A stretch of DNA of 64,000 bases from Cohnella panacarvi Gsoil 349 (GTDB lineage: Bacteria; Bacillota; Bacilli; Paenibacillales; Paenibacillaceae), in contig NZ_KI911563.1 in assembly GCF_000515335.1 (NCBI RefSeq), forward strand, positions 139,735 through 203,734, given 5' to 3'. Numbering within the stretch: position 1 is the stretch's first letter; every line of letters begins with the position of its first letter. Positions 1 through 64,000 of this stretch are shown in pieces. Below the pieces are notes generated by a model that was not told the DNA's origin, did not search any database, and saw nothing but the letters and a program-made list of their open reading frames with translations. The translations under genes were made by a program, and so were the position numbers.

Positions 1-2165
1 AGGAAGCGCAGCAAGCCGTTCGCCGCTTCGATCAGAAGCGCGACGCGCTCGTATCCCGGCGCGATACGATCAAGGAGCTGCAGGATGACTACGACGGCTT
101 CCAGCACGGCGTTCGCGAAGTGCTCAAGGCGTCGAAGCGCGGCAACTTGCACGGCGTGCATGGCGCGGTGGCGGAGCTCGTCAGCGTGCCGGCCAACCTG
201 GAGACGGCGATCGAGACGGCGCTCGGCGGCGCGTTGCAGCATATCGTCATGGAAGACGAGAAATGCTCCCGTACGGCCATCGCATACTTGAAGCAACGTC
301 AGTCGGGGCGCGCCACGTTCCTGCCGCTCGACGTCATCCGTCCGCGCACGCTGCCGGACAGCGACAGACGTCAGCTCGAGCAACTGGAAGGATTCATCGG
401 GATCGGAGCGGAGCTGGTCGGTTCCGAACCGAAATACGCGAATATCGTCAGCAGCATGCTCGGCAACGTGCTCATCTCGGAGACGTTGGAGCAAGCGAAC
501 AAGATCGCCTCGAGGCTGCAGTACCGTTACCGCGTCGTTACGCGCGAAGGTGATATCGTCAACGCGGGCGGCTCGATGACGGGCGGCAGCTTGCAGAAGA
601 AGTCTTCGAGCTTGCTCGGGCGTCAGCGTCAGCTAGACGATCTGGCGCGCGAGATCGCGGAAGCCGAGAACGCGCAAGCGCTGGCTCGCGCGGAAGTGGA
701 CGACCTGAAGAAGCAAATCTCGCTTGTCGCTCACCATATCGAGCAATTGCGGGATCAAGGAGAGAAAGAGCGGCTTAACGAGCAACAGGTAGCTGCGGAG
801 CGTCAACAGCTTCACCAGGAAGAGAAGCAGCTCGAAGAGCAGCAAACCGCGCTGACGATGGAGAAGGCGGCTTTCGACGCCGAGGCGAGCAGCCTGTCGA
901 CGACGCGCGAAGAGGTGGATGCCAGGCTTGCGGCGCTTGTCGTCGAAGAAGAGCGAATCCAAGCGCGCATCCGCGAAGCGGAAGAGCTCCGCCGCCGCAG
1001 CGCGAGCGAGAAGGAAGAGCTTCAATCGGCTCTGACCGAACTGAGGATCGCGATCGCAAGGCTCGAGCAAGATCGCGGCGCGATTGACGAGCAGGCGGCG
1101 CGGGGAAGATCGGAACTGACAAGGTTGTCGGCCGAGCTGAAACAGCTGCAAGAGTCGCTCTCTCTTAACGCGGAAGAGAACGCGCGCAACGAGGAGCAGC
1201 TCGCTCAGCAGAAGGAGCGCTTGAACGAATTGCGCATCCAGAAGAAGCAACTGACGGAGAATATCGAGTTTAAGCGCGCGGACCGCGCGGAGAAGCAGCG
1301 CGAGCTCGAACGCAAAGAAGGCGAGACGAGAGATCAGCGGACGAAGCTGCGATCCGTCGAGGAAGGCATGCGCCAAGCGGAAATCGCCGTCAACCGGATG
1401 GACGTCGAGCTGGATAACCTGCTGCGTAAGCTGAGCGAGGAATACGAACTCGGCTTCGAGCTGGCGAAGGCGAAATATCCGGTGCCGGAAGATATCGTCG
1501 GCACGCAAAACGAAGTGCGCGATATGAAACGCAAAATTATCGCGCTCGGGGACGTCAACCTGGGTGCGATCGAAGAATACAAGCGCGTTTACGAACGGTA
1601 CCAGTTCCTGTCGGAGCAAGAGAACGACTTGATCGAGGCGAAGACGAAGCTGCATGGCATCATTCGCGAGATGGACGAAGAGATGTCCAAACGGTTCTTG
1701 ACGACGTTCTCCGAAATCCGCAAGCATTTCGTCGTCGTGTTCTCGAGGATGTTCGGAGGCGGTCGCGCTGATCTGATCTTGGCAGATCCGGATAAACCGC
1801 TCGATACCGGCATCGACATCGTCGCGCAGCCGCCAGGCAAGAAGTTGCAAAACTTGCAGCTCCTTTCCGGCGGAGAGCGCGCGTTGACGGCAATCGCGCT
1901 GTTGTTCGCGATACTGAACGTGAAGCCGGTGCCGTTCTGCGTGCTCGACGAAGTCGAAGCCGCGCTCGACGAGGCGAACGTCTCGCGTTACGCCCAATAC
2001 ATGCGCGAATTCTCGGATTCGACGCAATTCATCGTCGTTACCCACCGCAAAGGCACGATGGAAGAAGCGGACGTGCTGTACGGCGTAACGATGGAAGAGG
2101 GCGGCGTATCGAAGCTCGTGTCCGTCCGTCTGGAGGATACCGAGGAAATGACGGCCACGGCATAA
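1..2165 (+). CDS. smc: Chromosome segregation ATPase SMC (C-terminal part; 5' end outside window)
   Basis: The reading frame is already open at base 3, so the N-terminal head (Walker A) and first coiled coil lie upstream of the window. About 720 codons are visible. The hinge domain comes first (roughly visible residues 45-165, with the glycine-rich segment GSMTGGS near its end). A long Glu/Gln/Arg-rich coiled coil follows, about residues 190-540. The C-terminal ABC head has the signature LLSGGERALTAIALL (near base 1860) and Walker B plus D-loop (FCVLDEVEAALDEAN, near base 1935). SMC dimers with ScpAB organise and condense newly replicated chromosomes. ftsY follows 36 bp downstream in the same direction, the same order as in B. 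subtilis. Identification is very secure; only the start is unknown. Confidence 0.97.
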   Translation, partial: EAQQAVRRFDQKRDALVSRRDTIKELQDDYDGFQHGVREVLKASKRGNLHGVHGAVAELVSVPANLETAIETALGGALQHIVMEDEKCSRTAIAYLKQRQSGRATFLPLDVIRPRTLPDSDRRQLEQLEGFIGIGAELVGSEPKYANIVSSMLGNVLISETLEQANKIASRLQYRYRVVTREGDIVNAGGSMTGGSLQKKSSSLLGRQRQLDDLAREIAEAENAQALARAEVDDLKKQISLVAHHIEQLRDQGEKERLNEQQVAAERQQLHQEEKQLEEQQTALTMEKAAFDAEASSLSTTREEVDARLAALVVEEERIQARIREAEELRRRSASEKEELQSALTELRIAIARLEQDRGAIDEQAARGRSELTRLSAELKQLQESLSLNAEENARNEEQLAQQKERLNELRIQKKQLTENIEFKRADRAEKQRELERKEGETRDQRTKLRSVEEGMRQAEIAVNRMDVELDNLLRKLSEEYELGFELAKAKYPVPEDIVGTQNEVRDMKRKIIALGDVNLGAIEEYKRVYERYQFLSEQENDLIEAKTKLHGIIREMDEEMSKRFLTTFSEIRKHFVVVFSRMFGGGRADLILADPDKPLDTGIDIVAQPPGKKLQNLQLLSGGERALTAIALLFAILNVKPVPFCVLDEVEAALDEANVSRYAQYMREFSDSTQFIVVTHRKGTMEEADVLYGVTMEEGGVSKLVSVRLEDTEEMTATA

Positions 2166-2201
2166 AGAGACGGCCGGGCGATAGGGTGGAGGAAAGAGAC
2201 G

Positions 2202-3200
2202 ATGAGTTTTTTCAAAAAGCTGAAGGAAGCGATCTCCGCCAAGACGGAAGCGGTAACGAGCAAGTTCATCGGCGGACTCGCGAAGACGCGCGACGCGTTC
2301 GGCAAAGTCGGCGAGCTGTTCACGCTCCGCAAGAAAATCGACGAAGCTTTCTTCGAGGAGCTGGAAGAGATTCTGATCGGCGCCGACGTCGGCGTGAATA
2401 CGGTCATGGAGCTCATCGACGAGTTGCGCGACGAGGTGAAAAAGCGCAAAATCGAAGATCCGGCGGAGCTTCAACCGATCTTGTCCGAGAAGCTGACCGA
2501 CATGCTGCGGGGCAACGGGGAAGAAGCGGGGCTTAATAGCAATCCGAACGGCATTACCGTCATTCTGTTCGTCGGCGTGAACGGCGTAGGCAAGACGACG
2601 ACGATCGGCAAGCTGGCCTGGCGCTACAAGCAACAAGGGAAGAACGTGCTGCTTGCCGCTGGCGATACGTTCCGCGCGGGCGCGATCGAGCAGCTTGAAG
2701 TGTGGGGTCAGCGCGTCTCGGTCGACGTGATTAAACAGCATTCCGGTTCCGACCCTGCGGCTGTCATGTTCGATGCCGTTCAAGCGGCCAAGCAGCGCAA
2801 TGTGGATGTCCTTATTTGCGATACGGCCGGACGGCTGCAGAACAAATCGAACCTGATGGAGGAGCTTTCCAAGATCCACCGGGTCATCCAGCGGGAAATT
2901 CCCGGCGCGCCTCACGAGACGCTTCTCGTGCTGGACGCGACGACGGGACAGAACGCACTGCAGCAAGCGAAGCTGTTCGGCGAGAAGAGCGGCGTCACCG
3001 GGCTCGTGCTCACGAAGCTCGACGGCACGGCGAAGGGCGGCATCGTGATCGCGATCCGCAACGAGCTGGCGTTGCCGGTGAAGTTCGTCGGCCTCGGCGA
3101 GAAAATGGACGATCTGCAGGAATTCGATGCCGATCAATTCGTGCACGCGCTGTTCGCCGGATTCGTGCAGGATGAAGAGCCGCAAGACGAGTCGCAGTAG
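2202..3200 (+). CDS. ftsY: Signal recognition particle receptor FtsY
   Basis: 332 residues. This SIMIBI GTPase is the membrane receptor that docks Ffh-bound ribosomes at the Sec translocon. The N domain is residues ~1-110. The G domain shows G1 GVNGVGKTTT (~residue 125), the dRAGAxEQL-type motif (FRAGAIEQL), G3 DTAGR (~206) and G4 TKLDG (~271). The N-terminal acidic A domain of E. coli FtsY is essentially absent, as usual in Firmicutes. The ATG is preceded by a GGAGGAAAG Shine-Dalgarno. The gene ends 18 bp before a strong intrinsic terminator, so smc-ftsY looks like the end of a transcription unit. Confidence 0.97.
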   Translation: MSFFKKLKEAISAKTEAVTSKFIGGLAKTRDAFGKVGELFTLRKKIDEAFFEELEEILIGADVGVNTVMELIDELRDEVKKRKIEDPAELQPILSEKLTDMLRGNGEEAGLNSNPNGITVILFVGVNGVGKTTTIGKLAWRYKQQGKNVLLAAGDTFRAGAIEQLEVWGQRVSVDVIKQHSGSDPAAVMFDAVQAAKQRNVDVLICDTAGRLQNKSNLMEELSKIHRVIQREIPGAPHETLLVLDATTGQNALQQAKLFGEKSGVTGLVLTKLDGTAKGGIVIAIRNELALPVKFVGLGEKMDDLQEFDADQFVHALFAGFVQDEEPQDESQ

Positions 3201-3218
3201 AGTAGCTCATAACTCTTG

Positions 3219-3243
3219 GTCAGCCCTCGGGGCTGACTTTTTT
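3219..3243 (+). terminator. Intrinsic terminator after ftsY
   Basis: Perfect 8-bp stem GTCAGCCC / GGGCTGAC with a 3-nt loop, followed by six T. It lies 18 bp after the ftsY stop. Confidence 0.9.
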
Positions 3244-3249
3244 GCGTTC

Positions 3250-3516
3250 TTTGAACGATATCCCCTTCGCTCAGGAAAGAGGAAACTTCGGCAATTCTGA
3301 GTAACGGGGATATCGATATAAAGGACTGAGCAATAACGACCAATCGACAGTTATTTGAGATATTACGTGCCCTAATAATAAAATAACTACAGATCGATTG
3401 TTATTTGAACGAGATTACGCCGGATTACCGATTTCCACTCCGAATACCTGCGAATTGTTGTTATTTACGGGCAAGGTGGGATTTTTAGAGAAAATAGATG
3501 CAATTGGTTGTTATCT
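3250..3516 (+). repeat. Composite intergenic repeat, family A, copy 1
   Basis: A non-coding block directly after the ftsY terminator. It opens with a 60-bp imperfect dyad at 3256-3315 (arms CGATATCCCC and GGGGATATCG, inner CTCAG/CTGAG). Four A/T-rich modules follow, each ending in GTTATTT or GTTATCT. The G of these motifs falls at 3350, 3400, 3460 and 3510 (spacing 50, 60, 50). The first two modules are themselves dyads (AATAAC...GTTATT around 3332-3356, and AAATAAC...GTTATTT around 3381-3406). The same blocks in the same order and spacing recur at 6101-6374. No coding potential is seen. Confidence 0.85.
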
Positions 3517-3592
3517 AGCTTACGCGCAGAGAGATCGCCAATGTTTACGAACCTAGATTCCTTGGGATTAGGTGGGCTGCAAGAAAGATGTT

Positions 3593-3671
3593 AAGGTAAA
3601 TGCCTTGACATCTCAATCGCTATTGCGTATCATAAGGAACGTAGATGGGCTGTAAAGGTATTTTCCTTGAC
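3593..3671 (+). promoter_or_regulatory. Pair of related 17-bp dyads around the ylxM promoter (possible operator)
   Basis: AAGGTAAATGCCTTGAC at 3593-3609 and AAGGTATTTTCCTTGAC at 3655-3671 match at 14 of 17 positions. Each contains the dyad AAGG...CCTT, and each is preceded by GGGCTG. The first overlaps the -35 box; the second lies in the untranslated leader, about 25 bp before the ylxM start. The layout resembles an operator pair, but no regulator is known; YlxM itself is an HTH protein. Confidence 0.4.
3605..3633 (+). promoter_or_regulatory. Sigma-A promoter for ylxM-ffh
   Basis: TTGACA (3605-3610), 17-bp spacer, TATCAT (3628-3633). This is a near-consensus housekeeping promoter about 65 bp upstream of the ylxM start, just after the family A repeat block. 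Confidence 0.8.
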
Positions 3672-3696
3672 TTGGTTTACGAAGGGAGCAGCCGAC

Positions 3697-4056
3697 GTGC
3701 ACGGACAGAACGCGCTGGAGAAGACGAACCGCATGAACGTGTTGTTCGATTTTTACGGGCCGTTATTGACGGAGAAGCAGCAGACGTTCTTGAAATGTTA
3801 CTTTCACGACGATTATTCGCTCGGCGAAATCGCCGCGGACTTCGACATTAGCCGTCAGGCGGTGTACGAGCATCTGAAGCGGGCGGAGCAAGCGCTGGAA
3901 GATTACGAGTCGAAGTTGCGGCTTGCGGAGCGCCATCATCAGATCCAAGCCGGCTTGGACCAGCTCGAGAAGCAAATTTCTGAGCTGCGGCCCGACACCC
4001 GCGACAACATACAACGGACAATCAACCTGCTCAGGGGAGCAGAAGCGAATAGTTAA
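3697..4056 (+). CDS. ylxM: YlxM family HTH protein (UPF0122), SRP-associated
   Basis: 119 residues from GTG 3697. That start has a GAAGGGAG ribosome-binding site 8 bp upstream; the longer frame from TTG 3667 does not. The protein is a short sigma-70 region 4-like helix-turn-helix ([20 protein letters not shown], residues ~40-60) followed by a C-terminal helix ([16 protein letters not shown]...). It is nearly always linked to ffh. In several Firmicutes and in streptococci it has been implicated in SRP assembly or regulation. It is co-directional with ffh, 36 bp upstream. Whether it binds DNA or RNA cannot be told from sequence. Confidence 0.9.
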
Positions 4057-4092
4057 CAACGGTATCCGTTCTTAAGAAGGGGGGATGAGCTT

Positions 4093-5478
4093 ATGGCGTT
4101 CGAAGGATTGACATCTCGACTGCAGAACGTGTTCGGCAAGCTGAAGGGCCGCGGCAAAGTATCGGAAGACGACGTGAACGAAGCGATGCGGGAAGTGCGT
4201 CTTGCGTTGCTCGAAGCGGACGTTAACTTCAAAGTCGTCAAAGATTTCATCGCCAAAGTGAAAGAACAAGCGCTCGGGCAAGAGGTTCAGAAGAGCTTTA
4301 CTCCGGCGATGGTCATTATCGATATCGTCAACAAAGAGCTGACCGAGCTGATGGGCGGCACGCAAGAGAAGCTTGCGAAGTCGAACAAGCCTCCGACGGT
4401 CGTCCTGATGGCCGGTTTGCAAGGCGCGGGTAAGACGACGCTGACCGGCAAGCTCGCGAAGCTGCTGCTGACGCAGAAGAACAATCCGCTCCTCGTCGCG
4501 GGCGACATATACCGTCCGGCGGCGATCAAGCAGCTCGAGGTGCTCGGCGGACAGATCGGCGTACCGGTATTCACGCTGGGCGACCAGGTCAGCCCCGTCG
4601 AGATCGCGAAGCAAGGCGTCGCGAAGGCGAAGGCCGAGGGGTACGATTATGTGCTTATCGATACGGCGGGCCGCTTGCAGATCGACGAAGAGCTGATGCA
4701 GGAAATCAAGGATATTCATTCGGCTGTCGAACCGGACGAAGTGTTGCTCGTCGTCGACGCGATGACCGGCCAAGAAGCGGTCAACGTCGCGAAGAGCTTC
4801 CACGAGCAGCTCGCCCTCACCGGCGTCGTGCTGACGAAGCTCGACGGCGATACGCGCGGCGGGGCGGCGCTGTCGGTCAAAGCCGTTACCGGCTGCCCGA
4901 TCAAATTCGCCTCCACGGGCGAGAAGATCGATCAGCTCGAAGCGTTCCATCCGGACCGGATGGCGTCGCGGATTCTCGGCATGGGCGATATGCTGTCGCT
5001 CATCGAGAAAGCGCAGACGAACATCGACGCGGAGAAAGCCAAAGAGCTCGAACGCAAGATGCGCACGGCGGAATTCTCGTTCTACGACTTCCTCGAGCAG
5101 ATGGAGCAAGTTCGCAACCTAGGTCCGCTCGAGCAGTTGCTCGATATGATGCCCGGCATGGGCAAGCTGAAGAGCAATCCGAACTTCAAGATCGACGAAA
5201 AGCAGATTAATCGCACCGAAGCGATCGCGAAGTCGATGACCCACGCCGAGAAGCTGAAGCCCGACATCATCAACTACAGCAGACGCAAGCGGATCGCCGC
5301 CGGAAGCGGAACGACGGTCGCCGACGTCAATCGCCTGCTCAAGCAGTTCGAGGACATGAAGAAGATGATGAAGCAATTCTCCGGCATGATGGGTCCGAAC
5401 GGCAAGCCGAAAGGCGGCATGGGCGCGCTGAAGAATATGTTCGGCGGCAAGAACAAAGGGCCGAGATTTCCGTTTTAA
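4093..5478 (+). CDS. ffh: Signal recognition particle protein Ffh (SRP54)
   Basis: 461 residues. This GTPase recognises signal peptides emerging from the ribosome, together with the small cytoplasmic RNA. The N domain starts MAFEGLTSRLQNVFGKLKG. The G domain has G1 GLQGAGKTTLTGK (~residue 107), G3 DTAGRLQ (~190) and G4 TKLDGDTRGG (~249). The Met-rich M domain runs ~300-461, with FLEQMEQVRNLGPL, the RNA-binding NYSRRKRIAAGSGT helix, and a Met/Gly-rich tail (MKKMMKQFSGMMG). Start ATG follows AAGGGGGGATGAG. It is followed by rpsP in the usual order. Confidence 0.98.
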   Translation: MAFEGLTSRLQNVFGKLKGRGKVSEDDVNEAMREVRLALLEADVNFKVVKDFIAKVKEQALGQEVQKSFTPAMVIIDIVNKELTELMGGTQEKLAKSNKPPTVVLMAGLQGAGKTTLTGKLAKLLLTQKNNPLLVAGDIYRPAAIKQLEVLGGQIGVPVFTLGDQVSPVEIAKQGVAKAKAEGYDYVLIDTAGRLQIDEELMQEIKDIHSAVEPDEVLLVVDAMTGQEAVNVAKSFHEQLALTGVVLTKLDGDTRGGAALSVKAVTGCPIKFASTGEKIDQLEAFHPDRMASRILGMGDMLSLIEKAQTNIDAEKAKELERKMRTAEFSFYDFLEQMEQVRNLGPLEQLLDMMPGMGKLKSNPNFKIDEKQINRTEAIAKSMTHAEKLKPDIINYSRRKRIAAGSGTTVADVNRLLKQFEDMKKMMKQFSGMMGPNGKPKGGMGALKNMFGGKNKGPRFPF

Positions 5479-5526
5479 CTAACATAACCATTGCGATTTT
5501 ATTTCATCAAGGAGGTGAAAGTTAAC

Positions 5527-5799
5527 ATGGCAGTTCGTATTCGTCTGAAACGTATGGGTGCTCACAAAGCTCCTTTTTACCGCGTTGTCGTTTCCGATTC
5601 CCGCTCTCCTCGCGACGGACGCTTCATCGAAGAGATCGGCATCTATAACCCGGTCGCTGCGCCAGCGCAAGTTCAAATCGACGAGGAAAAGGCTCTCAAA
5701 TGGCTGCAAAACGGCGCGCAAGCGTCCGATACCGTTCGCAACCTGCTGAGCAAAGCCGGCGTCATGAAGAAATTCCACGAATCCAAGCTCCAGAAGTAA
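5527..5799 (+). CDS. rpsP: 30S ribosomal protein S16
   Basis: 90 residues from ATG 5527, preceded by a strong AAGGAGGTGAAAG site. The frame extends 12 codons further upstream, but that extension contains the ribosome-binding site and is not coding. It starts with the family signature [21 protein letters not shown]16 helps assemble the 5' domain of 16S rRNA. It sits between ffh and khpA, as in Bacillus. Confidence 0.98.
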
Positions 5800-5825
5800 T
5801 CGTCCTAATACCGGAGGGTTGAACC

Positions 5826-6059
5826 ATGGAACAATTGATTCGGGTTATCGCCCGAGCACTCGTGGATCATCCGGAAGACGTGCAAATTCAGGTCAAGGAA
5901 GACGCGAGAGGCCTGGTGTACGAGCTTTCCGTTCATCCCGACGATGTCGGCAAAGTCATCGGCAAGCAGGGGCGGATCGCGAAAGCGGTTCGCACGGTAG
6001 TCTCTTCCGCCGCGGTTAAAGAGCGGAAGCGCGTCATCGTGGATATTGTTTCTGATTAA
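5826..6059 (+). CDS. khpA: KH-domain RNA-binding protein KhpA (YlqC)
   Basis: 77 residues, a single type II KH domain. The GxxG loop is visible as IGKQGRIAK, inside the segment DDVGKVIGKQGRIAKAV. KhpA forms an RNA chaperone complex with KhpB (Jag/EloR) that affects cell elongation in streptococci; the role here is inferred from family. It is the last gene of the ylxM-ffh-rpsP-khpA unit, followed within 10 bp by an intrinsic terminator. In B. subtilis ylqD and rimM come next; here the thiamine operon intervenes. Confidence 0.95.
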   Translation: MEQLIRVIARALVDHPEDVQIQVKEDARGLVYELSVHPDDVGKVIGKQGRIAKAVRTVVSSAAVKERKRVIVDIVSD

Positions 6060-6069
6060 CGGCTAAGAA

Positions 6070-6099
6070 ACCGGACCGCAGCGATGCGGCCGGTTTTTT
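6070..6099 (+). terminator. Intrinsic terminator after khpA
   Basis: Stem ACCGG(A)CCGCA / TGCGGCCGGT with a GCGA loop and one bulged A, followed by six T. Confidence 0.9.
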
Positions 6100-6100
6100 G

Positions 6101-6374
6101 TTATTGTAACGATATCCCTCTCGCTCAGGGGAGGAAGCAGGCGGCGGTCGCTTTCCTGAGCGAAGGGGATATCGGGATAAGAAATGAAATAATCGCAACA
6201 TATGATAGTTATTGTGAGCAGATAAGAGCCCATATGAAAAATAACAACAGATCGATAGTTATTAGAGTGCTGTGTCGTCGAATGGCCGCTTTCCGACTCA
6301 AGTAATTGCAAATGGTTGTTATTTTAGCGAGTAACGAGAGTTTTAGAGAAAATAAATGCAAATGGTTGTTATTT
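6101..6374 (+). repeat. Composite intergenic repeat, family A, copy 2
   Basis: Same architecture and orientation as the block at 3250-3516. It opens with a dyad at 6110-6174 whose 20-bp arms (CGATATCCCTCTCGCTCAGG and the complement of CGATATCCCCTTCGCTCAGG) pair at 18 of 20 positions. The GTTATT modules have their G at 6208, 6258, 6318 and 6368: spacing 50, 60, 50, exactly as in copy 1. Shared blocks include ACAGATCGAT(A/T)GTTATT and TTTTAGAGAAAATA(A/G)ATGCAA. It starts right after the khpA terminator. 6375-6463 shows nothing recognisable. Confidence 0.85.
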
Positions 6375-6463
6375 CGCACATTGCTGCTTCTTCGCTAGCC
6401 GGCTCATGCGCTGGCCGACCAGAGCGCCGAGGTACCGTCCTGCCGCAGCGTACCGCGTTGGGG

Positions 6464-6492
6464 TTGACAGGAAACGAATTCCAAGTTACGAT
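6464..6492 (+). promoter_or_regulatory. Sigma-A promoter for the thiamine operon
   Basis: TTGACA (6464-6469), 17-bp spacer, TACGAT (6487-6492). The predicted start of transcription falls a few bases before the TPP aptamer. Confidence 0.8.
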
Positions 6493-6503
6493 TTGTTTGT
6501 AAA

Positions 6504-6595
6504 TTCCACTAGGGGCGCCCGCATGGGCTGAGATAAGGCTACCGCCTTGGTCCCTTTGAACCTGATCTGGGTCATGCCAGCGTAGGAAAGTGGGC
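6504..6595 (+). promoter_or_regulatory. TPP (THI-element) riboswitch aptamer
   Basis: It carries all the conserved pieces of the thiamine pyrophosphate aptamer in order: 5' strand CCACTAGGGGCGCCC, GGGCTGAGA (6525-6533), a variable P3 arm, then TGAACCTGATCTGGGT (starting about 6557), CATGCCAGCGTAGGAAA and the closing AGTGG (6589-6593), which pairs with CCACT (6506-6510). TPP binding normally turns off the downstream synthesis genes. About 215 nt separate it from thiC, and two hairpins lie between them. Confidence 0.97.
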
Positions 6596-6667
6596 AATGT
6601 TCGTCATACGATCGCGGTACGGTAGCGTGGGCCTATGGGCTCGCCTTGTCGGCATGCCGCGCGTTAA

Positions 6668-9688
<3,021 letters not shown>

Positions 9689-9692
<4 letters not shown>

Positions 9693-10555
9693 ATGGGAAA
9701 CTCGATTTCAAGCTATATGTCATCACGGGAGAAAATTATCATCCGGGACGCAGCATGCTTGAGGTGATGGAAGCGGCATTGAAAGGCGGCGCGGACATCG
9801 TGCAGCTACGGGACAAGGACATCTCCAAGCGGGATTTGCTGGAGAAAGCCAAGAGACTGAAAGACTTAACGGCTAAATACAACGTGCCGCTTATCGTGAA
9901 CGATCATCCGGACGTCGCGCTCGCCATCGACGCGGACGGCGTTCACCTTGGCCAAGACGATATGCCGATCGCGGTCGCGCGCCGAATCATGGGACCCGAT
10001 CGGATCATCGGCATTTCGACCCATCGGATCGAGCAAGCCCGCGAAGCCGAGCAAGCGGGGGCGGATTATATCGGGGTAGGTCCCGTGTACGCGACCGGAA
10101 CGAAACCGGGCAGGCAGCCCGTGACGACCGCATACGTATCCGAGGTTGCCGCAGAGATACGGATTCCGTGGGTCGCCATCGGCGGCATTACGCCCGATAA
10201 CGCGTTCGAGGTGCTGAACGCGGGGGCGAACAGGCTGTGCGTAGTGTCCGCTGTCGTCGGAAGCGAGGATCCCGAAGCGGTATGCCGGCGGTTCATAGCG
10301 TTAATCGAAGCGAGGGATGGGTCGCCGAATGCTTCGGTTGAATCGAAAGCCACGGGAATCTTCGTGACCGTGAACGGCCGGCGATCGCGGACGCAAGCCT
10401 CGACGCTCCTCGAATTGGCAGAGCAGTATGAATTGCAGGATAGGCGGGTCGTGGCCGAGATGGACGGGGAATTCGTTCCGCGCAGAAGCTGGGGCGAAGC
10501 TCCGCTGCGCGTCGGAGCAACGGTTGAATTCGTGCATTTCGTCGGAGGAGGTTGA
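9689..10555 (+). CDS. thiE: ThiE-ThiS fusion: thiamine-phosphate synthase with C-terminal sulfur-carrier domain
   Basis: 288 residues in one uninterrupted frame. Residues ~1-215 are ThiE, which joins HMP-PP and thiazole phosphate to thiamine phosphate: QLRDKD, VNDHPDVALAIDADGVHLGQ, GVGPVYATGTK and the phosphate loop AIGGIT are present. After a short linker (DGSPNASVESKATG), residues ~222-288 are a ThiS ubiquitin-fold carrier: it starts IFVTVNG and ends FVHFVGGG, the diglycine terminus that ThiF adenylates and ThiG uses. ThiE alone is normally ~210-220 residues and ThiS ~66; the sum fits. No separate thiS is seen in the operon. The start ATG overlaps the thiF stop (ATGA). A base error removing a stop codon between two genes is possible, but no ribosome-binding site or start is seen at the junction. 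Confidence 0.9.
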
Positions 10556-11376
10556 TGCGGATGAAGGACACGTTATCGAGCGATCCGCTTGTCATCGGCG
10601 GACATGCGCTTGACTCGCGGTTTTTCCTCGGTACGGGCAGATTCCCGAGCCCGGCCGTCATGCAACAGGCGCTTATGGCTTCGGAAGCAGAGGTCATTAC
10701 GTTCGCGGTTCGCCGCATCAATCTCGAAGAGGTCGCGGACGACAGCGTCCTGCAGCACGTAGCCGATCGCGGCTATATTTATTTGCCGAATACGTCGGGG
10801 TCGAGCAACGCCGACGAAGCGGTTCGCATCGCGCGATTGGCGCGCGCCGCCGGGCTGGGCAATTGGATCAAAGTCGAAATCAGCGCCGATCCGCGCACGT
10901 TGCTGCCGGACCCGATCGAAACGCTGAGAGCGACGGAACGTCTCGTGCAAGAGCAATTCATCGTGCTGCCTTATACGTCGGACGATCCTATCCTATGCCG
11001 CCGCCTGCAAGAAGCGGGAGCCGCAGCCGTCATGCCGGGCGGATCGCCGATCGGGACGGGGCTCGGCCTATTGAATCCTTATAACCTCGGCTTGATCGCC
11101 GAAGAAGCTGTCGTTCCCGTCATCGTGGACGCCGGACTCGGATCCGCGCAAGACGTCGTCCAGGCGATGGAGCTTGGCGCGTCGGGTATTCTGGCCAATA
11201 CGCCGGTCGCCAAAGCGCAAGATCCCGTCGCCATGGCCCGGGCCATGAAACTGGCGGTCGAAGCGGGAAGGCTGTCTTATCTGGCGGGGCGCATTCCGAA
11301 GAGAAGGTATGCGTCGGCCAGCAGCACGTCCGAAGGCTCATTGTACGAGGCCGTAATGGCGGAAGGGAAGGCTTAG
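10555..11376 (+). CDS. thiG: Thiazole synthase ThiG
   Basis: ~273 residues. A TIM-barrel enzyme forming thiazole phosphate from deoxyxylulose phosphate, dehydroglycine and the ThiS thiocarboxylate. Visible motifs are LGTGRFPS, ITFAVRRIN, the Schiff-base lysine in NWIKVEI, LLPDPIETL, VLPYTSDD, MPGGSPIGTG and VIVDAGLG. ATG 10555 overlaps the preceding stop as TGATG, with GGAGG 6 bp upstream; ATG 10561 is an equally acceptable start. The ThiS partner is the C-terminal domain of the gene directly upstream. Confidence 0.97.
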   Translation: MRMKDTLSSDPLVIGGHALDSRFFLGTGRFPSPAVMQQALMASEAEVITFAVRRINLEEVADDSVLQHVADRGYIYLPNTSGSSNADEAVRIARLARAAGLGNWIKVEISADPRTLLPDPIETLRATERLVQEQFIVLPYTSDDPILCRRLQEAGAAAVMPGGSPIGTGLGLLNPYNLGLIAEEAVVPVIVDAGLGSAQDVVQAMELGASGILANTPVAKAQDPVAMARAMKLAVEAGRLSYLAGRIPKRRYASASSTSEGSLYEAVMAEGKA

Positions 11377-11377
11377 C

Positions 11378-12517
11378 ATGGCGCAATCGGTACTGATTCT
11401 GGGCGGCGGCATTATCGGATTGTCCTGCGCGCTGGAAGCGACCGGGCTAGGATTTCGGGTTACCGTAGTGGAGGAAAGCGGATTCGGCGGTCAAGCCACG
11501 GGAGCGGCGGCGGGCATGCTGGCGCCTTTCTCGGAAAATCCGGACGGCTTCGACCCGTTTTTCCGGCTATGCTTGGACAGCTTCATGCAATACCCCGAGT
11601 GGGTCCGGGAGATCGAGGAGATTTCCGGGGAGCGGGTGGAACTGAGCGCGAGCGGGAGCTTAAACGTGGCGTTCCACGAAGCGGATATGCTGCCGATGCA
11701 GACTCGGCTGCAATGGCAGCGGCCCTATTGCGCGCAGATGGAATGGCTGGACGAGTCCCGGTTGCACAGCGTGGAGCCGCGCATATCGCGCAAAGCGATC
11801 GGGGCGTTATATTGTCCCGCCGAAAGCCACGTATTCGCGCCGAAGCTGGCGATCGCCGCGGAAGAAGCTTGCAGGCGAGCCGGGGTTCGGCTCGTCCCGC
11901 ATGCAGGGCCGTTATCGAAGCTCGAAGTAACGAAAGCGTCCGGCGTATCCGTGACGATGGGCGATGCGCAAACTTGGCGCGCGGATCGGCTGGTCGTCTG
12001 CACCGGAGCTTGGAGCGGTTTTCTTCAGGAGTGGATTCGCGTGGGCGTTCCGGTTCATCCGATTCGCGGGCAAATTTGCGCCTATGACGCCGGGTTGGGA
12101 GAAGTTCGGCATATGGTCTTCTCGAGCCAGGCGTACTGGGTACGGAAAGACGACGGCACGATCGTCTGCGGGGCGTCGGAGGACGTGGCGGGGTTCGACC
12201 GAAGCGTAACGGCGCAAGGCATCGAGCGGTTGACAAGGTGGAGCGGCCGCGTGTTCTCCTTTCTGGAAGGAAAGACTCCCGTCAGAAGCTGGGCGGGCCT
12301 TAGGCCCGCGACGCTTGACGGCCGTCCGCTGATCGGCGAAGTTCCGGGCTGTCCCGAAGTTATCGTCGCGGCCGGGCATTATCGCAACGGCATTCTGCTC
12401 AGTCCCGCAACCGCGTCGATGGTCGGGCGGCTTCTGCTTGCGAAGACGGACTCGCAGGGCAACGCATTCAGCCTGGAGCGCTTCAACCGTACGGCGGAAA
12501 AGGAGAGATCGCGATGA
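11378..12517 (+). CDS. thiO: Glycine oxidase ThiO
   Basis: 379 residues. An FAD-dependent amine oxidase of the DAO family that makes dehydroglycine for thiazole synthesis under aerobic conditions. The N-terminal FAD fold is LILGGGIIGLSCALEA. SGFGGQATGAAAGMLAPF follows, and the C-terminal SWAGLRPATLDGRPLIG and AAGHYRNGILL segments are typical of ThiO. It starts 1 bp after thiG and overlaps thiD by ATGA. Confidence 0.93.
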   Translation: MAQSVLILGGGIIGLSCALEATGLGFRVTVVEESGFGGQATGAAAGMLAPFSENPDGFDPFFRLCLDSFMQYPEWVREIEEISGERVELSASGSLNVAFHEADMLPMQTRLQWQRPYCAQMEWLDESRLHSVEPRISRKAIGALYCPAESHVFAPKLAIAAEEACRRAGVRLVPHAGPLSKLEVTKASGVSVTMGDAQTWRADRLVVCTGAWSGFLQEWIRVGVPVHPIRGQICAYDAGLGEVRHMVFSSQAYWVRKDDGTIVCGASEDVAGFDRSVTAQGIERLTRWSGRVFSFLEGKTPVRSWAGLRPATLDGRPLIGEVPGCPEVIVAAGHYRNGILLSPATASMVGRLLLAKTDSQGNAFSLERFNRTAEKERSR

Positions 12518-13350
12518 GCGAGGCAGGTACTCGGCCCCCGATCGTCCTGACCGTCGCCGGTTCTGATTCGGGAGGGGGAGCGGGTATTCAAGCGGATTTG
12601 AAAACTTTTCAAGAGCTCGGCGTATACGGGATGAGCGTCATTACCGCGATTACCGCGCAGAACAGCGTCGGCGTCCAGCGTCTGGAACCGGTTTCCGCCG
12701 AGATGGTCGAAGCGCAGCTTGTCAGCGTGCTCGGAGATATCGGGGCCGACGCGGTCAAGACGGGGATGCTGCCGACGCGCGCGCACGTCGAGACGATAGC
12801 GGCAACCATACGCCGGTACAAGCCGAAGAGCCTCGTCGTCGACACGGTGTACGCGGCGAAGGACGGCTCCGCGCTCATGGGCGCGGACGCATTCGAAGCA
12901 ATGAAAGCGATGCTGCTGCCGTTAGCGGAAGTCGCAACGCCTAACTTGCCGGAAGCCTGTCGGCTTCTTGGCATGCGCGAGACGGACATTCGGTCCGTCG
13001 AAGACATGGAGCAAGCGGCTTTCAAGCTGCTGTCTTTCGGACCTCGGCATGTGCTGCTTAAGGGAGGCCACTTCAGCGGAGCTAAGGAAGCGATCGACGT
13101 CTTCGTCGGTCCGTCAACATCCGAGCCCGCGCGCCGAATAAGCGGGATTCGCCATGCCACGTCGCATACCCACGGCACAGGCTGCACGACGGCGTCGGCC
13201 GTCGCGGCGTATATCGCGCAAGGCTTTTCGCCCGAAGAGGCTTGCCGGCTAGCCAAATCGTTCGTATCCGGGGCGATCGCCGCCGCTTTTCCGACCGGCG
13301 CGGGAACGGGGTCGCTGTGGCACGGAGCTTGGCGCGATTTGCGGGAATAA
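12514..13350 (+). CDS. thiD: Bifunctional HMP kinase / HMP-phosphate kinase ThiD
   Basis: 278 residues. A ribokinase-fold enzyme that phosphorylates HMP and HMP-P to HMP-PP. Diagnostic segments are VAGSDSGGGAGIQADLKT (residues ~10-27), VKTGMLP, LVVDTV and the C-terminal anion hole HGTGCTTASAVAAYIA. Last gene of the thiamine operon. No terminator follows; rimM begins 53 bp later behind its own promoter-like sequence, so some read-through into rimM-trmD is possible. Confidence 0.96.
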   Translation: MSEAGTRPPIVLTVAGSDSGGGAGIQADLKTFQELGVYGMSVITAITAQNSVGVQRLEPVSAEMVEAQLVSVLGDIGADAVKTGMLPTRAHVETIAATIRRYKPKSLVVDTVYAAKDGSALMGADAFEAMKAMLLPLAEVATPNLPEACRLLGMRETDIRSVEDMEQAAFKLLSFGPRHVLLKGGHFSGAKEAIDVFVGPSTSEPARRISGIRHATSHTHGTGCTTASAVAAYIAQGFSPEEACRLAKSFVSGAIAAAFPTGAGTGSLWHGAWRDLRE

Positions 13351-13367
13351 TGACGATGCTTTATGAT
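13339..13367 (+). promoter_or_regulatory. Putative promoter for rimM-trmD
   Basis: TTGCGG (13339-13344), 17-bp spacer, TATGAT (13362-13367), overlapping the 3' end of thiD. The -10 is good, the -35 weak. It would uncouple rimM-trmD from the riboswitch-controlled operon. Confidence 0.5.
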
Positions 13368-13403
13368 AGTAGCTGAACTTTGTACCTGAAGGGAGCTGCT
13401 TCC

Positions 13404-13925
13404 ATGTCGGAAGAGCGCATGCTCAACGTGGGCAAAATCGTCAACACGCACGGCATCCGCGGCGAGGTGAAAGTGTACCCGCAGACCGATTTTCCCGATG
13501 TCCGCTTCAAACCGGGCGCAATGCTGACGATGTATCCGCCGGAATCCGGCTCTCCGGTCGCCGTCGAAGTCGTCTCGTCGCGCGAACAGAAGAAGATGTA
13601 CATCCTCAAGCTCAAAGGATACGACAATATTAATGAAGTCGAGCGCTATAAAGGCTGGGAGCTGAAAGTGTCCGATGCGGAGCGGGTACCGCTCGAAGAA
13701 GGGGAATACTACGTCCGCGATATTATCGGCTGCGAGGTCGTAACCGAAGAGGGACAGACGCTCGGCACGATCACGGACACGCTGTCGCCCGGCGCCAACG
13801 ACATATGGGTCGTTAAGCTGCCGAAGGGCAAGGAGCTGCTGCTGCCGGTCATCGACGGCGTCGTCTTGGATGTCGATATCGCCGCACGCAAAGTGAAAGT
13901 GCATCTGATGGAAGGGCTGCTGTAA
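13404..13925 (+). CDS. rimM: 16S rRNA processing / 30S maturation factor RimM
   Basis: 173 residues from ATG 13404 (site GAAGGGAGC upstream). The N-terminal RimM domain starts [20 protein letters not shown]. The C-terminal PRC-barrel covers ~100-170 ([43 protein letters not shown]). RimM binds S19 during 30S head assembly. trmD begins 2 bp after its stop. Confidence 0.97.
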
Positions 13926-13927
13926 CG

Positions 13928-14677
13928 ATGCGGATCGACGTATTGACGTTATTCCCCGAGATGTTCGCGGGCGTGTTCGGCGCCAGCATCCTCGGCAAAG
14001 CGAAAGACAAAGGCATCGTGTCCCTGAACACGGTCAACTTCCGCGATTTCGCGAACAATAAGCACGGGACCGTAGACGATACGCCTTATGGCGGAGGCGG
14101 GGGCATGGTTCTGAAAGCGGAGCCGATCTTCGGAGCCGTGGAACATCTCGCGGCCGGGGTTTCCGGGACGAACGGGCAGACTAAGCCTCCGCGCATCATT
14201 CTCATGTGCCCGCAAGGCGAGCCTTTGTCGCAACGCAAAGCGCTCGAGCTTGCGGAGGAAGATCATCTGATTTTCATTTGCGGTCATTACGAGGGCTACG
14301 ATGAACGGATTCGCCGGTATCTCGTCACGGACGAGCTATCGATCGGCGACTACGTGCTGACCGGCGGAGAGCTGCCGGCGATGGTCGTCATCGATACCGT
14401 CGTTCGCCTCTTGCCGGGCGTTCTCGGCAACGAGCGATCGGCGGTAACGGATTCCTTCAGCGACGGCTTGCTCGAATATCCGCATTATACGCGTCCCGCC
14501 GAGTTTCGCGGCTGGAAAGTGCCGGACGCGCTTCTGTCCGGCCATCATGCGGAGATCGAGAAGTGGCGGAGGAGGCAGTCGCTTCAGCGCACGCTGGAGC
14601 GCCGCCCCGAGCTGCTGGAATCGGCGGAGCTGACGGCTGAAGAGCGGAAGTGGCTGGAGGAACAGCTCTCGGAATAG
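13928..14677 (+). CDS. trmD: tRNA (guanine-37-N1)-methyltransferase TrmD
   Basis: 249 residues. A SPOUT-fold methyltransferase that makes m1G37 next to the anticodon and so prevents frameshifting. The knot motifs are visible as [44 protein letters not shown] and [11 protein letters not shown]. The C-terminal helical domain is [14 protein letters not shown]. The usual next gene, rplS, is separated here by 527 bp of repeat-bearing spacer instead of a short gap. Confidence 0.98.
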
Positions 14678-14691
14678 GCTGTCATGCAGCA

Positions 14692-14957
14692 GACGGCTGC
14701 ATCAGGGGAACCTTCGCAGCCAGTATTCGTGCATGGTATGTCGGTCCGAATCGCACCCATGGGGAGTAACGCCTGCAATCCTGCAGATCATGCTGCCCGA
14801 ATCGAATCGTTTCGGAGTTACGGCTGCAATCCTGCAGGTAATGAGCAAGAAAAGTCGCGCTAAACCGCGCGCCCATACATAACACCTGCAAGTTCGCAGG
14901 TATCGTCTTGTAACGCATGGTGAGCTTGCGATTGGCTGTATCCTGGCAGTTATTTTA
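14692..14957 (+). repeat. Dispersed CTGCA dyad modules, family D
   Basis: Short dyads recur through the trmD-rplS spacer: ATGCAGC...GCTGCAT (14694-14712), GCCTGCAATCCTGCAG (about 14771-14786), GGCTGCAATCCTGCAGG (about 14822-14838), ACCTGCAAGTTCGCAGGT (about 14884-14901), and a decayed GGCTGTATCCTGGCAG (about 14934-14949). The middle copies are preceded by TAAC or TTAC. Spacing between the last four is about 51-62 bp. No terminator T-tracts and no coding potential are seen. Confidence 0.6.
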
Positions 14958-15063
14958 TTTACACTTATCGCTCGGAATACTTAACAGGCTTTTCTAACAA
15001 TATCAAGAGCCGACAGACTGGATAGACCGGAGATCAAGATCGCGATTTCGCGATAAAATCCCC

Positions 15064-15204
15064 TTGTGTTATGCGACCCGTTATGATAAAATTTCAAATG
15101 TTGTTCTGTTTGTTACGTAGGACGGTCCTCTGCACGCCATGATCCGAATGAGAGCATTCGGGGAGCGGGGTACGAACGTCTGTTATGGAAGGAGTGAGAC
15201 CCTA
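15064..15204 (+). promoter_or_regulatory. Putative promoter and structured leader of rplS
   Basis: TTGTGT (15064-15069), 17-bp spacer, TAAAAT (15087-15092). The leader of about 105 nt contains a GGAC/GTCC hairpin near 15120 and a perfect 6-bp hairpin CCGAAT / ATTCGG (15144-15161). L19 leaders that mediate ribosomal-protein autoregulation are known in Bacillota; whether this is one needs a covariance-model search. 14958-15063 shows nothing recognisable. Confidence 0.45.
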
Positions 15205-15549
15205 ATGAGTAACCTTATTCAAGCGATCACGCAAGAGCAGCTCCGCAAGGACGTGCCAAGCTTCCGTCCGGGCGATACGCTCAAAGTATACGTGAAAGTC
15301 GTCGAGGGTTCCCGTGAGCGCGTCCAGCTGTTCGAAGGCGTTGTTATCAAACGTCGCGGCGGCGGCATTAGCGAAACTTTCACGGTCCGCAAAATTTCTT
15401 ACGGCGTCGGCGTTGAGCGTGCTTTCCCAGTACACTCGCCTCGCATCGAGAAAATCGAAGTGACTCGCCGCGGTAAAGTTCGCCGTGCGAAACTGTACTA
15501 CCTGCGCAACCTTCGCGGTAAAGCAGCGCGTATCAAAGAAATTCGATAA
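15205..15549 (+). CDS. rplS: 50S ribosomal protein L19
   Basis: 114 residues from ATG 15205, preceded by GAAGGAGTGAG; the frame's extension to 15139 is leader. Family signature segments include [40 protein letters not shown] and the C-terminal [20 protein letters not shown]19 sits at the 30S-50S interface. A terminator follows immediately. Confidence 0.98.
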
Positions 15550-15558
15550 TGGCGTCAA

Positions 15559-15592
15559 AGGGGGGCTTGGCGATGTTCAAGTCTCCCTTTTT
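15559..15592 (+). terminator. Intrinsic terminator after rplS
   Basis: 11-bp stem AGGGGGGCTTG / CAAGTCTCCCT (two G-U pairs), followed by TTTTTG. Confidence 0.8.
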
Positions 15593-15626
15593 GCATTTTC
15601 TCCAAGACGAATCGAGGCGATAAAGA

Positions 15627-16376
15627 ATGGACCAGAACAATTCCAAAACGGACGAAATAGCCGATCCAATCGACCAGTCGACGGACAGCGATCGTGCGGT
15701 ATCGCCGCGACCTATGATATCGATCGACGAGCAGGATGGCCGAGCAGAGGGAGAGAACGGTTCGGGCGAGGCGGGAGCGCCGCAGAAGCCCGGCAATTCC
15801 AGAATGACGGGCGAAATTGTAGAGTGGATCAAAGCGCTGGCGATCGCCGGTTTGCTCGTCTTCGTCATTCGCTGGTTCCTGGTCAGTCCGTTCATCGTGG
15901 ACGGACCGTCGATGGAGCCGAACTTCTGGGATCGGGAACGGATTATCGTTAACAAAATCATTTACGACATTCGCGAGCCGAAACGCGGCGAAGTGATCGT
16001 ATTCCATGTGCCTGAAGAAAAACGCGATTTCATTAAGCGCGTCATCGGCGTGCCCGGAGACACGGTCAGAGTCGAGGGAGATAACGTATACATAAACGGC
16101 GAACTGATCGAGGAATCCTACTTGAAGAAGGCAATCGCGGAAGCGCAAGCCAACGAAGAAGATCGCTTATATAATGACATCGGTCCATACAGCAATTTCC
16201 CGAACGAAGCGTACCCTGACGGAAAAGTGCCGGATGGCATGCTTTTCGTCATGGGCGATCACCGCAACAATAGCGAAGACAGCCGCAGAATCGGGTATAT
16301 TCCGATCGATCGCGTCGTCGGACGCGCGGATCTCGTGTTCTGGCCGCTCAAAGATTTTCATTTCATTAAGCACTAA
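15627..16376 (+). CDS. lepB: Signal peptidase I
   Basis: 249 residues. A membrane-anchored serine protease that removes signal peptides. A charged cytoplasmic N-terminus of ~65 residues comes first. One membrane segment, [20 protein letters not shown] (~70-89), is followed directly by the catalytic-serine box [10 protein letters not shown] (Ser ~95). The lysine box is [13 protein letters not shown] and box E is [11 protein letters not shown]. The Lys/Ser dyad is intact. The acidic, Ser/Asp-rich N-terminal extension is longer than in B. subtilis SipS. It follows the rplS terminator, and rbgA starts 20 bp after it. Confidence 0.95.
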
Positions 16377-16396
16377 GTTATGAACGGGGAATCGAA

Positions 16397-17293
16397 ATGA
16401 CGATACAATGGTTTCCCGGACATATGACCCGGGCCAAACGCCAAATCGAAGAAAAATTAAAGCTGATCGACGTCGTCATCGAGCTGCTCGACGCGAGAAT
16501 ACCGCAATCGAGCCGCAATCCGATGATCGACGAGATTACCGGCGCGAAGCCACGTCTAATTCTGCTAAACAAGGCGGATTTGGCGGATTCGGAGCGCACG
16601 GCGGAATGGAGCCGTTATTTTCGCGATAAGGGTCACATGACGCTGGCGATCGACGCGAATTCGGGGACCGGCGTGAAGGAGATTGCGGGCAAAGCGAAAG
16701 AGCTGCTTAAGGAGAAGATCCAACGCCAGATCGACAAAGGCATGAAACCGAGGCCTATTCGAGCGTTAATCGTCGGCATCCCGAACGTCGGCAAGTCCAC
16801 GCTGATCAACCGAATCGCGGGAAGGAACATCGCCATAACGGGCGACCGTCCGGGCGTAACGAAGGGCCAGCAATGGATCAAGACGGGCGGAGACCTCGAG
16901 CTGCTCGATACGCCGGGCATTCTGTGGCCGAGGTTCGACGATCCGATCGCCGGCTTCCGCTTAGCCGCTACCGGAGCGATCAAGGAAGACGTTCTGCATA
17001 TCGACGAAGTCGCTTGCTTCGTGCTGCAGGATTTGGTCCGGGGTTACCGGCCGATTCTCGCGGAGAGGTACGGGCTGACCGACCTTCCTGCGGAATTGCC
17101 GGATTTGCAATCCGCGGTCGACGTATTGGAGCAGATCGGACGGCGAAGAGGCTGTCTGGCCGGCGGAGGACATGTCGACTACGAGAAGGCCGCCGGCATC
17201 GTACTGCGCGAATTGCGCGCGGGCAAGCTCGGCCGGATGACGCTGGAATCGCCGGACGAATTCTCGGAGACGGCTTCGGAGCCGACAACGTGA
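16397..17293 (+). CDS. rbgA: Ribosome biogenesis GTPase RbgA (YlqF)
   Basis: 298 residues. A circularly permuted GTPase needed for late 50S maturation. The motif order is the hallmark: G4 LLNKADL (~residue 57) precedes G1 [12 protein letters not shown] (~128) and G3 DTPGILWP (~170). The N-terminus [15 protein letters not shown] is typical. The C-terminal ANTAR-like RNA-binding part is ~205-290. Linkage rplS-lepB-rbgA-rnhB matches B. subtilis except for the inserted lepB and DCC genes. Confidence 0.97.
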
Positions 17294-17307
17294 ATAATAG
17301 GTTGGAC

Positions 17308-17354
17308 AACCGCTGTGCGGCGCAGGTGAGATTGCGTCCGCATGGCGGTTTTTT
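17308..17354 (+). terminator. Intrinsic terminator after rbgA
   Basis: Two-part stem AACCGC-TG-TGCGG / CCGCA-TG-GCGGTT, followed by six T. Confidence 0.85.
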
Positions 17355-17429
17355 CATGCGCGCGTATTGCCGAAAAACGACGTAACGGGCGGATTACATG
17401 ATACAATGAACGTAAGGCGGGTGAGCGGA

Positions 17430-17867
17430 ATGAGCAATGGGCTGCAAATCGATGCGGAAGGTAAAGTCATTGCGTTAATCGACGGGCAGTGCGTCATGTG
17501 CAACGCGATTTCGCAATGGTATATCGAGCGCGACTCGGCCGACGTTTTCCGGTTCGCGTCGTTGCAGTCGTCCGTAGGTCGGGGGCTGCTTCGCGAGGGC
17601 GGGATGCCTGAATCGGGAATGGATACGTTCGTGCTCATTGACGGGGGTCGCTATTATACGAGGTCTACGGCTGCGCTTCGCGCGCTCCGCCGCTTGGGCG
17701 GTCGATGGCGGCTCGTCTACGGGGCGATTATCGTGCCTAAATTCATTCGGGACGGCGTGTATCGTTATATCGCGCGCAACCGGTATCGTTGGTTCGGGAA
17801 GGCGGAAAGCTGTCCGATTCCGACGCCGCAGTTGCGCGGCAAGTTTCTGGACTGGGACGAACAGTGA
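17430..17867 (+). CDS. DCC family thiol-disulfide oxidoreductase-like protein (DUF393, YuxK-like)
   Basis: 145 residues from ATG 17430, which follows a GGCGGGTGAG site; an in-frame ATG at 17406 is less likely. The family signature DxxCxxC is present as DGQCVMCN (~residues 17-24). SLQSSVGRGLLREGG, TFVLIDGGRYYTRSTAALRA and a C-terminal RNRYRWFGKAESCPIPT follow. The DCC family is named for this motif and is predicted to be thioredoxin-like; substrate unknown. It lies alone between the rbgA terminator and rnhB, whose coding sequence starts 56 bp later. Confidence 0.85.
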   Translation: MSNGLQIDAEGKVIALIDGQCVMCNAISQWYIERDSADVFRFASLQSSVGRGLLREGGMPESGMDTFVLIDGGRYYTRSTAALRALRRLGGRWRLVYGAIIVPKFIRDGVYRYIARNRYRWFGKAESCPIPTPQLRGKFLDWDEQ

Positions 17868-17923
17868 TTGTCAGGAAAATACATAAGCGAGCGGATGGGC
17901 GAGGGTGCAGGGGGCAACGCAGG

Positions 17924-18571
17924 ATGAAAGTAGAAAACGATAATCATGAACAAATCAATAGACTCGCATTCGAATCGGAGCTTTGGGCGCAAGGCTGCAC
18001 GGCGGTAGCGGGCGTGGACGAGGTCGGCCGGGGCTGTTTGTTCGGCGACGTCGTGGCGGCCGCGGTTATTCTGCCTGTCGGACTCGTGCTGGAGGAGGTT
18101 AACGATTCGAAGCAACTGAGCGAGAAAAAGAGGGATAGGCTCTACGATCAAATTATCGCGGAAGCTTCGGCATGGTCGGTCGCGAGAGTCGAAGCGAAGG
18201 TGATCGACGAGATCAACATCCGACAAGCGTCGCGGCTAGCGATGAAACAGGCGGTGCTCGGTTTGGGCGTCGTGCCGGAGCATTTGCTCGTGGATGCGGA
18301 AACGGTGGATTTGGAAGTGTCGCAGACTGCGATTATCAAGGGAGATTTCCTCAGCCAGTCGATCGCGGCGGCATCGATTATCGCCAAAGTAACGAGAGAC
18401 AGGCTGTGCGCGGACGTATGGGATCGGCTGTATCCGGGCTACGGCATCGCGGCGCACAAAGGTTACGCGACGAAGACGCATCGAGAAGCGATCGCGGCGC
18501 TCGGTCCGACGCCGCTGCATCGGCGCAGCTTCCTCGGGAACATCGGGGTGGAGCAGCAATTGTTGTTTTAG
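17924..18571 (+). CDS. rnhB: Ribonuclease HII
   Basis: 215 residues from ATG 17924. The frame is open back to 17789 inside the previous gene, but the conserved protein begins only after this point. It removes ribonucleotides from DNA. The active-site motif is GVDEVGRGCLFGDVVAAAV (~31-49); the further acidic residues are in LLVDAE and the KVTRDRLCADVWD region. GYGIAAHKGYATKTHREAI is the usual C-terminal segment. The ribosome-binding site is weak (GCAGG). Confidence 0.95.
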   Translation: MKVENDNHEQINRLAFESELWAQGCTAVAGVDEVGRGCLFGDVVAAAVILPVGLVLEEVNDSKQLSEKKRDRLYDQIIAEASAWSVARVEAKVIDEINIRQASRLAMKQAVLGLGVVPEHLLVDAETVDLEVSQTAIIKGDFLSQSIAAASIIAKVTRDRLCADVWDRLYPGYGIAAHKGYATKTHREAIAALGPTPLHRRSFLGNIGVEQQLLF

Positions 18572-18638
18572 GCATTTAGGGCTGTAATCGATTTGCCGAT
18601 ACATAGAATAGATAGATTGAGCGGCGGGAGGAAACGGC

Positions 18639-20468
18639 ATGAGCATGAACGTCAATATCGGACAACTCGCGCGGGCGTTGCTCGGCGACGCGCAGCCCGC
18701 GGACGCGGCGCGCGCGTTAGAGCTGAGAATCGGTCAAATCGTGCGCGGCGTGCTGCTCGAGATGATGGACAATCAAGAGGGGCTAGTCAACATCAACGGG
18801 CTGCATGTTCGCGCCAAGCTGGAAGCGGACATGCCTCTCGGTCGCGGCATGTTGCTGCAGGTGCAGCCGAGCCCAAACGGAGATGTCGTGCTGAAGCCGC
18901 TTGCCGACGCGACGGACGCATTGCCGGAGGAAGCGCTGAAGGACGCGCTGAAGTCGTTCGGCTTGCCGGATCAAAGGACGAGCATGGAGCTATTGCGCGG
19001 ACTGAAGCGCGACGGCTATCCGCTGACGAAGGAAACGGCGGCGCATTTCCACGCGGCGATGGCGGCCAAGCCTGCCGGCGTCGATGCGCAAACGTGGATG
19101 GGCGCGGCGGACGTGGCGTTCCGTCGCGGATTGACGCCGACGGAGACGACGCTCGGATCGCTGCGGCAAGCGTTATTCGGACAGCCTCTGCACGAGGGGC
19201 TTAACGAGCTTCAGACAGCGCTCTCGAAGTGGCTGGGCGGCGAAGAGGCGACGGGCTCGCAGGCGCGTGCGAGTATGACAGGGAAGGACGCTGTCGCGGC
19301 GGGTCAGCGCTTGCAGCAAGTGCTAGCCCAAGGGGCTGCGATCGTCGCGGAAGGCGAGGCGCATCTGTCGGGCATGGCCCGGCCGGCTGGCCTCGGCGCG
19401 CCTGCGGCCGGCATGGAAGCCCCGGCGCAGGCGGCGGGTTCGCGGCCTGCAACTGTAACTGGCCCGGCCCAGCCTGCGGCAGGGGCCGGCACGGGTACGG
19501 CCGCCGAGGCAACGCAGGCGGCCGGAGCTGGCGCGCGGGCGGCGGATGCCCCGCGCGCCGATAGCTCGAGCGCGGCGAACGCGACTAGCGTCGCTGCGCC
19601 GCGGCCTGGCGCGGCGGATGCCGCTCGCCCGCAAGCCCAGGCGCTGCCGCTGGAGTCGGCAGCGCAAGAGCCGCGCGCCGCGGCATTGCCGGCGGCGCCG
19701 AAGCAGGAAGCGGCCGCGTGGATCGGCCGCTTCCTGCAATGGCTCGGCGTGGAGCACGAGCATAAGCTGCTGCAGCACGCCGAGCCATTGACGGCGCAGC
19801 AGCGGATGCCCGGCCCCGGCGCCGAGTTGCCAGCCTCCGCTCCGGCAATGCCGGGGGCTGCGGACAACCCCGAGGCTCGCGGAGCCGCGGATACGCTCAA
19901 GAGCGCCTTGCTCGCGCTGGCGTCGCACGACGACGCTCCGCCCGCTCTCCGCGAGGCGGCGCAGCATCTGGCCAACCAAGTTACCGGCCAGCAGTTGCTG
20001 CTCACGTCCGATCGCAACCCGAATGTGCCGCTCAGCCATATGACGCTGTTCATTCCGATGAAGAACGAGAACGGCGACACGACGGCGACCGTCCACGTTC
20101 AATCGAGGCGCAACCGGCGCGGCGAGTGGGACGCGGACAATTGCAGGCTGTTGTTCGATCTTCGCATGCGCCATATCGGCGATACGATCGTCGACGTGCA
20201 AGTCGTCGACAAAATCGTCTCGTTAAAGCTGCTCAGCGACTTCCCGGGCATGTCCGAACTGATCGAGCAGGCGAGAGGCGAGCTTAGCGCGGGAATGGAA
20301 GGCGCGGGCTTCCAATTGTTATCGTTGAACGTGGCTCCGTTGCCGCAATGGAAGCCGGGCTCGGAAGCGGCCGCTGCCGATGCGGCGGCCGGCAACGGCT
20401 TGGAACGCACCGTTCCGGCCGGCGCGTACGCCGCCAAGCCTTACAAAGGGGTTGACTTCCGCGCATGA
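18639..20468 (+). CDS. ylqG: YlqG-like protein with FliK-type C-terminal domain
   Basis: 609 residues. The position between rnhB and an FlhB-like gene matches ylqG of B. subtilis. The N-terminal part (1-~215) is globular with no recognised fold. Residues ~220-350 are a low-complexity Ala/Pro/Gly linker. The C-terminal part (~450-580) has the hook-length-control pattern: MTLFIPMKNENGDTTATVHV, CRLLFDLRMRHIGDTIVDVQ, and DFPGMSELIEQARGELSAGM. This resembles the FliK C-terminal core that binds FlhB. The linker is notably G+C-rich compared with its surroundings. It overlaps the next start by ATGA. Function unknown; the pairing with the FlhB-like protein suggests a secretion-switch-like role. Confidence 0.75.
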   Translation: MSMNVNIGQLARALLGDAQPADAARALELRIGQIVRGVLLEMMDNQEGLVNINGLHVRAKLEADMPLGRGMLLQVQPSPNGDVVLKPLADATDALPEEALKDALKSFGLPDQRTSMELLRGLKRDGYPLTKETAAHFHAAMAAKPAGVDAQTWMGAADVAFRRGLTPTETTLGSLRQALFGQPLHEGLNELQTALSKWLGGEEATGSQARASMTGKDAVAAGQRLQQVLAQGAAIVAEGEAHLSGMARPAGLGAPAAGMEAPAQAAGSRPATVTGPAQPAAGAGTGTAAEATQAAGAGARAADAPRADSSSAANATSVAAPRPGAADAARPQAQALPLESAAQEPRAAALPAAPKQEAAAWIGRFLQWLGVEHEHKLLQHAEPLTAQQRMPGPGAELPASAPAMPGAADNPEARGAADTLKSALLALASHDDAPPALREAAQHLANQVTGQQLLLTSDRNPNVPLSHMTLFIPMKNENGDTTATVHVQSRRNRRGEWDADNCRLLFDLRMRHIGDTIVDVQVVDKIVSLKLLSDFPGMSELIEQARGELSAGMEGAGFQLLSLNVAPLPQWKPGSEAAAADAAAGNGLERTVPAGAYAAKPYKGVDFRA

Positions 20469-20761
20469 GCAGAGAAGAGGCGAAGAGCCGAACGCTGCCC
20501 AAGAAAGCGGTAGCCCTCAAATATAGTCCCGAACAAAGATCCGCGCCGGTCGTCGTGGCCAAGGGCCAGGGCGTCATCGCGGAAGAGATCCTGCGCAAAG
20601 CACAGGAAAGCGGTGTTCCGGTGCAGGAGGACTCTTCGCTCGTCGAAGTGCTGTCCAAGCTTGACCTGGAGCAGGAAATTCCTTCCGAGCTCTATTCGTT
20701 GGTCGCCGAAATTCTCAGTTTCGTCTACCGCTCCGACCAACGCGCTTCCAGGCGCAACTAA
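20465..20761 (+). CDS. ylqH: FlhB C-terminal-domain paralogue (YlqH/FlhX-like)
   Basis: 98 residues. It aligns with the part of FlhB after the autocleavage site: KKAVALKYSPEQRSAPVVVA corresponds to HFAVALQYDGTKMDAPKVIA of the flhB product in this window. AKGQ and SELYSLVAEILSFVYR also match. It lacks the FlhB membrane domain and the NPTH cleavage tetrapeptide. Similar stand-alone FlhB tails are known (YlqH; FlhX of Helicobacter, reported to replace the cleaved FlhB fragment). Translationally coupled to the FliK-like gene upstream. Confidence 0.85.
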   Translation: MSREEAKSRTLPKKAVALKYSPEQRSAPVVVAKGQGVIAEEILRKAQESGVPVQEDSSLVEVLSKLDLEQEIPSELYSLVAEILSFVYRSDQRASRRN

Positions 20762-20793
20762 TCCGTTAGAAGAGTAAAGAGGAGGCTCGAACG

Positions 20794-21204
20794 ATGGATG
20801 TCCGGCATCAATCCTCCCGCTCGAAGCCTCGTCGTTCTACGGACAATCGAGCGGCTACGGGCCGAATGGGCGAACAAGCGGCGGCAGACTATCTCGCGAA
20901 TTTAGGTTACCGGATCGTCGCCCGCAATTGGCGCTGCCGCATCGGAGAGATCGATCTGATCGCAGAAGACGGCGGCACGCTCGTGTTCGTGGAAGTGCGC
21001 GCCCGCACGAATCCGACGAAGTTCGGCACCGCGCTCGAAGCGGTGACCCCCCTCAAGCAACGCCAAGTCCGCGAGGTTGCGGCGTATTATTTGGCGCAGC
21101 GCAAGTCGGCATCACCCCCGTCCGTACGGTGCGACGTCGTCGCCGTCACGTTCCGCCTAGACGGCACTATCGCGGAACTCAGGCACATTCCCGGCGCGTT
21201 CTAA
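20794..21204 (+). CDS. yraN: YraN family (UPF0102) nuclease-fold protein
   Basis: 136 residues. The start ATG follows GAGGAGGCTCG; GRMGEQAAADYLANLGYRIV marks the start of the conserved domain. The restriction-endonuclease-like core is RIGEIDLIAEDGGTLVFVEV; the usual E-x-K of the fold reads E-V-R here. FGTALEAVTPLKQRQV and DVVAVTF complete the family pattern. Function is unproven; YraN proteins are often near rnhB, as here. The non-coding tandem array starts 25 bp after the stop. Confidence 0.9.
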   Translation: MDVRHQSSRSKPRRSTDNRAATGRMGEQAAADYLANLGYRIVARNWRCRIGEIDLIAEDGGTLVFVEVRARTNPTKFGTALEAVTPLKQRQVREVAAYYLAQRKSASPPSVRCDVVAVTFRLDGTIAELRHIPGAF

Positions 21205-21228
21205 TCGCCGGTTGTTCCATAGGAACCC

Positions 21229-21930
21229 CGCCATCCCTCCGAATAAAGGTCAATTTGACCTCTAAATCGCCGAAACCCCGACGCGCCTCCGAAAAAAGGG
21301 TCAATTTGACCTCTAAATCGCCGAAACCCCGACGCGCCACCGAATAAGGGTCAATTTGACCTCTAAATCGCCGAAACCCCGACGCGCCTCCGAAAAAGGG
21401 TCAATTTGACCTCTAATCCGCCGAAACCCCGACGCGCCTCCGAAAAAGGGTCAATTTGACCTCTAAATCGCCGAAACCCCGACGCGCCTCCGAAAAAGGG
21501 TCAATTTGACCTCTAAATTGCCGAAACCCCGCCACACCTCCGAATAAAGATCAATTTGACCTCTAATCCGCCGAAACCCCGACGCGCCACCGAATAAGGG
21601 TCAATTTGACCTCTAATCCGCCGAAACCCCGACGCGCCACCGAATAAGGGTCAATTTGACCTCTAAATCGCCGAAACCCCGCCACACCTCCGAATAAAGA
21701 TCAATTTGACCTCTAATCCGCCGAAACCCCGACGCACCACCGAATAAGGGTCAATTTGACCTCTAATCCGCCGAAACCCCGCCACACCACCGAATAAAGG
21801 TCATATTGACCTCTAATCCGCCGAAACCCCGACGCGCCACCGAATAAGGGTTAATTTGACCTCTAAATCGCCGAAACCCCGACGCGCCTCCGAATAAAGG
21901 TCATATTGACCTAATCCGCCACACCCCCGC
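21229..21930 (+). repeat. 14-copy tandem array, 50-bp period (family B)
   Basis: The core GGTCAATTTGACC recurs with its TCAATTTGAC part beginning at 21250, 21301, then every 50 bp to 21901. That is fourteen copies; only the first interval is 51. Between cores come CTCTAAATCG or CTCTAATCCG, CCGAAACCCC, GACGCGCC and (T/A)CCGAATAA. The core is a dyad of 6-7 bp arms around one T. Two late copies read GGTCATATTGACC, which keeps 6-bp arms. 21501-21650 and 21651-21800 are near-identical three-unit blocks. There are no unique spacers, so this is not a CRISPR. 21931-22038 shows only the hflK ribosome-binding site. Confidence 0.97.
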
Positions 21931-22038
21931 GCCATCCATTTCCGCATTCCATGAAACCGATTGCCCGCTACTTCGTATGAATCTTTGGTAAGCCTGGATT
22001 GGTAAACCTTTCATTTCTAAGAAGGAGGCAACTACGAC

Positions 22039-23106
22039 ATGGATGTGATCGACATCGGCCGCAAGCCCCGCAACCCGAATCAAGTCGAGATACCGCCGGG
22101 ACTGATCAAAAAAATCTTGATCGGCATCGGCGCGGTAATTTTACTGCTGCTTCTCTACTCCTCTTTTTACACGGTGCAGGAGCAAGAGAGAGCCGCGATA
22201 CTTACTTTCGGCAAATATACGGAGGAGACGACGGCCGGTCTCCACTTCAAATGGCCTTATCCGATTCAAGAGGTCGTGAAAGTGCCCGCGGAGCTGACGC
22301 AAGTCATTACGATCGGGTACACGCAACGAGGCGACATCGTGACGCCGAACGAAGAAGAGGCGCTGATGATTACGGGAGACGAGAACATCGTTTCCGCCGA
22401 CGCCGTCGTTCAATGGAAAATCAGCAGCATCCGCGATTATTTGTACAATATCGACGATCCGGAGCAGTTCATGCGCAATGCGGCGAGCTCCTCGATCCGG
22501 TCCGTAATCGGCTCCACGAAGCTGGATTATGCGATCACCGACGGCAAGACGGAAATCCAAGAGAAGGTGCGGGAGTTGCTCATCGACCTGCAATCGAAGT
22601 ACAATACAGGCATGCAGATCGTCGGCGTGAAGTTCCAGGATATCGAACCGCCGGACGGCGCCGTGTCCGATGCGTTCCGCGCCGTTACGAACGCCCGCGA
22701 AGAGAAGAACACAAAGATCAACAACGCGTCCAAGTACGAGAACGACCGTATTCCGAAGGCGCGCGGCGAAGCGCAGGCGCTCATCGAGAACGCGGAAGGC
22801 GTGAAGAAGTCTCGTATCCTTAATGCGGAAGGCGACGTTGCCCAGTTCAACGCCATTTACTCCGAGTACGCGAAGAATCCGGGCGTTACCCAAAGCCGGT
22901 TAGTCATCGAGACGCTGGAGAAAATATTGCCGAAAGCCAAAATTTTCATTACCGAATCGGGCGGCGACACGGTGAAATATTTGCCGATCAACGAGTTGAT
23001 GCGAGGTTCAAGCCAAGCATCCGCTAAAGCTGCTACTGCTCCTGCAGCAAGCGCGCCGTCCCCGGCACCGCAAGCTGATGCTGCGCAAGGAGGGACGGCG
23101 AAATGA
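22039..23106 (+). CDS. hflK: FtsH-protease modulator HflK (SPFH/band 7 protein)
   Basis: 355 residues. An N-terminal membrane anchor (IGIGAVILLLLLYSSFYTV, ~32-50) is followed by an SPFH domain (RAAILTFGKYTEETTAGLHF, KWPYPIQEV) and a long coiled coil. The C-terminal ~30 residues are an Ala/Pro-rich tail. HflK and HflC form a ring-shaped complex around FtsH on the outer face of the membrane in E. coli. The start ATG follows AAGAAGGAGGC. It overlaps hflC by ATGA. B. subtilis has no hflKC at this locus. Confidence 0.95.
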   Translation: MDVIDIGRKPRNPNQVEIPPGLIKKILIGIGAVILLLLLYSSFYTVQEQERAAILTFGKYTEETTAGLHFKWPYPIQEVVKVPAELTQVITIGYTQRGDIVTPNEEEALMITGDENIVSADAVVQWKISSIRDYLYNIDDPEQFMRNAASSSIRSVIGSTKLDYAITDGKTEIQEKVRELLIDLQSKYNTGMQIVGVKFQDIEPPDGAVSDAFRAVTNAREEKNTKINNASKYENDRIPKARGEAQALIENAEGVKKSRILNAEGDVAQFNAIYSEYAKNPGVTQSRLVIETLEKILPKAKIFITESGGDTVKYLPINELMRGSSQASAKAATAPAASAPSPAPQADAAQGGTAK

Positions 23107-23969
23107 GCAAAAAATCGATTTTAACGACCGTCGGCGTTCTCGTTTTCCTCATTCTCGGATTTACCTCGATGTACGTCGTCAAGGAAGGCGAATACAAAGT
23201 CGTCCTGAAGTTCGGAGAAGCGGTCAGAGTCGTCGAAGACCCGGGCTTGCACTTCAAAATTCCGTTCATCGAAAGCGTCTCGAAGCTTCCGAAGTATCAA
23301 ATGATGTATAGAAGCCAGCAGACGCAAATTCTGACGAAGGACAAAAAGCCGATTCTCGTGGACAACTACACGGTGTGGCGCATCGACGATCCGGAGAAGT
23401 TCCTCAAGACGGCCAAAACCGTCAGCGCGGGCGTTAAGCGGATCGACGAAACCGTCTATAATACCGTTCGCGCGAAACTTCCTGCGATCAACTACGAGAA
23501 CATCATCAGCGAGAACACCGAGCGGGGCAACATCAACGACGAAATTACGCGCGAAGTAGCGGCAACGCTGAGCGGAGACAATTACGGCATCGAGGTCATC
23601 GACGTCAGAATCAAACGGACGGATTTGCCGGACGCGAACAAGGAAAGCGTCTATAACCGGATGATCTCCGAGCGCCAGTCGATCGCCGCGCGTTACTTGT
23701 CCGAGGGCGACGAGGAGTCGAAGAAGGTAACTTCCAAAGCCGATCGCCAGGCGACCGAGTTGCTAGCGCAAGCGGAGGCGGACGCGAAGAAGATTATCGC
23801 CGAAGGCGAGCAGCAAGCCGCGAAAATCTATAACGAATCGTACGGCAAAGATCCGGAGTTTTATAGTTTCTATCGTACGCTGCAAAGCTACGTAACGACG
23901 CTGAACAACGAGCCGGTCATCCTGATGCCGATCGATTCGCCGTACACTCGCATCTTGTTGGGTCAATAG
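23103..23969 (+). CDS. hflC: FtsH-protease modulator HflC (SPFH/band 7 protein)
   Basis: 288 residues. One N-terminal membrane segment (ILTTVGVLVFLILGFTSMYV, ~5-24), then SPFH domain (EYKVVLKFGEAVRVVEDPGL, HFKIPFIESV). A coiled coil holds the repeated Ala/Glu stretch LLAQAEADAKKIIAEGEQQA. The C-terminus (FYSFYRTLQSYVTTLN, PVILMPIDSPYTRIL) is typical of HflC. Translationally coupled to hflK. Confidence 0.95.
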   Translation: MSKKSILTTVGVLVFLILGFTSMYVVKEGEYKVVLKFGEAVRVVEDPGLHFKIPFIESVSKLPKYQMMYRSQQTQILTKDKKPILVDNYTVWRIDDPEKFLKTAKTVSAGVKRIDETVYNTVRAKLPAINYENIISENTERGNINDEITREVAATLSGDNYGIEVIDVRIKRTDLPDANKESVYNRMISERQSIAARYLSEGDEESKKVTSKADRQATELLAQAEADAKKIIAEGEQQAAKIYNESYGKDPEFYSFYRTLQSYVTTLNNEPVILMPIDSPYTRILLGQ

Positions 23970-23992
23970 CCAGAAGAGAAGGGTGATTCACG

Positions 23993-24754
23993 CTGAATAA
24001 CACGTTATTGCCGATCGAACAGCTCAAACGCTTCAAGAACGAAATCACCCGATTCATGATGATGTACAAATTCGCGCTCGACGCGCTCGAGACGAAGGTC
24101 GAGATTCTGAAGGAAGAGTTCCAGTTCCTTCACGACTACAACCCGATCGAGCATACGAAGACGCGCCTGAAGACGCCCGAAAGCATTCTGAACAAAATCA
24201 GCCGCAAAGGCTGCGATATCAGTCTGCCGAGCATTCGCGAGCACATTAAAGACATTGCGGGCATGCGCATCACGTGCTCGTTCGTCTCGGACATTTATCG
24301 GATCAGCGATATGCTGTCGCGACAGAAAGACTTGAACATCATCGAAGTCAAGGATTACATTCTGCATCCGAAGCCGAACGGCTACCAAAGCTTGCACGTT
24401 ATCGTCGAAGTTCCCGTGTACATGTCCGACAGGGAAGAGAACGTATGCGTCGAGGTGCAGATTCGGACGATCGCGATGGATTTCTGGGCGAGCTTGGAGC
24501 ATAAGATTTTCTACAAGTACAACCAATCCGTCCCGCAGCGGCTGCTTCAGGAGCTGAAAGAAGCGGCCGATTCGGCGGCTGCCCTCGACAAACGGATGGA
24601 GCGTCTCCATAAGGAGATCGAAGCGATCAAGGAGAGCCGGAACGGAGCGGAGGACGATCCGGTCATCAGCATTCGCAACGAGCAGTTCGCGATCCCGGCG
24701 GCATTGCTGGAGCTAATAGACTCCGGAGGCAACGGAAACGGAGAGAAGAAATAA
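23993..24754 (+). CDS. relP: Small alarmone synthetase, YwaC/RelP type
   Basis: About 250 residues. A (p)ppGpp synthetase without hydrolase or regulatory domains. Diagnostic motifs are YKFALDALETKVEIL, NPIEHTKTRLK, DIAGMRITCSFVSDIY, HPKPNGYQSLHVIVEV and EVQIRTIAMDFWASLEHK. There is no ATG before Met 22. TTG 24008 has no Shine-Dalgarno, while the AGAAGGG at 23976-23982 is correctly spaced for CTG 23993. From CTG the N-terminus is about as long as I recall for B. subtilis YwaC. A non-AUG start may keep levels low. A ~35-residue Gly/Glu-rich tail extends past the usual end. A strong terminator follows. Confidence 0.9.
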   Translation: MNNTLLPIEQLKRFKNEITRFMMMYKFALDALETKVEILKEEFQFLHDYNPIEHTKTRLKTPESILNKISRKGCDISLPSIREHIKDIAGMRITCSFVSDIYRISDMLSRQKDLNIIEVKDYILHPKPNGYQSLHVIVEVPVYMSDREENVCVEVQIRTIAMDFWASLEHKIFYKYNQSVPQRLLQELKEAADSAAALDKRMERLHKEIEAIKESRNGAEDDPVISIRNEQFAIPAALLELIDSGGNGNGEKK

Positions 24755-24761
24755 GGGTACG

Positions 24762-24795
24762 GGGACGACGGAAGCCCATTCCGTCGTCCCTTTCT
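24762..24795. terminator. Bidirectional terminator between relP and the LysR gene
   Basis: Perfect 12-bp stem GGGACGACGGAA / TTCCGTCGTCCC with a 5-nt loop, T-tract TTTCT on the plus strand. Placed between convergent genes, so it can serve both. Confidence 0.85.
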
Positions 24796-24810
24796 ATTGG
24801 AAGAGGGGAT

Positions 24811-25692
24811 TTAGCCGATCATAGACAGGAACTGCTGCGCGGCTTTTGATAGCGGCATGTTGCGCAACGTCATGAAGCCGACCTGGGAGGGAGGAACTTT
24901 CACATCGAGCTTGATTGCGAACAGCGTGCCGTCTTCAAGGTGACGGGCGGCGAATTCGCGCGTAACGAAAGAGATGCCCAACCCTTTGCGCGCGAATTCG
25001 AGCAGCAGATCGACGCTGCCGACTTCGATCTGCGGCGTCAGCTCGTGACCGTGTTCGCGGAACAAGTCCGTAATGGCCGATCTTGCGCGGCTGTTGCGCG
25101 AGAAGAGAATGATCGGGTAGCGAAGCAACTGTTCCATCGACAGCGTCTGATCTTTCAGCTCCGAGAACTGCGAACCGGCGACGAAGCAGTCTTGAAGCTC
25201 GATGCCCCGATTAATTTCCAGTTGCGTATCGGAGATCGGGAGGCGAACGACGCCGAGATCGATCGCGCCTTCCTTGAGAGAAGCGATGAGCTCCGGCGTC
25301 GTTCCGTGGATGAGACGAATGGCGATTCCGGGATGCGCTAGACGGTAAGCTTCCAAGTAAGCTAGCAAATAGTGTTTGAACAGCGAGTCGCTCCCGCCGA
25401 TTCGCAGCTCTCCGCTCTCAAGATTGCTGAGCTCCGCCATTTTGTCTTCCGCGAGCGTAATGAACGTGTGCGCTTGCTCGATATAGGCATATAGAATGGC
25501 GCCTTCCTGCGTAAGTTCGACGCCTTTGGCGTTGCGGGCGAACAGCGTTGCGCCAAGGCTGGATTCCAGTTGCTTGATCGCATGGCTGACGCTCGGCTGA
25601 GTGAGATACAGCAAACGTGCGGCTTGGGTGAGACTGCCAGTCTTCGCCGCTAAGTAAAACACTTTATAAAGTTCGTAGTTAATCATAGACAT
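24811..25692 (-). CDS. LysR family transcriptional regulator
   Basis: 293 residues on the minus strand. The N-terminal winged HTH is YELYKVFYLAAKTGSLTQAA and LYLTQPSVSHAIKQLESSLG (residues ~5-45). The periplasmic-binding-like effector domain is ~90-290 (GELRIGGSDSLFKHYLL, DLGVVRLPIS, GLGISFVTREFA). The start ATG follows AGGAGTC. It is divergent from tkt with a 98-bp intergenic region, the normal arrangement for a LysR protein controlling its neighbour; the effector and target are unknown. Confidence 0.9.
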   Translation of the reverse strand: MSMINYELYKVFYLAAKTGSLTQAARLLYLTQPSVSHAIKQLESSLGATLFARNAKGVELTQEGAILYAYIEQAHTFITLAEDKMAELSNLESGELRIGGSDSLFKHYLLAYLEAYRLAHPGIAIRLIHGTTPELIASLKEGAIDLGVVRLPISDTQLEINRGIELQDCFVAGSQFSELKDQTLSMEQLLRYPIILFSRNSRARSAITDLFREHGHELTPQIEVGSVDLLLEFARKGLGISFVTREFAARHLEDGTLFAIKLDVKVPPSQVGFMTLRNMPLSKAAQQFLSMIG

Positions 25693-25721
25693 GGTTTATG
25701 ACTCCTAGTAAATATATTAAT

Positions 25722-25751
25722 TTCTTATATACCAACCGTCTCTATTATACT
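25722..25751 (+). promoter_or_regulatory. Weak promoter candidate for tkt in the divergent region
   Basis: TTCTTA (25722-25727), 18-bp spacer, TATACT (25746-25751). Good -10, poor -35, as often seen for activator-dependent promoters. The surrounding A/T-rich stretch (25705-25735) could hold the LysR site. Confidence 0.3.
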
Positions 25752-25790
25752 GGGAACAAGAGTTGGATACTAGGCTAGGAGGCGATTACA

Positions 25791-27824
25791 ATGGAACAAA
25801 CCGTTTCTAAAGCGACAATCGAGCAACTGAGCATAAATACGATACGTACATTAACGATCGACGCGGTCGAGAAAGCGAACATGGGCCACCCGGGCATGCC
25901 GATGGGCGCAGCTCCGATGGGATACGCGCTGTGGACGCGCCAAATGAAGCATAATCCGCGCAATCCGGAGTGGTTCAACCGAGATCGCTTCGTCTTATCC
26001 GCCGGACACGGCTCGATGCTGTTGTACAGCTTGCTTCATCTGAGCGGATACGATCTATCGCTGGACGATCTGAAGGAGTTCAGACAGTGGGGAAGCCGCA
26101 CGCCGGGTCATCCCGAATACGGACACACCCCGGGCGTCGAAGCGACGACGGGCCCGCTCGGGCAAGGGCTTGCGATGGCCGTCGGCATGGCGATGGCGGA
26201 GACGCATCTTGGCGCGGTGTTCAATCGCGAAGGCTTCCCGGTCGTCGATCATCATACGTACGTTATTTGCGGCGACGGCGACTTGATGGAAGGCATCTCC
26301 GGCGAGTCCGTCTCGCTGGCCGGACACTTGAAGCTCGGCAAGCTCGTCGTGCTATACGATTCGAACGATATTTCGCTCGACGGCGAGCTGAACATGGCGT
26401 TCTCGGAAAATATTAAAGGCCGCTTCGAGTCTTGCGGCTGGCAATATTTGCGCGTGGAGGACCAGAACGACGTCGTCGCGATCGCCGGGGCGATCGCCGA
26501 AGCGAAGCAAGAAACCGGCAAGCCTACGCTTATCGAGATCAAGACGACGATCGGTTACGGCAGCCCGAACAAAGCGGGTAAAGGCGGTCACGGCGGGACG
26601 CACGGCTCTCCGCTCGGCAAAGAAGAATTGCGTCTTACGAAGGAAGCGCTGGGCTGGCCGCTTGAGCCGGATTTCTACGTGCCGGAAGAAGTAAGAGCGC
26701 ATTTCGGCCAATCTCTCGTGCGCGGCGAAGTCGCGGAGGCGGCTTGGCTGCAGTTGCTCGGTGATTATAAACAAGCTTACCCCGAGTTAGGCGCGCAGCT
26801 TGAACAGGCGATTCGCGAAGAGCTGCCGGCAGGCTGGGAAGCGGGCATCCCGAGCTTCATCGATCTGCAAGCGCAAATTTCCACGCGTACGGCCTCCAGC
26901 AAAGTCATTAACGGTTTGGCGGACACGCTGCCGCTGCTGATCGGCGGTTCGGCGGATCTCGCAAGCTCGAATATGACGGCGATGGCGAATTACGGCAACT
27001 ATTCCGCGAAGCAGTACGACGGTCGCAATCTGTGGTTCGGCGTGCGCGAGTTCGCGATGGGAGCCGCGCTGAACGGTATGTCGCTGCATGGCGGGCTTCG
27101 CGTATACGGCGGCACGTTCCTCGTGTTCAGCGATTACCTGCGCGGCGCGATCCGTCTGTCCGCGCTCATGAAGCAACCGGTTATTTACGTCTTCACCCAT
27201 GACAGTATCGCGGTAGGTGAAGACGGCCCGACGCACCAGCCGATCGAGCAAGTGCCGTCGCTGCGGTTAATCCCGGATTTGACGCTGTTCCGTCCGGCCG
27301 ACGCGAACGAGACGGCTGCCGCCTGGCGATATGCGCTCGAATCGAAGGAAGGCCCGTTCGTGTTCGCGCTCACGAGACAAAACCTGCCCGTTCTGCCTGG
27401 AACGAGCGCGCTGGCGAATGAAGGCGTCGCTCGCGGCGCGTACATCATCTCCGGCCGCGCCGATCAACGGCCCGACGTGCAGATCGTCGCCACGGGCTCC
27501 GAAGTCAGCCTGGCGATCGCGGTTCAGCAGAAGCTCGCGGAAGAAGGAGCGAACGTTCGCGTCATCAGCATGCCGAGCAAGGAGCTGTTCGAGAAGCAAG
27601 ACAAGAGCTACCGCAACAGCGTTATCGATCCGAGCGTGACCTCGAACGTCGTCATCGAGATGGCGCATCCGTCCGGCTGGGAATCGATCGCCGGCAACCA
27701 AGGCCTAATCGTCGGCATTCGCAAGTTCGGCGCCTCCGCGAAAGCGGATCGCGTCATCCAAGAATACGGCTTCACGGCTGACGGCATCGCGGAGCAAATC
27801 CGCGAGAAGTTCATTCGCCGTTAA
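25791..27824 (+). CDS. tkt: Transketolase
   Basis: 677 residues. A TPP-dependent enzyme of the non-oxidative pentose phosphate pathway. The substrate histidine region is [19 protein letters not shown]; the TPP-binding motif GDGDLMEG (~residue 160) ends in [10 protein letters not shown]. The central pyrimidine domain has [31 protein letters not shown] and ALTRQNLPV. The C-terminal domain is ~545-677. Start ATG follows TAGGAGGCG. It is tail-to-tail with comM, 3 bp between stops, with no obvious terminator. Confidence 0.98.
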
Positions 27825-27827
27825 GAT

Positions 27828-29396
27828 TCAACCGGCTTCCTCGATGTTCTTGTCCAAGCAACGATAGCTGACCGCCTCGGCGACGTCCTCGGAGCGAATC
27901 GTCTCCCTGCCGGCGAGATCGGCTATCGTGCGGGACACTTTCAGAATGCGGTCGTGCGCCCGGTAGCTGAGCCCGAGCTGCTCGTACACGAGGTGCAGTA
28001 ACTGCTCCGCGTCGGCCGCCATCATAGCCGCTGCGTACGTATGCAGCAACGAGCCTTGCAATTCGCTGTTCCAACGAATCCCGTACTTCGCGTAACGGGA
28101 TTGTTGGCGTTCAGAGGCTTCGGTGATGAGACTCCTGGCTTCCTCGGAAGACAGCGAGCTCCGTTCTTTGAGGCGAACCGGCTGGCGCGGAAGCTCGACT
28201 TGCAGATCGAGCCGGTCCGCGAGCGGCCCGGACATTCGCGCTCGATACCTCGCGATTGCGAGCGGGCTGCACGTGCAAGGCCGATCGTCCGGCGACCCTC
28301 CGGCGAATCCGCAAGGGCACGGATTCATGCTGGCCGCCAACAAGAATCGGGCGGGGAAGCGGCATACGCCGCGGGCACGGCCGATCGTGACCTCGCGATC
28401 CTCGATCGGCTGCCGCAGCGCTTCCAAGCTCGCTCTGGAGAACTCCGCCAGCTCGTCGAGGAACAAGATTCCGTGATGGGCAAGCGTGACTTCCCCGGGC
28501 TTCGGAATCGAGCCGCCGCCGATTAAGCCCGCCATCGAGATCGAGTGATGCGGGGAGCGGAAAGGCCGCCGGCGAATCAACCCTTCGCGGCCGTTGCCCA
28601 GCTTGCCGCTCACGCTGACGATCTTCGTCACCATGAGCGATTCGCTCCCGGATAACGGCGGCATGATCGTAGGGAGCCTGCGGCATAGCATCGTCTTGCC
28701 CGTCCCGGGCGGGCCGACGAACAAGATGTTGTGCATGGCGCTGGCCGCGATCATGAGCGCGCGTTTGCCTTGCGCTTGGCCGATGACGTCGGCGAGATCG
28801 AGTTCACCGTCGGGCGTATCCATCGCGGGGCCGAATCGCTCGGGAGCAGGGCCGATCGTCTCGGATCTCGAAGCGTCACTATCCAGGCTGTCCACCAAAC
28901 CGCCCGTCCATTGCGCGAGCGAGCGGATTCCGAATACCTCGACGCCCGTAATGAGCCGGGCTTCCTCGACCGCGTCCTCCGGCACGATGACTCGCCTTAC
29001 GCCCGCGCTCCGCGCCAGCTCGGTCATCGGCAGCACGCCGGGTACGTTCCGTACCGAACCGTTCAACGCAAGCTCGCCGATGAACAGCGTCTGCTCGAGC
29101 AGCGCCGGGTCGACTTGCCCGCTCGCGCATAAGATGCCTGCCGCGATGGCGAGATCGAACGCGCTGCCTTCTTTGCGCAGATCGGCAGGGGCGAGATTAA
29201 TCGTAATCCGGTCCATCGGAAACTTCATGCCGCCGTTCTTGATCGCGGCCCGGACGCGTTCGACCGACTCCCGAACGGCCGAATCCGGCAAGCCGACAAC
29301 GGACACCTGCGGCAACCCCGAACAAATATCGACTTCGACCTCGATGAATCTACCCTCTACGCCAAGAACGCTGGCGCTTAGCAATTTCACGTACAT
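27828..29396 (-). CDS. comM: ComM/YifB family AAA+ helicase-like protein (Mg-chelatase type)
   Basis: 522 residues on the minus strand from ATG 29396. The frame stays open upstream to 29750 only because it runs through the 51-bp array. The N-terminal Lon-like (ChlI) domain starts YVKLLSASVLGVEGRFIEVE and contains VSVVGLPDSAVRESVERVRAA. The AAA+ core has Walker A VGPPGTGKTMLCRRLP (~residue 220) and Walker B GILFLDELAEFSR. The C-terminal Mg-chelatase domain has CPCGF and ...CTCSPLAIARYRARMSGPL. ComM promotes branch migration during natural transformation in Vibrio. dprA, another transformation gene, lies 3 kb away. Confidence 0.93.
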   Translation of the reverse strand: MYVKLLSASVLGVEGRFIEVEVDICSGLPQVSVVGLPDSAVRESVERVRAAIKNGGMKFPMDRITINLAPADLRKEGSAFDLAIAAGILCASGQVDPALLEQTLFIGELALNGSVRNVPGVLPMTELARSAGVRRVIVPEDAVEEARLITGVEVFGIRSLAQWTGGLVDSLDSDASRSETIGPAPERFGPAMDTPDGELDLADVIGQAQGKRALMIAASAMHNILFVGPPGTGKTMLCRRLPTIMPPLSGSESLMVTKIVSVSGKLGNGREGLIRRRPFRSPHHSISMAGLIGGGSIPKPGEVTLAHHGILFLDELAEFSRASLEALRQPIEDREVTIGRARGVCRFPARFLLAASMNPCPCGFAGGSPDDRPCTCSPLAIARYRARMSGPLADRLDLQVELPRQPVRLKERSSLSSEEARSLITEASERQQSRYAKYGIRWNSELQGSLLHTYAAAMMAADAEQLLHLVYEQLGLSYRAHDRILKVSRTIADLAGRETIRSEDVAEAVSYRCLDKNIEEAG

Positions 29397-29402
29397 AACA
29401 AA

Positions 29403-29445
29403 AAGCACCTTCCTCCGACGTAATCCTACGTACGGGAAGGTGCTT
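29403..29445 (-). promoter_or_regulatory. Hairpin burying the comM Shine-Dalgarno
   Basis: On the minus strand, an 11-bp perfect stem AAGCACCTTCC / GGAAGGTGCTT (plus strand 29435-29445 and 29403-29413) with an inner ACGTA/TACGT pairing. TTTTT and GTT lead straight into the comM ATG at 29396. The GGAAGG in the 3' arm is the only ribosome-binding site in view. It could be a translational block, an attenuator or a terminator. Confidence 0.7.
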
Positions 29446-29512
29446 CCTTCCGATTCATATCCATTTGCATCCAGTCTATCGCGGCACGGCGACGGTGTCA
29501 ATCCTCTCATCC

Positions 29513-29741
29513 GATTGTCGCAGGGAGCGACAATCGGGCGCGGAAACGCCGCCGCAAGTGCAACATTGTCGCAGGGAGCGACAATCGGGCGCGGAAACGC
29601 CGCCGCAAGCGCAACATTGTCGCAGGGAGCGACAATCGGGCGCGGAAACGCCGCCGCAAGCGCAACATTGTCGCAGGGAGCGACAATCGGGCGCGGAAAC
29701 GCCGCCGCAAGTGCAACATTGTCGCAGGGAGCGACAATCGG
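29513..29741. repeat. Tandem array, 51-bp period, five dyad copies (family C)
   Basis: The dyad ATTGTCGC-AGGGA-GCGACAAT recurs five times at a 51-bp period (starts about 29514, 29565, 29616, 29667, 29718). The copies are separated by CGGGCGCGGAAACGCC, GCCGCAAG and (T/C)GCAAC. The copies differ at only one or two positions. Because 51 is a multiple of three, open frames run through it on both strands, but they are repetitive and have no start signals. It lies between the comM 5' end and the sucC promoter. Confidence 0.95.
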
Positions 29742-29855
29742 GCGTGACAATGACTTTCAGTATGCGCTCGATACGCAACAACAGCATGATTTTACCGACT
29801 AACGCGCATCCTAGATTTGTTGTGCAGGTTTCAATCTAACTATGAGATTAAACCA

Positions 29856-29884
29856 TTGCCAAATTAGACTAAAAAAGATATGAA
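29856..29884 (+). promoter_or_regulatory. Sigma-A promoter for sucCD
   Basis: TTGCCA (29856-29861), 17-bp spacer, TATGAA (29879-29884). The leader to sucC is about 200 nt; a second -10-like TTACAAT lies near 29914. 29742-29855 and 29930-30070 show no further feature. Confidence 0.6.
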
Positions 29885-30091
29885 AAAGTGAGGAACGATA
29901 AAACATTTAGTGTTACAATGGTGGAGGTTTTGTTAACCATTCTCTCGAATCGTTATCAGAATTCGACAGCGAATGGTTTATGACATAAACGTTATCGCGT
30001 CTTCTAACGGAAGACGGAATACCGTTTATGCGTACATACAGCAAAACGAATCACAGATATATTGAACGCAAAACGGGAGGATGCTTGGATC

Positions 30092-31252
30092 ATGAACATT
30101 CATGAGTATCAAGGCAAAGAAGTACTGCGTCAATACGGCGTCGCCGTACCGCGCGGCAAAGTGGCGTTTACCGTCGAAGAAGCCGTCGCTGCGGCCAAAG
30201 AACTAGGCGGTCCTGTTCAAGTCGTCAAAGCTCAAATCCATGCCGGCGGCCGCGGTAAAGCGGGCGGCGTCAAGATCGCGAAAAGTCTGGACGACGTCGC
30301 GAACTATGCGAAAGAGCTGCTCGGCAAAGTGCTCGTCACGCACCAAACGGGTCCTGAGGGCAAAGAAGTAAAACGCCTGCTCATCGAAGAAGGCTGCGAC
30401 ATCAAGAAGGAATACTACATCGGCGTCGTCGTCGACCGTGCTACCGGCCGCGTCGTCATGATGGGTTCCGAAGAAGGCGGCATGGACATCGAGGAAGTCG
30501 CTGCCCATTCCCCCGAGAAAATCATCAAAGTCGTCGTGGATCCTGCCGTCGGCTTGCTTCCGTTTCAAGCGCGCGCCCTCGCTAACGACATTAAGATTCC
30601 AGGTCCGCTCGTGGGCAAAGCGGTCGGGTTCATGCTCGCGCTCTATAAAGCGTTCGAGGACAAAGATTGCTCGATCGCCGAGATCAACCCGCTCGTCGTA
30701 ACGGGCGACGGCAACGTCATGGCGCTCGACGCGAAGCTGAACTTCGATTCCAACGCGCTGTTCCGCCATAAGGACATCCTGGAGCTTCGCGACTTGGACG
30801 AGGAAGATCCGAAAGAAATCCAAGCGTCCAAATTCGACCTCAGCTACATCGCCCTCGAAGGCAATATCGGCTGTATGGTTAACGGCGCCGGCCTCGCGAT
30901 GGCGACGATGGACATCATTAAATACTTCGGCGGCTCGCCGGCTAACTTCCTTGACGTAGGCGGCGGCGCGACGAAGGAGAAAGTAACCGAAGCATTCAAA
31001 ATCATCCTTTCCGACGCGAACGTCAAAGGGATTTTCGTTAATATTTTCGGCGGCATCATGAAGTGCGACATTATCGCCGAAGGCGTCGTCGCTGCGGCTC
31101 GCGAGCTCGGTCTGGACCGTCCGCTCGTCGTACGTCTCGAAGGCACGAACGTTGCCAAAGGCAAAGAGATCTTGAACGCATCCGGCCTGAACATCGTCGC
31201 GGCCGACTCGATGTCCGACGGAGCTCAAAAAATCGTGGCGCTAGTGAAGTAA
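30092..31252 (+). CDS. sucC: Succinate-CoA ligase (ADP-forming) beta subunit
   Basis: 386 residues from ATG 30092, preceded by GGGAGG; the open frame to 30062 is leader. An ATP-grasp subunit of the TCA-cycle enzyme that makes ATP from succinyl-CoA. The N-terminus [41 protein letters not shown] and [18 protein letters not shown] are family hallmarks. sucD follows after 30 bp. Confidence 0.98.
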
Positions 31253-31282
31253 CTAGGGAACCTACCGGGGAGTGTATAAATC

Positions 31283-32209
31283 ATGAGTATTCTGATCGAT
31301 AAGAACACCAAGGTGATCACCCAGGGCATCACGGGCGCGACGGGAGCGTTCCATGCCAAAGGTGCTTTGGAATACGGCACGCAAATGGTCGGCGGCGTGA
31401 CGCCGGGCAAAGGCGGCCAGACGATCGATTTCGACTTGGAGAACGGCAAGAAAGTCACGTTGCCGATCTTCAATTCCGTGAAAGAAGCGGTCGCCGCTAC
31501 CGGCGCTACCGCATCCGTAATCTACGTCGCGCCTCCGTTCGCGGCCGACTCCATCATGGAAGCCGTAGACGCGGAGCTCGACCTCGTCATCTGCATCACG
31601 GAAGGCATTCCGGTTCTCGATATGGTCAAGGTCACGCGTTACATGGAAGGCAAGAAAACGCGTCTAATCGGACCGAACTGCCCGGGCGTTATTACGCCGG
31701 GCGAAATCAAGATCGGCATCATGCCGGGCTACATCCACAAGAAGGGCCACGTAGGCGTCGTGTCCCGTTCCGGTACGCTCACGTACGAAGCGGTGCATCA
31801 ATTGACGACCCGCGGCATCGGCCAATCTTCCGCTGTCGGAATCGGCGGAGACCCGGTCAAAGGCTCCGAATTCATCGACATCCTGAAGCTGTTCAATGAA
31901 GACCCGGATACGTACGCGGTCATCATGATCGGCGAAATCGGCGGCACGGCGGAAGAGGAAGCCGCCGAATGGATCAAAGCGAACATGACGAAGCCTGTCG
32001 TCGGCTTCATCGGCGGCGCTACGGCTCCTGCGGGCAAACGCATGGGCCACGCGGGCGCAATCATCTCCGGCGGCAAAGGAACGGCTGCCGAGAAGATCGC
32101 AACGCTCGAAGCGTGCGGCGTCCGCGTCGCTCCGACGCCTTCCGACATGGGCTCGACGCTTGTCGCCGTCCTCGAGGACAAAGGCCTGCTGGAAAAATGC
32201 AAAGGTTAA
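31283..32209 (+). CDS. sucD: Succinate-CoA ligase alpha subunit
   Basis: 308 residues. It carries the CoA-binding Rossmann domain ([20 protein letters not shown]) and the histidine that is phosphorylated during catalysis, in [14 protein letters not shown] (~residue 255). GPNCPGVI and [12 protein letters not shown] are also present. The start follows CCGGGGAGTG. The unit ends at a terminator about 50 bp downstream. Confidence 0.98.
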
Positions 32210-32260
32210 TGTTATAGTAACAGCACAATAAGCACAAACGCTTTAACGGCAAGGCAAGCA

Positions 32261-32300
32261 GCCTTCCGCCCCCTCGGTTCGAGGGAGTGGAGGGCTTTTT
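32261..32300 (+). terminator. Intrinsic terminator after sucCD
   Basis: Long stem GCCTTCC-G-CCCCCTC / GAGGGAGTGGAGGGC with a GGTTC loop region, followed by TTTTT. Confidence 0.85.
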
Positions 32301-32334
32301 GTCTTACGGGCGGGAAGAAAGGTCGGGAAAGACG

Positions 32335-33528
32335 ATGGGTAACGATCATGCGTGGAAAGCGAGAAAGAATCGGCCGAGATTAACGCTAGAAGACGTCCGC
32401 AATTCCGGCATCACGAGAGGGCTGCTGCTTGCGCTGCACGAGGCCGAAGGAGTAGGGGATCTCGCGATTTGCCATGTCGTGCAATACGGGATCAACCATC
32501 CGTTGCGCCTGCGGAGCGACGTAGGTACGTTCCGGGAGCGGGATTGGAGGGAGATGGGGCTTGCTCCGTCTCAATGCGAGGCGGTCATCGCCAGCATCGG
32601 ACCCGAAGCGCATCGGCGCCGCATCAGACGGTGCCGCGATCGGGGGATCGGAATTATGACGTTCTTGGACGAACGTTATCCGCCATTGCTTAGGGAAATC
32701 GCCGATCCTCCCTGGATCCTCTATTATAGGGGGAATTGGGAGCTGGCCCACAAGCCGGCGGTGGCCATCGTCGGCACGCGGCAAGCGACGGCGTACGGCC
32801 GTAAAATCGCGGAGGACCTCGCTGCCGGCTGCGCGCGGCGCGTTACGATCGTCAGCGGGCTGGCCAGAGGCATCGACTCCGCTGCGCATAGAGGAGCGCT
32901 GCGCGGCGAATGCCGCACGATTGCCGTGCTCGCTACGCCAGTAGACGTCTGTTACCCGCCCGAAAACCAACTCCTGTACGACCACATCGTCAAGGACGGC
33001 CTTATCCTATCGGAGACGCCGCCGGAAGCCGTGATCCACCCCGCTAAATTCCCGATGCGCAACCGGATCATCGCCGGGCTGTCGATGGGCGTCGTCGTCG
33101 TGGAAGCGGCCAGGCGGAGCGGCGCTCTCATTACGGCGGACCTCGCGATCGACTATGATCGGGACGTGTTCGTCGTTCCGGGGCCGATCAGCTCGCCTCG
33201 CAGCTCGGGAGCGCTCGAATACTTTCGGAAGGGTGCGGAGCCGGTGCTTGACGAGAGCGATATTTTCCAAGCTTATAAACATCGGTTGCCCAAGGAACGC
33301 CGCAACTCCCGCGCTTCCGATAAAGTAACGGAGCCGTATTCGAAGCCTCGGATCCTGTCGAATGACGAGCGGGCTATCTATGATTTGATAGCGGATCAGC
33401 CTCGTTCCATCGACGAGCTGGCGGAACAATCTGGCATGCAGTTTGGACTTTTACAATCGGTTCTGCTATCTTTAATGATAAAACGAACGATTCAGCAGCA
33501 ACCCGGTTCTATATATAAGGTCCTCTAA
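32335..33528 (+). CDS. dprA: DNA-processing protein DprA
   Basis: 397 residues from ATG 32335 (GGGAAAG upstream). The frame extends to 32287 inside the preceding terminator and is not coding there. DprA loads RecA on incoming single-stranded DNA during transformation. The N-terminal SAM-like helical region is ~25-100. The Rossmann core has VAIVGTRQATAYGRKIAEDL, VTIVSGLARGIDSAAHRGAL, FPMRNRIIAGLS and VVVEAARRSGALITADLA. The C-terminal winged-helix DML1-like domain is ~335-397 (AIYDLIADQPRSIDELAEQS). Confidence 0.96.
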   Translation: MGNDHAWKARKNRPRLTLEDVRNSGITRGLLLALHEAEGVGDLAICHVVQYGINHPLRLRSDVGTFRERDWREMGLAPSQCEAVIASIGPEAHRRRIRRCRDRGIGIMTFLDERYPPLLREIADPPWILYYRGNWELAHKPAVAIVGTRQATAYGRKIAEDLAAGCARRVTIVSGLARGIDSAAHRGALRGECRTIAVLATPVDVCYPPENQLLYDHIVKDGLILSETPPEAVIHPAKFPMRNRIIAGLSMGVVVVEAARRSGALITADLAIDYDRDVFVVPGPISSPRSSGALEYFRKGAEPVLDESDIFQAYKHRLPKERRNSRASDKVTEPYSKPRILSNDERAIYDLIADQPRSIDELAEQSGMQFGLLQSVLLSLMIKRTIQQQPGSIYKVL

Positions 33529-33579
33529 AGTAGCCGATAGGCTTGCCGAGGCGGACTCGTCGACCGTAGGAGAGGAGGA

Positions 33580-35697
33580 ATGGACGTGGCCGATTCACTC
33601 GTAATCGTGGAATCCCCGGCGAAAGCCAAGACGATCGGTAAATATCTCGGAAGCAAATATATCGTTAAAGCGTCCATGGGCCATATTCGCGATTTACCCA
33701 AGAGTCAAATCGGGGTAGAAGTCGATAACGACTTCCATCCGAAGTACATCACGATCCGCGGCAAAGGCAACGTGCTTAAGGAATTAAGAGACGCTAGCAA
33801 AAAGGTGAAAAAAGTGTATTTGGCGGCTGACCCGGACCGCGAAGGGGAAGCGATCGCCTGGCACCTCGCCCATTACTTGGAACTGGACGAGAAGGACGCC
33901 TGCCGCGTCGTATTCAACGAAATTACGAAGCAAGCGGTCAAAGACGCGTTCAAGACGCCGAGACCGATCGATATGGATCTCGTCAACGCCCAGCAAGCGA
34001 GAAGGGTGCTGGATCGCCTGGTAGGCTATAAGATCAGCCCGTTGCTCTGGAAGAAGGTCAAGAAAGGGCTAAGCGCGGGGCGCGTCCAATCCGTCGCCGT
34101 GAAGCTCATCTATGATCGCGAGAACGAGATCAAGGCGTTCGTCCCCGAAGAATATTGGAGCATAACCGCGCATCTGATGAAAGGGAAGAACGGCTTCGAG
34201 GCGAAGTTCCATGCGCTCGGCGGCGAGAAGAAGGAGCTCCGCAGCGAAGCGGAGGTGAAGGAAATCGTCGCGCTTCTGAACGGCAAACCGTTCGAAGTAG
34301 GAGAAGTGAAAGAGAAGGAGCGGATGCGCAATCCGTCCCCTCCTTTTATTACCTCTTCGCTGCAGCAGGAAGCGGCCCGCAAGTTGAACTTCCGCGCGTC
34401 CAAGACGATGCAGATCGCCCAGCAGCTTTATGAAGGCGTCGATCTCGGCAAAGAAGGCACGGTCGGCCTCATCACCTACATGCGTACCGATTCGACGCGG
34501 ATTTCTCCCGTCGCGCAAGAGGAAGCCAAGGCATTCATCGAAGAACGCTACGGAGAGAAGTTCTATCCGGAGACGCCGCGAGTATATGTGAAAAAGAACG
34601 CAAACGCCCAGGACGCGCATGAGGCGATCCGCCCGACGTCCGTCCTGCGCGACCCTGAATCGGTTAAATCGTTCTTGTCTCGCGATCAACTGCGGCTTTA
34701 CAAGCTTGTTTGGGAGCGTTTCGTCGCGAGCCAGATGTCGTCCGCGATACTCGATACGATGACGGTAGATCTATTGAACGGACCGGTAACGTTCCGGGCC
34801 AACGGGTCGAAGATGAAGTTTCCTGGCTTTACGAAGGTTTACGTGGAAGGCAGCGACGACGATACGCCCGACGAGGACCGTCTGTTACCGGCGCTTGCGG
34901 CGGGCGAGAGCGTTGCCGCGCAGCAGATCGATCCGAAGCAGCATTTCACGCAGCCGCCGCCGCGTTATACCGAAGCGCGTCTCGTACGCGCGCTCGAGGA
35001 GCTGGGCATTGGCCGTCCGAGCACGTACGCGCCGACGCTGGAGACGATTCAGAAGCGTTATTACGTCGCCATCGAAGAGAAGAAATTCGTACCGACGGAG
35101 CTGGGAGAACTCGTGGTCCAGTTGATGGAGGAGTTTTTCCCGGAAATTCTCGACGCCGAATTTACGGCGCATATGGAAGGCGATCTCGACCATGTCGAGG
35201 AAGGAACGCAGGAATGGGTCAACGTCATCGGCGATTTCTACAAGTCGTTCGAGAAACGGCTTGCCGTCGCCGAGGAAGAAATGAAAGAAGTCGAAATCCG
35301 CGATGAGCCTTCGGACGAAAATTGCGACAAATGCGGTAGTCCGATGGTGTATAAGATGGGCCGGTTCGGCAAGTTCCTGGCATGCTCCGGGTTCCCGGAT
35401 TGCCGGAACACGAAGCCGATCGTGAAGGCGACCGGCGTCACTTGCCCGAAATGCAAGGAAGGGCATATCGTCGAACGCCGCAGCAAGAAGGGGCGCATGT
35501 TCTACGGCTGCGACAAATATCCGGAATGCGACTTCGTCTCCTGGGATAAACCGATCGCCAAGCCATGCCCGGAGTGCAGCGGCATGATGGTCGAGAAACG
35601 AGTGAAGGGCGATACGCAATATCATTGCACCGTCTGCACGCACTCGGAGGAAGCCGCGGAACCGGATGAAGCGGCCGAGGCGGATGTCGATTATTAA
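33580..35697 (+). CDS. topA: DNA topoisomerase I
   Basis: 705 residues. A type IA enzyme that relaxes negative supercoils. The toprim domain starts [18 protein letters not shown] and has [15 protein letters not shown]. The active-site tyrosine is in [14 protein letters not shown] (~residue 300). Three C-terminal four-cysteine zinc ribbons are intact: [10 protein letters not shown]...C...[11 protein letters not shown]...C...C and [10 protein letters not shown]...C...C, ~585-690. GAGGAGGA precedes the ATG. It is followed by trmFO, as in Bacillus. Confidence 0.98.
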
Positions 35698-35734
35698 GGA
35701 TTATTGAAGCAGAAGCAGAAAGAAGGTTTACGTT

Positions 35735-37081
35735 GTGAGCGTGGTTCAATCCGTGACGGTCATCGGCGCAGGTCTAGCCGGCAGCGAAGCCGCGTGGCAG
35801 ATCGCCAAGCTGGGCGTCCCCGTCACTTTATACGAAATGCGTCCGGTGCGGCGCACGCCTGCGCACCATACGGACGGCTTCGCGGAGCTCGTCTGCAGCA
35901 ACAGTCTCAGAGCGAACGGACTGACGAACGCCGTCGGCGTGTTGAAGGAAGAGATGAGAAGGCTCGACTCGCTCATCTTGGCGAGCGCCGACATGCATGC
36001 CGTACCGGCAGGCGGGGCGCTGGCCGTCGATCGCGAGGGTTTCTCCGGCGAAGTTACGCGCACGCTGAGGGAGCATCCTCTTATTACGGTGATCAACGAA
36101 GAGATCAAAGAAATTCCGAAGGACGGCATCGTCGTCGTCGCGACGGGTCCTCTTACTTCTCCGGAGTTATCGGAGAGCATAAAGCAGTTGATGGGAGAAG
36201 AATATTTCTACTTCTTCGACGCGGCGGCGCCGATCGTCGAGAAGGATTCGATCGATATGGATAAGGTGTATCTCGCTTCGCGCTACGATAAAGGCGAGGC
36301 GGCGTACTTGAACTGTCCGATGACGGAAGCGGAGTTCGACGCGTTCTACGAGGCGCTTACGACGGCCGAAGTGGCGGCGGTCAAAGAGTTCGAGAAGGAA
36401 ATGTACTTCGAAGGCTGCATGCCGATCGAAGTAATGGCGAAGCGGGGCAAACAGACCGTGCTGTTCGGCCCGATGAAGCCGGTCGGTCTGATCGACCCGC
36501 GCACGGGGAAATTGCCGCACGCCGTTATCCAGCTTCGGCAAGATAACGCGGCCGGAACGCTGTACAACATCGTCGGCTTCCAGACGCACTTGAAGTGGGG
36601 CGAGCAGAAGCGCGTATTTTCGATGATTCCCGGTCTAGAGAACGCGGAATTCGTCAGATACGGCGTTATGCATCGCAATACGTTCATCAACTCTCCTAAG
36701 CTGATGTTGCCGACGTATCAATTCCGCGGACGCGAGACGTTGTTCTTCGCCGGCCAGATGACGGGCGTCGAAGGTTACGTGGAGTCCGCCGCGTCCGGGT
36801 TGATCGCGGGTCTTAACGCCGGACGGCTGGCGAAAGGCTTGGAGCCGCTGACGCTTCCGCAGCACACGACGCTCGGCAGCATGGCGCAATATATCACGAC
36901 GGCCGATTTCAAGCATTTTCAACCGATGAACGCGAACTTCGGGCTGTTCCCGCCTTTAGGCTATCGCATAAGAAGCAAGAAAGAAAAGAACGATGCCATC
37001 GCCGCGCGGGCGTTGGAGAGCGTTGACGCATTAAGCGAGGAGCTTCGGGACACCAAGAGCAGCGACGTATCCGTTCATTAG
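35735..37081 (+). CDS. trmFO: tRNA (uracil-54) methyltransferase TrmFO (folate- and FAD-dependent)
   Basis: 448 residues from GTG 35735 (AGAAAGAAGG upstream). It makes ribothymidine 54 in tRNA using methylene-tetrahydrofolate. The FAD-binding fold is [20 protein letters not shown]. The family-specific [20 protein letters not shown] segment carries a conserved cysteine. [20 protein letters not shown] and [20 protein letters not shown] follow. In B. subtilis codV (xerC) comes next; here hslV follows directly after a 180-bp spacer. Confidence 0.97.
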
Positions 37082-37118
37082 AAGCAGCGGCAGCTTCCAT
37101 CGGAGGCCGCTGCTTTGC
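37082..37118 (+). terminator. Possible terminator after trmFO
   Basis: 10-bp stem AAGCAGCGGC / GCCGCTGCTT directly at the stop codon, but only a short T-tract (TTTG). Confidence 0.55.
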
Positions 37119-37151
37119 CGCTTTATTCACGACGAATGCAAAATCGGGAAA

Positions 37152-37230
37152 GCTCCGAATAGAGGTGCATATGCCTCTAATCGCGCCGTTCCTCCAATCC
37201 CCGCCAATAAGGGTTTCATGCCTTTGACCC
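37152..37230 (+). repeat. Two decayed units related to the 50-bp array (family B')
   Basis: CTCCGAATAGAGG-TGCATATG-CCTCTAATC is followed about 48 bp later by CCAATAAGGG-TTTCATG-CCTTTGAC, with CCAATCCCCGCC between. The flanks (CTCCGAATA, CCTCTAATC, AATAAGGG) match the 21.2-21.9 kb units, while the dyad centre has changed but still pairs. The block lies directly upstream of hslV. Confidence 0.6.
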
Positions 37231-37261
37231 ATGACGATATAAGATCAAGGAGGTATCATTC

Positions 37262-37804
37262 ATGGATATGAGCTTTCACGCGACGACGATATGCGCGGTT
37301 CGACATAACGGCCAAGGCGCGATCGCGGGAGACGGTCAAGTGACGTTCGGCAATAGCATGGTCATGAAGAATAGCGCGAAGAAGGTTCGCCGGCTTTATC
37401 GCGGGCAAGTGCTCGCCGGATTCGCAGGTTCGGTCGCGGACGCGATCACGCTGTTCGAGAAATTCGAGGGCAAGCTCGAGGAGCATCACGGCAACCTTCA
37501 GCGCGCCGCCGTCGAACTTGCCAAGGAATGGCGCTCGGACCGCGTGCTGCGCCGTCTCGAGGCGATGATGATCGTCGTGGACGCGACGGGCATGCTGCTG
37601 CTATCCGGCAACGGGGAAGTGATCGAGCCCGACGACGGCATTCTAGCGATCGGTTCCGGAGGCAGCTTCGCTCTCGCGGCGGCGCGCGCGTTAGTGCGCC
37701 ATGCGCCTGCGATGAACGCGAAAGATATCGCCAGAGCGGCGCTCGAAACCGCGGCGGAAATATGCGTGTTCACGAACGCCAACCTTGTCGTCGAAGAAAT
37801 TTAA
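37262..37804 (+). CDS. hslV: ATP-dependent protease peptidase subunit HslV (ClpQ/CodW)
   Basis: 180 residues. Proteasome-like peptidase that forms a complex with the HslU ATPase. The core begins [20 protein letters not shown]; the canonical catalytic threonine is the first T of TTI, after a 7-residue lead [26 protein letters not shown] and [20 protein letters not shown] follow. AAGGAGGT 7 bp upstream favours ATG 37262; ATG 37268 would give MSFHA, closer to the B. subtilis protein. hslU follows after a duplicated spacer. Confidence 0.96.
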
Positions 37805-37810
37805 CAGTCG

Positions 37811-37890
37811 GTTAGATCGAGCCCGACGTAGATTCATTTTTATCAAGGGTGAGTTAGATCGAGCCCGACGTAGATTCACTTTTATCAAGG
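37811..37890 (+). repeat. Direct duplication of the hslU leader
   Basis: Two 38-bp copies (37811-37848 and 37853-37890) with a single mismatch, starting GTTAGATCGAGCCCGACG and ending TTTTATCAAGG. The second copy supplies the hslU Shine-Dalgarno (TCAAGGAGGT); the first reads TCAAGGGTGAG. Confidence 0.95.
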
Positions 37891-37900
37891 AGGTATGGGT

Positions 37901-39292
37901 ATGAACGATAAACTGACTCCCCGTCAAATCGTGGCGGAGCTTGATAAATATATCGTAGGCCAGAAATCGGCGAAGCGATCCGTCGCGGTCGCGCTTCGCA
38001 ACCGTTACCGCCGCAGTTTGCTGCCCGAACAGTTGCGCGACGAAGTGGTGCCTAAGAACATTCTGATGATCGGTCCGACGGGCGTCGGCAAGACGGAAAT
38101 CGCCCGGAGGCTAGCTAAGCTCGTACACGCGCCGTTCGTCAAAGTCGAGGCGACCAAATTCACGGAAGTCGGTTACGTCGGCCGAGACGTCGAGTCGATG
38201 GTTCGCGACCTCGTCGAAACCTCGATCCGCATGGTCAAGGAAGAGCGTACCGAGAATGTCAAGGACAAGGCGGAGCAAGCGGCGAACGAACGGCTCGTCG
38301 CGCTGCTCGTCCCCGCGCCGGTCAAGCAGAAAGCGCAGCGCAATCCGCTCGAGATGCTGTTCGGAGGCGCCAACGCGCCCGCCGATGAACCGGAGCCGGT
38401 CGATCCGAGCTTGCAGGATAAGCGCCGCGACATGAAGACGAAACTCGAATCGGGCGCGCTCGAGAAAGATATCGTCGAGATCGAAGTGGAGGATGCTACC
38501 CCCAGCATGCTCGATATGTTCGCCGGCCCCGGCCAAGAGCAAATGGGGCAGAACATGCAGGAGATGCTCGGTCAGTTCATGCCCAAGAAGCGCAAGAAGA
38601 GAAAGCTGACCGTCAGAGAAGCGCGCAAAGTGCTTACGGCCGAAGAGGCGACGAAGCTGATCGACATGGACGACGTCACTTCCGAATCGGTGCGCAGAGC
38701 GGAGCAATCGGGCATCATATTCATCGACGAGATCGACAAAATCGCCAGCAACGGGCGCGGCCAAGGGCCGGACGTCTCCCGCGAAGGCGTACAGCGGGAT
38801 ATTCTGCCGATCGTCGAAGGATCGACCGTCATGACCAAGTACGGACCGGTGAAGACGGATTACGTGCTGTTCATCGCGGCCGGCGCGTTCCATGTCGCCA
38901 AGCCATCCGACCTCATTCCCGAGCTGCAGGGCCGGTTTCCGATCCGCGTCGAGCTCAGCAGCTTAACGGACGAGGATTTCGTGCGCATCCTGACCGAACC
39001 GCAGAACGCGTTGACGAAGCAATATACCGCGCTGCTTCAGACCGAGGGCATCCAAGTGACGTTCACGGACGGCGCGATCGCGGAGCTTGCGCGGATGGCG
39101 CAGGAAGTAAACCGCAACACCGAGAATATCGGCGCGCGCAGACTGCACACGCTGCTCGAAAAGCTGCTCGAGGATTTATCGTTCGAAGCGCCGGAGCTGC
39201 AGCTCGAAGAGATGTCCATTACACCGGAATACGTTCGGGAGAAACTTGCGTCCATTGCAAGTAATCGCGATTTGAGTCAATATATTTTATAA
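37901..39292 (+). CDS. hslU: HslU ATPase (ClpY/CodX)
   Basis: 463 residues from ATG 37901, 6 bp after AAGGAGGT; ATG 37895 directly abuts the site and is less likely. AAA+ unfoldase partner of HslV. It has [20 protein letters not shown], Walker [21 protein letters not shown] (~residue 55) and the pore loop region [11 protein letters not shown]. The intermediate domain is ~110-240, Walker [13 protein letters not shown], sensor 2 [20 protein letters not shown], and the C-terminal tail ends DLSQYIL. Confidence 0.97.
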
Positions 39293-39346
39293 TCGAAGGG
39301 TTTTAATGTTTAATGTGTCTGTAACATCTAGGAGGATAATGAACTC

Positions 39347-40114
39347 ATGACGCTGTTGATGAAAACCCGTACGTTGAATCGGCTGCTACAGAGAGCGGCG
39401 GGAAAGCCGCTCAGCTTCAGGGAGATGGCGGAAGGCTTGCGCGAGACGATTCAAGGCGACGTCTTCGTGGTCAGCCGGCGCGGCAAAATTCTAGGCGCCG
39501 CGCATTCCGCCGCTTTCCCGGACATGTGGCTTAGACAGGAGCATCCGGAGGAGCTGCGTTTTCCGGCGACGACGAACGAGCAACTGCTTCGCATCGGCGA
39601 GACGGCGGCTAATACGTCTGCAGAGGAAACGCTGTCTCCGGCCCACGCCGCGTTCGCGAACGGGGTCGTAACCATAGTGCCGATAATAGGCGGCGCGGAC
39701 CGGCTTGGGACTCTGGTCCTAGCAAGAGAAGGCCATTCGTTCGGCGACGATGACCTGATTCTCGCCGAATACGGCTCCACGATCATCGGCATGGAGATTC
39801 TCCGCGAACGCGCGGAAGAGCGGGAAACCGAAGCGCGGAGCAAAGCCATCGTCTCCGTCGCGGTCAACTCTCTCTCTTTTAGCGAATTAGAAGCCGTCGA
39901 ACAAATATTCGAGCAATTGGATGGCAAAGAGGGGCTGCTTGTCGCCTCCAAAATCGCCGACCGGGCAGGCATTACGAGATCGGTCATCGTCAACGCGTTA
40001 AGGAAGCTGGAAAGCGCCGGCGTTATCGAGACGAGGTCGCTGGGCATGAAAGGCACCTATATCCGCATTATGAACGTGCAGCTGTTGCAGGAACTGGAGC
40101 AACGCAAGAGCTAA
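39347..40114 (+). CDS. codY: Global GTP/branched-chain amino acid sensor CodY
   Basis: 255 residues. A repressor that senses GTP and isoleucine/leucine/valine and controls post-exponential genes, including motility in B. subtilis. The N-terminal GAF domain is ~1-155 ([33 protein letters not shown]). The C-terminal winged HTH is [20 protein letters not shown] and [27 protein letters not shown] precedes the ATG by 10 bp. It ends at a terminator, separating it from the flagellar operon. Confidence 0.97.
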
Positions 40115-40140
40115 AAATTTTATACCCTTAAAGCCTATTG

Positions 40141-40175
40141 AGCCCTATCTTCTATACGAAGATTAGGGCTTTATT
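40141..40175 (+). terminator. Intrinsic terminator after codY
   Basis: AGCCCTA-TCTTC / GAAGATTAGGGCT stem (one bulge, TATAC loop), followed by TTATTCTT. Confidence 0.8.
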
Positions 40176-40179
40176 CTTA

Positions 40180-40208
40180 TTGTCACACGACCGCTTGTCA
40201 TAGATGAT
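40180..40208 (+). promoter_or_regulatory. Sigma-A-like promoter candidate for the fla/che operon
   Basis: TTGTCA (40180-40185), 17-bp spacer, GATGAT (40203-40208). A second TTGTCA lies at 40195. The leader to flgB is about 155 nt. Confidence 0.4.
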
Positions 40209-40252
40209 GTTCTTAGAATTTTTTAATGTGTCACTACATGTAGATTTTTTAA

Positions 40253-40278
40253 TCAAAGAACGAAATAGATGTCGATTA
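40253..40278 (+). promoter_or_regulatory. Sigma-D (FliA)-like promoter candidate for the fla/che operon
   Basis: TCAA (40253-40256), 14-bp spacer, GTCGATTA (40271-40278), compared with the B. subtilis sigma-D pattern TAAA-N14-16-GCCGATAT. In B. subtilis the operon has both sigma-A and sigma-D promoters, so the pairing is plausible. Confidence 0.4.
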
Positions 40279-40365
40279 AAGCAGGAATTTATCGATATCA
40301 TGTGGAATGTAAAAGAGAAGTTTGCAGAGTCATGTCAGTTTGTGCTCGGGAAAGAGGCGACGAGA

Positions 40366-40788
40366 ATGAATTTATTAGGCGGAGTATCGTTTCAGCGCTT
40401 GGAGAGCGCATTAGGCGCAGCATCCTTACGACAAACCGTTTTGGCTAACAACATCGCGAACGTAGATACGCCGTATTACAAAAGATCCGATGTCGCGTTC
40501 GAGGAATTGCTGGCTCAAGCGATGGGTGGACGGAATAGTGCGCAAGCGCTTCCAGGCAAGGTGACGGACGCTCGCCATATTCCGATTAACGGTTCGTCGA
40601 TGACTTCGCTGCCTGTACCGCAGGTCGTCGCGGAGAATTCAACGTCCATCAACAATAACCGCAACAACGTGGATATCGACAAAGAGATGGCGCTTTTGGC
40701 GGAAAACCAACTCAGATATAACCTACTTGTGCAGCAGATTAGCCATGAAGTCAAAATGATGAGAACCGGGATCGAAGGGAGAGGGTAA
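40366..40788 (+). CDS. flgB: Flagellar basal-body proximal rod protein FlgB
   Basis: 140 residues from ATG 40366 (AAAGAGGCG upstream). The open frame back to 40204 runs through the promoter region and is not conserved. The rod-family N-terminus shows LRQTVLANNIANVDTPYYKR, and the C-terminal helix ENQLRYNLLVQQISHEVKMM. First gene of the flagellar operon; flgC begins 3 bp after its stop. Confidence 0.96.
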   Translation: MNLLGGVSFQRLESALGAASLRQTVLANNIANVDTPYYKRSDVAFEELLAQAMGGRNSAQALPGKVTDARHIPINGSSMTSLPVPQVVAENSTSINNNRNNVDIDKEMALLAENQLRYNLLVQQISHEVKMMRTGIEGRG

Positions 40789-40791
40789 TGA

Positions 40792-41235
40792 ATGAAGCTT
40801 GGCGGATTTGATATAAGCGCTTCGGCCTTGACGGCCAATCGGCTTCGCATGGACGTTATCTCTTCGAACATCGCTAACGCGGAAACGACGAGAGCCGGGA
40901 GCGTCGACGGACAGTTCGTTCCTTACCGTCGCAAGATGGTCGTCGTCGAACCGTCGCAGACGCCGTTCAAGGACCTGTTGAACGCGCAGCTTAACGGATC
41001 GTCCGCTCAAGGCGTAAGGGTAACGAAGATCCAAGAGGATCAAACCCCTTTCAAGCAGGTGTACAACCCTTCCCATCCGGATGCGGACGCCAGCGGCATG
41101 GTTTATATGCCTAACGTAGACATCGCGAAGGAAATGGTCGACTTGATCTCGGCTTCGCGTTCCTACGAAGCGAACGTCACCGCGCTGAATGCCAGCAAGG
41201 CGATGTTCACCAAATCTCTCGAAATCGGTCGATAA
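40792..41235 (+). CDS. flgC: Flagellar basal-body rod protein FlgC
   Basis: 147 residues. Rod protein with N-terminal FDISASALTANRLRMDVISS NIANAETT segment and C-terminal VDIAKEMVDLISASRSYEAN followed by LNASKAMFTKSLEIGR. GAGAGGGTAATGA precedes the start. Order flgB-flgC-fliE as in Bacillus. Confidence 0.97.
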   Translation: MKLGGFDISASALTANRLRMDVISSNIANAETTRAGSVDGQFVPYRRKMVVVEPSQTPFKDLLNAQLNGSSAQGVRVTKIQEDQTPFKQVYNPSHPDADASGMVYMPNVDIAKEMVDLISASRSYEANVTALNASKAMFTKSLEIGR

Positions 41236-41281
41236 AGTTAAGAGTTTCAATTGGATACAGAGAATACGGGAGGCGGCATGA

Positions 41282-41590
41282 ATGATCTCGAACAATTTGA
41301 TTACTCCGGTTAACCTGGGGTCCATGAACTCTTTGAATCCGGCGGAGCGCAAGACAACGCCGGCGGAAGCAACGGAAAGCTTCGCCTCGTTCCTGAAGCA
41401 AGCGATAGACGGTGTGGCCGCGCAGGAAGCGAACGTACATAAGGTCAACGACCAATTCATTATCGGACAGGCGGACGTGAACGACGTCATGATCGCCGCT
41501 TCCAGGGCCGAGCTTAGCCTGTCCTTAGTGAGTCAAGTGCGCAATAAGGTCGTAGAAGCCTATCAAGAAATTATGCGGATGCAAGTCTAA
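41282..41590 (+). CDS. fliE: Flagellar hook-basal body complex protein FliE
   Basis: 102 residues. FliE joins the MS ring to the rod. SFASFLKQAIDGVAAQEANV and the C-terminal ADVNDVMIAASRAELSLSLV, then VRNKVVEAYQEIMRMQV, are the family pattern. GGGAGGCGGC precedes the start. Confidence 0.96.
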   Translation: MISNNLITPVNLGSMNSLNPAERKTTPAEATESFASFLKQAIDGVAAQEANVHKVNDQFIIGQADVNDVMIAASRAELSLSLVSQVRNKVVEAYQEIMRMQV

Positions 41591-41682
41591 TCGCGGCCAT
41601 TCGACGGAGCTAGAACACAATGGGCGATTCGCTTGCAAACCGGCGTATCGCCTCGCGTGTTAATCGCAGGTGAGGTGACATT

Positions 41683-43263
41683 GTGAACGAGAAGTGGGCT
41701 AGGGTTCGAGAGAAGATGCTTGGCTTCTGGAACCAATACAATAAGAAGCAAAAGTGGGTACTAGCCTCTACGGCTGTACTTCTGCTTTTTGTCATTATAT
41801 TTTTTACGAGTTATTTCACGAAGACGGAATACGCGGTTGCCTATTCCAATCTGGACGAGTCGGATGCGGCGGGTTTGATCCAATATTTGGACACGAACGG
41901 CATCAGTTATAAACTGAGCAGCGACGGGACGAGCATTTCCGTTCCGAGCGCGAAGCTCGCGGAAGTTAAAGTAGGGGCAGGCTCGCAAGGAATCGTGCAG
42001 AACGGCTCGGTCGGCGGCTTCGAAGAACTTAGCGGACAATCGTCCGGGATCGGATCCACGGATAAGGAATTCGAGGTCAAGCTTCGCAACGCGTTGAACG
42101 GAGAAATTCAACAGTTGTTGTTAAGCAAGCAAGGCGTCGCGAAGGTCAGAGCGGTCGTCACGCTTCCGGAGAAATCCGTATTCCTGAACGAATCCGATCG
42201 CGAGCAAGCGATCGCTTCCGTCGTCATGACCTTTAAGACCGGGTTTAGACCGAAACAATCGGATATCGACAGCTATTATAATCTCGTTAAATCCGCGGTT
42301 CCGAACCTGGATATCGAGAATATTACGATCAGCAGCAGCACGGACGGGGATCTGACGCCGTCCTCGGCGATCGGCGGCAATGGCGGCGTAGACGGAGATT
42401 TATTCGAGAGTCAGGCCGCGAAAAAAACCGCTTTCGAGAACGATCTTAAGCGGAACATCCAGCAGTTTCTATCTCCGATCGTCGGAATGGACAACATCGT
42501 CGTCAGCGTCATTTCGTCGCTTAACTTCGATAAGGTCGATTCGGTAGAGCAACTTGTGAAACCGTTGGACGACAACGACAACAGAGGCATTCCGATCAGC
42601 GAGCAAAATTCTTCGGAAACGTCGACCAGCACGGACGGCCAAGCCGGAGGCGTAGCGGGTGCGGGCGAGACCGACATCGCGAACTATCCGGGAGGATCGA
42701 GCTCGGGAACGTCCTCTTCGGAGAAGACGCAATCTACCATCAACTATGAAGTGAATCGCATTACTAATAATATCGTCCGCGGACCGTATAAAGTTAACGA
42801 CCTTACGATAAATGTCGGAATTGATTCCGCGGCGATGACCGACGAGAAGCGAGAGCAGATCCAAGGCGCTCTCTACCGCAGCGTGCGCGTGCTGCTCGCC
42901 GAATCCGGACTCGAATTGACGGATCAGGCGCTGGCCGATCGCGTGTCGATCATCTCCCAAGCTTTCGAAGGAGATCAGACGGGCGCAAGCGGAGGCGTGG
43001 CTTCCTCCAGTCTCTTATGGGCAGGTATTGGATTGCTGGCGCTCGCGTTGCTCGGAGGCGGCGGGTACATTGTCTACAGTCGCCGCAAGAAGGCGGAGCG
43101 GGAAGCGGCGGAGCTTGCGGCCATGCCTCAGGTGGAATTGCCGACGATCGATCTCGACAATGTCACGAACGAGAGTCAAGTACGCAAACAATTGGAAAGT
43201 CTTGCCAAGCGCAAACCGGATGATTTCGTCAACCTTCTCCGGACTTGGCTTGTGGACGAATAG
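41683..43263 (+). CDS. fliF: Flagellar MS-ring protein FliF
   Basis: 526 residues from GTG 41683 (GGTGAGG upstream). MS-ring and export-gate housing. TM1 is WVLASTAVLLLFVIIFFTSY (~27-46). Periplasm-side ring-building motifs follow, with a Ser/Gly-rich loop (~310-350). TM2 is LLWAGIGLLALALLGGGGYI (~445-464). The C-terminal cytoplasmic tail ends RKPDDFVNLLRTWLVDE, the FliG-binding helix. Confidence 0.96.
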   Translation: MNEKWARVREKMLGFWNQYNKKQKWVLASTAVLLLFVIIFFTSYFTKTEYAVAYSNLDESDAAGLIQYLDTNGISYKLSSDGTSISVPSAKLAEVKVGAGSQGIVQNGSVGGFEELSGQSSGIGSTDKEFEVKLRNALNGEIQQLLLSKQGVAKVRAVVTLPEKSVFLNESDREQAIASVVMTFKTGFRPKQSDIDSYYNLVKSAVPNLDIENITISSSTDGDLTPSSAIGGNGGVDGDLFESQAAKKTAFENDLKRNIQQFLSPIVGMDNIVVSVISSLNFDKVDSVEQLVKPLDDNDNRGIPISEQNSSETSTSTDGQAGGVAGAGETDIANYPGGSSSGTSSSEKTQSTINYEVNRITNNIVRGPYKVNDLTINVGIDSAAMTDEKREQIQGALYRSVRVLLAESGLELTDQALADRVSIISQAFEGDQTGASGGVASSSLLWAGIGLLALALLGGGGYIVYSRRKKAEREAAELAAMPQVELPTIDLDNVTNESQVRKQLESLAKRKPDDFVNLLRTWLVDE

Positions 43264-43274
43264 AGGTGGCAGGA

Positions 43275-44285
43275 GTGGCGAAAGGGTTTCAACTGTCGGG
43301 ACGGCAAAAAGCGGCCATTCTACTCATTACGCTAGGACCGGATGTATCCGCGCAAGTGTTCAAGCATTTGAGGGACGACGAGATCGAGCAGCTAACGCTT
43401 GAGATCGCGAACGTTCGTAAAGTCGACAGCGCGGAGAAAGAACAAATATTAAGCGAGTTCCATCAAATCTGCGTCGCGCAGGAGTATTTGACCCAAGGCG
43501 GTATCACGTACGCCAAAGAGATTCTGGAGAAGGCGCTCGGTTCGACGAAGGCGCTGGACATTCTGAACCGGCTTACCGCGACGCTTCAAGTTCGTCCGTT
43601 CGACTTCGCCCGCAAGGCGGAGCCGACCCAGATCTTGAACTTCATCCAGAACGAGAACTCGCAGACGATCGCTCTCGTCCTCTCGTATTTGCAGCCGGAC
43701 CAGTCATCGGCCGTTCTCTCCTCGCTTCCTCAAGAGAAGCAAGCGGACGTCGCGAGAAGGATCGCGCTCATGGACAGCACGTCTCCGGAAGTCATCGCGC
43801 AAGTCGAACGAGTCCTGGAGCAGAAGCTATCCGCGACCGTCACGCAGGACTACACGAACGCGGGCGGCATCGAAGCGATCGTACAGATCCTGAACGGCGT
43901 AGACCGCGGAACGGAGCGTACGATTCTCGATTCCCTGGAGATTCAAGATCCGGAGCTCGCGGAGGAAATCAAGAAGCGGATGTTCGTGTTCGAGGACATC
44001 GTCAACCTGGACAACCGCTCGATCCAGCGGATCATCCGCGACATCGAGAACGCCGACCTGCAGCTGGCGCTCAAGGTGGCGAGCGAAGAGGTCCGCGAGG
44101 CGATCTTCCGGAACATGTCGAAACGGATGTCCGAGACGTTCAAGGAAGAGATGGAATACATGGGGCCTGTTCGTCTGCGCGACGTCGAAGAAGCGCAGAC
44201 GCGCATCGTAGCGACGATTCGCAAACTGGAAGAATCAGGAGAGATCATCATCGCTCGCGGCGGAGGAGACGATATTATTGTCTAA
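43275..44285 (+). CDS. fliG: Flagellar motor switch protein FliG
   Basis: 336 residues from GTG 43275, with AGAGGTGG just upstream; GTG 43266 and the longer TTG 43245 frame are alternatives. FliG is the torque-generating rotor protein. The N-terminal domain binds FliF (LSGRQKAAILLITLGPDVSA). The middle domain has NSQTIALVLSYLQPDQSSAV, in which the usual EHPQ reads ENSQ. The C-terminal charged torque helix is DIVNLDNRSIQRIIRDIE and RDVEEAQTRIVATIRKLEES. Confidence 0.96.
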   Translation: MAKGFQLSGRQKAAILLITLGPDVSAQVFKHLRDDEIEQLTLEIANVRKVDSAEKEQILSEFHQICVAQEYLTQGGITYAKEILEKALGSTKALDILNRLTATLQVRPFDFARKAEPTQILNFIQNENSQTIALVLSYLQPDQSSAVLSSLPQEKQADVARRIALMDSTSPEVIAQVERVLEQKLSATVTQDYTNAGGIEAIVQILNGVDRGTERTILDSLEIQDPELAEEIKKRMFVFEDIVNLDNRSIQRIIRDIENADLQLALKVASEEVREAIFRNMSKRMSETFKEEMEYMGPVRLRDVEEAQTRIVATIRKLEESGEIIIARGGGDDIIV

Positions 44286-45120
44286 TCTGATCAAATCCTC
44301 TCATGTCGTCTCGTTGGAAGATTTAAAAAAGGTAGAAATCATGCAGAAACTCGCCGTCGCTCCGCAAAATATTTCGCGTTCCGACGGCGTTTCCGAAGGA
44401 AATCAGAAACCGGATGTCGAAACACAATCGTTGAAAGACCGTATCCTGTCGGATGCCGAAGACGCCGCGCAGGCGATCATCGCCGGCGCGATGGAAGAAG
44501 CAGAGCGGATTCGGGCCCAAGCGAGGCAAGACGCCGACTCTTGGTGGCAATCCCGCAGAGAAGAAGACGATCAATACCGCGAAGAAGTTGCAAAACAAGG
44601 CTACGAAGAAGGATATCTCGCGGGGACGGAGGACGCAGCCAAGTCGCTCGCCATGGAGTGGGACGGACGCATGCAGGAAGCGCAGGCGATCGTTACCCAG
44701 GCCTACGCCACGAAGGAATCCGTCATTGCGGAAGCGGAAAGGTTCGCGGTCGAGCTTAGCTGTTCGATTGCGGAGAAGATTCTGGTTCAAGAATTGACCG
44801 AGGCTCCCGAGCTTGCTATCAAGCTGTTCGGACAAGCGCTATCCAGAAGAAAAGAGCAAGGCGTAATCGTGCTATGCGTGTCCCCTAAGCAGTTTGCATT
44901 CGTGCAGGCGGCGAAGGAGGAATTGGTCGCCAGCATCGATTCGCAAGCAGAGCTGCAGATCGTTCCCGACGCTTCGGTGTCGGAAGGCGGTTGCATCGTC
45001 CGTTCGGCGTTCGGCAGCATCGACGCGAGAGTGGATACGCAGCTGGAAGCGATCAAGCAGCAGCTTCTGAGAATCGCCGACCATTCCGCCGAGGAGGGAG
45101 CACCTGATGAAGCTCCTTGA
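44278..45120 (+). CDS. fliH: Flagellar export ATPase regulator FliH
   Basis: 280 residues from TTG 44278, 9 bp after GGAGGAG and overlapping the fliG stop. FliH dimerises and holds the FliI ATPase. A long Glu/Ala/Gln coiled coil (~55-150) with GMEEAERIRAQARQDADSWW-like heptads leads to the V-ATPase-E-like C-terminal domain (AERFAVELSCSIAEKILVQE). Sequence conservation is low, but position and layout are diagnostic. Confidence 0.9.
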   Translation: MSNLIKSSHVVSLEDLKKVEIMQKLAVAPQNISRSDGVSEGNQKPDVETQSLKDRILSDAEDAAQAIIAGAMEEAERIRAQARQDADSWWQSRREEDDQYREEVAKQGYEEGYLAGTEDAAKSLAMEWDGRMQEAQAIVTQAYATKESVIAEAERFAVELSCSIAEKILVQELTEAPELAIKLFGQALSRRKEQGVIVLCVSPKQFAFVQAAKEELVASIDSQAELQIVPDASVSEGGCIVRSAFGSIDARVDTQLEAIKQQLLRIADHSAEEGAPDEAP

Positions 45121-46426
45121 TTCGCACCGTTATACGGACGCGCTTAGGCACATGGATCCGGTGAGGGTGAACGGCAAGGTGATGCAAGTCATCGGCCTTA
45201 CCGTCGAGTCGGAAGGTCCCGACGCCAGCATCGGGGACGTATGCACGATCCATCCGATGAAGGGCGGCTCCCCGGTCCTCGCGGAAGTCGTAGGTTTCCG
45301 GAACAACCGAGTCCTGCTCATGCCGCTTGGCGAGCTGTATTCGATCGGTCCCGGCTGCGACGTCGTCGCGACGGGCGGCCCGCTGACCGTTCAAGTAGGC
45401 TCCGAGCTGCTAGGCAAAGTGCTGGACGGTCTGGGAAGGCCATTGGACGGATCGCGATTGCCGGTTCGGATGTCGCATCATTCGACGCAGAATGCGCCCG
45501 GCAATCCGCTTATGCGCCCGAGAGTCACGCAACCGCTGGGCATCGGGGTTCGCGCGATCGACGGCTTGCTGACCGTCGGACAAGGCCAGCGCGTCGGCAT
45601 TTTCGCAGGCTCGGGCGTCGGCAAGAGCACGCTGCTCGGGATGGTCGCCCGCAATACGTCGGCGGACGTCAACGTGATCGCGCTAGTCGGCGAACGTGGA
45701 CGCGAAGTGCTCGAGTTCATCGAGAGGGACCTTGGTCCGGAAGGACTTGCCCGTTCCGTCGTGATCGTCGCGACGTCCGATCAACCGGCGCTTGTCCGGA
45801 TGAAAGGAGCGCTGATCGCGACTACGATCGCCGAATACTTCCGGGACCGCGGACTGAACGTGATGCTGATGATGGACTCCGTAACGCGCTACGCGATGGC
45901 GCTACGCGAAGTCGGGCTGGCGATCGGCGAGCCGCCGGCGACCCGGGGGTATACTCCGTCGGTATTCGCCGCGCTGCCGAAGTTGCTAGAACGAGCGGGG
46001 ACGGGTCCTACAGGTTCGATTACCGCGTTCTACACGGTACTCGTCGACGGCGACGACATGAATGAGCCGATCGCGGACGCGGTTAGGGGCATCCTCGACG
46101 GACATATCGTGCTTCATCGCAACTTGGCGAATAAAGGCCATTTTCCAGCTATCGACGTTCTGTCGAGCGTTAGCCGCGTCATGAAGGATATCGTCACACG
46201 GGACCAGCAAACGGCCGCCGAAGAGCTGAAACGATTGCTTGCGGTGTACCGCGACGCGGAGGATTTAATCAATATCGGCGCTTATCAGAAAGGGTCCAAC
46301 CCCGAAATCGATAAAGCGATCCAATATATCGACTTAATACGCGCCTTCACGCAACAGCGCACGGACGAGAAAATTACGCTGGAGGAAGCGCAGGAGAGAC
46401 TGCTCATCGACTTCTTCAAGCGGTAG
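45107..46426 (+). CDS. fliI: Flagellum-specific ATPase FliI
   Basis: 439 residues. ATPase of the flagellar type III export apparatus, related to F1 beta. Walker A is AGSGVGKSTLLGMVAR (~residue 166). Further blocks are GERGREVLEFIERDLG, LMMDSVTRYAMALREVGLAI and PPATRGYTPSVFA. GGAGGGAGC precedes the ATG, which overlaps the fliH end. Confidence 0.97.
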   Translation: MKLLDSHRYTDALRHMDPVRVNGKVMQVIGLTVESEGPDASIGDVCTIHPMKGGSPVLAEVVGFRNNRVLLMPLGELYSIGPGCDVVATGGPLTVQVGSELLGKVLDGLGRPLDGSRLPVRMSHHSTQNAPGNPLMRPRVTQPLGIGVRAIDGLLTVGQGQRVGIFAGSGVGKSTLLGMVARNTSADVNVIALVGERGREVLEFIERDLGPEGLARSVVIVATSDQPALVRMKGALIATTIAEYFRDRGLNVMLMMDSVTRYAMALREVGLAIGEPPATRGYTPSVFAALPKLLERAGTGPTGSITAFYTVLVDGDDMNEPIADAVRGILDGHIVLHRNLANKGHFPAIDVLSSVSRVMKDIVTRDQQTAAEELKRLLAVYRDAEDLINIGAYQKGSNPEIDKAIQYIDLIRAFTQQRTDEKITLEEAQERLLIDFFKR

Positions 46427-46479
46427 CAGGTTTGATGGATTCCTACTCTGATTGACGCGGGAGATGACCGTAACCGATC

Positions 46480-46926
46480 ATGCGTTTCAATTATCCGTTG
46501 CAAAAAATCGTCGATCTGAAGGGCAGCGAGAAGTCGATGGCGGAATGGGAATATGCCGCTTCGCTCAGCAAGCTCAGGCAAGAGGAAGAAAAAATGTCGG
46601 ACCTCGTGAACGAGCGCGCCGAAGTCGAGCAGTCGCTCGAAGGAATGACCGCTCAGCCTACGCCGCTGTCTCGCATCACGGAACTGCAGCAATACATAGA
46701 GGTTTTGGACGACAGAATCAGAAGACAAAGCGAAGACGTCCGATCGGCCGCTATGGAAGTCGAATATCGGCAAAGACGGCTTACGGGCAAGATGATCGAC
46801 GAGAAAGTATGGCTCAACGCAAGGGAACACGCTCTTGAACGCTTCAAGCTTGCGTGGCTGAGCCGGGAGCAGAACGAACTTGACGAGATTGCGATCGTTC
46901 GCGCAGGCAACGCGCTGCGCGCATAA
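46480..46926 (+). CDS. fliJ: Flagellar export chaperone FliJ
   Basis: 148 residues, almost entirely coiled coil (FNYPLQKIVDLKGSEKSMAE, then Glu/Arg-rich heptads to the end). FliJ is the central stalk of the export ATPase. Identified from position after fliI, size and the N-terminal F-x-(Y/F)-x-L-QK-(I/V)-(V/L)-x-LK pattern. Confidence 0.9.
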   Translation: MRFNYPLQKIVDLKGSEKSMAEWEYAASLSKLRQEEEKMSDLVNERAEVEQSLEGMTAQPTPLSRITELQQYIEVLDDRIRRQSEDVRSAAMEVEYRQRRLTGKMIDEKVWLNAREHALERFKLAWLSREQNELDEIAIVRAGNALRA

Positions 46927-46965
46927 GGCAAGTAATCCAACCTCGAATGCAAAGGAGGGAGAAAC

Positions 46966-47880
46966 GTGGCGAGCGCAGACGTCGAGAAGGAAAGTTACAG
47001 CGGGTTCGAACGGTTTCTCTTCTTCATAACCCCTGTATTGTTCACCGCGGTGCTGCTTGGCGTGCTGCTCCTGATGTTCAATAAGGAGTGGCGCGACGCG
47101 GCGCTTGAGATCGGCAATAAAATTCCGGTCGTTAAATCGATCGTTCCGGATCCCGCGAACCCGTCCGAGACGGCAACGCCGGCAAGCGACGAGGAATTGA
47201 CGGTTAACAACGCCAAAGACAAGATCGCGGAGCTTAACGCGCTATTAACGGATCGGGACAATGCGTTGAAGCAAGCGACCGATCAAGCGCAGGAAGACGC
47301 CAAAAAAATCGAGAGCATGCAAGCCGAACTCGATTCGTTGAAGCAGGAATCCGCGGAAAAGACGGTTTCGACCGAGGAATACGCAGCTAAAATATCCTCG
47401 CTTGCGGATATGTACGCGAAGATGTCGCCAAGCAAAGCCGGACCGATTCTCGAAAGCATGACCGTCGAAGAAGCGGCGCTCGTGCTCGGAGCGATGACGA
47501 CGGATCAACGCGGCAAAGTGCTCGAACGCATGACTCCGAGAGTAGCTGCCGAAGTCACGATCAAGCTGAAGGACTCCGATAAGGTGAGCGATCGCGAGAT
47601 CGCGGCTCTGCAGTCCCGCATCGACGAGCTGGAGATCGGCGCAGGAGCGGAAGCATCAACATTGGATACGACCGAGCTGAATCGGACGTTCTCGGCGATG
47701 GCGCCGGACAAGGCAGCCGATCTGCTGCTTCAAATGGCCTCCACGAGTCAGAGCAAGGCGCTCCGTATTCTAGGCGTCCTGGATAACAACTCGCGCTCCT
47801 CGATATTGGCGGCCATGACGGACAAAGACAAGAAGACGACGGTTGCTTTAATCGGCAAGCTGATGCCGGTAAATCCATAG
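46966..47880 (+). CDS. MotE/YlxF family flagellar protein (MgtE N-domain-like)
   Basis: 304 residues from GTG 46966 (AAAGGAGGGAG upstream). One N-terminal membrane segment FLFFITPVLFTAVLLGVLLL (~12-31). A coiled coil follows at ~85-150, then two copies of the MgtE intracellular N-like helical repeat (AKMSPSKAGPILESMTVEEA; SAMAPDKAADLLLQMASTSQ). It occupies the ylxF position between fliJ and fliK in B. subtilis. MotE proteins chaperone the MotC periplasmic stator or motor components in other species; the role here is unproven. Confidence 0.85.
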   Translation: MASADVEKESYSGFERFLFFITPVLFTAVLLGVLLLMFNKEWRDAALEIGNKIPVVKSIVPDPANPSETATPASDEELTVNNAKDKIAELNALLTDRDNALKQATDQAQEDAKKIESMQAELDSLKQESAEKTVSTEEYAAKISSLADMYAKMSPSKAGPILESMTVEEAALVLGAMTTDQRGKVLERMTPRVAAEVTIKLKDSDKVSDREIAALQSRIDELEIGAGAEASTLDTTELNRTFSAMAPDKAADLLLQMASTSQSKALRILGVLDNNSRSSILAAMTDKDKKTTVALIGKLMPVNP

Positions 47881-47936
47881 ATCTTTACTCCGAAGACCAT
47901 GCATGGCTAACGCTAATGAAAGGAGGTGAGAACAAG

Positions 47937-49370
47937 ATGAACATGTCGATTACGACTGCGCCTAAAGCAACAATCGCCGCGCCGGGAGCCTCCCAAGCGG
48001 GAGCCGCGAACGGAGCAAGCGGCAACGCCTTCGCCGGCGCGCTATTCGGCGCGATGAACGGTTCCGGCGAGAACGCTGCGGTCGGCAACGCGATTATGCC
48101 GGTCGGACTAGTCGCTCTGCTTGGCCAATTGGGAATTACCCAGTCGGAAGGGCAGCCGGACGAATTGCTGGCGATACTCGCGAAGCTAGTGGAGCAGCTT
48201 GGCCAATTGGAGCAGGACGGACAATTGCAAAGTGACAATAACGATCAGCTTGCTGCGTTGTTGGTCGCTTTCCAAGGCATCCTGCAGCAGATCGAGATCG
48301 CTCAACCTTCGACCGGGACGCCTGCTCAGGAAGATTCGGTTTCCCTGCTCGATTCGGAGGCTTCTCCGGACGCCCGAACGACGAGCCAGATGCTCTTCGC
48401 CGCATTAAAGACGACGCTTCAGCAAGTATCGGACGCGCTGACGCGCAATCCAGAGTTGCTGAAACAGTCTCCGGCGTTGTTCGGTGAACTGCAGATGCTG
48501 GTTAAGACGCTGAACGATCAGGTCGGGACAAGCGCAGGCGCGACTGCCGATCAGCTTCAAACGGTTGACGACCAAACTAAGATTGCCGTAACTCGCGATC
48601 CGAAGCTCGAAGCAGCAGGAACAACGTCCTCCAAGGAAGCAACGAATCAAGCCATGACGGTTTCGGTCGACAATAAGACCGCCGCACCGGCTCTGAGAGA
48701 TCCCGTGTGGAAGTTTCAAGTCGTCAAACCCGGAGGCGAGAACGTATCCGCTGACGGTCTTGCCGCTAACGTAGCCCCTGTCCTATCCGGAGAGGAGACC
48801 GCAGGAACGGAAAGCCAACCGGCTTGGACGTTCTTGAGCCAAGACGCGAAAGCCGCCGCGGAAGCAGCGCAAGCGAAAGCCGCAATGCCGGCTCAAGTTC
48901 CGGTACAGCAATTCGCCGAGCAGATGCAGAAATTCATGGTTAAGCAATTCATGCTGACGCAGGGCAACGGAACGACGGAGGCAAGACTGACGCTGACGCC
49001 GGAACATCTCGGCCAAGTCGATATCCGCATCATCATGCAGAACGGACAGTTGACCGCGCAGTTTATGACAGACAACGTCATGGCGCGCGAACTGCTCGAG
49101 AACCAAATGTCTCAGCTTAGATCGTCGCTGAGCGCGCAAGGCTTGCAGGTCGATCGTCTGGAAGTCGTGCAACAACCGTCGAACGCGAATACGACGTCGC
49201 TCCTTAACCAGGATGGCCGCCAGAACGGCTTTGCCGGCAACGGAAACGGCTCGAACAATCGCGGCGATAACGGAACGTACGAAGACAAGGTCGATTTCGA
49301 AGACGAGCTAGCGCGCACATCGACGCTACGGGAAGCCGGTTACGGCAGCTCGCTGAATGTCACGGCGTAA
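47937..49370 (+). CDS. fliK: Flagellar hook-length control protein FliK
   Basis: 477 residues from ATG 47937, directly after AAAGGAGGTGAG; the frame's extension to 47916 contains that site. FliK measures hook length and switches export specificity through FlhB. The N-terminal two thirds are Ala/Gln-rich and variable. The conserved C-terminal core is LTLTPEHLGQVDIRIIMQNG, QLTAQFMTDNVMARELLENQ and LRSSLSAQGLQVDRLEVVQQ (~345-420), with an Asn/Gly-rich tail. Confidence 0.93.
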   Translation: MNMSITTAPKATIAAPGASQAGAANGASGNAFAGALFGAMNGSGENAAVGNAIMPVGLVALLGQLGITQSEGQPDELLAILAKLVEQLGQLEQDGQLQSDNNDQLAALLVAFQGILQQIEIAQPSTGTPAQEDSVSLLDSEASPDARTTSQMLFAALKTTLQQVSDALTRNPELLKQSPALFGELQMLVKTLNDQVGTSAGATADQLQTVDDQTKIAVTRDPKLEAAGTTSSKEATNQAMTVSVDNKTAAPALRDPVWKFQVVKPGGENVSADGLAANVAPVLSGEETAGTESQPAWTFLSQDAKAAAEAAQAKAAMPAQVPVQQFAEQMQKFMVKQFMLTQGNGTTEARLTLTPEHLGQVDIRIIMQNGQLTAQFMTDNVMARELLENQMSQLRSSLSAQGLQVDRLEVVQQPSNANTTSLLNQDGRQNGFAGNGNGSNNRGDNGTYEDKVDFEDELARTSTLREAGYGSSLNVTA

Positions 49371-49394
49371 CGCGGATAGAAGGAGGTGAAGCCA

Positions 49395-49868
49395 GTGGCA
49401 GACGGAGCAGTAGGCACGACTAACGTATGGCCGTATTACGCGGCAAGCAACGTGCAGAAGGCAGCCAGGACGCCGACGAAAGAACTCGGCAAAGATCAAT
49501 TTCTGCAAATTCTCGTCACCCAATTGCGTAACCAAGACCCGATGCAGCCGCTTCAGGACAAAGAGTTCATCGCGCAGATGGCGCAGTTTTCCTCGCTGGA
49601 GCAAATGATGAACGTGTCCAAGGAAATGACCGCGCTACGGCAATCGGCAGGAATGGCTGCCGGATTGATCGGAACCGAAATTTCCTGGGTGAACACGACG
49701 GAGAACGGAGAGGTGACGAACCACTCGGGTGTCGTGGATTCTATCGTATGGCGCGACGGCTTGCAATACGCGAAGGTACAGAATTTAGAGGTTAAAGTCG
49801 CCGATATTCTTTCCATTACGTATCCGAGAGCAAGCGAAGGCGAATCGGGGGTGGATGGAAGTGACTGA
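49395..49868 (+). CDS. flgD: Flagellar hook assembly scaffold FlgD
   Basis: 157 residues from GTG 49395 (AGAAGGAGGTGAAG upstream). Hook-cap protein. The N-terminal export/cap signature is LGKDQFLQILVTQLRNQDPM, then DKEFIAQMAQFSSLEQMMNV. It is short compared with enterobacterial FlgD, as is usual in Bacillota. Confidence 0.94.
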   Translation: MADGAVGTTNVWPYYAASNVQKAARTPTKELGKDQFLQILVTQLRNQDPMQPLQDKEFIAQMAQFSSLEQMMNVSKEMTALRQSAGMAAGLIGTEISWVNTTENGEVTNHSGVVDSIVWRDGLQYAKVQNLEVKVADILSITYPRASEGESGVDGSD

Positions 49869-50247
49869 CCGGATCACCGCTCACCAGTTTACGACGGGAC
49901 GAACCGGACCGCTTCAAAGCCATTCTAACATCATTCGCAATCCAGCCGGCGCTAACGGCAACGTCTCGTTCAAGGAATTGCTCGAGAGGCAACAGCTGAA
50001 GTTCAGTTCTCACGCGCAGCAGCGTCTGCAGCAGAGAGGAATCGAGCTTATGCCAGAGCAATTGAACAAAATCGCGAACGCAGTCGATCAAGCGGCAGCC
50101 AAAGGCGCGCGGGATTCGCTCGTTCTGTTCAAAGACATCGCGATGATCGTGAGCGTTCCGAACCGTACGGTCGTTACGGCCATGGACGGCAGCTCGATGC
50201 AAGAGCACGTGTTCACTCAGATCGACAGCGCGGTAGTCGTAAGCTAA
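49861..50247 (+). CDS. Conserved flagellar operon protein (TIGR02530-type)
   Basis: 128 residues from GTG 49861 (GGGGGTGG 6 bp upstream; ATG 49855 is the alternative and would abut that site). It overlaps the flgD end by 8 bp. Conserved segments are SFKELLERQQLKFSSHAQQR, LQQRGIELMPEQLNKIANAV and RDSLVLFKDIAMIVSVPNRT, VVTAMDG. This small family is found between flgD and the hook gene in many Gram-positive fla operons; its function is not established. Confidence 0.85.
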   Translation: MTDRITAHQFTTGRTGPLQSHSNIIRNPAGANGNVSFKELLERQQLKFSSHAQQRLQQRGIELMPEQLNKIANAVDQAAAKGARDSLVLFKDIAMIVSVPNRTVVTAMDGSSMQEHVFTQIDSAVVVS

Positions 50248-50340
50248 GCAAGCATCAGGGCCGGTCCTATCTGAAGGAAGCCCTTGGCCGCGGACCGATT
50301 GAAGCGGCCTCATCCAAACAATGCGGGAGGTAGGCATTAC

Positions 50341-51165
50341 ATGTTGCGTTCTATGTATTCCGGCGTATCCGGTATGCGCGGTTTCCAAGCGAAGCTTGAC
50401 GTCATCGGCAACAATATCGCCAACGTCAATACGACGGGTTTCAAGGCTGGACGCGTTATGTTCAAAGATATTCTCAGCCAGTCGATGTCCGGCATCACGG
50501 CTCCGGTCGAAGGCACGTCCGGCGGCGTTAACGCCAAGCAAGTCGGCCTCGGCGTCGCGATCGCTTCCATCGATACGATCCATACGCCGGGCAGCGCGAT
50601 GACGACGAACGTTCCGACCGATTTGCGTATCGACGGCGACGGATTTTTCGTTGTCACGCCAACGGGAGACGGCGACGGTCCGCAATACTTGACTCGCGCG
50701 GGCAACTTCACGATCGACGCGAGCCGCCAGCTCGTTAACGCCGACGGGATGTTTGTCCTAGGAGCGGACGGCGCTCCGATCATTCTCGACGAGACGGTAA
50801 CGGCGTTCTCGATCGGACAAGACGGCAGACTCACCACGGTTGACGAGACCGGACTAGCAACGCCAACGGACATACAGATCGGCGTCGTCAAAGTCGTTAA
50901 CCCGGGCGGTCTCGAGAAAGTCGGCGGCAACCTGTACATCGTAACGCCGAACGCGATGCCTGACGGAGAATTCGAGATCAGCACGGCGGCGAACGCGGAG
51001 CTCGGCACGGGCGCGATCATCTCCGGCCAGCTCGAGATGTCGAACGTCGACCTGACGAGCGAGTTCACCGAGATGATCGTTGCGCAACGCGGATTCCAAG
51101 CGAACTCTCGCATCATCACGACGTCCGACGAAGTACTGCAAGAAGTCGTTAACCTGAAACGCTAA
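50341..51165 (+). CDS. flgE: Flagellar hook protein (FlgE/FlgG family, short form)
   Basis: 274 residues from ATG 50341 (GGGAGGTAGG upstream; earlier in-frame start rejected). N-terminal rod/hook motif MLRSMYSGVSGMRGFQAKLD and VIGNNIANVNTTGFKAGRVM. The C-terminal helix is SNVDLTSEFTEMIVAQRGFQ, ANSRIITTSDEVLQEVVNLK. Its position after flgD matches the B. subtilis hook gene (formerly called flgG), which is also about 264 residues and lacks the large D2/D3 domains of enterobacterial FlgE. A rod FlgG assignment cannot be excluded by sequence alone. Confidence 0.9.
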   Translation: MLRSMYSGVSGMRGFQAKLDVIGNNIANVNTTGFKAGRVMFKDILSQSMSGITAPVEGTSGGVNAKQVGLGVAIASIDTIHTPGSAMTTNVPTDLRIDGDGFFVVTPTGDGDGPQYLTRAGNFTIDASRQLVNADGMFVLGADGAPIILDETVTAFSIGQDGRLTTVDETGLATPTDIQIGVVKVVNPGGLEKVGGNLYIVTPNAMPDGEFEISTAANAELGTGAIISGQLEMSNVDLTSEFTEMIVAQRGFQANSRIITTSDEVLQEVVNLKR

Positions 51166-51242
51166 TTGAGAGTCTGAATTTCTGAATTTCTGCCCCGGGA
51201 GAGCTTCTCGGCTCTCCCCAGGCAGCTTGGAGGCCCAATGTT

Positions 51243-51476
51243 ATGATTCTCGTAACGCGGCTTAACGGCACGAAACTCCACGTTAACGCGCTATTGATCG
51301 AAACCGTGGAAGAAATGCCCGACACGCTGATCACGCTTACTACAGGCAAGAAATACATTGTCACCGAAAATTCTTCGGACGTAATCCGGGCTATCCGGCA
51401 TTACTTACGCAGCATAGGCGTGTTAGCGGCGGTAACAAGCAAAGCGGACACGCAATCGGAGGGAGCTTCGTCATGA
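51243..51476 (+). CDS. swrD: FlbD/SwrD family flagellar protein
   Basis: 77 residues. Short family typified by IxVTRLNGxxxxxNxxLIExVE, here MILVTRLNGTKLHVNALLIE and TVEEMPDTLITLTTGKKYIV. SwrD raises flagellar motor power and swarming in B. subtilis. Weak ribosome-binding site (TTGGAGG). Its stop overlaps the fliL start (ATGA). Confidence 0.9.
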   Translation: MILVTRLNGTKLHVNALLIETVEEMPDTLITLTTGKKYIVTENSSDVIRAIRHYLRSIGVLAAVTSKADTQSEGASS

Positions 51477-51958
51477 AAAAACTGTTGCCTTGGCTCGTAT
51501 CGCTATTACTTGCGATCACACTTATCGCGATCGCCGGAATCTACTTCTGGTCAACCTTGGATAAGGACGATAAGAATGCCGATCCTGACCAAAAGGCGAA
51601 GGAAAGCGTCGAGCAAGTACAAGCCGAACCGCCGATGTCTGCGGATGAAATGCTTAAGGTTACTTCCGAATTAACCGATATTAAGACGAATTTGTCGGAC
51701 TTGGATCACGTAGCAATGCTCGACCTTGCTTTCACTCTGGATACCCCGGACGCGAAGGAAGAGTTCGATAAAATCAAGACGATCAAGATCCAGCCCATCG
51801 TCATTCGTGCCCTGAGCGCCATGTCCCCGGACGAAATCATCGACGCGAAAGGCAAAGACCAATTGACAGCCAGCCTGATCAATTCGATTAACGCCGTCCT
51901 ATCGGAAGGCAAGTTAACGAAGGTGGATATTACGAATTTCATGATCGCGCTGATCTAA
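51473..51958 (+). CDS. fliL: Flagellar basal body-associated protein FliL
   Basis: 161 residues. Single N-terminal membrane segment LLPWLVSLLLAITLIAIAGI (~3-22), then a periplasmic stomatin-like domain (DLDHVAMLDLAFTLDTPDAK, KIQPIVIRALSAMSPDEI). FliL supports stator function. The conserved C-terminal half (KLTKVDITNFMIAL) is complete. Confidence 0.93.
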   Translation: MKKLLPWLVSLLLAITLIAIAGIYFWSTLDKDDKNADPDQKAKESVEQVQAEPPMSADEMLKVTSELTDIKTNLSDLDHVAMLDLAFTLDTPDAKEEFDKIKTIKIQPIVIRALSAMSPDEIIDAKGKDQLTASLINSINAVLSEGKLTKVDITNFMIALI

Positions 51959-51996
51959 TAGGATATTTCAGTCATCGATAGAAAGGGGTGAGAGTT

Positions 51997-52998
51997 GTGG
52001 TTGACGTTCTGTCACAAAATGAGATAGACGCGCTATTAGCGGCGCTATCCTCAGGCGAAATGGATGCGGAAGAGCTTAAAAAGGAAGAAACGCAGAAGAA
52101 GGTTCGCGTGTACGACTTCAAACGCGCGATGCGCTTCTCCAAGGATCACCTTCGCAGCTTAACGAGAATCCACGAAAATTTCGCGCGTTTCTTGACGACG
52201 TATTTTTCAGCCCAGCTGCGGACATTCGTTCAGATCAGCGTAGTACAGGTCGAACAGCTTCCTTACGATGAATTCATCCGCTCCATCCCGAAGATGACCG
52301 TGCTTAATATTTTCGAGGCGGAACCTTTGGAAGGGCGCATGGTACTCGAGGTTCACCCGAACGTCGCTTTCGCGATGCTCGATCGATTGCTCGGCGGTGC
52401 CGGTTCGGCGCCTTCGAAGATCGGCAGCTTGACGGAGATCGAGACGATCATCATGGAAAAAATATTCAGCCGGGCTTTCGAAAGCTTGCAGGAGGCGTGG
52501 CGAACGATCATCGATTTGCAACCTCGGATGGAAGCGCTCGAGACGAATCCGCAGTTCATGCAAATCGTGTCTCCGAACGAGACGATCGCCCTCATCTCGC
52601 TCAGTACGAAGATCGGCGATACGACGGGGATGATCAACCTGTGTATTCCCCATATCGTCATCGAACCGATCATGTCCAGGTTGTCCGTGCACCATTGGTT
52701 CGTCAACCAGAAGAAGACGCGCGCGCCGGAAGAGCAAGAATTGCTCGAACAACGGGTCAGCAAAGCCAAGCTTCCGATTATCGCGGAACTCGGCACTTCG
52801 CGGATATCCGTCAGAGAGTTTCTGAGTCTCTCCGTCGGAGATGTCATTGCGCTTCATAAACCGACCGGCGAAGGCCTCGAAGTAAAGGTCGGAGACAAGG
52901 TTAAATTTATTGCCAGCCCAGGTACCGTGCGCGATAAGATGGCGATTCAAGTAGAAGAGATCGTCAGCGAAGGAGTGGAAGAGATCAATGACGAGTAA
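51997..52998 (+). CDS. fliM: Flagellar motor switch protein FliM
   Basis: 333 residues from GTG 51997, 5-7 bp after AAAGGGGTGAG; GTG 51988 overlaps that site. The N-terminal CheY-P-binding peptide is VLSQNEIDALLAAL. The middle CheC-like domain has LRSLTRIHENFARFLTTYFS and VLEVHPNVAFAMLDRLLGG. The C-terminal SPOA domain is ~250-330 (ELGTSRISVREFLSLSVGDV). It overlaps fliY by 11 bp. Confidence 0.97.
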   Translation: MVDVLSQNEIDALLAALSSGEMDAEELKKEETQKKVRVYDFKRAMRFSKDHLRSLTRIHENFARFLTTYFSAQLRTFVQISVVQVEQLPYDEFIRSIPKMTVLNIFEAEPLEGRMVLEVHPNVAFAMLDRLLGGAGSAPSKIGSLTEIETIIMEKIFSRAFESLQEAWRTIIDLQPRMEALETNPQFMQIVSPNETIALISLSTKIGDTTGMINLCIPHIVIEPIMSRLSVHHWFVNQKKTRAPEEQELLEQRVSKAKLPIIAELGTSRISVREFLSLSVGDVIALHKPTGEGLEVKVGDKVKFIASPGTVRDKMAIQVEEIVSEGVEEINDE

Positions 52999-54241
52999 AG
53001 ATTATTTGTCGCAAGAGGAGATCGACGCGCTATTGCGCCAATCTTCCGGCGGAGGAGACGAAGGTTCGTCTTTCGAGGAAAGTTCCGGATCGGGCTTGAT
53101 GACGATCGACGACTACTTGTCGCCGCTCGAGCAAGACGCGCTTGGCGAAATCGGCAATATTACGTTCGGCAGCGCGGCGACAGCCCTTTCCACGCTGCTT
53201 GGCCGGAAGGTCGATATTACGACGCCTACCGTGTCCGCGATCGCCAAAGAACAATTCGAAGAAGAGTTTCCCAAGCCTCATGTAGCCGTTCACGTGAGAT
53301 ATGTCGACGGTTTCGAGGGCATCAATTCGCTAGTCATTAAATCTCACGACGCGCAAGTGATCGCGGATTTGATGTTAGGCGGGGACGGCAACGTCACTTC
53401 GGAAGAGCTGAACGAAATTCACATTAGCGCCGTGCAGGAAGCGATGAACCAGATGATGGGTTCGTCCGCGACTTCCATGTCCACGATCTTTAACCGGCTC
53501 GTGAATATCTCTCCTCCGGGTATCGATATCCTCGATGTGCGCAACAACTCCGGTGTCAGCAGCCTGCCTACCGAAGAAGTGTACGTCAAAATTTCGTTCC
53601 GATTGAAAATCGGCGATTTGATCGATTCTTCCATTATGCAGTTGCTTGCGGTACCTTTCGCGAAGGAGCTTGTTCGTTCCCTGATGGGAGACAGCGAGCC
53701 AGCGCCGGCGGCTGCGCCAGCGCAGCCAGCGGTCACGCACGCGCCGCCGCCGGCACAGCCTGCATACGTCGCGCCGGAACCGCCGCAGCCAGCTCCGGCG
53801 TACGCCCAATCGCCGCCTCCGGTGCACCAAGCGCCTCCGATGTACCAGGAACCGCCGGCAGCCTACATGCCGCCGCAACCTGCTTCCCCGCAGACGTTCG
53901 GCACTTCGGCGAATCGGAACGTCAACGTGAACCCTGTGCAATTCGCCAGCTTCCAAGGCGGCGGATACGCGCAGACCGACGAAACGAATCTCAATCTGCT
54001 GCTCGATATTCCTCTTAAAGTGACGGTCGAGCTAGGCCGTACGAAAAAGCAGATCAAGGAGATTTTGGAGCTGTCCCAAGGATCGATTATCGAACTGGAC
54101 AAGCTGGCGGGCGAACCTGTAGACATCTTAGTGAACAACAAATTGATCGCCAAAGGCGAGGTTGTCGTCATTGACGAAAACTTCGGCGTTCGGGTAACCG
54201 ACATCGTCAGCCAATGGGATCGCGTCCAAAAAATCCAATAA
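52988..54241 (+). CDS. fliY: Flagellar motor switch phosphatase FliY (FliN-type)
   Basis: 417 residues. A C-ring protein that also dephosphorylates CheY-P. The N-terminus YLSQEEIDALLRQ mimics the FliM CheY-binding peptide. Both phosphatase motifs (D/S)-x3-E-x2-N-x22-P are intact: DALGEIGN...TTP and SAVQEAMN...SPP. Residues ~240-300 are a Pro/Ala/Gln linker. The C-terminal FliN SPOA domain starts LNLLLDIPLKVTVELGRTKK and includes QGSIIELDKLAGEPVDILVN. Confidence 0.97.
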   Translation: MTSKDYLSQEEIDALLRQSSGGGDEGSSFEESSGSGLMTIDDYLSPLEQDALGEIGNITFGSAATALSTLLGRKVDITTPTVSAIAKEQFEEEFPKPHVAVHVRYVDGFEGINSLVIKSHDAQVIADLMLGGDGNVTSEELNEIHISAVQEAMNQMMGSSATSMSTIFNRLVNISPPGIDILDVRNNSGVSSLPTEEVYVKISFRLKIGDLIDSSIMQLLAVPFAKELVRSLMGDSEPAPAAAPAQPAVTHAPPPAQPAYVAPEPPQPAPAYAQSPPPVHQAPPMYQEPPAAYMPPQPASPQTFGTSANRNVNVNPVQFASFQGGGYAQTDETNLNLLLDIPLKVTVELGRTKKQIKEILELSQGSIIELDKLAGEPVDILVNNKLIAKGEVVVIDENFGVRVTDIVSQWDRVQKIQ

Positions 54242-54262
54242 GCACACCGGGAGGAAAAAGAA

Positions 54263-54625
54263 ATGGCAAACCGCATTCTTATCGTAGACGACGCAGCATT
54301 CATGCGCATGATGATTCGCGACATTTTGACGAAGAATGGTTACGAGGTAGTTGGGGAAGCACAAGACGGATCGCAAGCGGTCGAAAAGTATAAAGAGCTT
54401 CATCCCGATCTCGTGACGATGGACATCACGATGCCGGAGATGGACGGCATCGCGGCGTTGAAAGAAATCCGCAAAATGGATTCCAACGCCAAAATCATCA
54501 TGTGTTCCGCAATGGGTCAACAAGCGATGGTTATCGATGCGATTCAAGCAGGCGCGAAAGATTTCATCGTTAAGCCTTTCCAAGCCGATCGCGTTATCGA
54601 GGCCATCAAGAAAACTTTGAGCTAA
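54263..54625 (+). CDS. cheY: Chemotaxis response regulator CheY
   Basis: 120 residues, a single receiver domain. Acidic pocket VDDAAFMRMM, phospho-acceptor Asp in VTMDITMPEMDG, Ser/Thr in MCSAMGQQAM and Lys in FIVKPFQADRV. Phosphorylated CheY binds FliM and FliY. CGGGAGGAAAAAG precedes the start. Confidence 0.97.
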   Translation: MANRILIVDDAAFMRMMIRDILTKNGYEVVGEAQDGSQAVEKYKELHPDLVTMDITMPEMDGIAALKEIRKMDSNAKIIMCSAMGQQAMVIDAIQAGAKDFIVKPFQADRVIEAIKKTLS

Positions 54626-54645
54626 GTCAGGAGCGTTGAGTATCG

Positions 54646-55179
54646 ATGCGAGGATTTCGTCTGTCGGAAGATACCCTGAAGGCGGGCTCATCATGGGATT
54701 TGATCTGGGTACTGTTCGTCCTGGGCATCATCGTCGGGCTGATCGTTCTCTCGCTAAGATTTCTCGGGAAGCGAAATCGCGGGTGGTGGATGAACCGCTC
54801 GCTCCGTTCGTTAGGGGGTCTGACGTTAGGCACGAACAAGTCGGTGCAGATCGTCGAATGGAACGGACGGATCTACGTGCTCGGCATCGGCGATGACGTC
54901 ACTTTGCTGGAGTCGATTACCGATACGGACATGGTGGCCGCATTGCTTGCGGACCACGATATGACCGAGCAAGCGAAAGCGTATCCGTTACCCCCATGGC
55001 TGCGCAAGTGGACCGGACGCAACAATACGCAAGGCGAACAAGATTCCGATTCGTCAGCTCCTGCCTCGAGTCCCTTCGAGAAAACGCTTGAGAACCGGCT
55101 CCGCGAGCTTACGGAGAGAAGGCAGCGCGTAGAGAAGCTGATGGAAGAACGCCGCGCCGAAGATCGGACGGATGAGTAA
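54646..55179 (+). CDS. fliO: Flagellar biosynthesis protein FliO/FliZ
   Basis: 177 residues. Short N-terminus, one membrane segment DLIWVLFVLGIIVGLIVLSL (~19-38), then a cytoplasmic domain with LRSLGGLTLGTNKSVQIVEW and GRIYVLGIGDDVTLLESI. The C-terminal tail is charged. FliO helps assemble the FliP ring. It lacks the N-terminal signal peptide seen in B. subtilis FliZ. Its stop shares one base with the fliP start. Confidence 0.88.
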   Translation: MRGFRLSEDTLKAGSSWDLIWVLFVLGIIVGLIVLSLRFLGKRNRGWWMNRSLRSLGGLTLGTNKSVQIVEWNGRIYVLGIGDDVTLLESITDTDMVAALLADHDMTEQAKAYPLPPWLRKWTGRNNTQGEQDSDSSAPASSPFEKTLENRLRELTERRQRVEKLMEERRAEDRTDE

Positions 55180-55931
55180 TGAATAAAAAACTGCTTTATA
55201 GCTTTAGTGCCATCATGACCGTCATGCTTGCCGCAAGCCATACGGCTTTCGCGGAGGGTAGCATCGGTATTGATGTGAATCTGGGTGACGGGAACGGGGA
55301 AGTAGGGGCATCGGCGATATCGCTGTTGCTGCTCATAACGGTACTGAGTCTGGCTCCGGCCATTCTCGTTCTAATGACCAGTTTCACCCGAATCGTTATC
55401 GTACTCGGCTTCGTGCGAACTTCGCTCGGAACGCAAATGATGCCTCCGAACCAGGTATTGATCGGTCTAGCTTTGTTCATGACGCTGTTCATTATGGCGC
55501 CGACGCTCTCTCAAGTGAACGAACAAGCGCTTCAGCCTTACTTGAAAGGCGAAATTACACAGACCGTCGCGCTGGAAAAAGCGGCCGACCCGATGAAAGC
55601 TTTCATGTACAAGCATACCCGTCCTAAAGACCTGTTGCTGTTCATGGATTACACGCAAGCGGAGAAGCCCGCAACTTATAAGGACATTCCGATTACGGTA
55701 CTCGTTCCGGCGTACGCGATCAGCGAGCTGAAGACGGCGTTCCAGATGGGATTCATGATCTTCGTCCCGTTCCTCATCATCGATATGGTGGTAGCCAGTA
55801 CGCTTATGGCGATGGGGATGATGATGCTTCCGCCCGTAATGATTTCCTTGCCATTCAAAATCTTGCTCTTCGTGCTCGTCGACGGTTGGTATTTGATCGT
55901 GAAGTCGCTGTTGGCCAGCTTTAGCGCATGA
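55179..55931 (+). CDS. fliP: Flagellar export gate protein FliP
   Basis: 250 residues. Cleavable signal peptide (KKLLYSFSAIMTVMLAASHT AFA), then export-gate membrane segments (AISLLLLITVLSLAPAILVL; MGFMIFVPFLIIDMVVASTL). Family motifs are MTSFTRIVIVLGFVRTSLGT, PPNQVLIGLALFMTLFIM and MMLPPVMISLPFKILLFVLV DGW. Confidence 0.97.
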   Translation: MNKKLLYSFSAIMTVMLAASHTAFAEGSIGIDVNLGDGNGEVGASAISLLLLITVLSLAPAILVLMTSFTRIVIVLGFVRTSLGTQMMPPNQVLIGLALFMTLFIMAPTLSQVNEQALQPYLKGEITQTVALEKAADPMKAFMYKHTRPKDLLLFMDYTQAEKPATYKDIPITVLVPAYAISELKTAFQMGFMIFVPFLIIDMVVASTLMAMGMMMLPPVMISLPFKILLFVLVDGWYLIVKSLLASFSA

Positions 55932-55962
55932 TAGGTAAAGAATCGTTAAGAGGAGGAGCGCG

Positions 55963-56232
55963 ATGAGCACCGAATTCGTGATCGGCCTTGCCGGCCAAGC
56001 GATGTATACCGTACTGAAAATAAGCGCGCCGATGCTCGGAATCGGCCTGATCGTCGGTCTGCTCGTCAGTATTTTTCAAGCGACGACGCATATCCAAGAG
56101 CAGACGCTTGCGTTCATACCCAAAATTATAGCCGTGTTCGTGGCGATTCTGGTTTTCGGTCCATGGATTCTTAATATCATGATCGATTTCACCAGCAATC
56201 TGCTAGGCAACTTGGCGAATTACATCGGGTGA
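55963..56232 (+). CDS. fliQ: Flagellar export gate protein FliQ
   Basis: 89 residues, two membrane helices (ISAPMLGIGLIVGLLVSIFQ; PKIIAVFVAILVFGPWILNI) joined by the conserved loop ATTHIQEQTLAFIPK. AAGAGGAGGAGC precedes the start. Confidence 0.97.
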   Translation: MSTEFVIGLAGQAMYTVLKISAPMLGIGLIVGLLVSIFQATTHIQEQTLAFIPKIIAVFVAILVFGPWILNIMIDFTSNLLGNLANYIG

Positions 56233-56238
56233 TGCCGA

Positions 56239-57021
56239 ATGGATATTCTCATGCAGGCATTCCCTGCTTTTCTGCTCGTTCTTTGTCGAATTACTGCGTT
56301 TTTTGTTGTCGCGCCGATTTTCTCGTCCCGGACGTTTCCTAAGACGATCAAGATCGGACTCGCTTTCTTCGTTTCGATCATCGTGTTCTTGACGATCGGC
56401 TGGGATACGAACGTCGTGGCGAACGGCAACTACATCCTGGCGATCTTCCGCGAGATTTTCGCCGGGCTGATTATCGGTTACGTGTCTTATTTGTTCTTCA
56501 CGATCGTCCAAACTTCCGGCGCGCTGATGGACATACAGATGGGGTTCGGGATCGCCAACATCGTCGACCCGATCTCGGGCGTATCCGCTCCGATTCTCGG
56601 CAACTTCAAGTACATGCTCATGATGCTCGTCTTTCTATCGATCAACGGGCATCATTACTTGTTGAAGGCGATCATGAGCAGTTACGACTGGCTACCGCTC
56701 GATAACGATCTATTCAAGGTGTATTACGGCGGCAGCATTACGGAGTTTCTCACCCGGACGTTCGCGGACACGTTCCTGCTGGCTCTGCAAATTTCAGCGC
56801 CGATCGTCGTGACGATGTTCCTAACGGATCTGGGGCTCGCGCTGCTTACGAGAAGCGCCCCGCAATATAACGTGTTCGTCATCGGGGTTCCGATCAAAAT
56901 CCTCGTCGGATTGGCCATACTGATATTGCTTCTTCCGGGATTCGGCGTATTGTTCCAATTGTTGTTCGACGCTATGTTTAACGCATTAGAGAAGCTGTTC
57001 GTCATCATGCAATCGTCATAA
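56239..57021 (+). CDS. fliR: Flagellar export gate protein FliR
   Basis: 260 residues, about six membrane helices. Family pattern visible in AFPAFLLVLCRITAFFVVAP, EIFAGLIIGYVSYLFFTIVQ, QMGFGIANIVDPISGVSAPI and LGLALLTRSAPQYNVFVIGV. It starts 6 bp after fliQ. Confidence 0.97.
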   Translation: MDILMQAFPAFLLVLCRITAFFVVAPIFSSRTFPKTIKIGLAFFVSIIVFLTIGWDTNVVANGNYILAIFREIFAGLIIGYVSYLFFTIVQTSGALMDIQMGFGIANIVDPISGVSAPILGNFKYMLMMLVFLSINGHHYLLKAIMSSYDWLPLDNDLFKVYYGGSITEFLTRTFADTFLLALQISAPIVVTMFLTDLGLALLTRSAPQYNVFVIGVPIKILVGLAILILLLPGFGVLFQLLFDAMFNALEKLFVIMQSS

Positions 57022-57056
57022 AGGTACAAATCAAGCAAGGGCAAGGAGGGAACATC

Positions 57057-58151
57057 ATGCACCGTTATCGCCTAAGGATGAATTTGCAATTGTTCGCGGG
57101 CGAGAAGACGGAGAAGGCGACGCCGAAGAAAAGGTCAGACAGCCGTAAGAAAGGCCAAGTCGCCAAGAGCGCTGAAATTCCCGGTGCCTTGATCCTGCTT
57201 GGCGCTGTATGTTGTTTCGTGATGCTAGGCCCATACTTCAGCAAGCAGATTACGAGCATGTTCAGCGACATCTTTCAGCATCGTATGGACATGAACGTTA
57301 CGCAAGAGAACGTATTGAGCTTGATGACCTATTATTTAATCGAGATGGCCAAGTTTTTGGTACCGATTTTCTTCGTTGTCGTCGTCATTACTTTCGCGTC
57401 CTCTTACATTCAAATCGGATGGCTGCTCACGTTCGAATCGTTGAAACCGAAACTGAGCACTCTGAACCCGATCAGCGGAGCGAAAAATCTGTTCGGCATG
57501 CGAGCCGTCGTCGAGTTTCTCAAGAGCTCGCTTAAGCTGATCGTCATCTCGATCGTCGTATATACCGTCATTTGGTCGGAGAAACAGCGTTTTCTCGAAC
57601 TGGCCACGGTGCCCGTTCAAGAAATTTTCGCGTACGTCGCCAGCTTGACGCTTCGTCTCGGCATATTCGTGGCGGTACTGCTCATCTTACTCGCGATCGC
57701 GGACTATATGTACCAAAAATACGATTACGAGAAAAAGCTCAGAATGAGCAAGCAAGACATCAAGGACGAACATAAAAACGCGGAGGGCGACCCGCTGATC
57801 AAAGGAAAAATCAGAAGCCGGCAACGCCAGATGGCGCTCATGCGCATGATGCAGGAAGTGCCGAACGCCGACGTCATCATCACGAACCCGACCCACTTCG
57901 CGGTCGCGCTGCAATACGACGGCACGAAGATGGATGCGCCGAAGGTCATCGCCAAAGGGCAAGACTATCTCGCCCTGCGGATTCGGGAAATCGCCAAAGA
58001 ACATAACGTTATAACGATGGAAAACAAGCCGCTCGCCCGCGCGCTGTACGAACGGGCCGAAATCGGGGAATCCGTCCCCGCCGATCTGTTCCAAGCCGTA
58101 GCGGAAGTGCTGGCATACGTATATCGCCTCAAAGGCCGCAAGAAAGCGTAA
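57057..58151 (+). CDS. flhB: Flagellar export switch protein FlhB
   Basis: 364 residues from ATG 57057, 8 bp after AAGGAGGG; ATG 57078 is an alternative. N-terminal export motif NLQLFAGEKTEKATPKKRSD. Four membrane helices lie between ~30 and ~215. The cytoplasmic domain has the autocleavage site NPTH (Asn 277) in IITNPTHFAVALQYDG. Its cleaved tail is what the ylqH product in this window resembles. Followed by a 319-bp spacer before flhA. Confidence 0.97.
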   Translation: MHRYRLRMNLQLFAGEKTEKATPKKRSDSRKKGQVAKSAEIPGALILLGAVCCFVMLGPYFSKQITSMFSDIFQHRMDMNVTQENVLSLMTYYLIEMAKFLVPIFFVVVVITFASSYIQIGWLLTFESLKPKLSTLNPISGAKNLFGMRAVVEFLKSSLKLIVISIVVYTVIWSEKQRFLELATVPVQEIFAYVASLTLRLGIFVAVLLILLAIADYMYQKYDYEKKLRMSKQDIKDEHKNAEGDPLIKGKIRSRQRQMALMRMMQEVPNADVIITNPTHFAVALQYDGTKMDAPKVIAKGQDYLALRIREIAKEHNVITMENKPLARALYERAEIGESVPADLFQAVAEVLAYVYRLKGRKKA

Positions 58152-58269
58152 CAAACACAAAAGACGCATACATACAGCCTTCAAGCGCTAAGCGCAGAAG
58201 GCATCATTGGGTTTAAACGAAATTTGGCCGGCTCGCGAGGTTCTTTGGAAGTTACCCAGCATAGCTCCG

Positions 58270-58393
58270 GTGCAAAGGGAACGGGTTGCTACGGAGAGTC
58301 TACGTCCGCCTTTATAATCGAGTTGTAACCTTCAAATCATTCACAGCAACTCGATTATAACAGCGGCGGAGTAGCAACCCATTCCCGGCGCAC
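58270..58393. repeat. 124-bp nested dyad in the flhB-flhA spacer
   Basis: Outer arms GTGC / GCAC, GGGAA / TTCCC and GGGTTGCTAC (58283-58292) / GTAGCAACCC (58371-58380). Next come TCCGCC (58305-58310) / GGCGGA (58365-58370), and an inner perfect 14-bp pair TTATAATCGAGTTG (58312-58325) / CAACTCGATTATAA (58347-58360). An alternative hairpin CTCCG / CGGAG overlaps the left side. The rest of 58152-58469 holds the short dyad TGGGT / ACCCA (58208-58259) and the flhA ribosome-binding site. Confidence 0.9.
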
Positions 58394-58470
58394 ATTAAGG
58401 AGCGCACGAAAGGGTAGGGTTTCCAACGAGCTAACTTGCGAGAGGACAGTATTGAGGAGGTGGAGTCGGC

Positions 58471-60504
58471 ATGAAAATCAGAGACCTAAGCATCCTGGTC
58501 GGCATCATAGGCCTTGTTCTTATGATGGTCGTTCCGATTCCAGCAGGACTTCTAGATGTTTTACTCGTTATCAATATTTCACTCGCCATCATGATTTTGC
58601 TCATCGCGATGAATACGCAGGATGCGCTTCATTTTTCGATTTTCCCGACGATGCTGCTCATCACGACCATTTTCAGGCTGGCGCTTAATATTTCGACAAC
58701 ACGGTTAATCTTATCGAAGGGCGAAGCCGGTCACGTCGTCCAGACGTTCGGCGAGTTCGTCGCGGGCGGGGAGCTTGCCGTCGGTTTCGTCGTGTTCCTC
58801 ATTCTCGTCGTCGTTCAGTTCATCGTCATTACGAAAGGCTCGGAGCGCGTTGCCGAAGTCGGCGCTCGCTTCACCCTCGATGCGATGCCGGGTAAACAGA
58901 TGAGTATCGACGCCGATTTGAACGCCGGCCTTATCAACGAACAACAAGCGAAAGAACGCCGCGAGAAGATCGAGAAAGAAGCGGACTTCTACGGCGCGAT
59001 GGACGGTGCGAGCAAGTTCGTCAAAGGAGACGCCATCGCATCGATCATTATCGTCTTCATCAACTTGATCGCCGGATTCATCGTCGGCATGGCCATGCAC
59101 GGCATGGACGTCATGCAGGCGCTCGAGACGTATTCGATCCTCACGATCGGCGACGGTCTCGTCAGCCAAATCCCCGCGCTCTTGATCAGCGTGGCTGCCG
59201 GCATCATCGTCACGAGAGCGGCATCCGAAGGAAACTTGGCGCACGACATGACGAAGCAACTGCTCAGATATCCGAATCTTCTTTATATTGTCGCCGGCAC
59301 GATCGCTTTGCTTGGCATCGCGACGCCGATACCGTTACTAACGACGATGCCTTATGCCGCGATACTCGCAATCGCAGGCTATCGCCTCCAGTCGAACCTT
59401 AATAAGAGGAAAGAAGAAGAAGAGCTGCTTGTCGAAGAGAAACAAATCGAAGAAGTGCGCAGTCCGGAGAGCGTCATCAGCTTGCTGCAAGTCGATCCGA
59501 TCGAATTCGAGTTCGGGTACGGCCTCATCCCGCTCGCGGATACGCAGCAGGGCGGCGATTTGCTTGACAGGATCATCATGATCAGGCGCCAATGCGCCCT
59601 CGAAATGGGCCTAATCGTGCCTGTCATTCGGATTCGAGACAATATTCAACTAAAACCGAACGAATATGTTATCAAAATGAAAGGAAATATGGTGGCTCGT
59701 GGCGAATTATTGCTAAATCACTACCTGGCCATGAGTCCGGGATTCGACGACGATTCCATCACGGGCATCGAAACGCAGGAACCGGCGTTCGGATTGCCTG
59801 CGCTCTGGATCGACGATGCGATGAAGGAGAGAGCGGAGATGTCCGGTTATACGGTCGTCGATCCTCCGTCCGTCGTCGCGACTCATCTGACGGAAGTGAT
59901 CAAGAAACATGCGCACGAGCTGATCGGCCGCCAAGAGACGAAAGCGCTTGTCGAGAGCGTCAAGGAAACGTTCCCGGCGCTTGTCGACGAACTCATCCCG
60001 TCTATTCTGACCGTAGGCGACGTGCAGAAAGTGCTTGCCAAGCTGCTGAAGGAGAAAATATCGATTCGCGATCTCGTGACGATATTCGAGACGTTAGCCG
60101 ATTACGGGAAGTATACGAAAGATCCGGACGTGCTAACCGAATACGTCAGGCAGAGCCTCTCCAGACAGATTACGCAGCAGTACGCGAATCCTGCCGAGCC
60201 GCTCAAGGTCATAACGGTGAGTCCTTCCGTAGAGAAGAAAATCTCGGAAGCCGTGCAGCAATCCGATCACGGCAGCTATCTCGCGATGGATCCCGTATCC
60301 TCGCAGACGATCTTTCAGCGGCTCACGGAGCAAGTGAACCGCCAGATCCAATCCGGACAGCAGCCGATCATTCTCACGTCTCCGACGATCCGGATGTACT
60401 TGAGGCAATTGCTTGAACGCAGCATGCAAGATATTCCCGTCATCTCTTATAGCGAATTGGAACCTAGCATTGAAGTGCAGAGCGTCGGGGTGGTGAACGC
60501 ATGA
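58471..60504 (+). CDS. flhA: Flagellar export gate protein FlhA
   Basis: 677 residues. Eight membrane helices in the first ~310 residues (ILVGIIGLVLMMVVPIPAGL; VFLILVVVQFIVITKGSERV), including the conserved FHIPEP-type loop RFTLDAMPGKQMSIDADLNA. The large cytoplasmic nonameric domain is ~350-677. Ribosome-binding site GAGGAGGTGGAG. Overlaps flhF by ATGA. Confidence 0.98.
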   Translation: MKIRDLSILVGIIGLVLMMVVPIPAGLLDVLLVINISLAIMILLIAMNTQDALHFSIFPTMLLITTIFRLALNISTTRLILSKGEAGHVVQTFGEFVAGGELAVGFVVFLILVVVQFIVITKGSERVAEVGARFTLDAMPGKQMSIDADLNAGLINEQQAKERREKIEKEADFYGAMDGASKFVKGDAIASIIIVFINLIAGFIVGMAMHGMDVMQALETYSILTIGDGLVSQIPALLISVAAGIIVTRAASEGNLAHDMTKQLLRYPNLLYIVAGTIALLGIATPIPLLTTMPYAAILAIAGYRLQSNLNKRKEEEELLVEEKQIEEVRSPESVISLLQVDPIEFEFGYGLIPLADTQQGGDLLDRIIMIRRQCALEMGLIVPVIRIRDNIQLKPNEYVIKMKGNMVARGELLLNHYLAMSPGFDDDSITGIETQEPAFGLPALWIDDAMKERAEMSGYTVVDPPSVVATHLTEVIKKHAHELIGRQETKALVESVKETFPALVDELIPSILTVGDVQKVLAKLLKEKISIRDLVTIFETLADYGKYTKDPDVLTEYVRQSLSRQITQQYANPAEPLKVITVSPSVEKKISEAVQQSDHGSYLAMDPVSSQTIFQRLTEQVNRQIQSGQQPIILTSPTIRMYLRQLLERSMQDIPVISYSELEPSIEVQSVGVVNA

Positions 60505-61934
60505 AAGTGAAACGTTATATCGTCGAGGACATTCCCGAAGCGGTGCAACTCATCCGCAGCGAGCTTGGTTCGGATGCCGTCATTCTCAATACGAAAGAAA
60601 TCCGCGTCGGCGGATTTCTTGGCATGTTCCGAAAGAGAAAGGTGGAAGTCACCGCAGCGATCGACGAGGCATCGAAGAAGCCTCCCGCGCGCAAGCCCGC
60701 GGTACCGCGGGCAACCGCGGCGCCTCTTGCCGAAAGGCCGAGCTCCGCGATTGCCGTAGCCGAGCCGAAGGCCGACGCCGGCGCGCTTGCGCCGGTGCTA
60801 CCCGCCGGTGCGGTACGAGACCGATACGCCCAGCCGTCGTTCGCGGATAAACCGCGCCCGTCGGCATTCGCGGCGCAATTAGACAGCGCAGCCCAGCAAA
60901 TCGCAGAACCAAGACCTTTCGCCGACCCGACGGACGAGCAAGCGGACACGCTAGCCGTAGCCGTGAAGGTGCTCGAAGAGAGAGAAAGCAAACAGGCGAT
61001 GCAGGCGGTCGAGTCGGATAGCGTGCCGGCTATACTGACCCCGAAGAACGAACGTGTCGACGAGTCGAGCGCGTTGCTTCACGAGTTGCGCTCGATGAAG
61101 GACATGATGCTGAAGCTTACGAAGCAGCAAACGTACCGTACGATGCCGGAATCCGTCATGAGATGGAGCAGGCGACTTGCGGAGCAAGGCGTGGAGCCCG
61201 TCTACGTCGAGCAGTTCGCCGAAGCGGTGAACGAGCGCCTCGGCGTTAACAACGATGATCCGCTGATTTGCTTCGAGGCGGCTAAGATCGTGCTTCGGGA
61301 ATGGCTTGGGCCGTCTCAAGGGTTCGGGTTGTCGCCTAACGCAAGAATCGTTAACTTCGTCGGGCCGACAGGCGTTGGCAAGACGACAACGATCGCCAAG
61401 CTGGCCGCCGAACAAGCGATCAACTACCGCCGCCAAGTCGGATTCATTACGGCGGATACGTATCGAATCGCTGCCGTCGATCAGCTTCGGACCTATGCCG
61501 ACATCTTGAACGTTCCGCTGGAAGTCGTGTTTTCTCCGGGCGAACTAACGAGGGCGTACAAGAAGCTGGACGACCGGGATCTGGTGTTCATGGATACGGC
61601 AGGCCGCAATTACCGCAACGAGCTATTCGTATCGGAAGTGAACAGCCTGCTCTCTCCGGGCGAGGAGAGCGAGACGATTCTCGTCTTGAGCATGACCCAC
61701 AAGTACAGCGACATGAGAACGGTCGCTTCGCAGTTCGCGAAGTACGGCGTTGACCAGCTGCTACTAACGAAGTTCGACGAGACCGACACGTACGGTTCCG
61801 TCCTTAACTTAATTAAAGAGTTTTCGTTCCACATTTCCTATATCACTTGCGGACAGACGGTACCGGACGACATTCGCGCCTACGATCCGGAAGAACTAGT
61901 ACGCAGGCTGCTGGGGGAATTCTCCCATGAATGA
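60501..61934 (+). CDS. flhF: SRP-like GTPase FlhF
   Basis: 477 residues. Third SRP-family GTPase in this window; it sets flagellar number and position. N-terminal MKVKRYIVEDIPEAVQLIRS. A variable Ala/Pro-rich linker covers ~55-190. The NG domain has G1 [20 protein letters not shown] (~285), FITADTYRIAAVDQLRTYAD, DTAGRNYRNELF and LTKFDETDTYGS. It overlaps flhG by 8 bp. Confidence 0.97.
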   Translation: MKVKRYIVEDIPEAVQLIRSELGSDAVILNTKEIRVGGFLGMFRKRKVEVTAAIDEASKKPPARKPAVPRATAAPLAERPSSAIAVAEPKADAGALAPVLPAGAVRDRYAQPSFADKPRPSAFAAQLDSAAQQIAEPRPFADPTDEQADTLAVAVKVLEERESKQAMQAVESDSVPAILTPKNERVDESSALLHELRSMKDMMLKLTKQQTYRTMPESVMRWSRRLAEQGVEPVYVEQFAEAVNERLGVNNDDPLICFEAAKIVLREWLGPSQGFGLSPNARIVNFVGPTGVGKTTTIAKLAAEQAINYRRQVGFITADTYRIAAVDQLRTYADILNVPLEVVFSPGELTRAYKKLDDRDLVFMDTAGRNYRNELFVSEVNSLLSPGEESETILVLSMTHKYSDMRTVASQFAKYGVDQLLLTKFDETDTYGSVLNLIKEFSFHISYITCGQTVPDDIRAYDPEELVRRLLGEFSHE

Positions 61935-62790
61935 TCAAGCGGAAGCGCTCAGACACTTGGTGAGCACGGCCAGTCCCGATCTAGCGAAGACGACCCGGAT
62001 CATTACGATTACGAGTGGCAAAGGAGGCGTCGGCAAGTCCAACTTCAGCTTGAACTTCGCGATGGCGTTGCAGAAACGCGGCTACAGCGTTCTCGTATTC
62101 GATGCGGATATCAGCTTTGCGAACATCGACGTCTTGCTCGGCACGCCGGCGCAGTACAACTTGATCCACTTGCTCAAAGGCGAGAAGTCCATATGGGACA
62201 TTATCCAGACCGGGCCGAACGGCTTGCAGTTCATCGCCGGAGGTTCGGGTTTCAAGGACCTCGTGCGGCTAAGCGATCAAGAGATCGAGTACTTCGCGCA
62301 ACAGATCGGCAAGCTTAACGGACACGTCGACTTTATCGTATTCGATACGGGGGCCGGTCTTTCCAAAGAAACCGTCCGCTTCATTACGGCAGCCGACGAG
62401 ACCATCGTCGTCACGACGCCGGAGCCTACGTCGATAACAGATGCCTACGCATTGATCAAGATGGTGAAGTCCATGGGACACGAAGTCACGTTCCGCCTGA
62501 TCGTTAACCGAGTCGCAGACGATCGAGAAGGCCGGCAAACTTCCGAGAATATGAGACAGGTCGCCAGCAAGTATTTAGGCATCGACCTTCCGGTGCTCGG
62601 GTACATTCCGGACGATACGAGCGTATCCAAGTCGGTCAAACGCCAAACGCCGTTGTCCGTCGCGTTTCCGGACAGCGCCGCGGCCCGGGGAATAGACCGG
62701 ATCGCCGCGAGCTTCCTGTTGGAACGCACGACGCAGTCAACTAGAGGAGTGTCAGGGTTCCTTAATCGGATTAAGAAGCTTTGGAGCTAG
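61927..62790 (+). CDS. flhG: MinD-like ATPase FlhG (YlxH)
   Basis: 287 residues. Deviant Walker A TITSGKGGVGKSNFSLNFAM (~25-44), VFDADISFANIDVLLGT, VDFIVFDTGAGLS. FlhG stimulates FlhF GTP hydrolysis and helps assemble the C-ring. The C-terminal amphipathic segment after ~265 (GVSGFLNRIKKLW) resembles the membrane-targeting helix of MinD. Confidence 0.96.
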   Translation: MNDQAEALRHLVSTASPDLAKTTRIITITSGKGGVGKSNFSLNFAMALQKRGYSVLVFDADISFANIDVLLGTPAQYNLIHLLKGEKSIWDIIQTGPNGLQFIAGGSGFKDLVRLSDQEIEYFAQQIGKLNGHVDFIVFDTGAGLSKETVRFITAADETIVVTTPEPTSITDAYALIKMVKSMGHEVTFRLIVNRVADDREGRQTSENMRQVASKYLGIDLPVLGYIPDDTSVSKSVKRQTPLSVAFPDSAAARGIDRIAASFLLERTTQSTRGVSGFLNRIKKLWS

Positions 62791-62854
62791 CAATCGAATC
62801 AACAGCAGGATTACGAGTCTCATACAACTAGAATATCAGGGGGAGGGACACGCA

Positions 62855-64000
62855 ATGCCGGAATATAACGTTCTGATCGTGGATGATTCACCGTTCATGC
62901 GCAAAGTGTTCAGCGACGTCATCCGCGCGGATGCTTCGTTCAACGTGCTTGCAACCGCTGGTAACGGCATGGAAGCGGTAGAATTAGCGCTTAAGCTCAA
63001 GCCCGACATCATCACGATGGATGTCGAGATGCCGCAAATGAACGGCATCGAAGCGCTCAGACGCATTATGTCCGTTAGACCGACCCCGGTCATCATGTTA
63101 TCCGCCGTTACCGACAACGGCACGCGGGATACGATCAAAGCGCTTCAATACGGCGCGTTCGACTTCATTCGCAAGCCGGACGGCGCAGTAAAGCTGGATA
63201 TTCGCCAAGTAGGCGAGCTGCTGCTCGAAAAGTTACATATCGCGGTCCAGACCGTCAGCAACGGCGCTTTCCGGATGTTGCCGGCCGTGGAAGAGAAGGC
63301 GGAACCGCCTCCCGTTCCGGAGCCGCGAATCCCGAAGCAGGAGCCGCCCGTCAAGTCGGCTGCTCCGCCCGATGCAGTTATACCCGAGAAAAAGAAGGAA
63401 GAGCCGAAATCGCAGCTTCCGAGAGATCGAGCGAATCCGGCTCGAGTCGTCGAACCGCCGAAACGGCCGTCGCCTTCGAACGATATGCGCAAGGCAGATC
63501 CTCCGCCGATCAAACCGGAGCCCGGTTTGGCTAAGCCCGCGAGTTCTGCAGCCGGTGCTGTCCAAGAGCAGCGGACCCTTACGGAGAGAAAGCGGACGAC
63601 CGCGTTATCGAATAAGAAGCCGGAAGTGCCGAACGCACCGCCGGCGGCCGAAGCTCCCGTTGCTCCGTCTCGGCCGCAGGCTGTACGGCGAGAAGCTTCG
63701 ACGGATTTCAATCATATTGTCGTTATAGGAACGTCTACGGGCGGACCACGAGCGTTGCATGAAGTGCTTACCGGCATCCCGGAACAGTTTGCGGCTCCGA
63801 TCCTTATCGTTCAGCATATGCCGCCGAAGTTCACGCATTCTTTGGCGCAGAGATTAGACTCCTTCTGCAGCATTCACGTAAGGGAAGCTTCGGACGGAGA
63901 GATCGTCGAGAGCGCAACCGCTTATATAGCGCCAGGCGGCAAACATATGCTGCTCGTCAAAGACGCGAAAGGAACCTATCGCATCAAGCTAACGGAAGAT
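62855..64000 (+). CDS. cheB: Chemotaxis protein-glutamate methylesterase CheB (3' end outside window)
   Basis: 382 codons visible from ATG 62855 (GGGGGAGGGAC upstream). Receiver domain ~1-122: VDDSPFMRK, phospho-acceptor Asp 56 in ITMDVEMPQMNG, MLSAVTDNG, FIRKPDG. The catalytic domain begins ~286: active-site Ser 294 in GTSTGGPRAL and His in VQHMPPKFTHSLAQRL. The third catalytic residue lies beyond the window. Between them is a ~150-residue Pro/Lys/Arg/Glu-rich linker, far longer than the short linker of usual CheB (~350 residues in total). The frame is continuous through it. Confidence 0.96.
   Translation, partial: MPEYNVLIVDDSPFMRKVFSDVIRADASFNVLATAGNGMEAVELALKLKPDIITMDVEMPQMNGIEALRRIMSVRPTPVIMLSAVTDNGTRDTIKALQYGAFDFIRKPDGAVKLDIRQVGELLLEKLHIAVQTVSNGAFRMLPAVEEKAEPPPVPEPRIPKQEPPVKSAAPPDAVIPEKKKEEPKSQLPRDRANPARVVEPPKRPSPSNDMRKADPPPIKPEPGLAKPASSAAGAVQEQRTLTERKRTTALSNKKPEVPNAPPAAEAPVAPSRPQAVRREASTDFNHIVVIGTSTGGPRALHEVLTGIPEQFAAPILIVQHMPPKFTHSLAQRLDSFCSIHVREASDGEIVESATAYIAPGGKHMLLVKDAKGTYRIKLTED

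Follow-up and report, generated by a model that had tools for sequence, protein, structure and literature searches.

The window, a 64-kb stretch of DNA (G000:C1:139735-203734) within the 4.77-Mb single-contig genome of Cohnella panacarvi, raises the question of why spacers between transcription units should carry dyad repeats of seemingly unrelated sequence at one similar spacing. The repeats pointed out in the original prediction are all present in the listed spacers, and the pattern to which they belong is larger than first claimed. The features concerned are the following.

3332 to 3515, plus strand: quad 1 (GTTATT family), with modules at 3332-3355 and 3382-3405 (T1) and at 3443-3465 and 3493-3515 (T2)
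6188 to 6373, plus strand: quad 2 (GTTATT family), with modules at 6240-6263 (T1) and at 6301-6323 and 6351-6373 (T2)
14766 to 14956, plus strand: quad 3 (CTGCA family), with dyad centres at 14779.5, 14830.5, 14892.5 and 14942.5
21236 to 21912, plus strand: tandem array of 13.5 copies with a period of 50 bp and the dyad AATAAGGGTCAATTTGACCTCTAA
29514 to 29744, no strand assigned: tandem array of 4.5 copies with a period of 51 bp and the dyad ATTGTCGC-N5-GCGACAAT
37157 to 37226, plus strand: weak dyad pair, AATAGAGGTGCATATGCCTCTAAT and ATAAGGGTTTCATGCCTTTG
3256 to 3315, plus strand: copy of a dispersed hairpin beside quad 1, CGATATCCCC...GGGGATATCG
6110 to 6174, plus strand: another copy of that hairpin, next to quad 2

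The GTTATT spacers hold copies of a fixed four-dyad element, which we call a quad. Its modules are of two kinds, T1 (consensus AATAACAACAAATCGATAGTTATT) and T2 (consensus AATAACTGCAAATGGTTGTTATT), and T2 read backwards resembles T1. Centre-to-centre spacing is 50/60.5/50 bp in quad 1 and 60.5/50 bp between the three clear modules of quad 2 (starts 6240, 6301 and 6351), the first module of which, at about 6188-6213, is degenerate, recognizable by eye only and under the scan threshold. The CTGCA spacer (14692-14957) also proved to be a quad, spaced 51/62/50 bp, with a fourth dyad (CTGTATCCTGGCAG, 14936-14949) that is the weakest of the four; a search for its first two modules, allowing up to three mismatches, found no match elsewhere in the genome. 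The spacer at 37152-37230 contains a pair of weak dyads with centres near 37169.5 and 37216.5, about 47 bp apart and therefore off the ladder of spacings described below; the pair is possibly a decayed element. The spacing of about 50 bp once proposed for all these sites thus stands, as 50 or 51 bp, for most of them, but gaps of 60-62 bp also occur and the pair at 37 kb departs from it. Less secure is the statement that none of the repeats lies in an intra-operon gap: the 14.7-kb spacer separates a trmD-like from an rplS-like gene, and trmD and rplS are co-transcribed in other Bacilli.

The next gene downstream of the array at 21236-21912 encodes an SPFH/Band 7 domain, and the protein at 20794-21204, which we take to be YraN, has its nearest named loci in two Cohnella (62% and 57% identity). 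A ComM-like gene on the minus strand and a sucC-like gene on the plus strand flank the array at 29514-29744; in the 640-aa ORF that runs over this array, the array precedes the ChlI domain, which starts at residue 138. Across the genome, GGTCAATTTGACCTCTAA with up to two mismatches gave 93 strand matches against 0, in six clusters. Other features of the window are a TPP riboswitch (6501-6605) ahead of a thiC-like gene and a 42-bp unit that, in two near-perfect copies, fills the gap after an hslV-like gene (37811-37890).

In the whole genome, the T1 pattern has 98 matches (0 for the control) and the GTTATT-type T2 pattern 148 (4 for the reversed control). Counting elements of at least three modules each in the genome sample described below, the window and 40 contexts yielded 58 GTTATT elements, some of them neighbours or local duplicates and hence not all independent. 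Of 134 spacings between like modules, 130 are 49-51 bp; at the middle gap, where the module type switches, 60 of 64 values are 59.5-61.5 bp. Overlap with called genes is at most 20% in 57 elements and exceeds 20% in one. Judged by T1 count, 50 elements are asymmetric and 8 symmetric; the order T1-T1-T2-T2 is present in 46, and some of the quads are extended by further modules at 49-50 bp. The borders of the quads are not sharp. Between copies of the 46 full elements, identity is 79.5% in the modules and 33.5% in the linkers, as compared with 25.4% for shuffled linkers, and linker lengths are exactly 26/37/27 in 27 of them. Since linker identity remains above the shuffled level, the copies share descent; their linkers have become nearly randomised, and the dyads and lengths have been retained. 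A further quad of this genome, built of GGAA dyads at 51/62/51 bp, came from a model-free scan (locus L043).

The same period dominates the tandem repeats. TRF was run on the window and on a genome sample of 40 evenly spaced 20-kb stretches (800 kb), overlapping rows being merged and periods of at least 20 kept. It found 42 arrays, 26 non-coding and 16 over called ORFs. The preferred genome-wide period anticipated by the original prediction is indeed found, since 18 of the 26 non-coding arrays have a period of 50 (6 arrays) or 51 (12 arrays), two of these 18 being made up of GTTATT elements; the remaining eight have periods of 20-42. Among the ORF-overlapping arrays, 13 of 16 have periods of 21, 24, 30, 33, 36 or 60, and three a period of 51. 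Consensus units centred on the dyad display several stems (TAGCGGCA, GCGTTG, TTGTCGC, GGTC, ACCCG), and these unrelated families all keep 50/51, as a shared phase would have it. By inspection, they have a common outline, WTAR-stem-loop-stem-YTAW, which lends support to the link between families that had been conjectured. Linkers of the TTGTCGC arrays look unrelated from one array to another. More generally, the arrays are homogenised internally and differ between loci; together with the extra modules at 50 bp in some quads, this makes the earlier suggestion of a common amplification mechanism partly right. In other non-coding sequence, a tandem family of period 40-42 (GGAAGTAGGGGACAAGCGTGCGAACCCCC) occupies L039 2812-3110 and L067 13179-13347, and a coding stretch at L048 10458-11864 has about 47 copies of a 30-bp repeat.

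As had been expected, the dyads change less than their flanks, in arrays as well as in quads. In the arrays, 3.8% of letters in the dyad core (231/6032) deviate from the array consensus, against 9.5% in the linkers (690/7234), and the 23-bp core lies below the linker in 27 of 33 array rows, above it in 5 and level with it in 1 (Wilcoxon p 1e-4). Of these rows, 20 come from the sample and window, and the remainder (13) from loci found in different searches and from further Cohnella genomes; one array is counted twice among them (L013 and L017), arrays in which fewer than two units reached a 70% match are not included (this applies at least to L045 and to one array of L144), and the automatic choice of dyad is doubtful in L054, L055 18613, L068 8591 and L105. 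A CRISPR array was rejected, since whole units including linkers repeat in the examined arrays, where unique spacers would be expected. The tandem ~43-bp units of the sopC-type plasmid centromere contain one palindrome each, and in this respect resemble the present arrays; unlike them, the latter occupy many chromosomal loci and comprise several dyad families.

The spacing is most informative outside this genus. We considered 40 loci from eight genera, two of them beyond the order, each chosen by one TTAGCG..CGTTAWT dyad, so that module sequence was selected and spacing was not. With a module model of WTARC half-sites plus four genome-specific bases, these loci contain 162 modules as compared with 0.4 in shuffles. 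Adjacent spacings fall on discrete rungs in 119 of 123 cases: 21 at 40-41 bp, 66 at 50-52 bp, 18 at 61-62 bp and 14 at 72-73 bp, the four others being 45, 87, 106 and 113 bp. The step of this ladder is about 10.6 bp (resultant length 0.935 at 10.6 bp, for spacings that are non-independent, many coming from few genomes), and the rungs at 40, 51, 62 and 72 bp do not fall exactly on multiples of 10.5 bp. Exactly four modules are present in 30 of the 40 loci, one locus has none, another a single module, and the remaining loci have other numbers. Of the four-module layouts, 17 are near 51/62/51, 9 near 51/72/51, 3 at 40/72/40 and one at 51/41/40. Middle gaps of 62 and of 72/73 bp occur together within one genome, G128, and G291 carries a tandem array of period 41. 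These one-turn steps (40/41, 51, 62, 72) agree with the shared helical phase that had been guessed from the window. A model-free search for resemblance between 23-mers at every shift, made on the non-coding part of the genome sample with known elements masked, showed no ladder peak, its signal being dominated by overlapping hairpins and by a 5-bp microsatellite in L040; this microsatellite is of CTCTG type, spans about 300 bp (L040 ~6478-6790) and lies in a stretch without called genes. Among contigs of a viral collection with one such dyad, one of six has a quad of 51/73/51, a perfect one at L300 3014-3211 (IMGVR_UViG_2636415620_000001), at a site that may be viral or host flank.

The pattern is thus genome-wide in this organism and present in several families of Bacilli. 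Among the other 36 congeners, T1 with two mismatches has a single match, in G015. Of 60 genomes searched for the TTGTCGC dyad, five have it, the present one included, and all five belong to the same genus; several show a repeated 51-bp spacing, and other loops are seen as well. Arrays of period 50-52 were found at 2 of 18 loci of related genomes (stretches of G028 and G032) and, in another set, at 4 of 20 (G003, G006 and G028); around homologues of the gene at 20794 there were none in 30 loci (2 Cohnella, 4 Paenibacillus and 24 others). Of 246 genomes in the order, 169 contain the pattern TTAGCG-N9-11-CGTTAWT, as do 69 of 200 in the class; judged by eye, its counts are at about the reversed-control level in most of them and far above it in a few (49 vs 2 in G128, 26 vs 2 in G138 and 27 vs 3 in the present genome).

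On balance, we favour the view that the dyads are phased sites, between genes, for a putative oligomerising DNA-binding protein, and that the arrays are amplified modules. Each 23-24-bp dyad would be the binding site for the protein, possibly as a dimer, and the fixed spacings would place several dyads on one helix face, allowing the bound protein to form one compact complex. The basic unit would be the quad, that is, two dyads, a gap longer by one to three turns, and two further dyads. Quads would exist as dispersed copies in which selection keeps dyads and spacing while linkers drift, and tandem arrays would arise through local amplification of one dyad with its linker, the spacing being retained. 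Such complexes may have a structural or regulatory role at the ends of transcription units. The earlier suggestion of a protein lying along one face of the DNA is thus matched as regards phase, the protein itself being what we infer.

The way in which the half-sites vary bears directly on this proposal. In the other genera, 90 changes are one-sided and 4 are paired doubles, as counted with a threshold of 15 of 18, which trims heavily altered modules; in the own genome the figures are 130 and 14 for T1 and 238 and 7 for T2. Because changes are mostly one-sided, the dyads appear to consist of half-sites rather than of a required stem. Linker 1 is no more complementary to the reverse complement of linker 3 within an element than between different elements, either in the own genome (0.383 vs 0.386, 46 elements) or in the other genera (0.386 vs 0.459, 30 elements), and a fold-back hairpin was accordingly rejected. 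Some pairing may occur, on the other hand, given that the 14 paired doubles of T1 compare with 3.1 expected and that both sets show a slight self-complementarity of the central linker (0.407 vs 0.388 and 0.403 vs 0.380 when shuffled, p 0.03). An apparent preference for G.T wobble at position 4, which is mixed in 108 of 162 modules (80.7 expected), was discounted, as the search pattern itself selected about one mixed module per locus. One-sided changes, unpaired linkers and one-turn steps together favour, and do not prove, proteins on double-stranded DNA rather than hairpins. It is odd for one sequence-specific protein that the inner stems differ and that CTGCA is found, at the stringency used, at one locus.

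Placement on the chromosome is relevant to the alternatives. The sign of GC skew switches in two intervals, 340-500 kb and 2.76-2.90 Mb. Of 54 T1 loci, 49 are oriented with the leading strand, as compared with 504 of 634 called genes, a modest excess (p 0.023); the origin boundary lies in an unsampled interval holding one T1 locus (2,851,510), and without that locus the count is 48 of 53. In convergent gaps, where the genes give no direction, 12 of 13 elements follow the leading strand. Asymmetric elements lie behind a co-directed upstream gene in 44 of 50 cases, five do not, and one has no called upstream gene. The gaps that hold elements are tandem (39), convergent (13), divergent (3) or of undefined type (3), the figures for gaps of at least 200 bp being 93 tandem, 22 convergent and 23 divergent. 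Even spacing along the chromosome was rejected (CV 0.97, as random), as was an origin-to-terminus trend (uniform distribution, KS p 0.27). The dispersed hairpin found beside quads 1 and 2 is a separate matter: CGATATCCCCTTCGCTCAGG, with up to three mismatches, has 92 genome matches and none for the reversed control, and 9 of its 16 sites in the sample are no more than 150 bp away from a quad or 50/51 array, involving 6 of the 36 loci of that kind, as if the hairpin inserted at quad and array edges.

Alternatively, the elements could be REP/REPIN-like mobile palindromes moved by a single-strand transposase, the spacing reflecting the shape of the moving unit, which we regard as unlikely. Such an origin would account for dispersed, non-coding palindromes in many copies, for linker homology indicative of common descent and for the leading-strand bias, as if the elements entered at forks. 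REPINs and BIMEs are REP doublets associated with RAYT transposases, and REPINs in P. fluorescens prefer spacings of 71 and 110 bp (PMC3116915, PMC6006769); they share with our elements the conserved ends, freer spacers and occasional tandem clusters. They have two dyads, however, whereas quads have four with a spacing that moves in helical steps, and by inspection of consensus units the outer box here appears to be WTAR..YTAW instead of GT[AG]G, the foot found at the base of REP hairpins. The Y1_Tnp domain (PF01797), present in 12 of 24 genomes searched, has no match in the own genome, nor in the array or quad carriers G003, G006, G010, G028, G032 and G037. It does have matches, several of them fragmentary, in seven of the eight measured outside genomes (G128, G138, G185, G258, G195, G407 and G291; not G037), where a REP/RAYT link is possible. 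Inert copies would further be expected to lose dyads at the linker rate, and transposition leaves the one-turn steps unexplained; the lack of fold-back complementarity between linkers 1 and 3 also speaks against it.

Still less probable is that the elements act as RNA, forming hairpins either in 3′ UTRs or within small RNAs. The predominance of asymmetric elements behind co-directed genes would suit this explanation, and the dyads can form short stems, but changes are mostly uncompensated and steps of about 10.6 bp fit double-stranded DNA. In the window the TPP riboswitch alone reaches the Rfam gathering score, and a search of 14 loci with an E limit of 1 gave eight matches, one being a T-box that lies outside the quad of L253 and the others weak and chance-like; a known structured RNA was rejected, as neither search gave a convincing match over a quad. 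Functionless minisatellites that arise through slippage and owe their period to the machinery of replication or repair would fit the internal homogeneity of arrays and the extra modules at 49-50 bp, but are very improbable because quads, with their longer middle gap, are not simple tandem repeats, dyads and lengths are retained after linker drift, and the other non-coding arrays have other periods.

If the dyads are indeed phased protein sites, quads may work like clusters of phased dyads such as the ComK boxes of Bacillus, K-boxes of the form AAAA-N5-TTTT that are set a discrete number of turns apart, at 8, 18 or 31 bp (PMC3536758). Identity with K-boxes was rejected, as dyad sequences and spacings differ: K-boxes are two short promoter boxes, while quads consist of four 23-24-bp dyads spaced about 51/62/51 bp, have many copies, most of them behind genes, and are of lineage-specific sequence. 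The intergenic TAACTGA repeats of Beggiatoaceae (PMC4679880) likewise form many short-repeat sets between genes, but they are described as direct repeats of a heptamer instead of dyads at helical spacing. A literature search of open-access scope gave no description of such quads, and a query by dyad letters returned, among the matches listed, titles that look unrelated.

We give about an even chance to the broader proposition that these elements constitute a four-dyad chromosomal class across families of Bacilli, in which geometry is kept while dyad sequence is rewritten, the quads serving as phased nodes for a putative protein and the 50/51-bp minisatellites deriving from their modules. If a protein is involved, this would be a nucleoprotein structure common to several families of Bacilli, which we found under no name, present in dozens of copies in this genome and following a precise geometric code. 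The ladder would then offer a natural spacing series for measuring the helical repeat in vivo, and the comparison of phased with unphased probes a direct route to the protein. It would also account for the single-period minisatellites found throughout the genome of this organism.
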